Origin: Cymodocea nodosa | Lineage: Eukaryota > Streptophyta > Magnoliopsida > Alismatales > Cymodoceaceae | Assembly (NCBI GenBank): GCA_036874045.1 | Contig: CM072344.1 | Coordinates: 8,404,501 to 8,468,500 of the forward strand | Length of the DNA: 64,000 nucleotides | Direction: 5' to 3' | Part shown: positions 1 through 64,000 of the stretch, piece after piece | Layout of the letters: each line of letters starts with the position of its first letter | Numbering within the stretch: position 1 is the first letter of the stretch | Notes under the pieces: generated by a model | Told to the model about the DNA's origin: nothing | What the model saw: the letters and a program-made list of their open reading frames with translations, nothing else | Database searches by the model: none | Made by a program: the position numbers and the translations under genes

Positions 1-1
1 G

Positions 2-322
2 TGGGATGAACTGATGAAATTTCAAATATGGATTATGGAAGACATAAATGAATGGAAGTGGGAAGAGGAGTATATTGAAATAGATGTAAAAATAGAAACT
101 GCTACATTACCTTGGAACCAAAAAGGATCCCTTTCTGCATTACATATCATTAATGGTAATACACTCGTATTTGGAATTTATAATATATTACATGTTTACA
201 AATTAAGAAGGAACAAGAACTGCATTAAAACAGAATTAATAGTAAGAAGAACTATGCCTAAAAAGTTTGCTTGGACTGATACATTTATTCCATTTGTTTC
301 TACTTTTCAATCATGTTCTTAA
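2..322 (+). CDS. C-terminal part of an F-box-associated-domain protein, open at the left edge of the window
   Basis: The reading frame is open from base 2 (codons W-D-E-L) to a stop at 320-322, so the window holds only the C-terminal end. Its pattern fits the end of a plant F-box-associated (FBA) domain: a hydrophobic strand FQIWIMED, an acidic, Trp-containing stretch WKWEEEYIEI, a repeated strand pattern with ALHIINGNTLVFGI, then YKLRR and a closing block FIPFVSTF. In plants such ends belong to F-box proteins, the substrate receptors of SCF ubiquitin ligases. The N-terminal F-box is not in this copy, but an F-box start lies at 14182 in the right-hand copy of the same element. Both sit in the 3' part of the element, upstream of the polypurine tract. 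The family call rests on pattern alone. A diverged envelope-like tail is the main alternative. Confidence 0.5.
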   Translation, partial: WDELMKFQIWIMEDINEWKWEEEYIEIDVKIETATLPWNQKGSLSALHIINGNTLVFGIYNILHVYKLRRNKNCIKTELIVRRTMPKKFAWTDTFIPFVSTFQSCS

Positions 323-2070
323 GCTGTGATTTTGTGTATTTAATGTTGTGTGTATTCTGCATTTATTGTTAAAAAAAAAAAAGAATTTTTTTTGAAGTTT
401 TCATGTTCATTTTTATAAAAAAAAAAAACGAACAAAACAAAATATCAATCCAGTTTGTTGGTATCTGCTCTGGGAAACCAACTAGCTTGCTTGTGAGCCA
501 CCAAAGGCATAGGAGCCTGGGTTCCACACAAAACACTGATTTATTAATATCTGTTAAATGTTATTTTGTTTTATATTTTGCTTTTATCTGTGAATGAAAA
601 GTTTTTCAAAATCAAAAATCAGAATATGCAGAAGGAGATACAAATGAAACAAGGTATGTAACTAATTACTCATCCTGAATTTTAAATCAAGCAAAACTGT
701 ATTTATGCCTGCTACAATTACTATACTTATTGTCACATCTTTTACATTGAGGACAATGCAAAATGTTGGTATGGGGGGGAGGTAATTGAAGTAATAGCCA
801 TGTAAGTTTGTTAATTAAAGAAATTAAAATGGTACTGCAAAGTTTTGAAGAAATTGAAAATTTTTATGAACTTGCTGTAACTATCTGATAAATGAGACTG
901 TAAAATTTTTATAAACTGCTTGAATGTTATATTTAGAAGGCTATATAAGATGCTATTGAAGCAAATCTAGATATAGTATCTTATGTTTTTCTGAATTTCA
1001 TGAGTTTAATAGTTTCATGATTTTAAAATGAAATCAAAATGCTTAATATAAAATCAGTAAATTATCTGAAGTCCTGAAAGAGCTGAGATGTGAATTCTAG
1101 ATTAAATGAAACACATATGATTAAAGATACATTTAATTTGACTGATTGAACTTGTAGAATGATTTATGTGTAGATCTTATTAAACTACAGAAAAAGTATG
1201 AGCTTATTGTTATGGATTCATATTTTCAGTAAATGATAGAAGTAGGACTATATGAGATTGGTGATTACTGCATCTGTATTTCATTAATATATAGTATGTG
1301 ATTAATGTTTTGCTTTGTGTTTGTAGTTTTGATTAGAAAAAAAAAAAGAAAAAAAAAAGAAAAAAAAAAAGGGAAAATTTTGAGAGTTTATTGACTTGTT
1401 TGATCACAAGTCTTTTGTACTTGAGTAGATAGGTATGCAAGGATTGTTGACCTTAAAAAGGACTATTAAAATCTGGCAACCAAATATCTTGATCAGATCT
1501 GGGATTGTTAATTGAAAGCTCGTTACATGGGTACATTAGAAAGCACTTGTATGATTCAAGCTTGTCAAATTAGCTTTTAAAGTACGAAAAGAAAAAAAAA
1601 AAAATACATATACTATTCTGAAAAGATACAAGTGTTTTGTGAAATACAGATATCTTATGAATCAAGTATATTTTTTGTTATCTAGAATTGCTGAAATATG
1701 AATCTGGAATTGACTTTTGAAGTTGTTTAATGGAGATACAATTCTTTATTCTACTTGTCTTAATTAGATTGAATTGGATTGTACTCTGATCCGTATATTG
1801 TTGAAATTTCTTCTAGAAATCTTATGGGAAAATTCAGGATGACAGATGATGAAAAGAAGAACAAACGATAATATAATTAACACCTATATGATGATGATAT
1901 ACTTGGTATGTAATTTACATATATTCTAAGTATATTTGCAGGTTGATTACTGAAGCATACAGAATATATTTTTATGCTAAACAGAAGAAAAACAAAAGGA
2001 GAAGAATTAATTCTAGCACTTTTAAAGACCAATTAATTAGATCTTAGTTTGCTAAGGGACTAGCAAAATT
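323..2070 (+). other. 3' non-coding region of the left-hand A element, copia-like in part
   Basis: No ORF here is convincing; short frames such as 403-597 are low-complexity. An A-rich tract lies at about 1335-1372. From about 900 to 1940 the sequence aligns in order with the region after pol in copia element B (37850-38880). The clearest block is 1379-1560 against 38310-38480, sharing GTTTGATCACAAG, CTTTTGTACTTGAG, AAATCTGGCAACC and GGGTACATTAGAAAGC. The region ends at a purine-rich tract next to the LTR. ACAAG followed by GTATGTAAC at about 645-655 resembles a splice donor. Confidence 0.7.
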
Positions 2071-2084
2071 TAGGTATGGGGGAA
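2071..2084 (+). other. polypurine tract of the left-hand A element
   Basis: TAGGTATGGGGGAA lies 1 nt before the LTR start TGTTTAG. A purine run ending in G's just before a 3' LTR is the plus-strand priming site of LTR retrotransposons. Its presence means the LTR at 2086 is the 3' LTR of an internal region lying to its left. Confidence 0.75.
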
Positions 2085-2710
2085 CTGTTTAGAATGAAAA
2101 AGTGCATATTATTAACGGTTAAATGATGGTTAATTGCATAATATTTAGCTTATCATATAAGAATTAAGCCATTATGTTATAATTGCACTATTATATGCTT
2201 TAATTGAAGAATTTGCTTAATTTGGGGGAATTAATGTTAATTTAGTACATTTATGAATTGTCGGTAAGTTGCAGGCTATGAAATTCTTAAGTATCTGAAT
2301 ATTCTGATATTTCGGATAGTTATGTTTAACATACCGAACAAATTCGGACAGTTATGTTTAATAGACTGAATATGTATCGGATAGTTATGTTTAAATTGCC
2401 GAACAGTTATGTTTTGAGAGAATATTTTATTATTTCCTGAAGTACACGTGTCAAAACCATAATTAATGACTTAAGTGAACTTTCGGTGAGTTATCTATAA
2501 CTATCTGAAATTGCAGCTGGGCATCAGATAGTTATCCCTGTAACTCTCCAAAATCTCTTTTTATTTATAAAATAGCTGAGGACACATGTCATGTTCTAGG
2601 AAATTGACTTCAGTGGATTTTCGGTGAGTTAGCTGTAACTATCCAAAATGCACCTGAGCATCGGATAGTTAAATTTATGCACGTGTTTTATAGTTAAATC
2701 AACGAAGAAA

Positions 2711-2750
2711 GTCCGTTGAGTTATCTGTAACTCCACGGACTATATATTTT
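2711..2750 (+). promoter_or_regulatory. palindrome plus TATA-like box in the LTR of A
   Basis: The arm GTCCGTTGAGTTA, the 4-nt spacer TCTG and the arm TAACTCCACGGAC pair at 12 of 13 positions. The run TATATATTTT follows directly. This is the most promoter-like point of the LTR and the likely start of the R region, judged by position only. Confidence 0.55.
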
Positions 2751-3770
2751 CTAATATACCACTATAGCGGTTGCAAGAACAGACAGTTGGAAGAGAAAAA
2801 TCACGTTTGCACGTATCACGTAGGAATTCAATCGCGTAGGGAGAAGAAAGCATCGCCGTTGATATGAATGAAGGAAATCCAACCGACCATTCAAGTAGAA
2901 GCAGTTATTACTGAAGAAATATAAAAGAAAAGAAGAAAAAAAGAAGAGTGTGTGTGATCGATGGGCGGATAGTGTGTGTAGAGGAGGATCGACGTCGCAA
3001 TTCTCTGAAGTACCACACCAACCATCATCATCACCATCATCACGAACCATCGAAGGTCTGTAAGGATACTTGCCTGATGTCAGGTCGATTTCGAGCCAAA
3101 CATAGTGCCTGACAACCACTGTGAGGAGTGATCGCGTTGCGAGAAGGGAAGCCATTTTCACTAAGCGCCGACTCATATTTCAGGAGATCGTAAAGCTTTT
3201 AGCCTTGGCTTTGGGTTGATGCCTGTATGTTGAAGAGGAGATCATCTTGCAATTCTGGACTCACGATTCTATAGGGAGAGGAGACAGGATTGTAGGTGGT
3301 TTAATTTTCAGTGATGTAATCGCGTTACAAGTAGTGTCGAAAGTATTTACTATCAAGTGAGATTACTTTACATTTCACCTTTCGCCCATTTCCATGTTCA
3401 TATTAAAACAAAAATACCAAAAACAATTTATCTATGTTTGTATGTTGTATTTGAGTATTGTATTGTTTGTGTTGTATCGTGATTAATGTTATCTTTGTCA
3501 GTGTTGTGATTGTTTTATGTTTATTTTAGTTTTACAGTTTACTGAAATTGGTTCGTTCAAAAGACTTAAAGATTTTAATGGTTACTGTTTGAATTATCTG
3601 AATGTTAGTATTGCTCAATGATAAATCTAATGTTAACTAGCATTAAAGAGCTTAATTGATGTTATTTACAATCTATGGAATCGCCCAATGGTTGGCCGAA
3701 TTCCTCTATAAATAGTAGTATTAGAAAGAAAAGACAAGCTCGTGGAGTTAACTTAAGTCCATGAGGTTAG

Positions 3771-3852
3771 TCCGTTGAGTTATCCATAACTCAACGAACT
3801 TAGTCCGTTGAGTTAACTATAATTCAACGGAGAGCTTATTGAATATATAAAT
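3771..3852 (+). promoter_or_regulatory. paired GTTA/TAAC palindromes and second TATA-like box in the LTR of A
   Basis: Two palindromes with 12-nt arms and 4-nt spacers lie side by side (3771-3798 and 3804-3831). Their arms read TCCGTTGAGTTA and near-complements; each pairs at 11 of 12 positions. TATATAAAT follows at 3844-3852. The same arrangement recurs before internal ORFs of A. Confidence 0.5.
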
Positions 3853-4111
3853 TTGACTTTTAACAAACAAACAGTTCTCAAGTTCGTCAGCAATTCCTGG
3901 TGGGATCGACTTGTACTTGCACACTGATACAATAGACACTGTGCACTTACAGTTAAAGTACAAATTGGAATTAATATCTAAATTGTATTAAAGGTTGTTT
4001 GTTTACTTCTAAAAGAAAGAATAGGCGTAAAGATAAATTAACTAAGTAAAAACAGAAGTAACAAATCCAAGTTTTTCTAGTGTAGTGCTAGGAAAACCCG
4101 AACAAGTTTTA

Positions 4112-4129
4112 TGGCACCATTGCCAGGGA
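4112..4129 (+). other. primer-binding site, tRNA-Asp type
   Basis: TGGCACCATTGCCAGGGA matches the complement of the 3' end of plant tRNA-Asp (TGGCGCCGTTGCCGGGGA) except for three G-to-A changes, at positions 5, 8 and 14. Two are at CpG sites. Athila elements use this primer. The inverted copy of the site at 14382-14399 is closer to the tRNA. Confidence 0.9.
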
Positions 4130-4214
4130 ATTGAATTGAATTGAACTGAATTAAATTGAATTGAATAGATATAACCAACTGTTAGAGTAGTTTCATTTTA
4201 ATAGCTAGAGTTGT

Positions 4215-6207
4215 GTGTTTTCTTCTATAATTGAGAATATGACATATGCTTATGCTCAAAGATTTCTGAAACCTGTAATTAGCATATGTGAATTCCGCAA
4301 TTCTGAAGGACACGACATTTCTGATTGTTTGAAATTGAGACATTTACAGATGGTTAGATCCCATGAACAACAAATGAATTATCCTCAATATAATAGAGTT
4401 GAGTACGAGAATCCTATAGTTTACCCAACTGATGGTTAGTATAGAATGTGTAATATGATGAGAGACACTGAAGTTTGGGATAGCTATGACAGACTGGAGC
4501 ATAGTATAGAGCAAAATCTGGACAAACTAGAATACTTTGTGTGTCAACAACAAGAAGTTAACCAAGTAAACTATAAGGAAGCATACTGAGAACCTGAATA
4601 GGATATAATTTACGAAACTGAAAAAAAAAAACATAAAGAAAATTGATCAAAAATTGAATGAAATGAAATTAGATGATCTAGATCAAAAATTAAAAGTATT
4701 AGATGAAAATGCAATGAAAATACAAGTTATGCAACAGGACAATGAAAATTATAATGTTATAAACCTACATAATTTGCAAAATATACAGCAAATAGAAAAT
4801 ACCAATGCAAGATAATTTAACGAATGCACTTTAAAACTAAAAACAATTGAAGATCATAATCACGAAAATGATATACAAAAACATCATGAAAGTAACGAAA
4901 ATCTGGAAGATGTATGTGTAACATTAAGATCTGGAACTGATATACCACCAAGAACTCAAAATGAAAATGATATGAAGGTGGATAAGAGTAAAAATCAAAA
5001 TGATAATGAAAATGTAATAGCTGAAAATCTAGAAATCACTAAAGAACAATCTAAATCTACGAATGAAGCTAAAAATGATCAAACAAATCAACTGAAAGAA
5101 AAAGAGTCTTTGAAATCAAAATCTTTAGCACCCTATCCTGAAAGATTACAATAAACAATTCCTGAAAAACAAGAAAAAATCAGAGAAATTTTTGAAAAAG
5201 TACAAGTTAACATTCCTTTGTTAGATCTATTGCAGAAAATGACACCTTGTGCTACATTTCTTAAGGATTGGTGTACTAAGAAAAGTGAGCGAAAAGTTCT
5301 TAGAAAGGTCCTTTTAGCTGAGCAAAGTAGTTCCTTATTTCTGCCACAAATTCCTAAAAAGTTATCTGATCCTGGAATCCTTGTTATATCATGCACCATA
5401 GGAAATACCATTTTAGAAAGAACATTAATAGACTTAGGTGCAGGTATAAATGTTATGCCAAGTGATATATTTGCATCCTTAGGATTAGAAGCCTTAACTC
5501 GTACTAGTACAGTTAATCAATTAGTTGATAGACGTATAAGATACTCTAGAGGAAAAATAGAGGATGTCTTAATTAAAATCAAAAATTTTATATATCTTAT
5601 TGATATTGTAATTTTGGATTCCCAACAAATTAAGCATAAAAATAGGGGTACATCTTTAATTTTAGGGAGGCCATTTTTAGCAATATCAGGGGCTGTTATA
5701 AATTGTACAACTGGAGTAATGAAGTTAGCATATGGTAATGAGGATACTCAATTAAATATTTTCAAACCAGAAAGGTTTGAGGAGTTAGAAATGTCCTTAC
5801 TTACCATAGACTTTTTAGAGGATGAAGGAGATATGCTAGATGATGTGATTCAAGAAGAATTAAATAGGCAAATCAATTCTGAAATTTTAAACGAAAGTGA
5901 AAGCATAAATATAGAAGGAGATCGGGAAGAAATTAATTTAAAAAATGATGATGTTCAATTAGGAGCTCTAGCTTCTGATGGGCAGCATTTAGAATTAAAA
6001 CTTTTACCTCCTGAATTAACCTATATATTTTTGGAAAATAAACGAACATGTCCAATCATTATTGCTTCAGATTTAAAAGAGGATCAAATAGCTAAATTAA
6101 AAGATGTAGTAAAAAGTTATAAAGAAGCAATAGGATGGACTATAATTGATATAAAAGGGTTAAGTTCAAGTTTATGCTGTCACCACATATATTTAGAAGA
6201 GTGCTAA
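4215..6207 (+). pseudogene. nucleocapsid (zinc knuckle) and aspartic protease part of gag-pol, element A
   Basis: The frame opens at 4215. Codons 25-38 have the spacing of a CCHC zinc knuckle, C-X2-C-X4-H-X4-C, but the second Cys is Arg (C25, R28, H33, C38). Stops and a frame change follow. TLRSG, typical of the Athila gag-protease linker, lies at 4921-4935. From 5218 an open frame of 329 codons holds the protease region with LIDLGAGINVMP, where Athila enzymes have a D-L-G-A active-site motif, then GRPFLA about 100 residues later. The end at 6207 is a frame change before reverse transcriptase. The capsid part of gag is missing here and sits instead at 12651. The role would be RNA packaging and polyprotein cleavage; this copy cannot make a full product. 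Confidence 0.8.
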
Positions 6208-7530
6208 ACTTGTTAGAATTCCTGAGAGGAGATTAAATCCAAACCTTAAAGAAGTAGTCAGGAAGGAAATAGTTAAATGGTTAGATAATGATATAATTTA
6301 TCCGATTTCTAATAGCTCGTGGGTTAGTCCAATCCATGTAGTTCCCAAGAAATCAGGATTAACAGTTATTAGGAATGAAAGTCAAAACTTGATACCTACT
6401 AGAATTCAATCAGGCTGGAGAGTATGTATAGACTATAGGAAGTTGAATGCTGTGACTTGGAAAGATCATTTTCCCTTACCTTTTATAGATCAAATGCTAG
6501 AAAGATTAGTAGGGTAAGAATATTTTTGTTTCCTAGACAGGTATTCAGGGTATAATCAAATTTTAGTAGCATTAGAAGATCAAGAGAAAACAACTTTCAC
6601 CTGTCCTAATAGAACTTATGCTTTTAAAAGAATGCCATTCGGATTATGCAATGCACCAGCTACCTTTCAAAGGTGTGTGTAGGGCATATTTACTAGAATG
6701 ACTGAAGATTTTTTAGAAATATTTATGGATGATTTTACTGTATATGGTAACTCATATGAAGTGTGTTTAAGCAATTTAGACCAAATATTAAAACACTATG
6801 TGGAAAAAAATCTAGTTTTAAATTGGGAAAAATGTCACTTCATGGTTAAACAAGGAATAGTCTTAGGGCATGTTGTTTCTAAAAAAGGGTTGGAAGTAGA
6901 TAAAGCTAAAATAGAAGTAATTTCTAATCTACCAGAACCTAAATCAGTAAAAGATATTAGATCATTTCTAGGACATGCTAGTTTTTATAGAAGATTTATT
7001 AAAGACTTTAGCAAGATAGCTAGACCTTTAACTAATCTATTAAAAGATGTTCCATTTAACTTTGATAAAAATTGCAAGGAAGCATTTTTCAGACTTAAGA
7101 CTAGCTTAATTTCAACTCCTATAATTCAAGCACCTGATTGGAACCATCCATTTGAATTAATGTGCGATGCTTTTGATTTTGCTGCAGGAGTAGTGTTAGG
7201 ACAGAAGATAGAAAAATCTCCTAGAGTGATTCATTATGCAAGCAAAACCTTAAATGATGCTCAAGTTAATTACACAACTACTGAAAAAGAATTATTAGCT
7301 GTTGTGTTTGCTTTAGAAAAGTTTAGATCATATCTGATTGGAGCTAAAGTAATAGTATACATGGATCATTCAGTTCTAAAACATCTAATAAAGAAAAAAG
7401 AAACTAAACCTAGATTGATCCGATGGATATTATTATTGCAAGAATTTGATCTAGAAATTAAAGATAAAAAAGGTTGTGAGAATGTAGTAGCAGATCATTT
7501 ATCAAGATTACAAATAGAAAAATCAAATAT
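6208..7530 (+). pseudogene. reverse transcriptase and RNase H, element A
   Basis: Reverse transcriptase blocks appear in order: VSPIHVVPKK (about 6325), WRVCIDYRKLN (about 6418), FPLPFIDQMLERL (6470), FTCPNRTYAFKRMPFGLCNAPATFQ (about 6595-6670, named by its ends FTCP and TFQ), and the catalytic IFMDDF (6719-6736). The frame is broken near 6200, and stops lie at about 6515 (TAA) and 6680 (TAG). From 6698 the frame is open through the connection and RNase H, with [32 protein letters not shown] (split motif, about 7270-7335) and [13 protein letters not shown]. It reads on into integrase without a break, as in Ty3/gypsy polyproteins. Confidence 0.9.
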
Positions 7531-8885
7531 TGAAATTAAGGATAATTTTCCTGATGAACAATTAATGACCATCAACACAATGCCTTGGTATGCAGACATA
7601 GTTAATTACTTAGTTACTAGTTTAACACCTAAGGATTGGAATAGACAAGTTAAGAAATTATTTTTCTTAAGAGTAAAATACTACTATTGGGAAGACCCAT
7701 ACTTATTTAAGAAATGTTCTGATCTGGTTTTAAAAAGGTGTGTTCGAGGAACTGAATATTCGAGCATATTGTCTTTCTGTCATGACCAAGCTTGCGGAGG
7801 GCATTTTGGTTTAGGGAAAACTGCGCCAAAAATTCTACAGTGTGGGTTTTATTGGCCAACACTATTCAAAGATGCTCATAAATATTGCTTAAGTTGTTTC
7901 AGATGCCAACAAATAGGAGGAATATCAAAGAGGAATATGATGCCTCTTAATCCTATTGTTAAGGTTGAAGTCTTTGATGTGTGGGGAATAGATTTTATGG
8001 GTCCATTTCCTATGTCTAATCAATTTAATTACATATTGTTTGGGGTGGATTATGTATCAAAATGGATAGAAGCTATTCCTATAAAAACTTGACAACAAAG
8101 TGGTAATTCAATTTATAAGAACAAATATATTTGCCAGATTTGGAATACCTAAAGCTATTATCAGTGATAGAGGAACTCATTTCTGTAATAGAAGTTTTAA
8201 AGCCTTAATGAAGAAATATGGAGTAAACCACAAAATTTCAACATCATATCATCCGCAAACAAGTGGACAAGTAGAAAGTGAAAACAAACAAATTAAATTA
8301 ATCTTGGAAAAAGTAGTAAATCCTACTAGAACAGATTAGGCTAATAGATTGATAGATGCACTTTGGGCTTATAGAACTGCTTATAAAACGAGCTTAGGTA
8401 TGTCACCTTTTAGGCTAGTATATGGAAAAAGTTGTCATTTACTTATTGAAATAGAACATAAAGCTTATTGGGCATTAAAAACTCTGAACACTAATTTAAA
8501 TCAAACTGCTCAAAATAGAAAAATGTAATTAATTGAATTAGAAGAATTTAGAAATGAAGCTTATTCGAAGACTGTAAGAGAAAAAGAAAAAATTAAATTT
8601 TGGCATGATAGAAAAATTATTCCTAAAAGCTTTGAAATAGGACAAGAAGTATATCTTTATATGGCTAGACTCCATAACCATCCAAGAAAATTGAAATCTA
8701 AATGGGCAAGACCTTATATAGTTCGAAATGTTTATCCTTATGGAGCTATTGAAATTGAAAATCCTAAAAATCAGAATATATTTAAAGTAAATGTACAAAA
8801 ACTTAAACCTATTCTGAAAACACCAAAAAGCTCCTTTGGAATTATAGAAGAAGTCAGAGTAGAGGACTACTCGAGCTTTACTTAG
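7531..8885 (+). pseudogene. integrase, element A
   Basis: The HHCC zinc-binding domain is visible: H and H in [14 protein letters not shown], then C and C in CLSCFRCQQ (about 7770-7915). The catalytic core has [10 protein letters not shown] (first Asp), then ISDRGTHFCNRSF (second Asp) and SGQVESENKQIK (Glu). A frame change lies between 8092 and 8100, and TAG and TAA stops at about 8337 and 8526. The C-terminal part resembles Athila integrases ([37 protein letters not shown]) and ends at 8885 after a basic stretch. It would insert the cDNA into the genome. Confidence 0.9.
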
Positions 8886-9678
8886 TAAGAAATCAGTTTT
8901 TATGTTTATATATATATATAAAAAAAAACATTAAAAATATATATAAAACATAAAAATCATTGCGGTTCAACCGATTGGATCCATCGGTATGACCGGAACA
9001 TAAAAAAATGTATATTAATTTTCAGAAAAAAATATTGGTTTTACTGAAATATAGTATTGGTTCAACCAAAAGAAAAAATAAATAATAAAAATAAATAAAT
9101 AATAATAAATATCTAGGTCTAACCGAAACATAGTATCGGTTAAACCTATAAAAAATAGAAAAACTATTCTTTGTAATATTTTTATTATTATATTTACTTG
9201 TACGGGGAGTCTGTTGAGTTATGCTTAACTCAACGAGCTTACTTTGTTGAGTCTTGAGTTAGTCAATGAGCTTATTCCGTTGAGTTAACTATAACTCAAC
9301 GGAGTATTATAGCTAAGACCTCGGATAAAATAGTAATAGTTGGTTCGGGAAATGACCCGATTACCCGCCTAAACTTAGGGCTTATTTAAATTAAAACTTA
9401 GGGTTTTGGAGGCATTATCCGGTAAATCATTTAGAATCTAGAACAGTAGAAATCAAAGGGATTCTGTGCTGTTGTGTAACTCCACGATGAGGTAGATGAC
9501 GCCTGAATTCTGGGAAGAGGCAGTGGACACCGCACAGTTTCTAAAGGAATCTGAAGAATGACACACAAGGTAGAAGATCAGAAATACAACGAGAGAAAAA
9601 GAGTTACAGAAGGTAGAATCTAAACTTTTTAGATTAAGAAGAATATTAGTAGATTGTGGTATACAAATACCCTATATA
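8886..9678 (+). promoter_or_regulatory. spacer with palindrome arrays and TATA-like box before the 3' ORF of A
   Basis: There is no gene in this stretch. At 8960-9155 lie several GGTT/AACC palindromes (CGGTTCAACCG, TTGGTTCAACCAA, GGTCTAACCGAAAC against CGGTTAAACC) in AT-rich DNA. At 9211-9302 come palindromes of the LTR type. One of them, 9275-9302, is perfect: arm TCCGTTGAGTTA, spacer ACTA, exact complementary arm. TATTTAAA follows at 9383-9390, about 290 nt before the ATG at 9679. The order array, TATA-like box, ORF suggests an internal promoter. Confidence 0.5.
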
Positions 9679-11700
9679 ATGGAGACACGAATTAGAGTAG
9701 CAACTGAAATTGCAGTTAGCAAAGAAAGAAAAATCCAACCAAACAATGAAGTAGCCCTAGAGTTAATTCAACGTAAAGCCAGATTGTGGTTTAAGAAACG
9801 CATTGTTGGTCGAGGAAGTTGGGAAATATGGCGGTAGGAACAACAAGAGGCAACCGAAGGACAAGAGGAGCCGACTGCTGAAAGACTTGTTCCTGAGGAG
9901 CAACAGCCTGAACCTTCAATTCCACCATTTAAGCTATTGGCACGAGCAGAAATGATGGGGCCTTTGACTAAAGAAGAAATAAGAGAATTTTTAGAACTAG
10001 TTCAAGTTGGGAAGAACCAAGGAGAATCAGAAGATTTGGCAGTGGCCAAAGCACACCTAGTTTTTGATGCACTTTACAAAAAGAGGGTTGTAGAAAAGTT
10101 GAAAGCCCAATATAAAATCAAATTGGAACAGCATCACGAAGCTACTGCCAGAACTGGTGTCAAACCTGCTGCAAAAGGAGATGAAGCTGGTCCTTCGAGA
10201 CCAGTAGTTATAAAAAAAGTTAAATAGGAAGAGCCAGTACCTGTGGCTCGAAGGCCTACAGAGCCTATTTTTGTAGATTTAATTTCAAAAGATGAAGAGG
10301 AAGAATAGGCACAACTAATCAGAAAAAAGAAAGGAAAAGAAAAAGTGTCTGAATATGAGGAAATTAAATTTGAAGTACCAATTTTTACAGGGCCTGTGGA
10401 GCAAATTTTTGTTAACCTGCTATTCGATTCTGAGGAGGAGTAGGAGTAGCAAAGAAAAGAAGAAAATCAGGCTGAAGTTAGTCTGCAGCCTGTACAAGAA
10501 GAAACAGAAATTAGGGTAGAAACTGAATTGCCTATGACTCCATCCCAGTCTGTTACAGAATCAGAAAGAACAGTAACAGAACAAATTGGTAGTCAGGAGG
10601 AAAAAGAAAGAGTAGAAAATGAAGAGGCTAAAAGAAGCCATTTGGACAAAAATAATTTCATAGATTCCACTAAAGAACAAGAAACTCTTCAGCAATTTAT
10701 GGAGAGAATTCAAGACAAAGTGGAGAGTTCTGCCGGCTCACCACCACAAACAGAAACAAAAATTCAGGAATCTGTAGAAAATATTCAAATGCAACCTATA
10801 GAAGAGGAAGATCAAGAACAAACCCCTTTGGAGCAACAAAGTCACCTTCCTGACCCGAATGAAACAACAATTTTGAATAAAGTACATTTTTGTAGTCAAG
10901 AAGCTTATACCAAATATCAAGAAATAAGGGGTTATGATATTATTTACAGTAGACTAGTAAATTGGGATGGAATGCAAGAAATCAAAGAATTATTTGAATT
11001 CCAAGGTCTACTGCAATTTATATCTCAAGAAAGAGGGCATGCAGTATATGAAAATTCAGTGCCCTGTTTTTATGCTAATTTGAGAGAAGGAGAAGGAGGA
11101 TTAATTTCAAACGAAGAGGAAGCTGATGTACAGATAACACCAGAGCTTCTCCACAATATTTTTGGATTAAAGAATGAAGGAATAAAAATTTTGGAAGATA
11201 CAACTATAGTTGAATGGACTGAGCAGCAAATTAAGGATTGTTTAGCTATCAATCTTGGTGTGCCATTATTAAACTAATTGAAGCATTTAAATGGTAAAGC
11301 ACACATGGTAGCTAACATTCTAATTAAGAATGTCTATCAACGACAGGGCCATGACATAGAATTAAGTCAATTTGTCAAATGAGCCACATATGCAGTTGTA
11401 AATAATATCCAAATAAATTGGTCTGTAGTTTTTATCTCCAAGCTGAAAACAGTGAAGAAGAAATTATTTTATGGAGATTTGATTCCACTACTGATGGTGG
11501 ACTATATCGATTTCACTAAATGGACATCAAAAAGGATCAGATCTAGAACCATTTCAGTGAAAGAATACAGAAATTTTGTAGCTACAGAACTAGTTGTACC
11601 TTCTAGAGGAATTACAGGAGCAATAGAGAGGATTAATCAATTAGAGCTTCAATTAGAAAAACTCCAGAAGGAAGTAGATGAACTTAGGCATATAGATTAA
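9679..11700 (+). pseudogene. 3' ORF in the envelope position, 'putative plant transposon protein' type, element A
   Basis: One frame of 674 codons runs from ATG 9679 to TAA 11698 with seven in-frame stops (TAG 9835, 10225, 10306, 10441, 10447; TAA 11275; TGA 11380) and no frameshift. The N-terminal half is rich in Glu, Gln and Lys. The C-terminal half holds a folded domain with VHFCSQEAYTKYQ, ELFEFQGLLQF, PCFYANLREG, ITPELLHNIFGLKNEG and, after the stop, HMVANILIKNVYQRQGHDIE, INWSVVF and KKLFYGD. A C-terminal coiled coil follows (INQLELQLEKLQKEVDEL). The same domain occurs in copia B (39391-41661) and C-prime. It resembles the plant-transposon domain of Athila ORF1-type proteins. I see no signal peptide or membrane segment, so envelope function is not supported. 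Confidence 0.8.
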
Positions 11701-12650
11701 ATTTTATTGTTCGTCTACTTGTGTAAAATTGTATGAAATTGTATGATGTACTTTTAATGTAATTGATTCATATTAATGAATGTAAATTTTTTAGATGCAA
11801 TTTTCATACGTGTTTTGGATGTGAAATGAATGGAATTTATTGAATATTATGTAATTTGTGAAACTTTATGAATGAATATGTAACAGATTTACAATTTGCT
11901 GAATGATAGGATAATTGCTTAAAAATTTCTACATGTTGTAAGGTAAAATGTAAATTCTGCATAACATAAAATGACCTGCAAGTTAAATCTTTATATAATG
12001 CTCAGATTTAAACGTATTTTAATCAAAATGACGCATTAATGACATAGATTTAATTTTATTACAGTTAGCAGAATGAAAAAGAAAGAAAAAAGAACAAAAA
12101 GGAACTTACGAGAATAAGACTTAGAAGTTGCTAAGTGTTAACTCAACGAAGTAAGTCCGTTGAGTTAACCGTAACTCCACAAGGTCAGTAATATAATATA
12201 AGGTCACTCTGTTGAGTTATCAATAACTCAACGAAGTTAGTCTGTGGAGTTGGCAACAGTAACCGATTGTATTCTGTTGAGTTTTCTGTAACTCAACAAG
12301 GTTAGTTTGTGGATTAAGCAGAACGGTTATTCTTTTAACTATGAACGAAACTTCATCGGTTTAGCGGTTACCAAAATTTGAAATTAGTAGTGGTACACGT
12401 ACCCATATAAATAGGAACCACAATGCACGTTGCAAGCCACGTTCTTGCAACGAGATTTATTCACTTTATGGATGCGCAGTATATATATAAAACAGAATGT
12501 TATTTATGAGTTACCAGCACTTTTAAAAGAAAGGAGAATGCATTGGAGGAACTGGAAGGAGAAGCAGTTGATTCAACTTCATCCGATAACAAATATTTAT
12601 AGAATGGAAAGCTTCAGACTGGTATGTAATTAATTTTCTACTATTTATTT
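11701..12650 (+). promoter_or_regulatory. spacer with palindrome array and TATA box before gag of A
   Basis: AT-rich spacer. Between 12138 and 12310 lie alternating TAACTCAACGAA and TCCGTTGAGTTA arms. One palindrome is 12208-12235 (arm TCTGTTGAGTTA, spacer TCAA, arm TAACTCAACGAA; 10 of 12 pairs). A canonical TATAAATA lies at 12405-12412. A short frame (12430-12633) ends at a donor-like CTG-GTATGTAA at about 12620, just before the gag ATG at 12651. The layout is that of a promoter plus short leader. Confidence 0.5.
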
Positions 12651-13993
12651 ATGAGCACATGGACTCGTTCTCTAAGCACTAAACGATTAGTAAGAACACC
12701 TACCTAGGAATTTTCATTGCAAAGGAGTACTGAAAAATTTTCTAAACTGAACTTTAACGAAATTCTTTGGGGTGCAGCTAACCTTTCTTTAAAAGAGAAC
12801 GTAGAAATGGCTGCTCTAGTAGAAAAACCATTAGGAGAAATTCTGTATCCTGAATTAATTGATGAACCTTCATGTATTTGATTGCCAAACTTTGAGGGAG
12901 ATAGGTTTGGACTGAAATCTAATTATATTAGTCAATTGCCACATTTTCATGGATTAGAAAGAGAGGATGCCTATTATTTCCTTAGAGAATTTAACGAAGT
13001 TTGTCAAATGATGAAAATGCCGAACATGAGTATAAATGCTATTAAACTTAGATATATTCCTTTTTCTTTAAAAGACACAGCTAAGAGATGGTTATATCTC
13101 TATCGCCTGATTCAATTTCTACATGGACTGAATTTTGCTCTGCTTTTCTGGAAAAATATTATCCAACACATCAAATGATTAAAAAGAAGAAAGAAATATT
13201 AATGTGTAGCCAAAAACAGGGTGAATCATTCTGAAAATATTTTGAAAGATTTAAAGATTTACTGACTCAATGTCCACATCATGCAATGAGTAGAGCACAA
13301 CTAATAGGTATAATTTATGAAGGCATAGATGTTTCAACGAAATCTTTATTAGAATCTAATTGTCAAAATGGATTTTTAAAATTATGTAGTGAAGAAGCAT
13401 GGGCATATTTAGAAAACTTTGCAAAAAGAACTACATAGTGGGAAAATTCGGTTGAAGCTATTGTAGATAAAAGAATATTATCAAGAGGAATGCATAAAAT
13501 AAATTCCAATACTATGCTTGAAGTGAAATTAAATGAATTAACAAAGAAAATAGAAGAGTTATCATTAAATCAAAAGCTAGCAGAAAAGAATGCAAGCATA
13601 AATGACTTAGATATTATTTATGCTAGAAACCAGAGAGATAACTTGGGAAATTCTTATCATCCTAATTGGAGAAATCACCCGAATTTATCTTGAAGAAACA
13701 ACAATTTCCAAGGAGGAGAAAATATAAATGAGAAGAACATAAGTTATGAAGTATTAATTGAACAAAGAGCTAGAATAAAGAAATTAGAAAAGATAATCTA
13801 ACAAGTAAACAATCGTCTAGAATTTATATTTGGAAATGCTGCAATTCAAAATCAGAATAGAAATATATCACTTAGACAGAAGGTACCAATGGAAGTTAGA
13901 CCTACTGGAGGATTGCCAATACAAGCTATACCTAATTTTGTTAATAGAACGGTTAATGAAATTGATACCACTTCTGAGAGGGCAGCTGAATGA
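12651..13993 (+). pseudogene. gag capsid ORF of element A, located 3' of pol
   Basis: The ATG at 12651 (MSTWTRSLSTKRLVRTPT, then a stop) opens a frame that becomes typical Athila-type gag: FEGDRFGLKSNYI, HFHGLEREDAYYFLREFNEV, IKLRYIPFSLKDTAKRWLY. After a frame change near 13100 it continues with KYFERFKDLLTQCPHH, YEGIDVSTKSLLE and finally NSYHPNWRNHPNLS, ending at TGA 13991-13993. It forms the structural shell of the virus-like particle. Stops lie at about 12705 and 12879 (TGA), and further on around 13236, 13437 and 13692. No zinc knuckle lies between the capsid and the NPNWRNHPN-like block, where related proteins have one; a knuckle instead opens the pol frame at 4287. Confidence 0.85.
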
Positions 13994-14181
13994 AGCAGCA
14001 TATCTAAAGCAACTATCTGTATGTATATATGTTTTATTTTTAGTTAATAGTATCGTAGAGTTAATTTTTAACTCAACGAACTTAGTCCGTTGAGTTATGC
14101 CTTAACTCCACGAGGGTGTGTAGTAGTTATGTTAATTTTTGTCTCTACTAAATTTTTGTTTGTGTTTTACAGAATCGACAA
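13994..14181 (+). promoter_or_regulatory. palindromes and acceptor-like site before the F-box ORF
   Basis: Two palindromes of the LTR type lie at 14053-14079 (arm TCGTAGAGTTA, 5-nt spacer, TAACTCAACGA) and 14085-14113 (arm TCCGTTGAGTTA, then TAACTCCACGAG). A pyrimidine-rich run ending TGTGTTTTACAG (14161-14172) resembles a 3' splice site and stands 10 nt before the ATG at 14182. Confidence 0.45.
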
Positions 14182-14381
14182 ATGGAATTGATGCAATTAC
14201 CGTTGGATGCACTAAGGGAAGTACTAAGTAACTTGTCAGCTAAAGATCTGTGCAGGCTGTGTTGTGTATCAAAGGAAATTAAAGACTGTATTAAAGAAAA
14301 ATATTTTTAGGGACTATAAGCTGCAAAAATGACTAAGATTAGAGATGGATTCATATGGAGGTCATTTAATCGTAGTTCAAA
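14182..14381 (+). pseudogene. F-box domain ORF, truncated by the inverted LTR
   Basis: The ATG at 14182 opens 42 codons reading MELMQLPLDALREVLSNL, then SAKDLCRLCCVSKEIKDC, up to TAG at 14308. This matches the F-box consensus (LP-x-D-x-L-x-x-x-L-S-x-L-x-x-K-D-L-x-R-L-x-x-V-S-K), the Skp1-binding helix bundle of SCF ubiquitin ligases. Past the stop the same frame continues (AAKMTKIRDGFIWRSFN) to 14381, with one more TAA, and is then cut by the inverted primer site. TAG at 14308 would come from TGG or CAG by one transition. The missing C-terminal domain is probably of the kind seen at 2-322. Capture of a host F-box gene by the element is an inference. Confidence 0.7.
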
Positions 14382-14399
14382 TCCTCGGCAACGGCGCCA
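14382..14399 (-). other. inverted primer-binding site, tRNA-Asp type
   Basis: On the minus strand it reads TGGCGCCGTTGCCGAGGA: 17 of 18 positions match the complement of the tRNA-Asp 3' end. Similarity to the forward copy stops at its last base; beyond it lies F-box-frame sequence. Confidence 0.9.
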
Positions 14400-14406
14400 T
14401 AAAACT

Positions 14407-16423
14407 TGTTTGGGTTTTCCCAACACTACACTAGAAAAACTTGGATTTGTTACTTCTATTTTTACTTAGTTAATTTATCTTTATGCCTATTCTTTCTTTT
14501 AGAAGTAAACAAACAACCTTTAATACAATTTAGATATTAATTCCAATTTGTACTTTAACTGCAATTGCACAATGTCTATTGTATCAGTGTGCAAGTACAG
14601 GTCGATCCCACAAGGAATTGCTGACGAACTTGAGAACTGTTTGCTTGTTAAAAATCAAATTTATATATTCAATAAGCTCTCCGTTGAATTATAGTTAACT
14701 CAACAGACTAAGTTCGTTGAGTTATGGATAACTCAACGGACTAACCTCGTGGACTTAAGTTAACTCTACGAGCCTGTCTTTTCTTTCTAATACTGCTATT
14801 TACAGAGGAATTCGGCCAACCATTGGGCGATTCCATAGATTGTAAATAACATCAATTAAGCTCTTTAATGCTAGTTAACATTGGATTTATCATTGAGCAA
14901 TACTAACATTCAGATAATTCAAATAGTAACCATTAAAATCTTTAAGTCTTTTGAACAAACCAATTTCAGTAAACTATAAAACTAAAATAAACATAAAACA
15001 ATCACAACACTGACAAAAATAACATTAATCACAATACAACACTCAAATACAACATACAAACATAGATAAATTGTTTTTGGTATTTTTGTTTTAATATGAA
15101 TATGGAAATGGGCGAAAGGTGAAATGTAAAGTAATCTCACTTGATAGTAAATACTTCCGACACTACTTGCAATGCGATTACACCACTGAAAATTAAACCA
15201 CTTACAATCCTGTCTCCTCTCCCTATAGAATCGCAAGTCTAGAATTGCAAGATGATCTCCTCTTCAGCATGCAGGCATCAACCCGAAGCTAAGGCTAAAA
15301 GCTTTATGATCTCCTGAAATATGAGTCGGCACTTGGTGAAAATGACTTTCCTTCCCGCAACGCGATCACTCCTCACAGTGGTTGTCAGGCACTATGTTTG
15401 GCTCGAAATCGACCCGACATCAGGGAAGTATCCTCACCAACCTTTGATGGTTGGTGATTATGGTGGTGATGATGGTGATGATGATGGTTGGTGTGGTACT
15501 TCAGAGAATTGCGACGCCGATCCTCCTCTGCACACACTATCCGCCCATCGATCACACACACTCTTCTTTTTTTCTTCTTTTCTTTTATATTTCTTCAGTA
15601 GTAATTGCTTCTACTTGAATGGTCGGTTGGATTTCCTTCATTCATATCAATGGCAATGCTTTCTTCTCCCTACGCGATTGAATTCCTGTGTGATACGTGC
15701 AAACGTGGTTTTTCTCTTCCAATTGTTTGTTCCTGTAATCGCTACAGTGGCATATTAGAAAATATATAGTCCGTGGAGTTACAGATAACTCAATGAACTT
15801 TCTTCGTTGATTTAACTATAAAACACGTGCATAAATTTAACTATCTGATGCTCAGGTGCATTTCGGATAGTTATAGCTAACTCACCGAAAATCCACTTAA
15901 GTCAATTTCCAAGAACATGACACGTTTCCTCAGCTATTTTATAAATAAAAAGAGATTTCGAAGAGTTACAGGGATAACTATCCGATGCCCAGCTGCAATT
16001 TCGGATAGTTATAGATAACTCACTGAAAGTTCACTTAAGTCATTCATTATGGTTTTGACATGTGTACTTTAGGAAATAATAAAATATTCTCTCAAAACAT
16101 AACTATTCGGCAATTTAAACATAACAATCCGATACATATTCGGTCTGTTAAACATAACTGTCCGAATTTGTTCGGTATGTTAAACATAACTGTCCAAAAT
16201 ATCAAAATATTCGGATACTTAAGAATTTCACAGCCTGCAACTTACCGACAGTTCATAAATGTACTAAATTAACATTAATTCCCCCAAATTAAGCAAATTC
16301 TTCAATTAAAGCATATAACAGTGCAATTATAACATAATGACTTAATTCTTATATGATAAGCTAAATATTATGCAATTAACCATCATTTAACCGTTAATAA
16401 TATGCACTTTTTCATTCTAAACA
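14407..16423 (-). mobile_element. LTR of element A, inverted copy
   Basis: This is the reverse complement of 2086-4104 at about 2017 bp, with a few per cent of differences, mostly transitions, and a 12-nt length difference in a GATGGTGATGAT stretch at about 15460-15485. The minus-strand start TGTTTAGAATG ends at 16423 and the CA end lies at 14407, 7 nt from the inverted primer site. On its right the sequence changes at once to a fragment of an F-type copia LTR. The two copies form a 2-kb inverted repeat 10.3 kb apart. Confidence 0.9.
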
Positions 16424-16566
16424 TCACCTATGGACGTACCCGTGTTGGGGAACCACGTAAATTTGTTGTTCTTTGAATTCTCCACTCGCAATCCTCTCTT
16501 CTATGCAGATCTCTTCTCCACGCCACCCCTAGATGCTCCACGTTTGTTTGATCTTTCCGCACAACA
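16424..16566 (+). mobile_element. 3' fragment of an F-type copia LTR
   Basis: It matches 59257-59398, the end of the LTR of element F, at roughly 90 per cent or better, and ends at the same ACAACA. No primer site follows. It begins exactly at the outer end of the inverted LTR, so the A complex probably inserted into this LTR; the missing first part should lie left of the window. Confidence 0.85.
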
Positions 16567-17255
16567 CCTTCTTTTATGTATATGGGTGTTTGACATGCTA
16601 TGTAGTCGGTACCTTTGTAACTTGTACTAGACAATTTCCAACATTTCTCAATAGAAGAGAGGGAGTTGTAGTCAATACCTATTATTTGGTTATTACTACA
16701 TATTCATAGTCATGTGCATTATATGTTCTTATGTGTAGTGAGGGTGAGATTCTTATTGTATCAAGGCAGATGGTCCTTTTGATAAAGTGACTCTTCTTAC
16801 ACTCTAATATGGGCTTATTGGAATCTAAAGAACTAGCGAGGTTTCTTTTCTACTAAGCCACCATTATGCCTATTGACCTTATAGCACCATTGAGCTTAAT
16901 AATTTCTCATTCGAGTCTGATCTTTGTCTTTGTTTTGTTGTGTATCTTATTTACTTGCCTTTTGATTGTTTTTAGTTGTGTTTTCTTTTTATTTTGATTT
17001 GGACTTTGTGGGTGTATCTACTAAAAATCCTCCGGAGACAAAACTCCGCCACTAGGGCAGCCTAGGGGTTTAACGGCTTACTACATATGCTAAATGTAGT
17101 CGTTACGCCTACGAAAAGGAGCGCTAGTTAGGATTTCCCTTTGGTTTTGTTTTGTATTTGAATAAAAGCTTCTAGTAATTGTCATTCTAATCATTTCCTA
17201 GTTTATATACTTGAATACTTACTAGGGACTAGCAAGACTTAAGTGTGGGGGTATT
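16567..17255 (+). other. 3' untranslated region and polypurine tract of gypsy element H
   Basis: No ORF. The region carries small inverted repeats (for example TACTACATATGCTAAATGTAGT, about 17078-17099) and AATAAAAGC at about 17161. It ends in CTAGCAAGACTTAAGTGTGG with a run of G's (17230-17251), the usual look of an Athila/Tat 3' end and polypurine tract. Pol of this element is not in the window. Confidence 0.6.
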
Positions 17256-19787
17256 TGTAAGGAGTAAAATTGTGCATTTTTATGTGATATTATTTGTGCT
17301 TCTTATGACTTAAATGTTAAATAATGCATGCTTATAATTGAAATATCATCACATAGGCATTTACATGAGTATGCATGATTATGGGATTTAATGACTTAAA
17401 TTTGCACAACTTAGCCCTTTTGTTGATTATTGGCTTAATGATCATGGGAATGAATAGTGATTATTTACTTAGATGTCTTAGATGTTTTCTTCTTGTTATA
17501 TTTTAATTTGTTTGCTTAAGTTTTAAAAGTTATCTAAAGGAAATAAGATGGATAAATCTCAACCGTTGGATCTACCAAGGAAGAGATCAACTACCAAGTC
17601 TATTTAAAGGGAAGGACAACCCAAAACTAGGTTTGGTCTTCTCCTCTCCAAGCAAAAACGTGGCTCCTTCTTCTCCTTGGATTACCGGTAGCCAAAGCCC
17701 CTTGGAAGCAAGTCACTTCCTCTCCGGTGTTGCTGATTTCGGTGGTGCGTGGAGAGAGCAAGTTGGACCCAAGGGAGGCGTGTTCGTGAAAGCTCCAAGG
17801 AAGGACGTAGATCCATAGAAGGTGATTTTGTTGGGTGCAACTCCCCTTCTTCTTCGGTGTACAACTTTCTTGCGTGGAGGACAGTAGGAACCTCTTGTGG
17901 AGAGGCCTCTTCATCCGGTTTGGAGGTGATATGCGTGGAGAAAGCAAGGAAGGAGCCAATTAGGGCATGGTTGGTGGACGCCCATGAGAAGGAAGCTCGT
18001 TGCCTTCATCCTTTGGTGAAATCTTGAAGCCCCTTAGTATTTCAAGAGGAAAACATGGTGTGGCAGGCCATGTTGGAGTCTTGAGGACGTGAGGGAGGCC
18101 AACTTCAAGAGCTTACTTCAAGGTGTTGGAGATTTAAAGGTATAACTTGAAGTGGGTTGACCAAAAACTAACATTATGTTTGCATATGTTGTGTCTTATC
18201 ATTGTGTTTGATGTTGTTTTTGTATTGCATATGTCTTTGCATGTTTAGGTTTATTTTTAGTAGTATAATCTTCATTTTTATGTTGTAAAACTCTTAGTTT
18301 GTTTAATGAAACTTGCCTCTGAAAATGAATGATTTTCGTGTAGATATGTGAATACATGTAGTCAAGGTATTCGTTTACTGTAAAGACAGAACTTTCCTTG
18401 TGTTGTTTTCTTTGTAAATCGTGTTTTTCTCAATGTTTTTCATCGATTCTTAATCCATTTTTGTAGAGAAATAAAAGATGATTCTTTCTGTATACTTTGT
18501 TTAATTTTTTGAGCATGTTTGGTTTGATTTTTCCATTTTATACGAAGAGTGTATTCTCAGTTCGAAATCACATTTTCTATCAGTAGTTTTCACTGAGTGC
18601 GCATTTTGCATTATTTCAAGATCGTTTTGCACACCTTATTAGGGCTTAATATTATTTTCAATTGAAGACGATTTAGACTGTAAAATCACCGTGTACTTTT
18701 AGATAACTTGAAACCCTTTCCAGTTCATATTTTTACATGATTTTTCAATTCCTATGTTGGGAGAAATCGTTATTATAAGTAGAGATATTTTCTGTGATTT
18801 CAGAGAACAAGTTAGGAAGGGAGTGAATTTTTGTAGTTTCGGATTCTAGCCAAACAGAATCTTGCCCTACTTTACTCCTTTCATAAAAGATGCTTTTGGT
18901 AGAGGTTTTTAGTGTTTCTTGATTCTATTTTGTAAGAAATTTCGTGTATATTATAGTCATGTGAATTTTGTATTTTTTTAGAATGTATTTCGTTGGTTTT
19001 TGATTTTTTCTATCAGAGGTCACAACCGTTTTGAATTCCTATCCGGCTGCTAGTTTCAGTGCTCAACGCCTGAGTGTTTTCTATACTGCAAACTTTATGG
19101 AAAGCTGTTCTGTCAATTTTCCATATTAGTAGTACAAGTTTATGTTCAAAGCCCTCTGATTTCGTCGGATTTCATGGAGTTTTGACCGAGTTATGACTTT
19201 TGCACCAAAGGTGCGTTTTTGGAAAGTTTACATAGTGGTTCTGCGCCTTGTCAGTAAATCCAACATTTCTAGACTTTTATAATGATTTAGTCTATGAAAT
19301 TACTGTCATTTTGAAGATAACTCGAGGATCTTTCCAACCAATATTTTCTCTGGATTTTTCAATGTCCAGGTTGGATGTAAGGAGAGTTAAAAGTTGAGCT
19401 TAATTTATGTAATTTCAGAGACGAAACTCATTAATTTTCTTGAGTTTCCTAAGGTTTAACCTTAGGAGCTTATTGGATTTATGACGATACTTGAACTCTT
19501 TATCGTATTTATGTAATTATTACCTATTAGTATGTAATTAAATTTTTTATCATGGTTTTAGTGATGTGAATATTTTGCTAAGCATTTATTTCCTTGAATT
19601 CGTTTAAGACAAGCTTCTTGTGGATTGACCCGCTCTTGCATATGCTTAATACAATAGGTACTGTGCACTTACGATTTATAAATGTAAAATTTGGGATTTT
19701 TGTGTTTTAATTCTAAATATAATAAATTTCCTTACAGAATTCTAGCCCTTCATTTGGGTGAGGAATGAGAATCTCACTCATCTGACT
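17256..19787 (+). mobile_element. LTR of gypsy element H, right end not resolved
   Basis: It starts TGTAAGGAGTAAAATTGTGC after the polypurine tract. Around 17620-18030 is a GC-richer part with overlapping short frames on both strands and no recognisable protein. At 19630-19680 a stretch (TGGATTGACCCGCTCTTGC, then ACAATAGGTACTGTGCACTT) parallels 3905-3955 in the LTR of A, so both belong to the same broad lineage. No primer site is seen before the minus-strand copia LTR begins at 19788. Confidence 0.65.
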
Positions 19788-21055
19788 TGTAGGATCGTCT
19801 GTATCACAAGAAGGGGGGTGAATTGTGTCTTTAGTAATTAAACTAGTAGATAAAATAAGAGCACAAAACACTCGTAAATGAAATTCTATTCTTTTATTTC
19901 AAGATAGAATTTATAATATCTTTTCAGCTCAATTCCCTTCTTGACAGTTTTGATACAAAAATGTTTGATATACAATTCGAATATAACAATAAAGCTTTTA
20001 TTGAAAACTAATTTAGAATTGTATAAAACCTGATCTTTCTTTGTCTTTGCTCAGCTTCTATATCTCTTCTTCTCCAGTTGTCAAATTTCCAGACTTCTTA
20101 CGTTTGCATCTCCTTTTCTAAAATTGCTTGGAATTTCGAACTTCTTCTAATGTTGGAGAACTTTTCAAAATATGAATATTCAAACTTAACTTTTCAGTTA
20201 GGGATCTAGATTGAATATTCAGACTTGGTTTTCGAGATTGGGATCCTCTCTTGTAATATAGCTTGTACTCTCTATTAGTAGTTGAACTCTGTTGTCTTTC
20301 ACGTTCAGCATGTTCATCCACTTGATCCACAATCCATAATCCATAATCCACGTACTAATTTTCTCTTTAATCCAAATTACTTTCTATTTTAATTTCCACT
20401 TTCTCCACTAACAATTTCAATTTCCATGATCTCCACTTCGTAGATTCACCGAAGCTTTATCTTCCTGGAGTCTTGTAGAATATCTTTTAAGTCTTCGATT
20501 TAGTCGAACAGTTATCCTTTAAGTCCTGTAAAAACTCGAACACTTATCCTTTAACTCTTCGAGTTTTTGCACCTGCAAAATACATGACTAAACAAAGAAA
20601 CTTATCTGTTCGTTAGTCCTTTTATAAAACTCGAACAATTATCTATCCATGCATATAAAAACTCGAACAGTTATCTAACTATTCGATTTTTTATTATCGA
20701 ACGCACATGGAAAACACATGACAACTTAAAATATTAAAAACACACGTGCAGATAACTTAACTATACGAGTTTTTAACATAAAGTATTCGACAAAAATGAA
20801 ATGTTAACTATCTGAAAGTTTAACTATCCGAAACGTTAACTATTCGAAAGTTTAACTATCCGAAACGTTAACTATCCGAAAGTTGAACTATTGCAAATCT
20901 AACTCTTCGGAAATCTTTAATTTATCCGACATAAAAATGAAACTTTTCGATAATCTGTTAAATATTATACTTAGAGAAATATACTTAGAGAATATTATGT
21001 AGACTTATTTAAATACGTTAATAAAACATATATCATCAAAATTAAATACCTAACA
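19788..21055 (-). mobile_element. 3' LTR of C-prime (C-type LTR)
   Basis: Length 1268 bp, from TGTTAGGTATTT (minus, at 21055) to CCTACA (19788). It is the same family as the LTR of element C (30134-30614 joined to 43773-44494). It contains perfect 11-nt arms AAAAACTCGAA and TTCGAGTTTTT (20530-20540, 20558-20568) and a direct-repeat array at 20804-20892. Confidence 0.85.
20804..20892 (-). repeat. array of 16-17 bp direct repeats in a C-type LTR
   Basis: The units GTTAACTATCTGAAA, GTTTAACTATCCGAAAC, GTTAACTATTCGAAA, GTTTAACTATCCGAAAC, GTTAACTATCCGAAA and GTTGAACTATTGC follow each other. Diverged versions occur in the other C-type LTRs, at about 23772-23868 and 30290-30365. Confidence 0.8.
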
Positions 21056-21120
21056 ATCTCCCCCTTTTTGATGATGTCAAAACCTAATAAGTCACATAAT
21101 TTATATCTCCCCCTTTTTGG
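21056..21120 (-). other. polypurine tract of C-prime and a second, near-identical tract
   Basis: On the minus strand AAAAAGGGGGAGATT (21056-21070) stands at the LTR boundary. A second copy, CCAAAAAGGGGGAGA, lies about 50 nt upstream in the element (21106-21120). ATCATCAAAA beside the first tract pairs with TTTTGATGAT at the LTR start. Confidence 0.75.
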
Positions 21121-21410
21121 CATTATAAAAAAGTAAACAAACTATTTTCTCCCGCTTTAGGAAGTTAAGTAAGTTAAATCTAAGGAAGGAAATCTTAAGC
21201 AAGTTAAATGTAAGGAAGGAAATCTTACTAAGTATATATTAATCAAAACGATAGTTTCAAACATACATAGGATTTATGGATTAAGCATAAATTGTTTAAT
21301 ATCATAAACTGTGAAAAATAATCACGTAACATTAAAATTAGTAAAAAATTTACATAATAGTTTGGTTAGAAATTACAAAAAATAAATCATGTAATACATA
21401 ATTTGTATAA

Positions 21411-22261
21411 TCACAAGCCTCTTTGTCTTCGAAAAATATCAACCAGAGTATTTGAAATTTTCTTTGCAATTTCTATACTAACTCTGTTTATCTAATCAAG
21501 TAATGCTTGATCTAAATCATTTTGAGAAACCTGTGATGGTTGCTGTAAAAATTTAGTATGTATGTCTGTATCTATACCTGTATGTATTTCTATATGTATA
21601 CCTTGCTGTATATTTGTATGTTGCTGTGTTTCTGTAAATTGTGTGGATTGTTGCTGTTGTAGTTGTGACTATGTTTGCCGATCCTGTTGTTGTTGTCTGA
21701 GGACAGGTGTATCTGCTTCCTGATATTTTTGGAGTTCCTTTGCAGAGAAAGATCTTGACTTTAATCTTTTCTATGGCCAAGGTGTAATATCTGTTTGACT
21801 TGCCACAATTCTCAAAATCGTATCACCATAAAATAATTTACTCTGCAAATGTAAGATATGAGAAACAAAAATATCATACCAGTTCACCTGTATATGGTTT
21901 ATTAATGCATTTGTAGCATAAAGACAACATCTACCAACTTCTACCCTATGACCAAACCTCTGAAATAATGTAGCATGCAATATTTTTGCAATAAAACGTG
22001 CTTGGCCATTTAAGTCATTTAGTAATCTCAATGGTTTGTTGGTAGTTGGATCTTTGGCTAAACTTGTAATGTCCCATTCCAATCGATAAACCTATTTTCT
22101 TTCTAATAATTTAACTCCATTTTTCAAACCAAGTACCTGATAAAGTAAATCTAAAGTTAAATATATGTCATTGTCTTGTATATTAGAAACAGGAATACCT
22201 TCTTCCACTGTTAAGTTTGAGTAAAAACAACTGATAAGTTCGGGTATAGCAAGATGGCATG
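21411..22261 (-). pseudogene. C-terminal part of the copia 3' ORF, C-prime
   Basis: Minus-strand frame with CFYSNLTVEEG, LDLLYQVLGLKNG, then after one TAG: LNGQARFIAKILHATLFQRF, VEVGRCCLYATNALINHIQV, NWYDIF and SKLFYGD. A Gln-rich tail follows, and the ORF stops at 21411. It aligns with the 3' ORFs of B and of gypsy A. Where B has TAG (41206, 41314) this copy keeps Gln, showing those stops arose by CAG to TAG. The N-terminal part is cut off by the B-type LTR at 22262. Confidence 0.8.
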
Positions 22262-23119
22262 TGTTGAGTATTTTTGTTTTGATGATGTGTGCTGAATGAA
22301 AATAATCATATTTGCTCAATTACTATTGCTTGTGAAAAAAAATTAAAATCATCAATTAATACAGAAAAAGCTTACTGATATAAATACTTGTCTGTATTGG
22401 ATCTGAAGTTAATAACTAGTTGTTTCGTTGCATTAATTTCTCATTTAACTAAACGTTAAGTTAACGTGTGTTTTTATTGAAAATCATGATATGTTTTAAA
22501 GTTATATCTTCTGTATCATGAATAGTGCACATTTAGACAACTCGTTAAGTTAGAGTTTTGTTTGTATAGAGGTCACGTGAGAACTCATTAAGTTAGAGGC
22601 TTAAAGGTTAAAATAGGTCACGTGATAACTCGTTAAGTTAGTGAGTAAAAGAATAGACGAACTCGTTAAGTTAGTGTTATACATGTGGTGAAATTATAAG
22701 TTACGAATGTTGTATTGTATCACGTGAGGTGCACATGTTTAACTCGTTAAGTTAACATAACTAAACGTGTTGAGTTGCTATATTGAACACTAAGGTAACG
22801 TGTTAGGTTAGCGTTATAAACTTAAGTTGTTATTTTTGCACGTGGTAAAATTCTTATTATAAAAACATTTGTTTCTTATTGAATTGGTGAGTTAAAGTTT
22901 TTCAGAGACTTACAGTCGTAACTATCCGAAAGGTAACTTAAGTCATGTTTTCAGGTCTTGACATGTGTCTCACTAGTTTTATAATATAAAGAGTTTTTCG
23001 GTGACTTACATCCGTAACTATCCGAAACTTAAACTGTTTTCGGTGAGTTATCATTTAACCTTCCGAAAGAAAGGTTAAGCTGGTTCGTTGAGTTAGCATA
23101 ACACCACAGACTTAGTAAT
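22262..23119 (+). mobile_element. B-type LTR fragment with a different palindrome array
   Basis: From TGTTGAGTATTTTTG it follows the LTR of B (30615 onward) to about 22880. It then carries about 200 bp of CGGTGAGTTA and TAACTATCCGAAA motifs not found at that place in the two LTRs of B, and rejoins at TGGTTCGTTGAGTTAGCAT (about 23084). It ends abruptly at the C-type LTR piece. The right half of the B-type LTR is missing. Confidence 0.8.
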
Positions 23120-24009
23120 CTAAAATTGCTTGGAATTTCGAACTTCTTCTGATGTTGGAGAATTTTTTAGAATATGAATATTCAAACTTAACTTTTTAGT
23201 TAGAGATCCGAATTAAATATTTAGACTTGGTTTTTGAGATTGGGATCGTCTGTTGTAATGTAGCTCATACTCTCTATTAGTAATCGAACTCTGTTGTCTT
23301 TCACGTTCAGCATGTTCATCCACTTGATCCACAATCCATAATCCATAATCCACATACTAATTTTCTCTTAATCCAAATTACTTTCTATTTAAATTTACAC
23401 TTACTTCACTAACATTTTCAGTTTCCACGATCTCCACTCGTAGATTCACCGAAGCTTTATCTTCCTAGAGTCTTGTAGAATATCTTCTAAGCCTTCGATT
23501 TAGTCAAACAGTTATCCTTTAACTCTTCGAGTTTTTGCACCTGCAAAACACGTGCCTAAACAAAGAAACTTATTTGTTCGTTAGTCCTTTTATAAAACTT
23601 GAACAGTTATCTATCCATGTGTATAAAAACTTGAACAGTTATCTAACTATTTGATTTTTCATTACCGAACGCACATGGAAAACACGTGACAACTTAAAAC
23701 ATTAAAAACACAAGTGAAGATAGCTTAACTATACGAGTTTTTAACATAAAGTATTCGACAAAAATAAATCGTTAACTATCCGAAAGTTTAACTATCTGAA
23801 ATGTTAACTATCCGAATGTTTAACTATCTAAAACGTTAACTATTTGAAAGTTGAACTATTGCAAATCTAGCTCTTTGGAAATCTTTAATTTATCCGACAT
23901 AAAAATGAAACTTTCTGATATTCTGTTAACTATTATACTTAGAGAATATTATGTAGACTTATTTAAATATGTTAATAAAACATATATCATCAAAATTAAA
24001 TACCTAACA
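23120..24009 (-). mobile_element. C-type LTR fragment, probably the 5' LTR of C-prime
   Basis: It matches 20118-21055 closely and ends at the same CCTAACA. The inner part of the LTR is missing at the junction with the B-type fragment, which suggests one deletion removed both the end of this LTR and the rest of the B-type element. Confidence 0.8.
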
Positions 24010-25761
24010 CGGCTAACGATCGAGAAATTCGATCATAGGATGAGGCTCATCTCCTCCCTGATTGACCAACCCTTCAATCGGATTGTCAATCGGGTCTCCA
24101 GATTGTCTGAGATCAACTCAGACAGTCTAGGTCGTCTATTTGAGGATTTGACTTTTCGAGGCCATTTTGGCATCCTACAAGTAGAATTTGCAAAAATGGA
24201 GGATGGATTCAGACTCAACATGTCCAAATTACCTAGGAGGGACCATTATCCAAATTTGGCCATGTGGCAAAGCTGCCACGTGTTGCCCTCTCGTGCTGCC
24301 ATGTGGCAGCCATCATCTCATCGACTCGTCGATGCTGGATCCAAATCTGGATATCTCCCTTAAAACCTCCTAGGGATTCATGTGAAATCACGAATCCACT
24401 TTTCTCTCACCGTAAAATTGCACCGTTAGTCGCCGCATGCTGTCGTCCAGCCACCGCGACCACCCCTCATCTCCAGCCATCCTACGACCATTTCTCCACA
24501 TGCAGGTACCCACCTAGATCACTAGTTATGCATTTGTGAAGTTTCAAATTTCATTTTCCAATGTTTCCCACCGAATGCATGCTGTTTTTCATGGTCGACG
24601 ACAAAAGCTTGTCGTCAACCCTTTTTCCCATGTAGGTTTTACTGGTTTTCAACTTCGGTCTGACCTCCTTTGGTCGAGATTGAGGTGTGTTTGAGCTCAG
24701 GAGGTCGTGCCTCGACATGTATGACCTTCATCTAAGGCGCGCAAGCTCATTTTTGTTATTCCCCAACTCGCTGGAAAAGGTAGTCGTCGTTGTAGACGAC
24801 AACTGCCTTAACCGTGGGACTCCATGGGTTCCAGCGAGCATCGGGGTTCTACTAGACCGTTCGATCTCGTAGTGATGAGATCCGGTCTGTCTGATCGCAC
24901 AGGTTAAGTCCTAACCGTTCGATCTTTTGCTTTTCATCACGTGAGATCCAACCATCGGATATCATTGCGATGCATCCACGCCGTTCGATCAGATTTAATA
25001 TCTGATTGATCTCGACCGTCCGCTCGAGATCAAGATGCTTGATCTTGGTTGCTAGATTGCTCTGTTGAGGACCATTAGATCTAGATCTGAGGGTTCTCCA
25101 AGTCGTCCAGTCTTGACCGTCAGATTCAGATCTAACGATCCTACCGTGAGCCTCCCGTTGGCAGCACGTGAACCGCTACATCGGTCGCTCTGTTGTGCCA
25201 CCGTCGCTCTAACATGTGACACCGTCCCAGCACACTCCGCTACGCCACCGCCGCTTCGCCGTCCCGCTGCGCCGTCATTGTTGCTGCACGACACTACATG
25301 TTCACAACCACGGTCATGCTTGGTGTCTCTGCCGACGTTTCACCGTTGTGCCTTCGTCGACACCCCATGTGTGTCAGCACCAGCATTTGGGGGCGAGAGG
25401 ACTGCGAACCTCAGGATTGAGGTTCGCGGGTTGCCAGATTCCGACAACGTCGTTGGAGAAGACGATATTGTCGTCCCTCTGGTGGCCCCCTTGGCCGTTC
25501 GATATTTGATGGTCGAGAATATCTCAGTCATACGCGTGTCTTGGATGGGTGCGGATCTAGTAAACTTAAAGTTTGCCCGAATCTAGGTCACCGTACCCAG
25601 ATCCTATAATCGGATCCGGGCTCGGTAGATTAAACCCGGGTTACCAGTTAGATCGGTTAACCTAGGATTAATCCAAGGCTCCAGCCCAGATTAACCGATT
25701 ATAGCCGGTTAATCCAAGTCGGGTGACCAGCTAGATCGGTTAATGCAATCGATTGATGAGC

Positions 25762-25862
25762 TGACATCATGATGATGTCATGCCTGTCTACTAACATCAT
25801 CATACTGTTTGATGACGTCACTGTCCCATTTGCTGACGTCAACATTCCATCTACTGACGTCA
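25762..25862 (+). promoter_or_regulatory. array of TGACGTCA elements at 21-bp spacing
   Basis: Perfect TGACGTCA palindromes start at 25813, 25834 and 25855, exactly 21 bp apart, and a TGACATCA lies at 25762. TGACG is the core bound by plant TGA-class bZIP factors. The spacing places all three on one face of the helix. Confidence 0.65.
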
Positions 25863-25893
25863 ACATTGCTTAAATTAGTTTAATTTAAGCAAT

Positions 25894-26365
25894 ACCTTCT
25901 AAGGAGGCCCTATCACTCCTTCATGTGATACCTTAGAGGGGGAATATTACCTGTTTGGGTGTATTCTAGGCCGTTTTTACCTTAGGAGAGGTCTCTTTTA
26001 TACATTTTGTACAAAAGCCCCTGAGGATAATTTTATCACGTACTTTTGTTTACCCTCTAAGGAGGCCCTATCACTCTTTCATGTGATACCTTAGAGGGGG
26101 AATATTACCTATTTGGTTGTATTCCGGGCCGTTTTTACCTTAAGAGAGGTCCCTTTTGTACATTATGTACAAAAGCCCTTGAGGATAATTTTATCACAGA
26201 CCTTTGTTTACCCTCTAAGGAGGCCCTATCACTCTTTCATGTGATACTTTAGAGGGAGAATATTACCTATTTAGTTGTATTTCGGGCCGTTTTTAACTTA
26301 GGGGAGGTCCCTTTTGTACATTTTGTAGAAAAGCCCTTGAGGACAATTTTATCCTAGACCTTTCT
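25894..26365 (+). repeat. 158-bp tandem repeat, about three units, each with two hairpins
   Basis: The word AAGGAGGCCC recurs at 25901, 26059 and 26217, a period of 158 bp. Within a unit CCCTCTAAGG (26053-26062) pairs with CCTTAGAGGG (26089-26098), with an inner ATCAC/GTGAT stem. A second palindrome is built around TTTTGTACA and TGTACAAAA (about 26153-26173). A diverged partial unit continues to about 26440. Confidence 0.85.
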
Positions 26366-27130
26366 ACCCCTTGAGGCTGCCCGACCATAATATTGACTTG
26401 TGGTACCCTAAGGGGGTATATCAAGTCTATGACTTTGATATCTTGGGTCCGTCATGCATATTTCTTGCATGACACTTCTACCCCTAGTTAACTTTCATAA
26501 AAAGTCAACCCCAAAGGCTTTTGCCTTGGGCCTTTTGGGCCCAAGGTTTCTTGCCTTCCCAGACCTGTGTTTAGGTAGATTTTTTGAGTGATCCCACATA
26601 TAGGTCATCCCTTAGTGGATCCAGTCAACTATGTCGACCTTGTCAAAACCAAATAGTTGACTTTGACCAATCAAAGTTAAAGTCAACTATTTGACTTTGA
26701 CCTTGACCCTTTTCCCCCTACTTTGACTAAAGACCTGCAGCCTTTACATAGGCCTTATGGGACTATGGTTTCTGGGGGGAATCTTTTGTTCGTCTTGTAT
26801 TCCCTTATTTCACGCTTTAGAGCCTGATAGGACATTTGCATGACCCTCTAGAGAGGTCGGCTTTGGTCAGGCGGGTAGGGTGCCTCACACCTTCCCTACT
26901 CGTACCCGAGAGACTTGCCTAGAGTCTTGGAGGGCTTTTCTTATCGGTCCCTTGATACACGAGAGATCGATAGTGCAAGTTTTCCTAATCTCCCTTTAAT
27001 GGACTAGGTGGCGACTCCCTCTTCACCAATGTGGTCCCTTTTTGGGTTTGCGTTGGTGGGGTGTTGGCATCATTCGTGGGCGTTCGAGTTCCCCCCCCGA
27101 TATTCATTCTTTTTTTGAACGTTCATAGAA

Positions 27131-27148
27131 TGGCGACTCCATTAGGGA
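27131..27148 (+). other. primer-binding site of element G
   Basis: TGGCGACTCCATTAGGGA resembles the TGGCGACTC-type primer sites of Tat/Ogre gypsy elements (tRNA-Arg in Ogre, from memory). The same ten bases TGGCGACTCC also occur at 27009-27018. Confidence 0.6.
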
Positions 27149-28105
27149 TGTGTTCCACATTTTCCTATGTGGTTTCTCTCTCCACTTTGTCGCTAGAGTT
27201 GTTGTGTTGTCCTTGGTGCTCCAAGGGGTGTTGGGACCCACTTGGGGTTTTTTCCTTCTTCATTCTTGTAATGAAGAAGTGTCTCCCTACCAGGAGTAGT
27301 GCTTGGTAGTTTCACTTTCATCTTGGATTTATGATCCAATGAGGGTGTTGGGTCTCTCCAACTGATAAAGAGATCTTTTATCTGCTTTGTGCTTTTATTT
27401 TCCTTTTTAGAATTAATTCACTAGCAGGCCTCTTATTTGCCAAGTTAATTAAAATCAACTAAGATAATTAATCAACTAGGTAAACAAGATAGATGGACTC
27501 ATCAGATTTTACTGTCGTTTTATTTGAGCCTTAAAAAGCTTAAAAAATATAAAGATAAAATCCACCATTGCATTTGCATTATAGCATGTTGCATTCTTCT
27601 TTCTAAGTCCATCCTATATAGTCTCGAGAAGTAGATGAAAGATTTGAGCTCTCGATTCATCGAAGTTCTTATCTTCTATCGGCTCCCCCCACTTGGGGTT
27701 TCGTGTCGGTGAGTCATGGTGGGACGCTTGTCAACGCCCAAATTGTGGCCACCACCACTCCGCTATCATTGAGCTATATGGGATCCCGATTCGTTGGAAC
27801 CCGACTCTTGGATTTCCAGTTCGACTTGGGTGTGGTCCAAAGTCAAGCTCAGTGGATTTGGGAGTGGCACTTGCTTGTCATTCTTCCCTTGCTATGGAGA
27901 CTTGTTACTCTGTGGTGAGTTTTGAGAGTAGACAGCTTAGGACCGTTGTCACCTCAAAGCATGCATGTAGGTCTCTTTTGCATGAAACCTCTCAACCAGG
28001 ACCCATCATGGGATCTACCTCTCCATCAGTCGAGCCATAGGGGCTAATCCCCACCCATGGTGACTTGATGATGGGGAGATTCTTAACCTTTGAGGTTGTA
28101 TGTAA
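27149..28105 (+). other. leader region of element G
   Basis: No recognised gene. Short frames at 27693-28040 and 27703-27918 overlap in different frames and resemble nothing I know. The stretch ends where the copia D LTR begins. Confidence 0.5.
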
Positions 28106-29552
28106 TGTTAGGACCTGAGTATTTTGATAATGCAAAAACCTACGTGAGGAAACATATTGTATTTCACAAATAAGTCAATGCAGCAAAAGATCAGAAGGTA
28201 GACAAACAAGTTGCAGTTAATTCCAGAATATGTTGCTATAAAGCTACAGAAAGTCGGACAGTTCCAGGCTTATGTATCCAAAAGAAAGTTAATCTTCAAT
28301 GAGTTACAGACTTAAGTATCCGAAGAGTTAAAGCAACAACAACACTATCGGACAGTTAGAAGAATAACTATCGAAAATCATAAAGCCTTCAGAGAGTTGT
28401 GAAAGGCAGTAGGTTGAATGATTGGAAAGTTAAGAAGTTAACTATCCGAAAGCTCAAGGAAAATCGAAAAGTTAGAAAGGCTAACTATCTGAAACTTAAG
28501 TCATTCAATTAATCACGTGTAGAAATCCAAAATAGAAGCTTAAAAGACCTTTCAGAGAGTTAGAAATATAACTATCTGAAATTTGAAGGATTTCAGTGAG
28601 TTACAGGTATAACCATCTGGAACTTAAGTTATCCTATTATGCACGTGTAGAATTAAAGAGACAGTAGTCAGAAGCTTAAAAGAAAAATCAGAGAGTTACT
28701 ATAGTTAACTATCCGGAAGTCAAGAGTTTTTCGGTAACTTAAAACTACAAGTCTCCGATCACTTCACACCTCACGTGAGCAACTTAAAATCCTCATGTGA
28801 CACAAACAACAAGATGTAAGTGAAGGTTCAATAAGTTATAGATGCTCTTCGGTGAGTTATTCATATAACCATCCAAAAATCAAAGGAAATCGGAAGGTCA
28901 CTTACTGAATATCAGACAGAATGGTAACTTACCATATTTAGGTCTGATTATTTAGCAAGTACTGTAGAATACATATGTTGAAAGAAAAATATGATCGTTA
29001 TACCTTTTGGTATAAATATGAGAAGTTTAAGAGAAGAATAAAGAGATAGAAAAAACGATCATACATTTTATAGTGAGCTACACAAAATTCTAGATACACT
29101 CTCAACTCTACAACTATCAAGTTTACTCTTAAAGATACACTGTAGAAAAGCTCCGTGTGCCAAAACTCTGATAGAAAAGTTTAAAGCTGTTGGTTCGTGA
29201 GTTTCAACCTAAAAACTCATTGTTGGTTGAGAGCTTCAACTTGAAAGCTCGAAAGAAAGGTTGGTTATTGAGCTTATACTTGAAAGCTCTAAGTGTTGGT
29301 TCTTGCTTCAACCTGAAAGCAAGTGTTGTAAGTATTTGACTACTTAGTGAAGCCCAAGTGTATCTTGGGGGTGGACTAGCCAAGTTGGTGAACCACCTAA
29401 AATTTGCTGTGTGTTATTTTCTTACTAGTTTATTTACATTTAACTCATTTCATCTCATTGTTTTGTAGAATCAATCGTTTCTAAGTGAAAAGAATTAAAA
29501 CTTACACACCTTCACCATTCACCCCCCCTCTAGTGAGCATATCGATCCTAAC
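28106..29552 (+). mobile_element. 5' LTR of copia element D
   Basis: 1447 bp, TGTTAGGACC to GATCCTAACA, followed 2 nt later by a Met-tRNA primer site. It is the same family as both LTRs of E. From about 28240 to 28900 it holds many GTTA/TAAC motifs with AACTATCCGAAA-type arms. CCCCCCTCTAG near the end is typical of this group. Confidence 0.9.
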
Positions 29553-29554
29553 AA

Positions 29555-29566
29555 TTGGTATCAAAG
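29555..29566 (+). other. primer-binding site of D, initiator tRNA-Met type
   Basis: TGGTATCAAAGC matches the copia consensus TGGTATCAGAGC with one change. Confidence 0.85.
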
Positions 29567-29604
29567 CTTGGTTAATCCATTATAAGATTTAACTATCTAG
29601 ATTT

Positions 29605-30133
29605 ATGGTTCAATTTGCTGAGGGACAAAACATCCATAGACCTCCTCAATTTGATGGTTCCAACTATAATTATTGGAAGAATAGAATAGAGTGTTTTCTT
29701 AGGAGTTCTGATGTAAAACTCTAGAAGATTGTTATTCTTGGAACTACACTTCCAACCAGTGATGTTATGAATTGGTCTGAGGAAGATGAGAGAATCATCT
29801 AATTGGATGCTAGAGGATTGAATGCCATATATTGTGCACTAACTGCTGAACAATATAACAAAGTATTTGCATGTAAGTTTACACATGAGGCTTGGAAAAT
29901 CCTTCAAGTTACTCACGAAGGTACAAGCCAAGTAAAGAATACTAAAATCAGCATTCTGTTAAGAAAATTAGAACTGTTTAAAATAGATGATAATGAAAAC
30001 ATAACTGAAATGTTTTTAAGATTTACGGAAATTATTAACAGTCTAAAAGGCCTGGGAAAGGAATTTTCTTCTTGTGAAAAGGTACAGAAGATCCTGAGAA
30101 GCTTAACTGTTGAGTGGAAACAGAAATCCACAT
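29605..30133 (+). pseudogene. N-terminal half of gag, copia D, cut by element C
   Basis: The ATG at 29605 opens MVQFAEGQNIHRPPQFDGSN followed by YNYWKNRIECFLRSSDV, a copia gag start. TAG and TAA stops follow (about 29722 and 29800), then ALTAEQYNKVFACKFTHEAW, ILLRKLELFK and ILRSLTVEWKQKST. At 30134 element C begins. The protein is close to the gag of E (54772-56051). The rest of D lies beyond C, outside the window. Confidence 0.85.
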
Positions 30134-30614
30134 TGTTAGGTATTTAATTTTGATGATATATACTTTATTATCGTATTTAAATAAGTCTACATAATATTCT
30201 CTAAGTATATTTCTCTAAGTATAATAGTTAACAGATTATCGGAAAGTTTCATTTTTATGTCAAATAAATTAAAGATTTCTAAAGAGTTAGATTTGCAATA
30301 GTTGAACTTTCAGATAGTTAATGTTTCAGATAGTTAAACTTTCAGATAGTTAACATCTCATTTTTGTCGAATACTTTACGTTAAAAACTCGTATAGTTAA
30401 ATTATCTGCACGTGTGTTTTTAATGTTTTAAGTTGTCACGTGTTTTCCATGTGCGTTCGGTAATGAAAAATCAAATAGTTAGATAACTATTCGAGTTTTT
30501 ATATGCATGGATAGATAACTATTCGAGTTTTATAAAAGGACTAACAAACAGATAAGTTTCTTTGTTTAATCACGTGTTTTGCAGGTGCAAAAACTCAAAG
30601 AGTTAAAGGATAAG
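30134..30614 (+). mobile_element. 5' LTR of C, first part
   Basis: Starts TGTTAGGTATTTAATTTTG inside the gag of D and is interrupted by B at the duplicated ATAAG. Carries the AACTTTCAGATAGTTA type of repeats at about 30290-30365. Confidence 0.9.
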
Positions 30615-32225
30615 TGTTGAGTATTTTTGTTTTGATGATGTGTGCTGAATGAAAATAATCATATTTGCTCAATTACTATTGCTTGTAAAAAGAAATTAAA
30701 ATCATCAATTAATACAGAAAAAGCTTACTGATATAAATACTTGTCTGTATTGGATCTGAAATTAATAACTAGTCGTTTCGTTGCATTAATTTCTCATTTA
30801 GCTAAACGTTAAGTTAACGTGTGTTTTTATTGAAAAGCATGATATGTTTTAATGTTATATCTTCTGTATCATGAACAGTGCACGTTTAGACAACTCATTA
30901 AGTTAGAGTTTTGTTTGTATAGAGGTCACGTGAGAACTCGTTAAGTTAGAGGCTTAAAGGTTAAAATAGGTTACGTGATAACTCGTTAAGTTAGTGAGTA
31001 AAAGAAGAGACGAACTCGTTAAGTTAGTGTTATACACGTGGTGAAATTATAAATTAAGAATGTTGTATTGTATCACGTGAGGTGCACATGTTTAACTCGT
31101 TAAGTTAACATAACTAAACGCGTTGAGTTGCTATATTGAACACTAAGGCAACGCATTAGGTTAGCGTTATAAACTTAAGTTGTTATTTTTGCACGTGGTA
31201 AAATTCTTATTATAAAAACATTTGTTTATTACTGGTTCGTTGAGTTATCATAACACAACGAAAATGGTTCGTTGAGTTATCATAACACCACGGAGATGGT
31301 TCGTTGAGATAGCATAACACCACGGGCATAGTTTGTTGAGTTAGCTACAGTACTTGTCACGTGAAATGGCACATGAGGAACTCGTTAAGTTAGAAACGTT
31401 AAGTTATATATATACTTGTGTTACTCGTTTAGTTAACATTAAAGTAACGACTTTTTATTACACTGATGAAAAACTTTTGGACGAGAAAGTTTATTTTGCA
31501 GAAAATTTTTCAGAGATCCAGGACTGATGATTAAAGAAAATTCGAAATATAAACGTGGGTTAGAACGTGTGTATTTCGATGAAGGAAAAAGAAAAGACGT
31601 GGAGAAGTGGAAAACTGGTGGTGGTTAAACGTGAAGGATATGCATGAAATGAAGATACAGTATAAAAGGCATAGAATTCTCGTTGATCAATTTATCCTTG
31701 CACACAAAATGAAAAATCTTTTCAAGGATCAAACCATCCTTGCACACCAAAAGAAAAATCTTTTTCAGGGATCAAAAACACCTTCTCGGGGAAAATATCT
31801 CAAGTGGAAGAAAGTTCAGTGAAGCATAAAAAGGTAAGATTTTCGTCACTAAAGATTTGAAGTATCAAAAGAAAGCAAATTCGGTGAAGCATGAAAAGAC
31901 AAGATATTCGTCACTAAAGAATTGCTGAAGAAGAAAAAGAAGAAGTAGAAAGATCTCAAACACGGAGAAAAGTTTTAAATTCCGCAAATTAGTTTTCTCT
32001 GTTTGTAGTTATGAAATTGTTTAGATGATACGTGATATCAAAATATAATTGCATCTACAATTTCTGAGGAGAATTGAATTGTATATTGTAATTGAAACCT
32101 TGAATAAAAATGATTTTATGAAAACAATGTCTCGACTTGTTTGAGTTTTAAAGTTTCAATTATATTTCAGAAAATATTAAAAATACACAATTCACCCCCC
32201 TCTTGTGTAGCCATACGATCCTACA
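30615..32225 (+). mobile_element. 5' LTR of B
   Basis: 1611 bp, TGTTGAG to CCTACA. U3 alternates G-boxes (CACGTG, for example 31076 and 31353) with ACTCGTTAAGTTAG repeats between 30890 and 31395, and has three TTCGTTGAGTTA palindromes at about 31234-31330. TATAAAAGG at 31661-31669 is a consensus TATA box. Downstream, GTGAAGCAT with TTCGTCACTAAAGA is repeated twice. Confidence 0.93.
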
Positions 32226-32227
32226 AG

Positions 32228-32239
32228 TGGTATCAGAGC
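32228..32239 (+). other. primer-binding site of B
   Basis: TGGTATCAGAGC, the perfect copia Met-tRNA primer site, 2 nt after the LTR. Confidence 0.92.
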
Positions 32240-32425
32240 TTTGTTAATAATCTTTGATATAAAATCGATACCAACTTATTTAATATCATTGCTTATTCTA
32301 CCTTCCTTGTTTTTAAACAGAAATTAATATCTGAGCATACGTTTAACTTTCTTGATTTAAGGCTCAAGTTGTTTTAAAGTTTTTAGACTGTTTAAAATCA
32401 AATAGGTTGAAAAATCTAAGGTAAA

Positions 32426-34685
32426 ATGGCTACTGGAAATGGTAATTTTTCTTTAAATGAAGGCCAAAATCTTAATCGTCCTCCTTTATTTGATGGAATA
32501 CATTTTGAATATTGGAAATATAAGATGACTGTTTTTCTTCAAAGTATAGATCATAAATTGTGGTTCATGATTTCTAAACCATATACTCCGTTAACTACTC
32601 CTTATAATACTTGGACAATTACTGAAAAAGAAAATGAAACTTTGAATGCTAAGGGCTTAAATATTTTATTTTGTGCATTGAGTTATGAACAATTCAGTAA
32701 AGTGTCGGCATATAAATTTGCTTATGAGGTGTGGCATGCATTAGAAGTTTCACATGAAGGTACTTCTCAAGTTAAATAGACAAAAATAAACATGTTGATT
32801 CATAAGTATGAACTCTTTAAGATGCATGAAGACGAAAATATTTCTGAGATGTTTTCTAGATTTCTTTATATCATAAACTCTTTAAAATGTTTAGGAAAGA
32901 ATTTTGAACAGAAGGATTTGGTGAGGAAAATTCTTAGATCCCTAAGTTCTAAATGGTCTCAGAAAGTAACATCAATTGAGGAATCACGAGATTTAAATGT
33001 TTATACTATGAATGAACTTATAGGAAATTTAACAGCTTATGAAGTTCAATTAAATGAATCACTGAGTCACAACAAACTAAAAATGAAGAAAGATATAGCC
33101 TTAGAAATTAATTCAGATTCTGATATATCTACTGATTCTGACGAGGATTTGATTTTGCTAACTAGGAAATTCAAGAAAGCATGGAAAGCTAGGAAACAGC
33201 AAAGGAACAAAAATGATAAACCCTCAACGTCAAAATCATTGAATGACAAGAATTCTTCATCTAAAAAGTTTGTATGTTACAACTGTAAGAAACCTGGACA
33301 TCTTTCTCTAGATTGTCCTATGAGGAAAAATGAAAAGTAGAGTAGGACAAATCAGAAGAAGACAGCTCAGAAAACTTAGAAAAATTTTTACAAGAAAAAG
33401 GCTTTGAAGGTCACTTGGGATGACACGTCTGAAGAGTCTGAATTTGAGGAATCAGCATCAAAATCTTCACATTCAGAAAGAGAACAAGAGTTAGAAGACG
33501 TTGCTCATGTGTGCTTCATGGCAGATGAGTCTGAGGTAATATCTGATCCTGAAAGTCATTCAGATTTTAACTTTGATGAATTATTTTGTGCTTATCATGC
33601 ATTATTACAAAAACTTAAAGTATGTAAACTGGAAAATAAGAATATTAGAAAATCTTCATCCATTATGGAAGAAGAAAATTGTTTCCTGTCTACTACTTTA
33701 GAAAAGTTTAAATGTGATAATGAAAATCATGCTAGAGATTTGCAAAAAATTTAGATTTAATGAATGTATCTTGCATGAACAAATACAGAATATAAATGCT
33801 GAAAAATTAAAGATAGAATCTGAAAATGAAATGTTGAGAAACAATATAAATGAACTTGAATTAGAGATAGATAAATTAAAACTGAGAGAGCAAGATTTAA
33901 ATTCTACCATTGAGAAATGGAATTTAAGTCAAACTAAGTTATACAAACTAACTAGTACCCCTGCGGTGTCTTATAAATTTGGCTTAGGATTTGATTATCC
34001 TGAATATCTTGAATCTCAAGCCAATAAAAGATTTATTAGTTGCATTTCAAGTAAATCTAAGACTAAAATTCCTTTTATTATGAAACAAGGTAATAAATAT
34101 GTAGAAGTAGGTACTTCAAGGGATGAATCATGCAGTAATAATATAAATCAATGTGATTTGTCAAATTGTACTTCTAACATGACTATAAATGTTTCTATTA
34201 ATCTTATTTCTTGTTCTGGAAATTCAGTTTCTAATGTTTCTAAAATTTCAGACAATTATAGTAAACTGAAAATTCAGAAACCTGAGCATGTAATTCAATA
34301 TACTGGTATTAGACCAATTACTCATTCTGCATGTGATAAAACAAAAAATTCTTATGCAGAAAAAAATTTTGTATGTACGGAAAGTGTTAATACAAGTACA
34401 AAATCTTGGTATGAACTTACAGAAATGTATAAGCATGACCAAAATAAATTAACATCTGATAAAAATATGTTTGGTCTTGATTATACTACATATGACAACA
34501 AAAAGAATGATTGCAAAAGCAATAATGATATATGTGAGTATGAAGCTAATGATAAATCAATAGTACTTACAACTAATAAGAATATAAATGATAATGTTAA
34601 ACTATTTTTAAACAAAAAGAAGAAATATGCGTTTAATAAACTTGGTCCTCAACAGCAATGGGTACCAAGAAAAAGTTTTTCTTAA
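32426..34685 (+). pseudogene. gag, copia B
   Basis: The ATG at 32426 starts MATGNGNFSLNEGQNLNRPP and FDGIHFEYWKYKMTVFLQS, the copia gag head. The frame has TAG at 32777 and 33338 and a further TAG at about 33377. A CCHC zinc knuckle (CYNCKKPGHLSLDC, 33275-33316) binds RNA. A 1-nt frame change in an A run at about 33748 separates it from a long coiled-coil C-terminal part (33714-34685: NINELELEIDKLKLREQDL), which ends LGPQQQWVPRKSFS at TAA 34683. The tail is far longer than in simple copia gags, as in SIRE-like elements. A TTGTGTTGCAG just after the stop looks like a splice acceptor. Confidence 0.88.
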
Positions 34686-34715
34686 TTTGTGTTGCAGGAG
34701 GAAACAACATCAAAA

Positions 34716-37700
34716 TAGATCTTGGACAGTGGAGCGTCAAGTCACATGACCGGACAAAAAAGTCTATTACAAAATTTTACAAATACCATGAAAGGAAGTG
34801 TAACATTTGGAAACAAAAGCAAAGATAAAATCATAGGTATGGGCAATGTTCAAATAACTCCTACTTGTGTTATTTCGAATGTACTATATGTAGAAAACCT
34901 AGGATTTAATTTACAGAGTGTCATAAAACTAACTGAAAATGGATATTATGTAGTGTTTGAAGATAATGTATGCAAAATAATTGATAAAAATACAGATGAA
35001 ATTAAGTTTATTGCTAAAAGAAAAGGTTCTGTATGTATTTTATCTTTACCTTCTAGTGCAGTTGATTTAAATTCATGTTTGCTAGCTGAAACTAGTGATG
35101 CATATCTATGGCATAGAAGGATTGGGCATATAAATATGAGATTGTTACATAAACTATCTAGAAAACATTTAGTGAGAGGTTTACCAAAGATTAAATACTC
35201 AAAGAACTTTATGTGTGATGCATGTGAGTTAGGTAAACTTCACAAAAACTCTTTTAAATCCAAAACTAATATTTCAAGCAAGAGAGTCTTAGAACTTATA
35301 CATATGGATCTATTTGGACCAACAAGAATCATGAGTCTTGGTGGTAAACGGTATGTATTTGTTTTAGTAGATGACTTCTCTAGATACACTTGGGTATATT
35401 TTCTAGCATCTAAGACAGAAGTTTTTGAAAAATTTAATATGTTTTGCAATTTTGTTCAAAATGAGCAGAGTGTCTCTATTCAAAAACTTAGGAGTGATCA
35501 TGAAACTGAATTTGATAATGATCAAATGGAAAACTATTGTAATGAGCATGGCATTGATCACAGATTTTCTTTTCCAAGAGCACCGTGTCAAAATGGTGTT
35601 GTTGAGAGAAAGAATAGATCACTTCAAGAAATGGCCAGAACTATGTTGAATGAACATAAGTTACCTCAAAATCTTTGGGCTGAAGCAATAAATACAGCTT
35701 GTTATGTTATTAACAGAAGTCATTTAAGACCTCATGTTAATAAAACTCCTTTTGAATTTATGTTTAATAGGGTTTCAAAAATTTCCTATATGAAGCCATT
35801 TGGCTGCAAGTGTTTTATTCTTAATACTAAGGATAAAAGGGATAAATTTCAAGCCAAATCGGATGAAGGAATTTTTGTAGGTTACTCTACTAGAAGTAAA
35901 GCCTATAGAGTATATAACAAGACTTCTAGGACTATTGAAAAAACCTTCCATGTAAGCTTCAATGAAAATTCTCTTAGAGAATCTCAATCTAAAGCTAATA
36001 ATGATGATATGATCAATTTTCCAAATGAGTTAGAGATCAATAGAGAGATTGATGATTTATCTAAGAAAATAAAAAATATGAACTTAGATGATCAAACTAA
36101 TGATGAAAGTGATGAACTTTCAGATGTTGATGAGAATATTGAGAAAAATCAGAGAAATTGGCGTTATTCTTCATCACATCCCATTACTCAAGTCATTGGT
36201 AATATTAATGAGGGAGTTAAAACTAGAGCTTCAGTAAATTTAAATAGTATGTATATGTTTGTTTCTATGGTGGAACCAAGGAATATACAAGAAGCATTAT
36301 TTGATGAAAATTGAATAGTGGCAATGCAAGAAGAACTAAATCAATTCATTAGAAATGATGTACGGGAATTAGTCTCTCCACTAGAAAATCAGTCCATAAT
36401 AGGTACAAAGTGGATCTTTAGAAACAAAACTAACGAAACTGGTCAAATTATAAGGAATAAAGCTAGATTAGTTGCACAAGAGTATACACAGGAAGAAAGA
36501 TTAGATTATGATGAAACATTTGCTCCTGTGGCTAGGTTAGAAAGTATTAGAATATTATTGGCCTATGCTTGTTATATGGATTTTAAATATATCAAATAGA
36601 TGTAAAGAGTGCATTTCTAAATGGTTTAATTAATGAAGAAGTCTATGTAAAACAACCACCTAGATTTGAAGATATTAAAAATCCTGACTTTGTGTATAAA
36701 TTGAAGAAAGCCTTATATGGTTTGAAGCAAGCACCTAGATCATGGTATGAAAGATTGTCTACTTTTTTAATAGAAAAAGGCTATATCATGGGAAAAGTGG
36801 ATCATACTCTATTTATTAAGAGAGATGGTAAAGATCAGATTGTTGTTCAAATATACGTAGATGATATGATCTTTGGAGCAACCTCTGATAAGTTGATAGA
36901 AATATTCTCTGAAGAGATGACTAATCAGTTTGAAATGAGTATGATAGGAGAACTTTCATATTTTCTAGGACTTCAAATTAAGCAAATGGATAAAGGTATA
37001 TTTTTAAATCAGGAAAAATATGCAGATGAAATGCTTAAGAAATTTAACTTTAATGATACAAGGATTCGAGGAACTCCTATGAGTACTACTTTAAAGTTAG
37101 ATATTGATGACATAGGAAAATCTATAGATCAAACAAAATACAAAAGTATGATTGGTTCTTTACTTTATTTGATTGCTATTAGACCTGATATTATGTTTGC
37201 TGTGTGTGTTTGTGCTAGATTTCAATCTAATCCTAAGGAATCACACTTAATTGCAGTAAAAAGAATATTTAGATATATACAAGGAACTAAAAATTTCAGA
37301 TTGTATTATTCTAAGGATAGTTTAATAGATCTTATAGGATATACTGATTCTGATTATGTAGGATCTAAATCTGATAGAAAGAGTACCAGTGGCACATGTC
37401 AATTATTGGGAAATAATTTGGTGTCATGGTTTAGTAAAAAGCAAAATTGTGTAGCACTTTCTACTACAGAAGCTAAATATGTTGTTGTTGCACTGTGTTG
37501 CACTCAGATTCTGTGGATAAGGCAAACTTTAGAAGATTTTGGATTATCTTATGATACAACTGAGATTTATTGTGATAGTAGTTCTGCAATAAATCTTTCT
37601 AAAAATCCTGTATTACATTCAAGAGCAAAGCATATAGGGGTTAGACATCATTTTCTAAGAGATAATGTAATTAAAGGAAAAATTAAATTAGAATTTGTGT

Positions 37701-37804
37701 CTAGTAAAAATCAATTAGCTGATATATTTACAAAACCTCTAGACGAAAATAAATTATGCAACATTAGATTAAATTTAGGTATTTGTAGGCTATGTTATGT
37801 GTAA
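34716..37804 (+). pseudogene. pol (protease, integrase, reverse transcriptase, RNase H), copia B
   Basis: The protease motif LDSGASSHMTG lies at 34722; just before it a TAG (34716) replaces the usual Trp. Integrase has WHRRIGHINM with MCDACELGKLHKNS (HHCC), HMDLFGPT, LRSDHETEFDND and ERKNRSLQEMA. A TGA at 36312 sits at a Trp position of the family. Reverse transcriptase shows [41 protein letters not shown] and the catalytic QIYVDDMIFGAT (about 36851). RNase H shows YTDSDYVGSKSDRKSTSG and ends ADIFTKPLDE. A 1-nt deletion at about 36588 (AAATATATC against AAATTATATC in C) shifts the frame inside RT. The gene order is that of Ty1/copia. Confidence 0.93.
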
Positions 37805-39390
37805 AATGCTTAAACTCCATATAAAAAGATAAATATTATTGATGATGTTGTTCACCTCATAAATATTATATACTTATTATAAATATCTAAAGTAATATCT
37901 AAACTGCTGCTTAAGATACTATGTATTTATTGTAAAATCATAGTAGTATCTTATTGATTTTAAGTAGTTTATCAATTTTAATAGTTTTTACGATTTTAAG
38001 TGGAAGTGTAAATGAAAAACATTAAATACTTCTGACATTCTAAAATTTTGATTAAATGTTTTCTTTGAATCAAGGAAAATGCATATGATCATGCATAAAT
38101 TTGACTTAATTGATTAAACTTGTAGAATAAGTTATATGTAACTCATCTTAAACTATTAATCAAAAGTATAAGCTTATTGAAACTGATTCATATTCTCAGT
38201 ACAATCATAGAAGTAAAAATTGTATGAGATTTGTGTTTTATTGCATCTGTATTAATGGAATACATATATACTGTGCTTAAAATGAAAAGTGCTTACAAAG
38301 TAAAAATCTTTGAGAGTTTATTGATCAGTTTGATCACAAGCCTTTTGTACTTGAGCAAATAGGTATGTAAGGATTGTTGTCCTGAAAAAGGATTCTTTAA
38401 ATCTGGCAACCTAAGGTCCTGATCGGATCTGGGATTGTTGACTGAAAGCTCATTACACGGGTACATTAGAAAGCTCTTGTATGATTCAAGCTTTTCAAAC
38501 AACTTTTAAAGAAAATTATCAATATTTACTGTTTTGAAAAGAAAAAGTTGTTTCATTAATTACAGATATCTTTGAATTGCATATAGTTTATACCAATATG
38601 ACTACTGATTTATTGAATCAACATTAGTACTTTTGAAAACGTTTGTTTGAGATACATTCTTTTATTCTCCTTGAATTAATCGAATTGAGTTCAAAGTTGT
38701 GTTTTGATTCATATACAGTAGGAATTGATTCTGGAAATCATTTTTGATGATGTCAAGATAACGGAAGTCTCTGAAAAGAAAATGTAAAAGTATAGTTATA
38801 CTTAACATCTATTGTCACTACAAGTATATTTTGTATTTTGGTTGAATATATTTGAAGTATATTTGTAGGGGGAGGATTAACAATGTCAAAAATAGATTAA
38901 TATAATTTAAAATACAAATCTTAGTTAATCTGAATTAATGTCTTCTTAAAATCTTGATGAAATAATTTAAAAAGACAAATAAACTATTTTAGATTCAAAG
39001 GACAAAATGTTCAAATAGTTTACAATGTTCTCAAGATAATGTTAAGTTTAGCATGTGTGTTGTTTTCGGAAGGTTTTAGTTGGAAGCATCCAAAACTTGT
39101 TTAAGTGTACTAACTAGACGTTATATTAGATCAGGTAACGTGTAAAACTGCCTCTAGACAGCGTTTTACTTGTTAGGTTGGTTAACTCAACGAGTTATAC
39201 TTGAATATTTCGAGTACCTTGATTGAATAAACTTTATTCAATATTTATTTAATTTCTAAACCCGACTTCTCTTCACGTTGAGTTATACACCTAAAAACCC
39301 TATTTAAATACTTATTACACAGGGACTTAGGTTATTTGTAAACTTTGTCAAGAAAATCTTTTCCGCTTGTTGCTGTTACAACCTACGACG
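37805..39390 (+). other. post-pol spacer of B with promoter-like end
   Basis: No gene. The first 1.07 kb (37850-38880) aligns with the 3' region of gypsy element A (900-1940). A purine-rich GTAGGGGGAGGATTAA lies at about 38866. After 39150 come GGTTAACTCAACGAGTTA and ACGTTGAGTTA words, then TATTTAAATA at 39301-39310, about 80 nt before the likely ATG at 39391. Confidence 0.7.
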
Positions 39391-41661
39391 ATGGTCTCCA
39401 AGTTCTACAAAGGTCGTGGTAGAGGAAAAGGCAAAAGCAGAAGAGATGCAAAAGGAAAAGAAATAGAGAATGATGAAGTTCTACGTACTTGGTTCAAGAA
39501 AATATTTCGAGTAGACAAAAGGTTAGAAGAACTTTATAGAGATTACTTCTTTTCTCAAGATATATTAGATGAAGTTAGACAAGAACTTCAACATACTAAT
39601 GCAAGTATTACATACATTGGTATTTGAAGTAAATATGATAGAGAATATAGAATAAAATGTGCTAAGATTGCATTTTTAGAACAGTATGGAAAATATTTGG
39701 AAAAAGGTGTAGGTTCATCAAATAGAACTCCTCAAACTCCTATAAACGGTACAAGACTACATGCATTTGAGGAAGAGCATGAATCAGCTATCCCTACTCC
39801 TTTATATTCAAAACAAGCAGAATCAGATATTGCTGTAGACAAAACAAAAGTTGATAGTCTTCGAAAGGCTATTGCAATAGAAAGTGACTTAGAAGAATTA
39901 AAGCAGAAAACTTTTATGGAGCAATTTGAAAAGAAAACAGCAATACTTGAAAAGGAGAAACAAAAATGTTATAGAAGAAGGAAAGTCAGAAAAATTATGT
40001 CTAAGGAAACAAAGTCTATTGAAAAAGGAAAATCAGATGAAAATTTATTTTCAAAGGACAATGTATGTCTAGACATTGTACCTTATTGTGCATCTGATAA
40101 ACTCATCAGTTCTGAACACATTGCAACTAATGAAGATAATGAGACTTTATTTTCCCTTGCTAGAAAGCTTGAGAAGAAATCCAAGTCAAATATAAGCTCA
40201 AGTTTTTCTATTATTACAAGTCCTGATGATGTAGAAATTGACAAATCAGAGCATCAAGCACTTGACATTGAACAAGTTATTGTAGATATAATTGACAATG
40301 TTGAGGCAGTAACTAGTTCAAAGGCTGAATTGTCTGGAGTAGCAGATATTGAAATTGTTAAGACTCTAGAAGAGCTAAAAGTTAACCAGCCTTCTACGAA
40401 ATCCATAGAAGCAGAGTTTGAGAATTCACAGCATGAATCAATGGAATTATCTGTTGAACAAAATGAACAATTACAGACAAATACACCAGCTGTAGAATTT
40501 GTGGAAAAATTGTACTCTGAACATTCTATAGAGACTAAACAGATGAATGTTGAGCATATTAACAATGTTCCTAACACTGTTGAAGCTGAAGAATCAAGCT
40601 TACTTGAGCAGCTTCAAGATAATATTTTGGAAGAGGAACAACATGACATTCATTTTGAAGAAGAGGTTCCTGAAGATGAATTAAACTCTGAATCACGGCT
40701 TCAGGTATCACCTTCTTTGTGTATAATATTAAAAATTCAAGGTAATGCAATTCATTTTAGATCTGAAGAAGCATTGCAGAAATACAATAATCTGATTACA
40801 TGTCAGATTTTGCATGCTCGTCCAATAAAATTCAGAAATTTGATGGAAATAAGAGATCTGTTTGAGTTTCAAGGCCTCATAAAATTCTTGCCAATAGGAA
40901 CGAAATGGGAGCAATACATAGAGCTTATTGCAGCTTTTTATAGCAATCTAGACAAGAATGGAAATTTTCTGAAAACTCAAATAAATGAACAGGAGTTTAT
41001 ATTGTCTCCTGAGTTAATTTTTGAAGTTTTAGGATTAAAGAATGAAGGTGTTGTTGTTACCAACAGATTTGACATAATAAGACAACTGGAATGGAACATT
41101 CAATCTTTATCAAAAATTCCAGATGTATATTCTGAAATGAGATTAATGGAAAATCTGAATGCAGAGGCAAGGTTTATTGCAAATATATTACATGCAAATT
41201 TATTTTAGAGAGTTGGACACAATATTGAAGTCAGTAGAAGTTGTTTATATGCAACTTATAGCTTGCTAAATAGAATTCAAATCAATTGGTTTGATGTTTT
41301 CACTTCTCAACTATAGCATATGAGTTCAAAGTTATTTTATGGTGATGCTGTATGTAGACTCATTGCAAGCCAATTGAATTTATCTGACTGACCCTCTGAA
41401 ACTAAAGGCATGAGAGCATTTAGTGTCAAAGATTTGCAAAAATTTTAGGCCATGCATAAACCTCAACGACAACAATAACAACAACCTGATACAGACCATA
41501 TACAACAACAACAACAACAAAGTTATTCAGTTCAAGCAGAACAGCAAACCTAGCTACCTCCTGACTTAGATGCAGTGCTTAATGACATCAAAAATGATAT
41601 TAGGCATCTAGGAGATAAAATATGTAATGCTATAAGTGATATACTTAGGAGGGGTCGCTAA
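39391..41661 (+). pseudogene. 3' ORF of B, 'putative plant transposon protein' type
   Basis: I chose ATG 39391 (MVSKFYKGRGRGKGKSRR) because C's copy starts with a similar MSGRGRGRGR. One frame of 756 codons runs to TAA 41659 with seven in-frame stops (TGA 39625 and 41389; TAG 41206, 41314, 41446 and 41551; TAA 41476) and no frameshift. Order: a basic GRGRG start, helical EELYRDYFFSQDILDEVRQE, a long acidic middle, then the domain shared with A (IHFRSEEALQKY, DLFEFQGLIKFLP, AAFYSNLD, LSPELIFEVLGLKNEG, ARFIANILHANLF, INWFDVF, SKLFYGD), and a Gln-rich tail. No signal peptide or membrane helix is seen, unlike true envelopes. Function unknown. Confidence 0.85.
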
Positions 41662-42157
41662 CTATTTTTTGTTTGTTTCTGAATACAAAATGTAATGTTT
41701 GTATTACTTATTTGATTCATTGAACAATACATTTTTCTATAAATGTGTTCAATTATTATTCTTGTTTACAGAAATTGTGGTTGTAATTCTCTTATATATG
41801 TATATATATTCTCTGTAATTATCTTTTTGATTAATGACAAAAAGGGGGAGAAATATTATAAAAAGATGATTATGATCTTAATTGCATATATATATTATAA
41901 AAGGAGATGCTATTGAAAGGTTATTGTAATCTGACAAATGATAATTAGAAAACTGATACTTATATAATTATTGACATTTGAGAGTTTTAGTTCTGAGAGG
42001 TAAAATTTACACAAACAATAGAAATAAGCTTAAGTGAACTTAAGTCAACAAACAAGTTTGTTGAATTAAAAGTTAACCCAACGAAGGTGCTTTGTTGAGT
42101 TATACATATTTCATAATTGATTTAATATGGTTTTGTCATCATCAAAAAGGGGGAGAT
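41662..42157 (+). other. 3' untranslated region of B with two polypurine tracts
   Basis: AAAAAGGGGGAGAAA lies at 41839-41853 and a second, AAAAAGGGGGAGAT, at 42144-42157, directly before the 3' LTR. CATCATCAAAA (42137-42147) is the exact complement of TTTTGATGATG inside the LTR (42173-42183). Between the tracts are CAACGAAGGTGCTTTGTTGAG-like inverted words (about 42079-42099). Confidence 0.8.
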
Positions 42158-43767
42158 TGTTGAGTATTTTTGTTTTGATGATGTGTGCTGAATGAAAATA
42201 ATCATATTTGCTCAATTACTATTGCTTGTGAAAAGAAATTAAAATCATCAATTAATATAGAAAAAGCTTACTGATATAAATACTTGTTTGTATTGGATCT
42301 GAAGTTAATAACTAGTCGTTTCGTTGCATTAATTTCTCATTTAGCTAAACGTTAAGTTAACGTGTGTTTTTATTGAAAAGCATGATATGTTTTAATGTTA
42401 TATCTTCTGTATCATGAACAGTGCACGTTTAGACAACTCGTTAAGTTAGAGTTTTGTTTGTATAGAGGTCATGTGAGAACTCGTTAAGTTAGAGGCTTAA
42501 AGGTTAAAATAGGTCACGTGATAACTCGTTAAGTTAGTGAGTAAAAGAAGAGACGAACTCGTTAAGTTAGTATTATACACGTGGTGAAATTATAAGTTAC
42601 GAATGTTGTATTGTATTACGTGAGGTGCACATGTTTAACTCGTTAAGTTAACATAACTAAACGCGTTGAGTTGCTATATTGAACACTAAGGCAACGCGTT
42701 AGGTTAGCGTTATAAACTTAAGTTGTTGTTTTTGCACGTGGTAAAATTCTTATTATAAAAACATTTGTTTATTACTGGTTCATTGAGTTATCATAACACA
42801 ACGGAAATGGTTCGTTGAGTTATCATAACACAACGGATATGGTTCGTTGAGATAGCATAACACTACGGACATAGTTCATTGAGTTAGCTACAGTACTTGT
42901 CACGTGAAATGGCACATGAGGAACTCGTTAAGTTAGAAACGTTAAGTTATATATATACTTGTGTTACTTGTTTAGTTAACATTAAAGTAACGACTTTTTA
43001 TTACACTGATGAAAAACTTTTGGACGAGAAAGTTTATTTTGCAGGAAATTTTTCAAAGATCCAGGACTAATGATTAAAGAAAATTTGAAATATAAACGTG
43101 GGTTAGAACGTGTGTGTTTCGATGAAGAAAAAAGAAAAGACGTGGAGAAGTGGAAAATTGGTGGTGGTTAAACGTGAAGGATATGTATGAAATGAAGATA
43201 CAGTATAAAAGGCATAGAATTCTTGTTGATCAATTTATCCTTGCACACAAAACGAAAAATCTTTTCAAGGATCAAACCATCCCTACACACCAAAAGAAAA
43301 ATCTTTTTCAGGGATCAAAAACACCTTCTCGGGGAAAATTTCTCAAGTGGAAGAAAGTTCAGTGAAGCATAAAAGGTAAGATTTTCGTCACTGAAGATTT
43401 GAAGTATCAAAAGAAAGCAAATTTGGTGAAGCATGAAAAGACAAGATATTCGTCACTAAAGAATTGCTGAAGAAGAAAAAGAAGAAGAAGAAAGATCTCA
43501 AACAAGGAGAAAAGTTTTAAATTCCGCAAATTAGTTTTCTCTATTTGTAGTTATGAAATTGTTTAGATGATACATGGTATTGAAATATAATTTCATCTAC
43601 AATTTCTGAGGAGAATTGAATTGTATATTGTAATTGAAACCTTGAATAAAAATGATTTTATGAAAACATTGTCTCGACTTGTTTGAGTTTTAAAGTTTCA
43701 ATTATATTTCAGAAAATATTAAAAATACACAATTCACCCTCCTCTTGTGTAACCATACGATCCTACA
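42158..43767 (+). mobile_element. 3' LTR of B
   Basis: 1610 bp, TGTTGAG to CCTACA, a few per cent different from the 5' LTR and mostly by transitions, so B inserted some time ago. TATAAAAGG at 43204-43212. Followed by the ATAAG duplication. Confidence 0.95.
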
Positions 43768-43772
43768 ATAAG

Positions 43773-44494
43773 TGTTTGAGTTTCTACAAGACTTAAAGGA
43801 TAAATGTTCAACTAAATCAAAGACTTAGTAGATATTCTACAAGACTCTAGGAAGATAATGTTTTGATGTATCTATGAGTGGAGATCATGGAAACTCAAAA
43901 AGATAGTAATTTAGATTAAAGAGAAAATTAATACGTGGATTATGGATTGTGGATCAAGTGGATGAACATGCTGAACGTGAAAGACAACAAAGTTTAACTA
44001 CAAATAGAGAGTACGAGCTACATTACAATAGGGGGATCCCAATTTCGAAAACCAAGTCTGAATATTCAATCCGGATCACTAACTAAAAAGTTAAGTTTGA
44101 ATATTCATATTCTGAAAAGTTCTCCAACATTAGAAGAAGTTCGAAATTCCAAGCAATTTCAGAAAAGGAGCTGCAAACGTAAGAAGTTTGGAAATTCGAT
44201 AACTGGAGAAGAAGAGATACAGAAGCTGAGCAAAGACAAAGAAAGATCAAGTTTTATACAATTCGAAATTAGTTTTCAATAAAAGCTTTATTGTTATATT
44301 CGAATTGTATATCGAACATTTCTATATCGAAACTATCAAGAAGGGAATTGAGCTGAAAAGATATTGTAAATTCTGTCTTGAAATAAAAGAATAGAATTTC
44401 ATTTACAAGCGTTTTGTGCTCTTGTTTTATCCACTAGTATTTAATTACTAAATACACAATTCACCCCCTCTCTTGTGATACAAACGATCCTACA
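43773..44494 (+). mobile_element. 5' LTR of C, second part
   Basis: It resumes the LTR of C after B and ends GATCCTACA. It is the reverse complement of 19788-20500 in C-prime. Confidence 0.9.
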
Positions 44495-44496
44495 AC

Positions 44497-44508
44497 TGGT
44501 ATCAGAGC
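44497..44508 (+). other. primer-binding site of C
   Basis: TGGTATCAGAGC, 2 nt after the LTR end. Confidence 0.92.
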
Positions 44509-44660
44509 TTTTGTTTTTCACTTCTTCTTTTTTCAGATTTACTACACTCTACTACAACTAGTATCAGTGCACTTAAACTATTTAAAACATCCGAAAAGCC
44601 TTCATTTCTCTATTTAGGAATTAGTTTTTCCTGTCATTTACTTCAGATCATCTGTTTAAA

Positions 44661-46673
44661 ATGGATAATTCTAAAATCTTAGTTATGACTGAAGGACAGA
44701 CCACTAATCGTCCTCCTATGTTCTAAGGTAGCAATTATGGCTACTAGAAAAATAGGATGAAAGTATTCTTTCAGTCAATTGATTTCAAACTATGGCATAT
44801 AACTAGCAATCCTATAGTGTTCCTTACGACTCCATTTGATACTTGGACTTTTGATGAAAATGAGCGAATGACACTAAATACTAAAGGTTTAAACATCTTG
44901 TTTTGTGCTTTATCTCATGATCAATTTAATAAAGTTTCTACATATCAAACTGCATATGAGATATAGCATGTATTAGAAGTTGCCAACAAAGGTACTAATC
45001 AGGTCAAGGAATTTAAGATCAATATGTTAGTACATAAATATGAGCTTTTTAAAATGCACGAAAATGAATGTATCTCTGACATGTTTTCCCGTTTTCTTGA
45101 GATTGTAAATTTATTAAAATCTTTAGGCAAGAAATTCAAGGAAAAAGACTTGGTAAGAAAGATCCTTAGATCTTTAACTAAAATTTGGGCTTAAAAGACA
45201 ACATCTATTGAAGAGTCCAAAGACTTAAATACATATACTCTCAATGATCTCATAGGAAATCTGATAGCCTATGAAGTACAACATTTAGATCCAAAAGGAA
45301 AAAATCCTAGAAGAGATTTGGCTTTTGAGGCTAATAAAGTCTCAAAAGTCACTAGCAATTCTAACAATGATTTACTATTGTTGACTAGAAAATTTAGAAA
45401 TCTGATGAAGAAACACAGGAACTTCAGGTCAGTAAAGACATCTGGAGATATGGAGAAGAAGTCATTCACGAAAGACAAAAGTATATGCTACAAGTGCAAC
45501 AAGCCAGGTCACTTTCAAACTGATTGTCCTCTCAACAAAGATAAGAAGAATTCGAGGAGGAATTTCAGGAATAAGAAATTTAGAAAGAGAAAGGCACTTA
45601 AAGTGACATGTGATGACTCTTCAGCTTCACAAAGTGAAGAAACAAAGGATTCAACATCAGATAATGAATTCTCATCAACATCAGATTCAGAAGAAAATCT
45701 GGAAAATCTATGCTTTATGGCAAAATCCAGTGAGGTATCCTCTGATCAAAATGCTAATTTTGATAGTTTTGATGGATTACTTGTTGAATATAATAGACTG
45801 GCTAGAAAATATAAGAAAGTCAAAATAGAAAGAAAGGACACTAGGAAAATGCTAGATGAATCTGAAAATAAGATTGATTTTCTAAACTCTACGTTGAATA
45901 AATTTAAAGAAGAAAATCAAAGGCATGCATAGGAAATTTTAAAGTTCACTACTATAGAAAGAAAATTGCATGCTGATTGTGAAAATTTAATTGCTGATAA
46001 GAAGAAAATGATTTGTGAAATTGAAAAACTGGAACTAACTATTACTAATTTAAATTCAGAAATTGATGTGTTAAAGATTAAAGTCTACGATCAAAAGGCT
46101 ATATTAAGTAAATGGAATAATAGTCAAACTATAACAAATGAACTTAGTAATAAAATATCAAATGTAGAAAAACATGGTATTGGTTTACACGATGCATCTT
46201 CTGAAAATTATATATTACATGATGGTATTGCTAAAAGTAATGTCTTTATTTCCAGTACTAAGAATAGTAAGAGAAAAACTATTCCGTGTGTGACTAAAAA
46301 GGGAGAAAAATATGTGCAAGTTGATAAAATGCAACATATAAATGATAGCACACGATGCAAGAATTTCAAAAGAAATCTTTAGAAGAATCAAGCTAAGACA
46401 TTTGAGAATTTTAATATTCTTAATCAATTTTCTTCATATTTAAAGAATATCGGATATTGGAAATCAAGTAATGTTAGAAATGAAAATTTCAACTCTGGTT
46501 TACATAGAGACAAATGTTCTAATAATTATAACACTAAGAGAAAGGAATGCAAGAATAATTATCAGAAAATAGATAAGTTGAAGTCTAAAAATATGAATTA
46601 TTTTGATATGACTCTCTCTAAAATTCTTGGACCCACTTAAAAATGGGTTCCAAGAGATAAAATCTCTTTTTGA
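44661..46673 (+). pseudogene. gag, copia C
   Basis: The ATG at 44661 (MDNSKILVMTEGQTTNRPPM) is followed by a TAA and a TAG in the next 35 codons, then TLNTKGLNILFCALSHDQFN and KINMLVHKYELFKMHEN. The single frame holds many stops, among them TAG 44964, at a Trp position of B's gag, and a TAA at about 45194. A CCHC knuckle (CYKCNKPGHFQTDC) lies at 45486-45527. The C-terminal half is a coiled coil (MICEIEKLELTITNLNSEID). It ends at WVPRDKISF and TGA 46671, the same place as the gag stop of B. Confidence 0.87.
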
Positions 46674-46690
46674 CTGTTATGTAGGTACAC

Positions 46691-49600
46691 AAATCAAAAT
46701 GGATAATAGACAGTGGAGCATCCAGCCACATGACTGGAGATATACGATTACTTACAGAAATAACAAAGACCAAGAATGGACAAGTTACCTTTGGAAATAA
46801 AAGCAAAACAAATATCCTTGGGTCTGGCAAGGTTTAGGTAACTAAGAAATGCTTTATAAATGATGTCTTATTAGTGGAAAACTTAGGTTTTAATTTATTG
46901 AGTGTTCCTGTTTTAATGAAGATTTATAGAGTAATTTTTGAAAAAGATTCCTGTAAAATTATGGACATGTCTACAAACGAAATTTTATTCACTACATATA
47001 AGAAAGTATCTGTTTGTATTCTAAATTTTCCTTCTGATATTATTAAAGACAATGCTTGCTTAATTGCAAAATCAGATGAAGTCATTTTATAGCATAGAAG
47101 GCTAGGACACTCAAACTTAAAATTATTACAAAAGCTGTCTAAAAAGAATCTAGTTAGAGGTTTACCTAGTATTAAGTATTCGAAAGAGTTTATGTGTGAT
47201 GCATGTCAACTAGGTAAATTACATAAAACATCCTTTAAAAGCTTAAATGAAATAACAAGCAAAAGAGTATTAGAACTAGTACATATGGATTTATTTGGAC
47301 CTACTAGAACAACCAGTCTAGGATGTAAACATTATGCTTTTGTACTAGTTGATGACTATTCTAGATTCACTTGGGTCTATTTTCTAGCTAATAAAACTGA
47401 AGTTTTTGAAATATTTAAGATATTCTGTAATAAAGTTCAGAATGAGAAAAATGTTAAAATTCAAAAACTTAGGAGTGATCATGGTACAGAATTTGATAAT
47501 GATCAAATGGACACCTTTTGTGAAGAATTAGGCATAGATCATAGGTACCTATTTCCAAGAGCTCTTTCACAAAATGGGATAGTAGAACGTAAAAACAGAT
47601 CACTTCAAGAAATGTCTAGAACCATGTTAAATGAGAATAAGTTACCCCTATTTCTCTAGGCAAAAGTAGTTCATATAGCATGCTATGTTATAAATAGATT
47701 ACATCTAAGACCAATTTTAGATAAAACTCCTTATGAGATATGGTATAACAGGGTTCCCAAAATAAGTTATTTAAAACCCTTTGGGTGTAAGTGTTTTATT
47801 TTAAACACTAAGGAATGAAGAGAAATTTAAAGCCAAATCAGATGAATGTATTTTTGTTGGTTATTCCATTAGAAGTAAAGCATATAGAGTTTATAATAAA
47901 TCAACAAAAACCATTGAGGAAACCCTGCATGTGAAATTTCATGAAAATTCTAATTTGGATTTAAGACATGCTGAAAACTTCGATTCAGAAATTCTCCCAA
48001 AAATAGTACCAAATGATGTTGACATAGAAATTGATAGATTATCTGATGGAATAAGAAATCTAAGTTTGAATGATGAAAATTTAGAAGAAAATAATGTCAT
48101 ACCTATAGAAAATGTGGAACAACATAGAAATTGGCGTTATGCTTCATCTCATCCTATTGATCAGATAATAGGCAATCCTAATCAAGGAGTTAGGACTCAG
48201 TCATCAATAGTCAACATCTATGGTGCTTATTCATTTGTTTCTTTGCTAGAACCTAAGAAAATTGAAAATGCCTTAGAAGATGAATTTTGGTATTTAGCTA
48301 TGCAAGATGAGCTAAATCAATTTATAAGAAATGAGGTATGGGATCTAGTTCCACCACCTGAAAATCAGTCCCTAATAGGAACAAGGTCGGTATTTAGAAA
48401 CAAAGTAGATCAAGATGGACATATAGTTAAAAATAAAGCTAGATTAGTTGCTCAAGGTTACAAGCAAGAGGAAGGAATTGACTATGATGAAACATTTGCT
48501 CCTATTGCTAGACTAGAATCAATACGAATTTTGTTAGCTTATGCTTGTTATATGGATTTCAAATTATATCAAATAGATTTTAAGACTGCTTTTTTAAATG
48601 GATATATAAAAGAAGAAGTGTATGTAAAACAACCTCCAGGTTTTGAAGATTCAAAGCATCCTGAGTATGTTTACACGCTTAAGAAGGCACTATATGGCCT
48701 TAAACAAGCTCCTAGGTCTTGGTATGAAAGATTATCTAAATTTCTTATGGAAAAAGGGTATTCTATGGGAAAGGCAAATCACACTCTTTTTATTAAGAAG
48801 ATCAAAAAAGATATATTAGTAGTTCAAATCTATGTAGATGACATCATATTTAGAGCAACAAATGATAAATTAGTTGAGTCCTTTTCGAAAGACATGACCA
48901 ATCAATTTGAAATGAGTATGATGGGTGAACTATCATTTTTCCTAGGCTTACAAATTAAGCAATTAGATCAGGGTACTTTTATTTCACAAGAAAAATATAC
49001 TCAAGATTTATTAAAGAGATTTGGTTTAGACAACACTAAAATAAAGAATACACCAATGAGTATTATCACCAAGTTGGATAAAGATGACTCTGGAAAAAAT
49101 GTAGATATAAAACAATATAGAAGTATGATTGGTTCATTACTCTATTTAACAGCTAGCCGACCAGATATTATGTTTAGTGTGTGTACTTGTGCTAGATATC
49201 AATCTAATCCTAAGGAATCACACCTACTTGTTATTAAACGAATTTTTAAATATCTATTAGGAACCATCAATTTCGGACTATTTTACTTTAAACATAGTTC
49301 TTTAAACTTAGTAGGTTATAGTGATGTTGATTTTGCAAGATGTAAGTCTAAAAGAAAAAGCACCAGTGGCACATGTCAATTGTTAGGTAATTCTTTAGTG
49401 TCATGGTTCAGCAAAAAGAAAAATTGTGTAGCATTATCTACAACTGAAGCTGAATATATAGTTGCTGCACTTTGCTGTGCTCAAATCCTATGGATCAGAC
49501 AAACCTTAAAAGATTTTAATTTAGACTATAAACCAACTAAGATTTTCTGTGATAGTAGTTCTGTAATAAGTTTATCTAAAAATCCTGTCTTACATTCACG

Positions 49601-49781
49601 AGCAAAACATATAGAAGTTCGACATCATTTTCTAAGGGATAATGTTATAAAAGGAAAAATAGTATTAAATTTTGTTCCTACCACAGAACAATTAGCAGAT
49701 CTATTTACAAAACCCTTAGATGAAAATACTTTCTCAAAATTACGATTAGAACTTGGTATCTATAGGTTATCTGATATTTAA
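46691..49781 (+). pseudogene. pol (protease, integrase, reverse transcriptase, RNase H), copia C
   Basis: The protease motif WIIDSGASSHMTGD starts at 46700. Integrase: HRRLGHSNLK after a TAG at 47090, MCDACQLGKLHKTSF, LRSDHGTEFDNDQM, ERKNRSLQEMS; TAG at 47657; frame change near 47815. From 47931 a 616-codon open frame covers reverse transcriptase and RNase [51 protein letters not shown] (the usual Gly after Phe is Arg, one G-to-A change), [15 protein letters not shown] block and [10 protein letters not shown]. The catalytic Asp pair is intact, so this is the best-preserved polymerase of the window. Confidence 0.93.
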
Positions 49782-51166
49782 ATGGTTCTGTTTATTGTAT
49801 TTTGGTTTGTTATAAGGTAGTTTTAGAATTTAATGTCTTTATCATTAAAATAAAATAAAAAACCAAACAAAATATCTATTTTTGAATTACAGTTTTCTGG
49901 TAGTTAAGAATTTATGAAATTCTGATTTTTATTGAAGTCAATTTATTTTAAAAAAATTCAGAAAATATTACTTAAGGACAGTTAAATTGATTCAATATGA
50001 GTGTTAACTATATTTTTGTTACTTATGTATATGCTATTACAGAGATTTTAACAAGAAAATACATAAAAAGTATGTACTTTTTATTAAAGGAAAGTTATTA
50101 ACATTCTGTTAGAAATATTAAGTCTTGTAGTTGACTCTAATTTAATTTACTGTCTTGTTTTATTTTTTGTTTGTTTACGTTTGTAATTACTTGAGTAATT
50201 AAGTTCGTTGGGGGATCTTAAACCCTAGTCACTTAAACCAACTGGTTTAGGATGTGCTGACTGAAAACTCATTTTGCAAGTAATTCAGATTATATTTTTT
50301 TTAAAAAAAAAAATTATTACCTATTCTCATTTGTCATTGAGTAACTAGTTATCTTTCCCCTAAGCAAGGGATTGTGATCACGTAAAAAGATAATATTGTA
50401 GGAGGTAATACATAAAATATATATATGAATATAAAAAAAAAAAAGGCAATGTACTCAAGCTTAATTTATCTTTCAATGTGTTATAACAATCCTACCATAA
50501 TCTGTACATATATTCCTTGTTATTTTTTGTTATTATCTACTCTTTACACATAATGTACGATAATTATTGTCTTAAGTTTGTGTACTCATTATTGAATTCT
50601 TTTTAAGTTTATGAAGGTATATCTTTATGAATTATCTTTTGTAAACTGAATAAGATAAAAGCTAGAAAGTCTAAATTGTTAACTCTACTACTTATTTCTG
50701 TATTTAATTCAAATTCAATTAAAAAAAAAAAGGAGAGACTTAAATCTATTTATGGCTTAGCATCCTCTTTAAGTAAGCTATTTGACCTTTTAAAGCCAAA
50801 TCTACTTAGGGCTTGGCAACCCACATTAAGTACGCCATAGATTCTTTACACTACATTTATGTAGGGGCAGCAATTTCTCGTATAATAATTCATCTCTTAT
50901 GAACTATTATATGTTTTCATGAAAGAATCTACATAATTTCAGGAAATACACTTTAATTAAGTACATTTCTAAACTGTTAGTGACTTGCAGGTTTTTTTTT
51001 TAATTCTTAAGTATCCAAATTTTCTATTGTTTCAGCAAGTTATATTGCAAGTATCGGACAATTGTGTTTTAAAACGTTCAATAGACTATTTTATTATTTC
51101 CTGAAGTACACGTGTCAAAACCATAATGCATGACTTAAGTGGATTTTCAGTAAGTTATCTGTAACT
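49782..51166 (+). other. post-pol region of C, left of E
   Basis: No gene. From about 50985 to 51166 it aligns with the U3 of the LTR of A (2260-2500), sharing ATTATTTCCTGAAGTACACG and GTCAAAACCATAAT. The preceding part is a weaker match to the 3' region of A. Element E has inserted at a GTTATCTGTAACT motif. Confidence 0.7.
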
Positions 51167-53010
51167 TGTTAGGAACGAATGGCTTCACTAGAGGGAGGGT
51201 GAATGGAGAACAGAGTGAATTTATGCCTATTTTTCACTTTACTAACTAATTTGATTAATCAGTTTGCATAAGTAATAAATAGATAAAAATATCATGCACA
51301 ACGGAAATAAAGGTAAGAAACACAAGAGAATTTTAGGTGGTTCACCAACTCGGCTAGTCCACCCCCAAGGGTCACTTGGGTTTTACTAAGTGTCTCAACA
51401 CTTACACACTTGCTTTTAGGTCGAAGCAAGAACCAACCACACAGAAGTTTTCAAGTATAAACTCCAGAAAACCAACACTCAGAAGTTTTCAAGTATAAAC
51501 TCCAGAAAACCAACCTCTTGAGTTTTCAAGTTGAAACTCAAACCAACAACTGAATGTAGCTTTCAGGTTGAAGCCACGAACCAAATGATCCTTCTTGGAT
51601 CAGACTTTCAGTGCATTGAGAGCTTTAAGAATCTTCTTGTAAATCCAGCTTTCAATCGATTCTTTGTTGAACTGATTTTGAGCTTTCTTCTATATCAGTA
51701 ATTGATCTGCAATGTATATTGTATCTCTATATGTAATTGTATCTGTAATCTCACTTGTAAGCTCTACCGTATATCTGTTGTCTGCATTTTGTATATATAC
51801 TTGATATGTTCAACGATCATATTTTCCTCCAACGGATGTATTCTTCTGTACTTAATTATGATCAAGTCCCAATACGGCAAGTGACCGTTCAGAAAACGTT
51901 TCAAGTGAACTTACCGATTTTCCTGTTCTTTCAGATAGTTAGCTAAGCAACTCTTCGAAGAGTAACTATAACTCACCGAAAGATTACTTATCCTTTACTA
52001 CCAGGTAGGATTCCAGAATATTCAAATGTGAGCTGTCATCCAATCGGATACTTATAGCTGTAACTCACCGAACAGTTATATACTTGACTCTATCAACATT
52101 CCGATTTAATTTAGCACGTGCATAAAAGACTGACTTAAATTTCGAAAGGTTATCCTATAACTCACCGAAATTCTTCAAGATTTCAGATAGTTATTTTTCT
52201 AACTCTCCGAAAACCTATTTGAGCCACTATCTGGAATTCTGCACGTGGGAAATTCGATGACTTAAGTTTTGGATGGTTAAACTGTAACTCACCGAAACTC
52301 TTTTGAAATTTTGGATAGTTATCTTTCTAACTCTCCGAAAACCTATTTGAGCATCTGTCTAGATTTCTACACGTGGGAAATTCACTGACTTAAGTTTCAG
52401 ATAGTTAAACTGTAACTTACCGAAACTCTCTTTTAAATTTCGAATAGTTATCCTATCTCTCCGATTTTCCCATTTAAACTTTCAACTGCTGGCTTCCTCC
52501 ATTTTGCACGTGCGTAATAAAATGACTTAAGTTCCGGAAAGTTATGCCTGTAACTTACCGAAAAACTCGAATAGTTATCTAACTCTCCGACAAGTCTTTT
52601 GAGCTTTCGTTCTGTATTTCTACACGTGGTTTATTGAATGACTTAAATTTCAAATAGTTATACCTGTAACTCTCTGAAAAGTCCTTTAAGCTTCCGGATA
52701 GTTATCTCCTTAACTATCCGATCATTCAATCCCTTTAACTATCTGATTAAATAACTCTCCGAAGGCTTTGTAAAATCGAATAGTTATTCTTCTAACTGTC
52801 TGATAGTATTGCTTCTGCTTTGAACTTGCTCTTCGGATACTTAGACCTGTAACTGTCCGATTTTTCCTGTAGCTCTATAGCAGTATCTTCTGGAACTTTC
52901 TCCATCTATTTGTTTGCTTTCTGATCTTTTGCTGAGCTATCATATCTGTGAAATACAATTTGGTTTCCTCACATAGGTTTTTGCATTATCAAAATACTAG
53001 GGTCCTAACA
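51167..53010 (-). mobile_element. 3' LTR of E
   Basis: 1844 bp. It is packed with G-boxes and GTTA/TAAC palindromes with TTTCGGATAG arms from about 51900 to 52870 (for example GGTTATCCTATAAC, GTTAAACTGTAAC, GTTATGCCTGTAAC). Confidence 0.93.
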
Positions 53011-54771
53011 ATCTCCCCCTTTTTGATAATGACAAAATCCTTTACATTAAATTACATGTATTTCACTCCTTAGATTGTTGCTATACATTCAATCACATAG
53101 AAACTAACTAAAGCAAAGATTTACAATGAATATAATACAATGAAGTTAAATACTTGCCTTGTCTGTGTGCTGGGAATGCTCCCCCTGCCTTCTATGTAAT
53201 TTTCTATATTCTTCTCCCCATTTTTGTCATTAGATAAAAGGAGTTCCACAATTTTCTTTTGCTGAATTTTCTTCTCCCCGTTTTGTCATTAAATATGTAT
53301 CTGATGATATACCAATTTTCTAATCTCTGTATTCTCGTTAGATATCAAGTTGTGAAAAGAATCAAATGCATCAATATCTTCAAATACCAATTTTTGATTT
53401 TCCATCAAATGTAGACTGTTGATGTGTAGATCTCAATTATTGATTTGCAGTTTATTTTCATCATTACAATTTATTTTCTTCTTTTCCTTTGATTTGTGCT
53501 GCTTTTCTTCTTTCTTATTCGAGCACAGTATCAATTGAAGTGTCAATTTCCTTAATCCTTGTCTGATGCCAGTTGTTGACATTCTATCATCTGAGAAGTC
53601 AATAATTACTCTCCTGATTTGTGATATTTCTTCCTTTGTTTTCGTGTAATTACTGCATTATCTGTAAAAACTGAAAGTAGTGAAATGCCAATAGTTAATG
53701 TAGCAATTTATAAATATGCAGTTAATATTTGTAATTTCTGCCACATGCTCTCCCCCTATCTGTATGGAGGTTCTCTAATTTATAATAGCAAGCTATAGGC
53801 TCTCCCCCTATATGCATGCCCTCTTTAAACACTTTTATTTTGTACTGAAGTAACATTCTGAATTCTCTTTATATAGTAGGTTCTCCCCATACTTATATGT
53901 TTTTCCTTGCAAACACATTTGTTGCACCTGTTCTACAAAATGAATGTCATATATGATACGAATTGAACTAAATACCAATTGAAAAAATATCATAAAAGAT
54001 TTTCAATCAATTTGCTTCTGACTCCAATTCATTTATCTTCTCTTGAATCTTTGTTTCAAGTGGTTTTTCTATTTGCAGAAGATAATTTGAAGACTGTAAT
54101 CTGTCTACTACAGATTTTGGTTGTCCTTTGATGAATCTGATTTCCCTGCATTTGTAGTCATTCAACTTGGCTCGTGCAAGCCTTGTTTCCTTTAAAGAAC
54201 ATGATTCAATCATTGATGCTACTTTTGATGCCAATTGTTAATTTCAGAATATCATAGCTGATTCTTAACTGATTATCAACTATTTGGCTTCTAAAAAAAA
54301 ATTTTCTCTTCACGAGATTCTGCTTATTCTGATAACACTTGTTTCTAACTGTTGCACATTTTTCTCTCCTTGAGCATCAAGATTTTAGGCACGATTTTCA
54401 CTCAGTTTAAGTGAGCACTTTCTACCAATTTATGGTGCCTCTTGTAATACCAAATCTTTACTGTCATAACTGGTTTGGAGCTATAGATCAACTATTCCCC
54501 CTAAACCATATAATGCTGCAATTCAAACAAAAATAGATTTTGGTACCCATACTTTCTTGGGTCCATAAGTGTTAGTCCTGACAATATTTAGTTTATTGCC
54601 TTTTGGCAGCCACATTAAACCAGATCTTCTTTTGATGGCAAACATTATTGTACCATCTCTATAAGATCAGATAACACCACCATAGTAGGGTATTTCCTGT
54701 GGAGTAGCATACCCTAGGCCAAGTTTATTAGAACTGTATCTTTGAGAACCAATGATTTGATCTAATCCTTT
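53011..54771 (-). other. pol-less 3' part of E
   Basis: The polypurine tract (AAAAAGGGGGAGAT on the minus strand) lies at 53011-53024, and similar runs occur at about 53172, 53213, 53272, 53747, 53797 and 53882. At about 54541-54560 the minus strand still encodes GPKKVWVP, the normal end of gag in this group. No protease, integrase or polymerase follows. A 75-codon minus frame (54007-54234, rich in Lys and Glu) is of unknown meaning. Confidence 0.7.
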
Positions 54772-56051
54772 CTATCCATTAGTAAATTTATACATAGTAT
54801 TTTTCAGATCAGTGATTTCAGATTTTAATTTTTCATTTTCATTTATCAATTCATCATTATAGCATTTCCTATCTTCAACATGCAGATTTTCAAGTTCAGT
54901 ATGTGCTTCTACTAAGCATGCAGTTAAATGCTTAATTTCCTTTTTATACTTTTTGCATTTAACATATAAGCTGTCAACAGTAGACAAAAGAATATTTACA
55001 TCTAGATTATCATTGTCTACATCAGAATCACTTTGAGATGAAGTGGAACATACCTCTTGTGTTGTATAGCACACATTTACTGGTACCTCTTCATCTGAAC
55101 TGAATGAGCTACTAGAAGAACTACTATCATCCCAAGTAGCCTTCAATGCCATTTTCTTTTTGTAGCTCCTCTTCTTCTTCTTCATTTCTTTTTCTTCCTC
55201 TTGTTGTAGTGGACAATCAGGTTGTATATGTCCTTGCTTCTTGCATTTAAAACATATTGGTGCATTGCTTTTTGATGTGCTAGCATGATTCTTTTTCTTC
55301 ATCCATTTTCTGAATTTTTTAGCCAATAGCACAACTTCATCATCATCTGAGCTTTGAAGTTCCTGAGTTGATGGAAAGGCTAGTTCTTTCTTTGTTTCAG
55401 TTTTCTTTTTACCACTACCTTCCTCAACTTTCCATTCCTTCATTTGAACTTCATGGGCGAGCAGGTTGCCCATTAGATCTTCTACTGAGTATTTGTAGAG
55501 GTCTTTGGAATCTTGTATCGATGTGGACTTTTGCTTCCATTCCACAGTTAAGCTTCTAAGGATTTTCTGTACCTGTTCACGGACAGAAAATTCCTTTCCC
55601 AAACCTCTTAAACCATTAATAATCTTAGTGAATCTTGAAAACATATCAGTTATAGTTTCATCATCAAGCATTTTAAATAATTCAAGCTTTCTAAGTAAAA
55701 TGCTTATTTTAGTGTCTTTCACTTGGCTAGTTCCTTCAAAGGTTATTTGAAGAGTGTTCCAAGCCTCGTGAGCAGATTTACAAGCTGAAACTTTATTATA
55801 TTGTTTAGCAGATAAGGCATAGTAAATAATATTCAGCCCTCGAGCATCCATTTGGATGATTCTCTCATCCTCCTTAGTCCAATCATCCTCATGGGTAGGT
55901 GGAATAGGTGTTCCTAGAACAACCATTTTCCATAAACTCACATCTGAGCTTCTGAGGAAACATTCCATCCTGTTTTTCCAGTAATTATAATTAATACATC
56001 AAACAGGGGAGGACGATGGATGTTTTGACCCTCTCTATGAAAAGATGTCAT
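54772..56051 (-). pseudogene. gag, element E
   Basis: The natural start is probably the ATG at 56051-56049 (MTSFHREGQNIHRPP), with a frame change near 55985. From 55968 the frame is open for 398 codons. It has MDARGLNIIYYALSAKQYNK, ISILLRKLELFKM, VQKILRSLTVEWKQKST and a complete CCHC knuckle at residues 239-252 (C239, C242, H247, C252). Ser/Asp-rich and coiled-coil parts follow, ending at 54772. It is the least damaged gag in the window. It may package the element's RNA, or be used with a partner's pol. Confidence 0.9.
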
Positions 56052-56088
56052 AATCTCAAATGGTTAAATCTATAAAAGAGATCAACCA

Positions 56089-56100
56089 GCTCTGATACCA
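56089..56100 (-). other. primer-binding site of E
   Basis: GCTCTGATACCA on the plus strand is the complement of TGGTATCAGAGC, 2 nt from the 5' LTR. Confidence 0.92.
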
Positions 56101-56102
56101 AC

Positions 56103-57980
56103 TGTTAGGAACGAATGGCTTCACCAGAGGGGGGGTGAATGGAGAATAGAGTGAATTTATGCCTATTCTTCACTTTACTAACTAATTTGATTAATCAGTT
56201 TGCATAAGTAATAAATAAATAAAAATATCATGTACAGCGGAAATAAAGGTAAGAAACACAAGAGAATTTTAGGTGGTTCACCAACTTGGCTAGTCCACCC
56301 CCAAAGGTCACTTGGGTTTCACTAAGTGTCTCAACACTTACACATTTGCTTTCAGGTTGAAGCAAGAACCAACCACATAGAAGTTTTCAGGTATAAACTC
56401 CAGAAAACCAACACTTAGAAGTTTTTAGGTATAAACTCCAGAAAACCAACCTCTTGAGTTTTTAGGTCGAAACTCAAACCAACAACTGAATGTACCTTTC
56501 AAGTTGAAGCCACGAACCAAATGATCCTTCTTAGATCAGACTTTCAATGCATTGAGAGCTTTAAGAGTCTTCTTGTAAATCCAGCTTTCAATCGATTCTT
56601 TGTTGAACTGATTTTAAGCTTTCTTCTATATCAGTAATTGATCTGCAATGTATACTGTATCTCTGTATGTAATTGTATCTGTAATCTCACTTGTAAGCTC
56701 TACCGTATATCTGTTGTCTGCATTTTGTATATATACTTGATATGTGCAACGATCATATTTTCCTCCAACGGATGTATTCTTTTGTATTTAATTAGGATCA
56801 AGTCCCAATACGGCAAGTGACCGTTCAGAAAAACGTTTCAAGTCAACTTACTGATTTTCCTGTTCTTTCGGATAGTTAGCTAAGCAACTCTCCGAAGAGT
56901 AACTGTAACTCACCGAAAAATTACTTATCCTTTACTGCTAGGTAGGATTCCAGAATATTCAAATGTAAGCTATCATCCAATCAGATACTTATAACTGTAA
57001 CTCACCGAATAGTTATATACTTGACTCTATCAACTTTCTGATTTAATTTAGCATGTGCATAAAAGACTGACTTAAATTTTGGAAGGTTATCCTGTAACTC
57101 ACTGAAATTCTTTAGGATTTCGGATAGTTATTTTTCTAACTCTCCGAAAACTTATTTGAGCCATTGTTTGGAATTCTACACATGGGAAATTCGATGACTT
57201 AAGTTTCAGATGGTTAAACTGTAACTCACCGAAACTCTTTTGAAATTTCAGATAGTTATCCTTCTAACTCTCCGAAAACCTATTTGAACATCTGTTTGGA
57301 TTTTTGCACGTGGGAAATTCATTGACTTAAGGTTCGGATAGTTAAACTGTAACTTACCGAGACTCTCTTTTAAATTTTGGATAGTTATCCTATCTCTCCG
57401 ATTTTCCCATTTAAACTTTCAACTGCCGGCTTCCTCCATTTTGCACGTGCGTAATAAAATGACTTAAGTTCTGAAAAGTTATGCCTATAACTTACCGAAA
57501 AACTCGAATAGTTATCTAACTCTCCGAAAAGAAAACTTGGATAGTTATCTAACTCTCCGACAAGTCTTTTAAGCTTCCATTCTGTATTTCTTCACGTGGT
57601 TTATTGAATGACTTAAATTTTGGATAGTTATACCTGTAACTCTCCGAAAAGTCCTTTAAGCTTCCAGATAGTTATCTCCTTAACTATCCGATCATTCAAT
57701 CCCTTTAATTGTCTGATTAAATAACTCTCTGAAGGCTTTGTAAAATCGGATAGTTATTCTTCTAACTGTCCGATAGTATTGCTTCTGCTTTGAACTTGCT
57801 CTTCAGATACTTAGACCTGTAACTGTCTGATTTTTCCTGTAGCTCTATAGCAGTATCTTCTAGAACTTTCTCCATCTATTCGTCTACTTTCTGATCTTTT
57901 GCTGAGCTATCATATCTGTGAAATACAATTTGGTTTCCTCACATAGGTTTTTGCATTATCAAAATACTAGGGTCCTAACA
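56103..57980 (-). mobile_element. 5' LTR of E
   Basis: 1878 bp, the same ends as the other LTR; longer by about 34 bp, with an extra GATAGTTATCTAACTCTCCG block near 57540. Confidence 0.93.
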
Positions 57981-57985
57981 TAACT

Positions 57986-58608
57986 CTCCAAAATGCGTCT
58001 AGGCATCAAAAAGTTAGATTTGTAACTATTTGAAACATCGCTTTATTATAAAACTACTTAAGTACATGTGTCATGATCTGGAAGATTGACTTAAGTTATC
58101 TTTCGAAAGGTTATCTGTAACTCTCCAAAATGCACCTGAGCATTGGATAGTTAGGTTTATAAGTCTCCAAAACTTTCTGAACACCTTAAGTTCAAATTGT
58201 GCACGTGTTGAATTTCACTACTTTATAATGTCTTAGTCGAAACTCGAACAGTTATGTTTAACTCTTCGACTTTTCACACCTATTCCTTCGAGAAACTTGA
58301 ATAGTTATCATAAGTCTTCGAGTTTTCTCACTTTTCACTTAGGCTGAACTTATTTTCTTTATACGAACAATTACGCTAAGTATTATGTAATTGTTGGTTG
58401 TAAAACTTGTACAATTATTGCAAGCACTCGAGTTATTTATCGGTAACAGATCTTATATTTATGATTTCAATGATTGAATCCGTTTATAAACTCGAAGAGT
58501 TATAAATGTTTTACTAACAATATTTCGTGTTTCTACCTTAGTAAAACCCTAGCTTCACAATCTTTACTTCCACTAAGTTCTACAGTGCAAAACGAAGATT
58601 AATCGACA
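57986..58608 (+). promoter_or_regulatory. promoter-like region before the 3' ORF of C
   Basis: It continues the match to the U3 of A (CTCCAAAATGCACCTGAGCA, about 58114-58143). It holds G-boxes and AACTCGAACAG/TTCGAG palindromes between 58200 and 58520, and AT-rich TATA-like runs near 58450. The ATG follows at 58609. Confidence 0.5.
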
Positions 58609-59058
58609 ATGTCAGGACGTGGAAGAGGACGTGGTAGAATGATAAAAGTGCAGAAAAGAGAGCTGGAAATTCAGAAAATACAAAGTGAAATCAATGACAT
58701 CTACTCGAGGTACACTTTTTCAAACGAAGTACTACACAAAATAAGAAAAGCTATTCAAGATGAGAAAAATTTCTGTTGGAAATTTATTCGAAATTATGCT
58801 GAAACACAGTTTAGACTAGAACAGATTGAACTTTCCGCATTGCATTTATAGAAAAGAAATTTACAACCTAACCCTGTGATTGTAAGTTTTGGACATGTAT
58901 CAGAGACATCGGTGCAATCTATCACCTACTATGGAAAGAAGTGGGGACCAATGATCAAAAATGCAAACAAGGAATTACAATCCTTGTATTCTCAACATTA
59001 TTTTCCCCTAGCTGTTTTAGATGATATTGTGATGCGTGTCTTCCATCAAGTATACGTA
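58609..59058 (+). pseudogene. start of the 3' ORF of C, cut by F
   Basis: MSGRGRGRGRMIKVQKRELE opens the frame; TAG at 58849; the same frame goes on (58876) with KKWGPMIKNANKELQSLYSQ and HYFPLAVLDDIVMRV. Two similar helical units are visible, YSRYTFSNEVLHKIRKAIQ and YSQHYFPLAVLDDIVMRV, matching YRDYFFSQDILDEVRQELQ in B. The frame runs into the LTR of F. Confidence 0.75.
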
Positions 59059-59398
59059 TGTGTCATTGAATATGGTTGTATTTCTTTGATAATTTGTACA
59101 GGGGCAAACTTGTCTTTTGGGTATCACCAACCGTTGCCCCTATATATGTAAGGGGTCATCCACGTCCAAGAGATGCCATGCCAAACCATCCCTTGATTTT
59201 GATCTCCCCCTTCTTTGTACCAGCAACCATACAACAAGGAATCAGGATAGATTGATCACCCATGGACGTACCCGTGTTGGGGAACCACATAAATTTGTTG
59301 TTCTTCGAATTCTCCACTCGCAATCCTCTCTTCCACGCAGATCTCTTCTCCATGCCACCCCTAGATGCTCCACATTTGTTTGATCTTTCCACACAACA
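59059..59398 (+). mobile_element. 5' LTR of Tork-like copia element F
   Basis: The end ACAACA, 2 nt before TGGTATCAGAGC, is clear and is matched by the fragment at 16561-16566. The start is less certain; TGTGTCATTG at 59059 gives about 340 bp, a usual size for this lineage. CTATATATG at about 59141 is TATA-like. Confidence 0.75.
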
Positions 59399-59400
59399 AC

Positions 59401-59412
59401 TGGTATCAGAGC
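59401..59412 (+). other. primer-binding site of F
   Basis: TGGTATCAGAGC, perfect copia Met-tRNA type. Confidence 0.93.
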
Positions 59413-60150
59413 CAGGTTGGACATCTCTGGGTTTGCATCTGAAGTTTCGAAGAGTTTCATCAAGGTTCAAGCCATTTCTACAAGGGATCTCTCCATTGTT
59501 GTAACTACCGTCGTCATCAGCACTAGTCTGCACACTCCGACGCCAAGTTGTGCGCCTTCCTCGTCCGTGCTCTTTTGCATCTCAAATTTTGAGGACGTGT
59601 AGTACGATTCCTGAACTTCCTTTCTTTAAAATTTTGAAGAGATTGATCAAGGTTCAAGCCATTTCCGCAAGGATATCCCCCATTGCCGCAACTGTCGTCG
59701 TCGTTGGCACCAGTCTACACACTCCGACGCCAAGTCGTGCGCCTTCCTCGTCTGTGCTCCGTTGTATCTCAACTTTTGAGGATGTGTATTAAGCTTCCTG
59801 AACTTCCTTCATTTAAAATTTCGTGGTCAGAAGTTTCGTATTCAGAGAGATACAGCAGGAGGCCTCTGGCTAGGGTACAGTAGTTTTCTAGACGAGTGAC
59901 TCTTTGATTGTCAAATTTTGGGCATTTTGTGATTTTGGTTTTGTGCTTGGTTTGTGCAAGTATTTGCTACTATTTTGTGCTAAGTAGTGTGTTTGGCTTG
60001 TAGCTGATTGCATTTAGTTGAAATCAGTAGTTTCAGTAGCATATTGTTGTTGAGATATTGCTTGCTATTGTGTACCTTGTCGTAGAATTGTATTTGTTGA
60101 AATCACATTATATCTCGTGTGTATTGCTAGTTGTTTGTTGTTTTGAAAAC
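59413..60150 (+). repeat. leader of F with a 187-bp tandem duplication
   Basis: CAAGGTTCAAGCCATTTC recurs at 59461 and 59648, and the whole stretch 59445-59825 is two diverged copies of one unit. Overlapping short frames (59417-59602, 59550-59792) arise from it and share SLHTPTPS-x-APSSSVL. No gene is recognised. Confidence 0.75.
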
Positions 60151-60960
60151 ATGAATACTTCGGGGTTGAAGATAGAAAAGTTTGATGGTAAGAATAGCTT
60201 CAGCTTATGGCAAATTAAGATGAAAGCACTTCTAAAGCAACGAGGTATTTGGGCTCCTTTAAATAAGGAAACTACTCTGAATAGAAATTCGCTAGAGTTT
60301 GAATTGCAGGAGGAGAAAGCTCACTCCACCATCTTGTTGTGTTTGTCTAATGAAGTTATAATAGAAGTTGCTGATGAATCTACCTCATTAGGTCTTTGGC
60401 AGAAACTTGAGTCATTGTACATGACTAAGTCTTTAACAAACAAATTGTTGTTAAAGCAAAGACTATTCTCTTTAAAGATGATAGAATGTGTACCTCTTAA
60501 GCAGCATTTAGATCAGCTAAATGCTATTCTAATGGAACTCAAGAATATTGGAGTAATCATAGAAGATGAAGATGCAACTCTTATCTTGCTTTGTTCACTC
60601 CTATTGAGTTATGAAAACTTTGTTTAGTCTTGTGTAGTTAGAAGAGATTCAATTACACTAGAAGAAGTGAGGTGCAGCCTTCATTCTAGGGAGCTCAGAC
60701 ACATGGTGCATGGTAGAAACGAGGCAAGTGGTGTTGGCCTCTCAACTTAGCAGCAAGAGAACAGGGGAAGAAGCCAGAGACGAGGTGGAGGGAAGAATAG
60801 AAGCAGAAGCAAGTCGAAGGGCAAGTACTCTAGGGATATTTGCCATTACTGTAAGGAGAAAGGACACTGGAAATCACATTGTCCCAAGCTTATGAACAAA
60901 GGAAATGGTGTTGTGGCAGAAACCAGTTCTGCGTCAAGTGATGACTTTTCTCTTACAGTT
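60151..60960 (+). pseudogene. gag, element F
   Basis: I chose ATG 60151 (MNTSGLKIEKFDGKNSFSLW), the usual start of Tork/Tnt1-type gags, over an upstream in-frame ATG at 60058 lying in the leader. QIKMKALLKQRGIW, LWQKLESLYMTKSLTNKLLL and LKQHLDQLNAILMELKNIG follow. TAG at 60625 and 60748; beyond them comes a CCHC knuckle (CHYCKEKGHWKSHC, about 60843-60884). The frame continues straight into protease. Confidence 0.9.
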
Positions 60961-63900
60961 TGTTGCAGTGCCTATTCTGATGATCAGTGGATTATGGACT
61001 AAGGAGCTTCACATCATATGACTCCTACTAAGGAGTATTTTGACACCTACGAGCAGGTGGAGGGTGGTCAAGTGATTTTGGCCAATGATGATGTGTGTTC
61101 TAGAGTTGGTGTGGGCACTATAAAATTTAAACTACATGATAGCACAGTTAGAATTCTGGAGGACGTTTAGCACATCCCAAAACTTGGAAAAAGTCTGATC
61201 TCACTGATGGCCCTTGATGCTAAATGTTATAGATATACAGGTGGTGAGGGGAATATCAGCATATTGAAAGGCTCATTAGTTGTTATGAAGGGAACCAAAT
61301 CTGGTTCCTTATACATTTTGTAGGGCACTCCAATTGTTGGCACAACTACATCAGCTATATCTGGTCAGTAGGATTTTTCTGTCATGTGGCACTCAAGGAT
61401 GGGTCATTTGGGGCAGAAAGGAGTGCAGAAACTGAGTAGTTTGGGCAAGTTTGATGGGCACAAGGTTGCTTGTATTGACATGTGCAAGCATTGTGTCTTT
61501 GGCAAACAGAAAAGAGTGTCATTTGCACGTAGTCAGGATAGCTCTAAGGGAGTTCTTGATTATATTCATGCTAATTGTTGGGGGCTTTCATGTCAGCCTT
61601 CTATTGCAGGTTCCAGATATTTTCTTTCTATCATTGACTGTCATTCAAGGATGAACTGGGTTTTCTTTTTGACACACAAAAGTGAAGATTTTTCTTGCTT
61701 CAAGCATTGGAAGAAGTAGGTAGAAAACCAAACAGATAGAAAGGTAAAATATCTTAGAACTTATAATGGTCTTGAGTTTTGTTCTCAAGAATTTGATAAC
61801 TTTTGTAAAGATAAAGGCATTATGCGGCATAACACTGTCAGGTATACCCCTCAGCAAAATGGAGTGGCTGAAAGATTGAACAGAACACTCCTAGAAAAGG
61901 CACGTTGTATGCTGTCTCATGCAGGTTTGAGCAAGAAGTTTTGGGTAGAGGCTGTTAACACAACTTCCTATCTGGTGAACAGGTCCCCTTCTAGTGCCTT
62001 AGATGGGAAGATACCTCTTGAGGTATGGTTGAAAAGATCTGCTAGTTATTCAAAGCTTAGAATTTTCAGGTGTCCAGCTTACTATCATGTGAACAATGGC
62101 AAGTTGGAACCACATGCCAAGAAAGGCATATTTGTAGGCTATGGTGTTGGTGTAAAGAGATACAGGATATATGATATTGAATCTCACAAAGTAATATATA
62201 GCCGTGATGTTACTTTTGATGAGAATTCTCTTTTGCAGGCAACAGATAAACTAACAGGTGAAACACTAGAAATTGAGCACACCCTTCCTAAACAGATGGA
62301 GATAGATGACGCACAGCAGCCGCCTATCACTGATCAAGTTGAAATTAGAGAAATCTCATCTGAAACTTAGGAAAATGAAGTTGAGGAGGAAGAGGTGGAG
62401 CAACCACCACCAAGAACCATTGGCAAAGATCGTCCTAGAAGAGAGTTTAGACCTCTGATTAGATATGGCTATGACAGTTTGGTTGCTTTTGCCTTACAAG
62501 TAGCAGTTGAGGTGGAGGATTCTATTGATCCACCTATATATGAAGCTGCAATGAAAGATTCAGAAGCTGGTCTTTGGATGTCTACTATGGAGGAACTCCA
62601 ATCTCTTTATAAGAACAAGACTTGGGAACTGGTGAAACGTCCAAAGAACACAAATATTGTTGGTTGCAAATGAGTCTATAAGAAGAAGATTGGGACTCAA
62701 GGCAACACAGGTGTGCAGCACAAGGCAAGATTAGTCGCCAAAGGTTATTCACAATGAGAAGGAGTTGACTTCAATGAGGTATTTGCTCCTATTGTATGTC
62801 ATACATCTATTAGAATTTTGTTATCCATTACTGCAGCACATAATTTAGAATTGGAACAACTAGATGTAAAGACAGTCTTCTTGCATGGTGAGTTGGAAGA
62901 AAATATTTGGAAGGAACAACCAACAGGGTTTGTGGTGAAAGGTAAATCTGATTGGGTGTGCAAATTAAATAAGTCATTGTATGGACTTAAACAGTCACCA
63001 CGACAATGGTACAAAAGGTTTGATGCCTTTATAGTTAAAGTTGGTTTTAGACGTAGCAACTATGATTCATGTGTATATGTTAAAACTCTTGATAAGAGTA
63101 CACATGTTTATTTGTTATTGTATGTTGATGATATTCTTATAGCTGCGAAGAATATCGAAGTGATACAGGAGCTAAAGGACACATTAAAATCAGAATTTGA
63201 TATGAAGGATCTTGGTCCAGCTGGCAGAATTCTTGGAATGGAGATTAGGTGTGAAAGAAATTCTGGTAAGCTATTTTTGAATCAATAGAAGTATATTGAG
63301 AAGATCCTTAGCAGATTTGGTATGGCTTCATGCAAAGCCATTAGCACGCCTTATGACAGAAATGTCAAATTGTCATCTACGATGTGTCCACAAACTGATT
63401 CTGAAAAGCTTGATATGCAACGAGTTCGTTATGCATAGGCAGTTGGAAGTCTTATGTATGCTATGGTATACACTAGGCCTGATTTGGCATATCCTTTGAG
63501 TGTTGTTAGTAGGTTCATGTCCAATCCGGGCAGGGAACATTGGAAAGTAGTTAAAAGGATATTTAGATATTTGAAAGGAACTCCAGGTGTTGGCTTGATG
63601 TATGCAGCAGATCAGGGTCATACTATGGCTGGTTATACAGACTCAGACTATGCAGGTGATGTTGACAGAAGGAGATCATTATCTGGTTATGTCTTTACAT
63701 TTGCAGGTTCTATTGTGAGTTGGAAATCAACTCTTCAGCCTACGGTATCTCTGTCCACAATTGAGGCTGAATATGTGGCTATGACAGAAGCTGCAAAGGA
63801 AGGGATTTGGTTGAAAGGCTTACTTGAAGACTTTGGTTGGCACATTGATAAAGCTGATATCTTTTGTAATAGTCTTAATGCTATTTGTCTCTCCAAAGAT

Positions 63901-64000
63901 AATGTCTTTCATGATAGAACTAAACATATTGATGTTAAGTATCATTTCCTCAGGAATGAAGATAGGATAAAGATTATGAAGGTCAACACAAAGGACAATC
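60961..64000 (+). pseudogene. pol (protease, integrase, RT, RNase H) of F, open at the right edge
   Basis: The protease site reads WIMD-stop-GASHHMT, with TAA at 61000 in the catalytic DSGA. Integrase: MWHSRMGHLGQKG and CKHCVFGKQKRVSF (HHCC), IIDCHSRMNWVFFL, YNGLEFCSQEFDNF, YTPQQNGVAERLNRTLLEKA. Reverse transcriptase: ARLVAKGYSQ, TVFLHGELEENIW, LYGLKQSPRQWYKRFD and catalytic YVDDILIAA (about 63121). RNase H: GYTDSDYAGDVDRRRS and VSLSTIEAEYVAMTEAAKE. From 60151 to 64000 all is in one frame, with 12 in-frame stops counting gag (60625, 60748, 61000, 61168, 61321, 61369, 61717, 62368, 62671, 62755, 63286, 63436) and no frameshift. Confidence 0.93.

Follow-up and report, generated by a model that had tools for sequence, protein, structure and literature searches.

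In a 64,000-nucleotide stretch of the Cymodocea nodosa genome (hereafter the window), retrotransposons of one gypsy family (A) and three copia families (B, C/B' and E) carry arrays of a single directional 10-bp half-site, CG-N3-AGTTA, which is present in 134 exact copies. The original prediction had described palindromes built on a GTTA/TAAC core; that core does recur, but the shared unit is longer, and the palindrome appears to be the commonest arrangement of a putative protein-binding half-site. The arrays are most likely enhancers for one trans-acting protein, encoded either by the host or by the elements themselves, and we lean toward the view that they are composite enhancers read by one plant transcription factor across the gypsy and Sirevirus-like elements, a reading that, from sequence alone, we hold to be somewhat probable. 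The scope is one gypsy family in one stretch of one genome; the features are listed in Table 1.

Table 1. Retrotransposon features and half-site clusters (positions are those of the window).
Feature	Position	Strand	Remarks
LTR of gypsy A	2086..4104	+	13 half-sites, in clusters 2313-2737 and 3741-3815; TGTT...AACA ends; PBS-like stretch downstream (~4111)
Gypsy A ORFs (gag-protease, RT-RNaseH, integrase)	4816..8885	+	0 half-sites in 4105-9000
Half-site cluster in gypsy A linker, before ORF3	9213..9486	+	Contains perfect palindrome 9276-9303
Gypsy A ORF3 region, broken frames	9574..11700	+	Homology to copia B ORF3 at 10876-11274
Non-coding DNA after A ORF3	12139..14112	+	7 half-sites
Second gypsy A LTR, inverted	14376..16423	-	93.9% identical to first (with PBS); 11 half-sites
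LTR of Sirevirus-like C/B' family	19787..21057	-	10 half-sites, including direct repeats 16 bp apart
C ORF3 remnant	21723..22241	-	Similar to A and B ORF3
B LTR fragment	22262..22894	+	Carries half-sites
E-like element remnant (LTR part and gag)	28101..30132	+	6 half-sites
B' 5' LTR, first part	30134..30614	+	Split by the B insertion; remainder at 43768-44495
5' LTR of copia/Sirevirus-like B	30615..32225	+	12 half-sites; TSD ATAAG
B linker half-sites	39111..39285	+	3 half-sites; last starts 115 bp before ORF3 ATG (39391)
B ORF3	39391..41208	+	Stop codon in frame at 39625; PF20167 similarity weak, short of the cut-off
3' LTR of B	42158..43767	+	11 half-sites
B' linker stretch, left part	50900..51166	+	Homologous to gypsy A LTR; E inserted in palindrome here
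E LTR	51167..53010	-	18 half-sites
E LTR (Sirevirus-like, gag ORF only)	56103..57980	-	18 half-sites; TSD TAACT
B' linker stretch, right part, with half-sites	57981..58502	+	Upstream of putative ORF3 start (ATG 58609)
Copia element G (PBS at 59402, gag, integrase, RT)	59402..64000	+	0 half-sites; runs off window

The palindromes are far above chance: GTTA-N2-8-TAAC occurs 84 times in the window, 49 times with a score of at least 7 and 30 times with a score of at least 9, where 200 local dinucleotide shuffles average 12.0, 0.69 and 0.12, respectively. A scan blind to the core found 36 inverted repeats (2-5 in each of 6 shuffles), with the core present in 15; because 11 of the other 21 sit at 24-27 kb, where there are no half-sites, that region holds inverted repeats of another kind. 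The palindromes originally cited as examples were found in the sequence, although several needed correcting: the perfect one with 12-bp arms lies at 9276-9303, the example at 20527-20571 in the C family has CTTA instead of GTTA in one arm, and 9276-9303 and 12208-12235 lie outside the LTRs, in non-coding DNA inside gypsy A, the former preceding ORF3 and the latter following it.

All 134 half-sites fall within 24,116 bp of LTR, linker, remnant and neighboring non-coding DNA and none in the other 39,884 bp, the borders of these regions being our own and the half-site having been first spotted by eye in the same window. Confinement holds in each family, with Fisher p from 7e-7 to 1e-9 (A with 24 half-sites, B, C/B' and E), although effective numbers are below 134 because many copies are related through LTR pairing and tandem duplication. 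When gapped 7-mers from gypsy A alone were ranked against a 34,911-bp control, itself part of the ranking, CG...AGTTA came first (17 in A, none in the control), and the three copia families, which lay outside the ranking, hold 15 (B), 13 (C/B') and 18 (E) copies. The earlier reading of the core as a MYB site (CNGTTR) fits just 10 of the 134 half-sites and is rejected as a general description.

These families are less independent than first supposed. B, B'/C and E are Sirevirus-like copia elements and A is the only gypsy, so the claim of unrelated families holds between A and the rest but not among the copia elements, where Sirevirus junctions are common to B, C and E and the B-C and B-E LTRs can be aligned at their 3' ends. 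At the 3' LTR, B, C and E have AAAAAGGGGGAG-AT/TG, that is, the ...GGGGGAG polypurine tract (PPT) and AT/TG attachment site of Sireviruses (the 3' LTR of B' is outside the window). The published Sirevirus junction at the 5' LTR is CA/ATTGG (or AGTGG), with a Met-tRNA-type PBS and a C-rich integrase signal near the LTR end; B has CA/AGTGG, B' (ACTGG) and E (GTTGG) are one base off, and all three carry TGGTATCAGAGC and CCCCC runs near the LTR end. Domain content is Retrotran_gag_2, zf-CCHC, rve and RVT_2 in B and zf-CCHC, rve and RVT_2 in B', while E has Retrotran_gag_2 only (pol was looked for and none found); a search of viral contigs with the B RT returned no relative. A carries the gypsy pol domains RT_RNaseH and Integrase_H2C2, and we take it to be an Athila-like gypsy in which TGGCGCCGTTGCCG, found after the second LTR and in diverged form after the first, is presumably a tRNA-Asp-type PBS. 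The two A LTRs are not the pair of one intact element, since they are inverted. Rfam (gathering threshold) and tRNA scans gave no matches in the window.

Across the gypsy-copia divide, the A LTR (2184-2678) and the B' linker share about 0.5 kb of homology, the rest of the A LTR not being detectably shared there. A solo A-LTR inside the B' linker is disfavored, as the LTR ends were looked for there and not found (z 0.4, -0.3, 0.5). Together with ORF3 (below), this stretch suggests exchange between gypsy and copia elements, and the idea that promoter modules are exchanged gains support from it; by what route is our inference. A further homology (67.6%), joining 858-1942 to 37831-38869 in the B linker, might represent another such exchange; it was left uncounted, it being uncertain which element owns 1-2085. 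With the half-sites masked, every A-B, A-E and C-E LTR similarity is lost at E<=0.01, whereas in 40 trials that masked an equal number of random 10-bp windows, the A-E similarity survived 33 times, A-B 30 times and C-E 27 times. Common ancestry, tandem duplication and recombination might have spread one repeat among the elements without any function, and the tandem units of 128 bp and 32 bp, the A-B' homology and the alignable 3' ends of the B-C and B-E LTRs would fit this. We nevertheless consider it improbable: outside the half-sites the A LTR does not align with those of B, C or E, and CG and AGTTA are kept while N3 varies, even though the one-step change seen most often is CG-to-CA/TG, which accounts for 70 of the 151 sites with a single mismatch (a count that includes chance matches). 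The recurrence of a gapped half-site in LTRs that otherwise do not align with that of A supports the idea of one regulator; its reading as a MYB factor is weak.

The arrangement of the half-sites fits poorly with a rigid inverted pair, as had been proposed for such a regulator: 81 of the 134 have a convergent partner (at most 1 mismatch, within 8 bp) and 53 have none, 64 have a same-strand neighbor within 50 bp, orientation is mixed within arrays, and spacers are family-specific (mostly 4 in A, 3 in B, 6 in E and 2-5 in C). In one representative set of 34 convergent pairs (A 13, C 4, B 3, and E with its remnant 14), position 3 of the arms pairs in 30 (23.0 on within-family permutation, p=0.001), gap positions 4 and 5 pair in 21 and 14 (21.9 and 13.4 when permuted within families), and positions outside the half-site show no pairing beyond within-family permutation. 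Since the gap pairs no better than permuted within families, a protein site fits better than a hairpin, although some pairing in the gap is possible because position 4 exceeds the permuted value when families are pooled (21 vs 14.8, p=0.013). Selection could instead act on a hairpin or cruciform, in DNA or transcript, that might give rise to small RNAs or signal silencing; the strong inverted repeats, the many convergent partners and position 4 speak for it, as do the maize Sirevirus LTR palindromes, hotspots of small-RNA mapping (PMC5311732). The within-family result disfavors a stem, and with position 5 pairing in so few cases and so many half-sites unpaired or beside a same-strand neighbor, we think this explanation quite improbable.

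Integration into palindromes might also bring the elements together: B and E each lie within 1 bp of the inner arm edge of a (degenerate) half-site palindrome, and published preferences include a slight one for palindromes in SIRE and Athila and one for ANGTT-TSD-AACNT in Tos17 (PMC6911290). We regard targeting as a very improbable account of the co-occurrence, for these are only 2 insertions, their target arms are at least 1 mismatch from the half-site, B' abuts an E-like gag and the second A LTR a G-like LTR piece (both lacking half-sites), and targeting leaves the arrays and their sharing unexplained.

The arrays have company. G-boxes (CACGTG) number 38 in the window against 3.6 in 100 shuffles and ACTTAAGT boxes 22 against 2.5, and of the 35 G-boxes in regulatory regions, 17 have a ACTTAAGT-like box no more than 25 bp away (null 3.3), a proximity seen in A, B, C, the B' linker and E (LTR copies and tandem units counted). 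With half-sites masked, median CpG observed/expected is 0.79 in the 28 bins holding at least 2 half-sites and 0.30 in the 99 bins holding none. The telo-box AAACCCTA stands upstream of ORF3 in A, B and B', with only 5 in the window (2.2 expected), and is unused as evidence. Interleaved with G-boxes and ACTTAAGT boxes, the half-site arrays would form composite enhancers in the LTRs and, placed again upstream of the downstream ORF3, would serve an internal promoter there; in B and B', the half-site nearest to ORF3 begins 115-116 bp upstream of its (putative) ATG. Recognition of the arrays in the gypsy and several Sirevirus-like elements would fall to a single trans-acting factor, most probably a transcription factor of the plant that binds inverted and direct pairs either as a dimer or cooperatively. 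Tandem duplication on the spot and the exchange of LTR/linker stretches among elements may both spread the arrays and let them diverge.

The binder could instead be encoded by the elements: the ORF3 protein of gypsy A and Sirevirus-like B and C/B' would recognize half-sites in its own LTRs and promoter and counter silencing, as VANC does for VANDAL elements, with E exploiting it in trans. The A and B ORF3s are homologous (33% over 122 aa, E=2e-20 in a single comparison), a related remnant exists in C, and all three families carry half-sites; the family-typical spacer and arm flavor are what co-evolution would give, and CpG retention tracks the arrays. A sunflower Athila aORF that partly resembles Transposase_32 has a predicted nuclear location (PMC11728184), and VANC motifs have comparable habits: short, arrayed in non-coding parts, turning over as tandem repeats and able to occur in an unrelated transposon (Hosaka 2017, PMC5735166). 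Arrays concentrated in non-coding parts (134 vs 0 here) and a motif common to an unrelated element are likenesses to VANC/VANDAL, but VANC21 motifs have a different sequence and one orientation, where ours is mixed, and VANC binding was shown experimentally, ORF3 binding being conjecture. The B ORF3 domain matches PF20167 (Transposase_32) at 15.0 bits against a gathering cut-off of 45 and the A domain has no match to it, the B' ORF3 start is only weakly like that of B (8/31 identical, E=2e-4), host factors are suggested by the G-boxes that the arrays also contain, and four Sireviruses with repeats are without an env gene (PMC2829016). No ORF3 was found in E, and G is no test of this explanation because it is cut off by the window; a PDB sequence search with the B domain gave one match (E 0.32, disregarded), and the A-B ORF3 alignment found no relative in viral contigs. 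We consider an element-encoded binder an unlikely alternative to the plant factor that we favor. Slightly more doubtful is the fuller scheme in which a gypsy element and several Sireviruses share one trans-acting system, the ORF3 protein binding the arrays in LTRs and its own promoter and keeping them active or unmethylated, ORF3 and arrays being exchanged across the gypsy-copia divide, and gag-only elements such as E exploiting the system.

Three observations are novel as far as our literature search reached: the half-site in a gypsy element, the ~0.5-kb stretch common to A and B', and the homologous ORF3 in A and B. Among the literature matches listed for the half-site words, none is by title on these elements; the CGTTGAGTTA palindrome has 0 matches in viral contigs and the CGGATAGTTA palindrome occurs in 9 prokaryote contigs, each time as one site read on both strands, which we take as chance. 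Tto1-type elements have MYB-driven LTR enhancers, with repeated binding sites in a plant LTR; the putative sites here are likewise repeated in plant LTRs, but CNGTTR is missing from most half-sites, and gypsy and copia elements have the array in common. Retand (PMC11963269) resembles our elements in having tandem repeats and an extra ORF, proposed to be DNA-binding, between pol and the 3' LTR; its TRP28 ORF is antisense, whereas ORF3 is sense and the repeats here are a defined half-site found also in LTRs.

The closest precedent is the palindromic repeat (RM) described in CpG islands of Sirevirus LTRs (Bousios 2010, PMC2829016), defined by at least 8 palindromic boxes per element in the LTR and the linker upstream of env, with a CGG-CCG core. 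Our arrays too consist of palindromic boxes in high copy number whose arms contain CG, in LTRs and the linker upstream of the downstream ORF, and their CpG-rich stretches (by observed/expected ratio) match as well. They differ in that the unit is longer and gapped, with many copies outside palindromes; B carries CGT, not CGG; and A has sites after ORF3 and, toward the end of its LTR, a second cluster. B and C, with 3 and 4 convergent pairs, have fewer than 8 palindromes by our criterion, and at position 3 of the half-site, the third base of the CGG core, 53 of the 134 copies have G, 56 have T and 25 have A. A comparison of copia elements called RMs Sirevirus-specific and found no common binding site (PMC2829016), whereas the half-site is also in gypsy A. 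What binds the Sirevirus repeats was left open in 2010 (PMC2829016); because a single gapped half-site marks the arrays of four families in the window, one of them gypsy, the question can be put directly to a binding assay, and if the factor should prove element-encoded, it would represent an anti-silencing or self-activation system common to retrotransposon superfamilies.

The palindromes of the window are built from a smaller, directional 10-bp unit, the half-site CG-N3-AGTTA, which was first recognised from reading the palindrome arms. To lessen circularity, gapped 7-mers were enumerated in the gypsy element A only (first LTR plus the linker, the non-coding DNA upstream of the downstream ORF, ORF3; 2,592 bp), and their ranking used 34,911 bp of control DNA, coding and other, for comparison. 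CG...AGTTA ranked first, with 17 occurrences in A and 0 in the control (not an independent zero, the control having been part of the ranking), and it recurs in sequences outside the ranking, with counts of 15 for B, 13 for C/B' (one family) and 18 for E, all Sirevirus-like copia elements. The window holds 134 half-sites, a number inflated by LTR pairs and tandem units whose copies are not independent, against about 3 expected in total from local shuffles (regional means summed). All lie in LTRs, linkers, remnants and adjoining non-coding DNA (together 24,116 bp; here "regulatory regions", with borders drawn by hand), and none in the other 39,884 bp. With one mismatch allowed, regulatory regions carry 3.9 to 19.8 half-sites per kb, while control DNA is not enriched (1.18 per kb vs 1.87 in shuffles). 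LTR half-sites are confined to the first LTR half in B and C and mostly so in E, and form one early and one late cluster in A; TATA-like motifs follow them, with similar motifs elsewhere in these AT-rich LTRs too.

Nested LTR retrotransposons make up this repeat-dense DNA, presumably of plant origin judging by the element types; self-comparison, boundaries and domain scans gave the map. The A LTRs share 94% identity, with a PBS after each (in form presumably of the tRNA-Asp type); the pair does not come from one intact element. In the copia element G, two 187-bp tandem units directly follow the PBS (59442-59823). B, C and E have in common a PPT-AT/TG junction of Sirevirus type, a criterion taken from Bousios 2010 (PMC2829016).

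Retrotransposon features mapped in the window
Feature	Coordinates	Orientation	Remarks
Gypsy A, first LTR	2086-4104		PBS, then gag-protease, RT-RNaseH and integrase ORFs
A ORF3 region	9574-11700		after integrase ORF
Second A LTR	14376-16423	inverted relative to first
Sirevirus-like C	LTRs 19787-21057 and 23119-24009	minus strand	ORF3 remnant between LTRs
Sirevirus-like B	30615-43767		TSD ATAAG; inserted into B' LTR
B' LTR (C family)	30134-30614 and 43768-44495		split by B
B' internal part	pol up to 49782, then the linker and a putative ORF3 starting at 58609
E	51167-57980	minus strand	TSD TAACT; gag the sole ORF found; inserted into B' linker
Copia element G	PBS at 59402		extends past window end

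The palindrome pattern is real and strong, as the original prediction had it: GTTA-N2-8-TAAC at a score of at least 7 occurs 49 times, where 200 local dinucleotide shuffles average 0.69 (sd 0.78), and a scan blind to the core returned 36 strong inverted repeats (2-5 in each of 6 shuffles), 15 of them with the GTTA/TAAC core. Eleven of the 21 core-less repeats lie at 24-27 kb, a zone without half-sites; this GC-richer DNA (24100-27279), with its 11 strong inverted repeats, also contains a 158-bp unit in three tandem copies (25893-26363). The palindromes named as examples are all present, two of them (9275-9302 and 12208-12235) in internal non-coding DNA of A and not, as had been supposed, in an LTR. 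The MYB core CNGTTR does not serve as a general description of the unit, as it fits just 10 of the 134 half-sites.

The palindrome is the commonest arrangement of half-sites and not an obligatory one, because partnerless half-sites, variable spacers and direct repeats all occur. Exact convergent pairs (spacer 0-8) hold 40 of the 134; allowing one mismatch, 81 have a convergent partner and 53 do not. Within 50 bp, 64 have a neighbour on the same strand. Direct repeats commonly stand 32-33 bp apart (16 bp in C). Convergent spacers, tallied over both LTRs, are family-typical: 4 bp for A (16 of 20 pairs), 3 for B (6 of 8), 6 for E (15 of 26) and 2-5 for C (7 pairs). Among 34 convergent pairs, one representative per family region, arm position 3 agrees in 30, where permutation within families gives 23.0 (p=0.001). 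The gap shows no within-family excess, with agreement in 21 pairs at position 4 and 14 at position 5 (permuted 21.9 and 13.4). Against that, position 4 exceeds expectation when the permutation pools families (14.8, p=0.013). The six positions flanking the half-site do not pair beyond expectation within families. Pairing at positions 4 and 5 would be necessary for a stem, and dispensable for a protein that contacts DNA in two patches.

Two insertions fall within 1 bp of the inner arm edge of a half-site-like palindrome, namely those of E (TSD 51162-51166/57981-57985) and B (TSD 30610-30614/43768-43772), the interrupted arms being degenerate and outside the 134; the insertion points of B' and the second A LTR show no half-site. 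PMC6911290 reports that insertions slightly prefer palindromes, with SIRE and Athila among the groups for which this is significant. With two cases, half-site targeting is a lead and not a result.

Shared ancestry of the LTRs was weighed by comparing one LTR each from A, B, C and E. Unmasked, the A LTR gives local alignments of 35-406 bp with those of E and B, at about 60-86% identity; once half-sites are masked it has no match at E<=0.01, and the C-E matches are lost too. Of 40 trials that masked an equal number of random 10-bp stretches, the A-E match survived in 33, the A-B match in 30 and the C-E match in 27; it is therefore the half-sites that carry the LTR similarity, and a common LTR ancestor does not explain A vs the Sirevirus-like elements. 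The predicted independence of the LTRs thus stands for A and gives way among the copia elements, where B-C (393 bp, 61%) and B-E (42 bp) alignments persist at the LTR 3' end even with half-sites masked. With the E insertion removed, A LTR positions 2184-2678 match the B' linker at 68% identity along 500 bp, with 90% in an 84-bp part, the remaining A LTR having no similarity there. We interpret this 0.5-kb homology as a promoter stretch exchanged between a gypsy LTR and a copia linker; a less probable source is a solo LTR, old and eroded. A non-coding stretch upstream of the A LTR (858-1942) matches the B linker just after pol (37831-38869) over 1.1 kb at 67.6%, and may be a second exchanged stretch.

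Half-sites keep characteristic company. Of 38 CACGTG G-boxes in the window (shuffle 3.6), 35 lie in half-site regulatory regions, as do 20 of 22 copies of ACTTAAGT (shuffle 2.5). A ACTTAAGT-like box lies within 25 bp of 17 of those 35 G-boxes (null 3.3; the tally includes LTR copies and tandem units). From centre to centre, the two boxes are offset by 25 in A, 18 in B, 13 in C and 19 in E, and by either 25 or 17 in the B' linker; most G-boxes of B and C have no such box nearby. In 500-bp bins with half-sites masked, median CpG o/e is 0.79 where at least two half-sites occur (28 bins) vs 0.30 where there are none (99 bins; p=1.7e-9). By element part, CpG o/e in A, B, C and E runs from 0.65 to 1.2 for the LTRs, against 0.17 to 0.33 for gag-pol, ORF3 and internal DNA.

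We favour a reading in which half-site arrays would be bound by a sequence-specific protein and, together with G-boxes, act as an enhancer for the LTR promoter and also for an internal ORF3 promoter. The last half-site begins 115-116 bp before the ORF3 ATG of B and the putative one of B', the two elements that this distance covers. As a side observation, ORF3 is preceded in all three of A, B and B' by a telo-box, AAACCCTA or the complementary sequence (9399, 39295 and 58544). ORF3 is homologous between A and B (33% over 122 aa, E=2e-20), and C carries a related remnant; in B' the label is based on location and on weak resemblance to the B ORF3 start (8 of 31 identical, E=2e-4), tblastn giving no link to B. 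Against Pfam Transposase_32, B ORF3 matches under the cut-off and A ORF3 gives no match. The G-box company and the sharing across superfamilies lead us to infer that the binding factor is a host protein. A bolder reading would make it the ORF3 protein itself, as a putative DNA-binder. This would fit the joint presence of ORF3 and arrays in A, B and C, spacers and arm flavours that are typical of each family, and the retention of CpG. Such an arrangement would resemble the VANC anti-silencing systems of VANDAL transposons (PMC5735166).

The half-site pattern belongs with the known palindromic repeats of Sireviruses, for which Bousios 2010 (PMC2829016) is the published source. A follow-up study of 2016, as relayed in PMC5311732, dealt with the palindromes in maize and with small RNAs. 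Among the literature matches listed, titles and abstract openings contain no report of such repeats in gypsy elements. What the window adds to the Sirevirus repeats is twofold: the half-site is defined and gapped, and a gypsy element carries it too, one that also has a homologous promoter stretch and ORF3.
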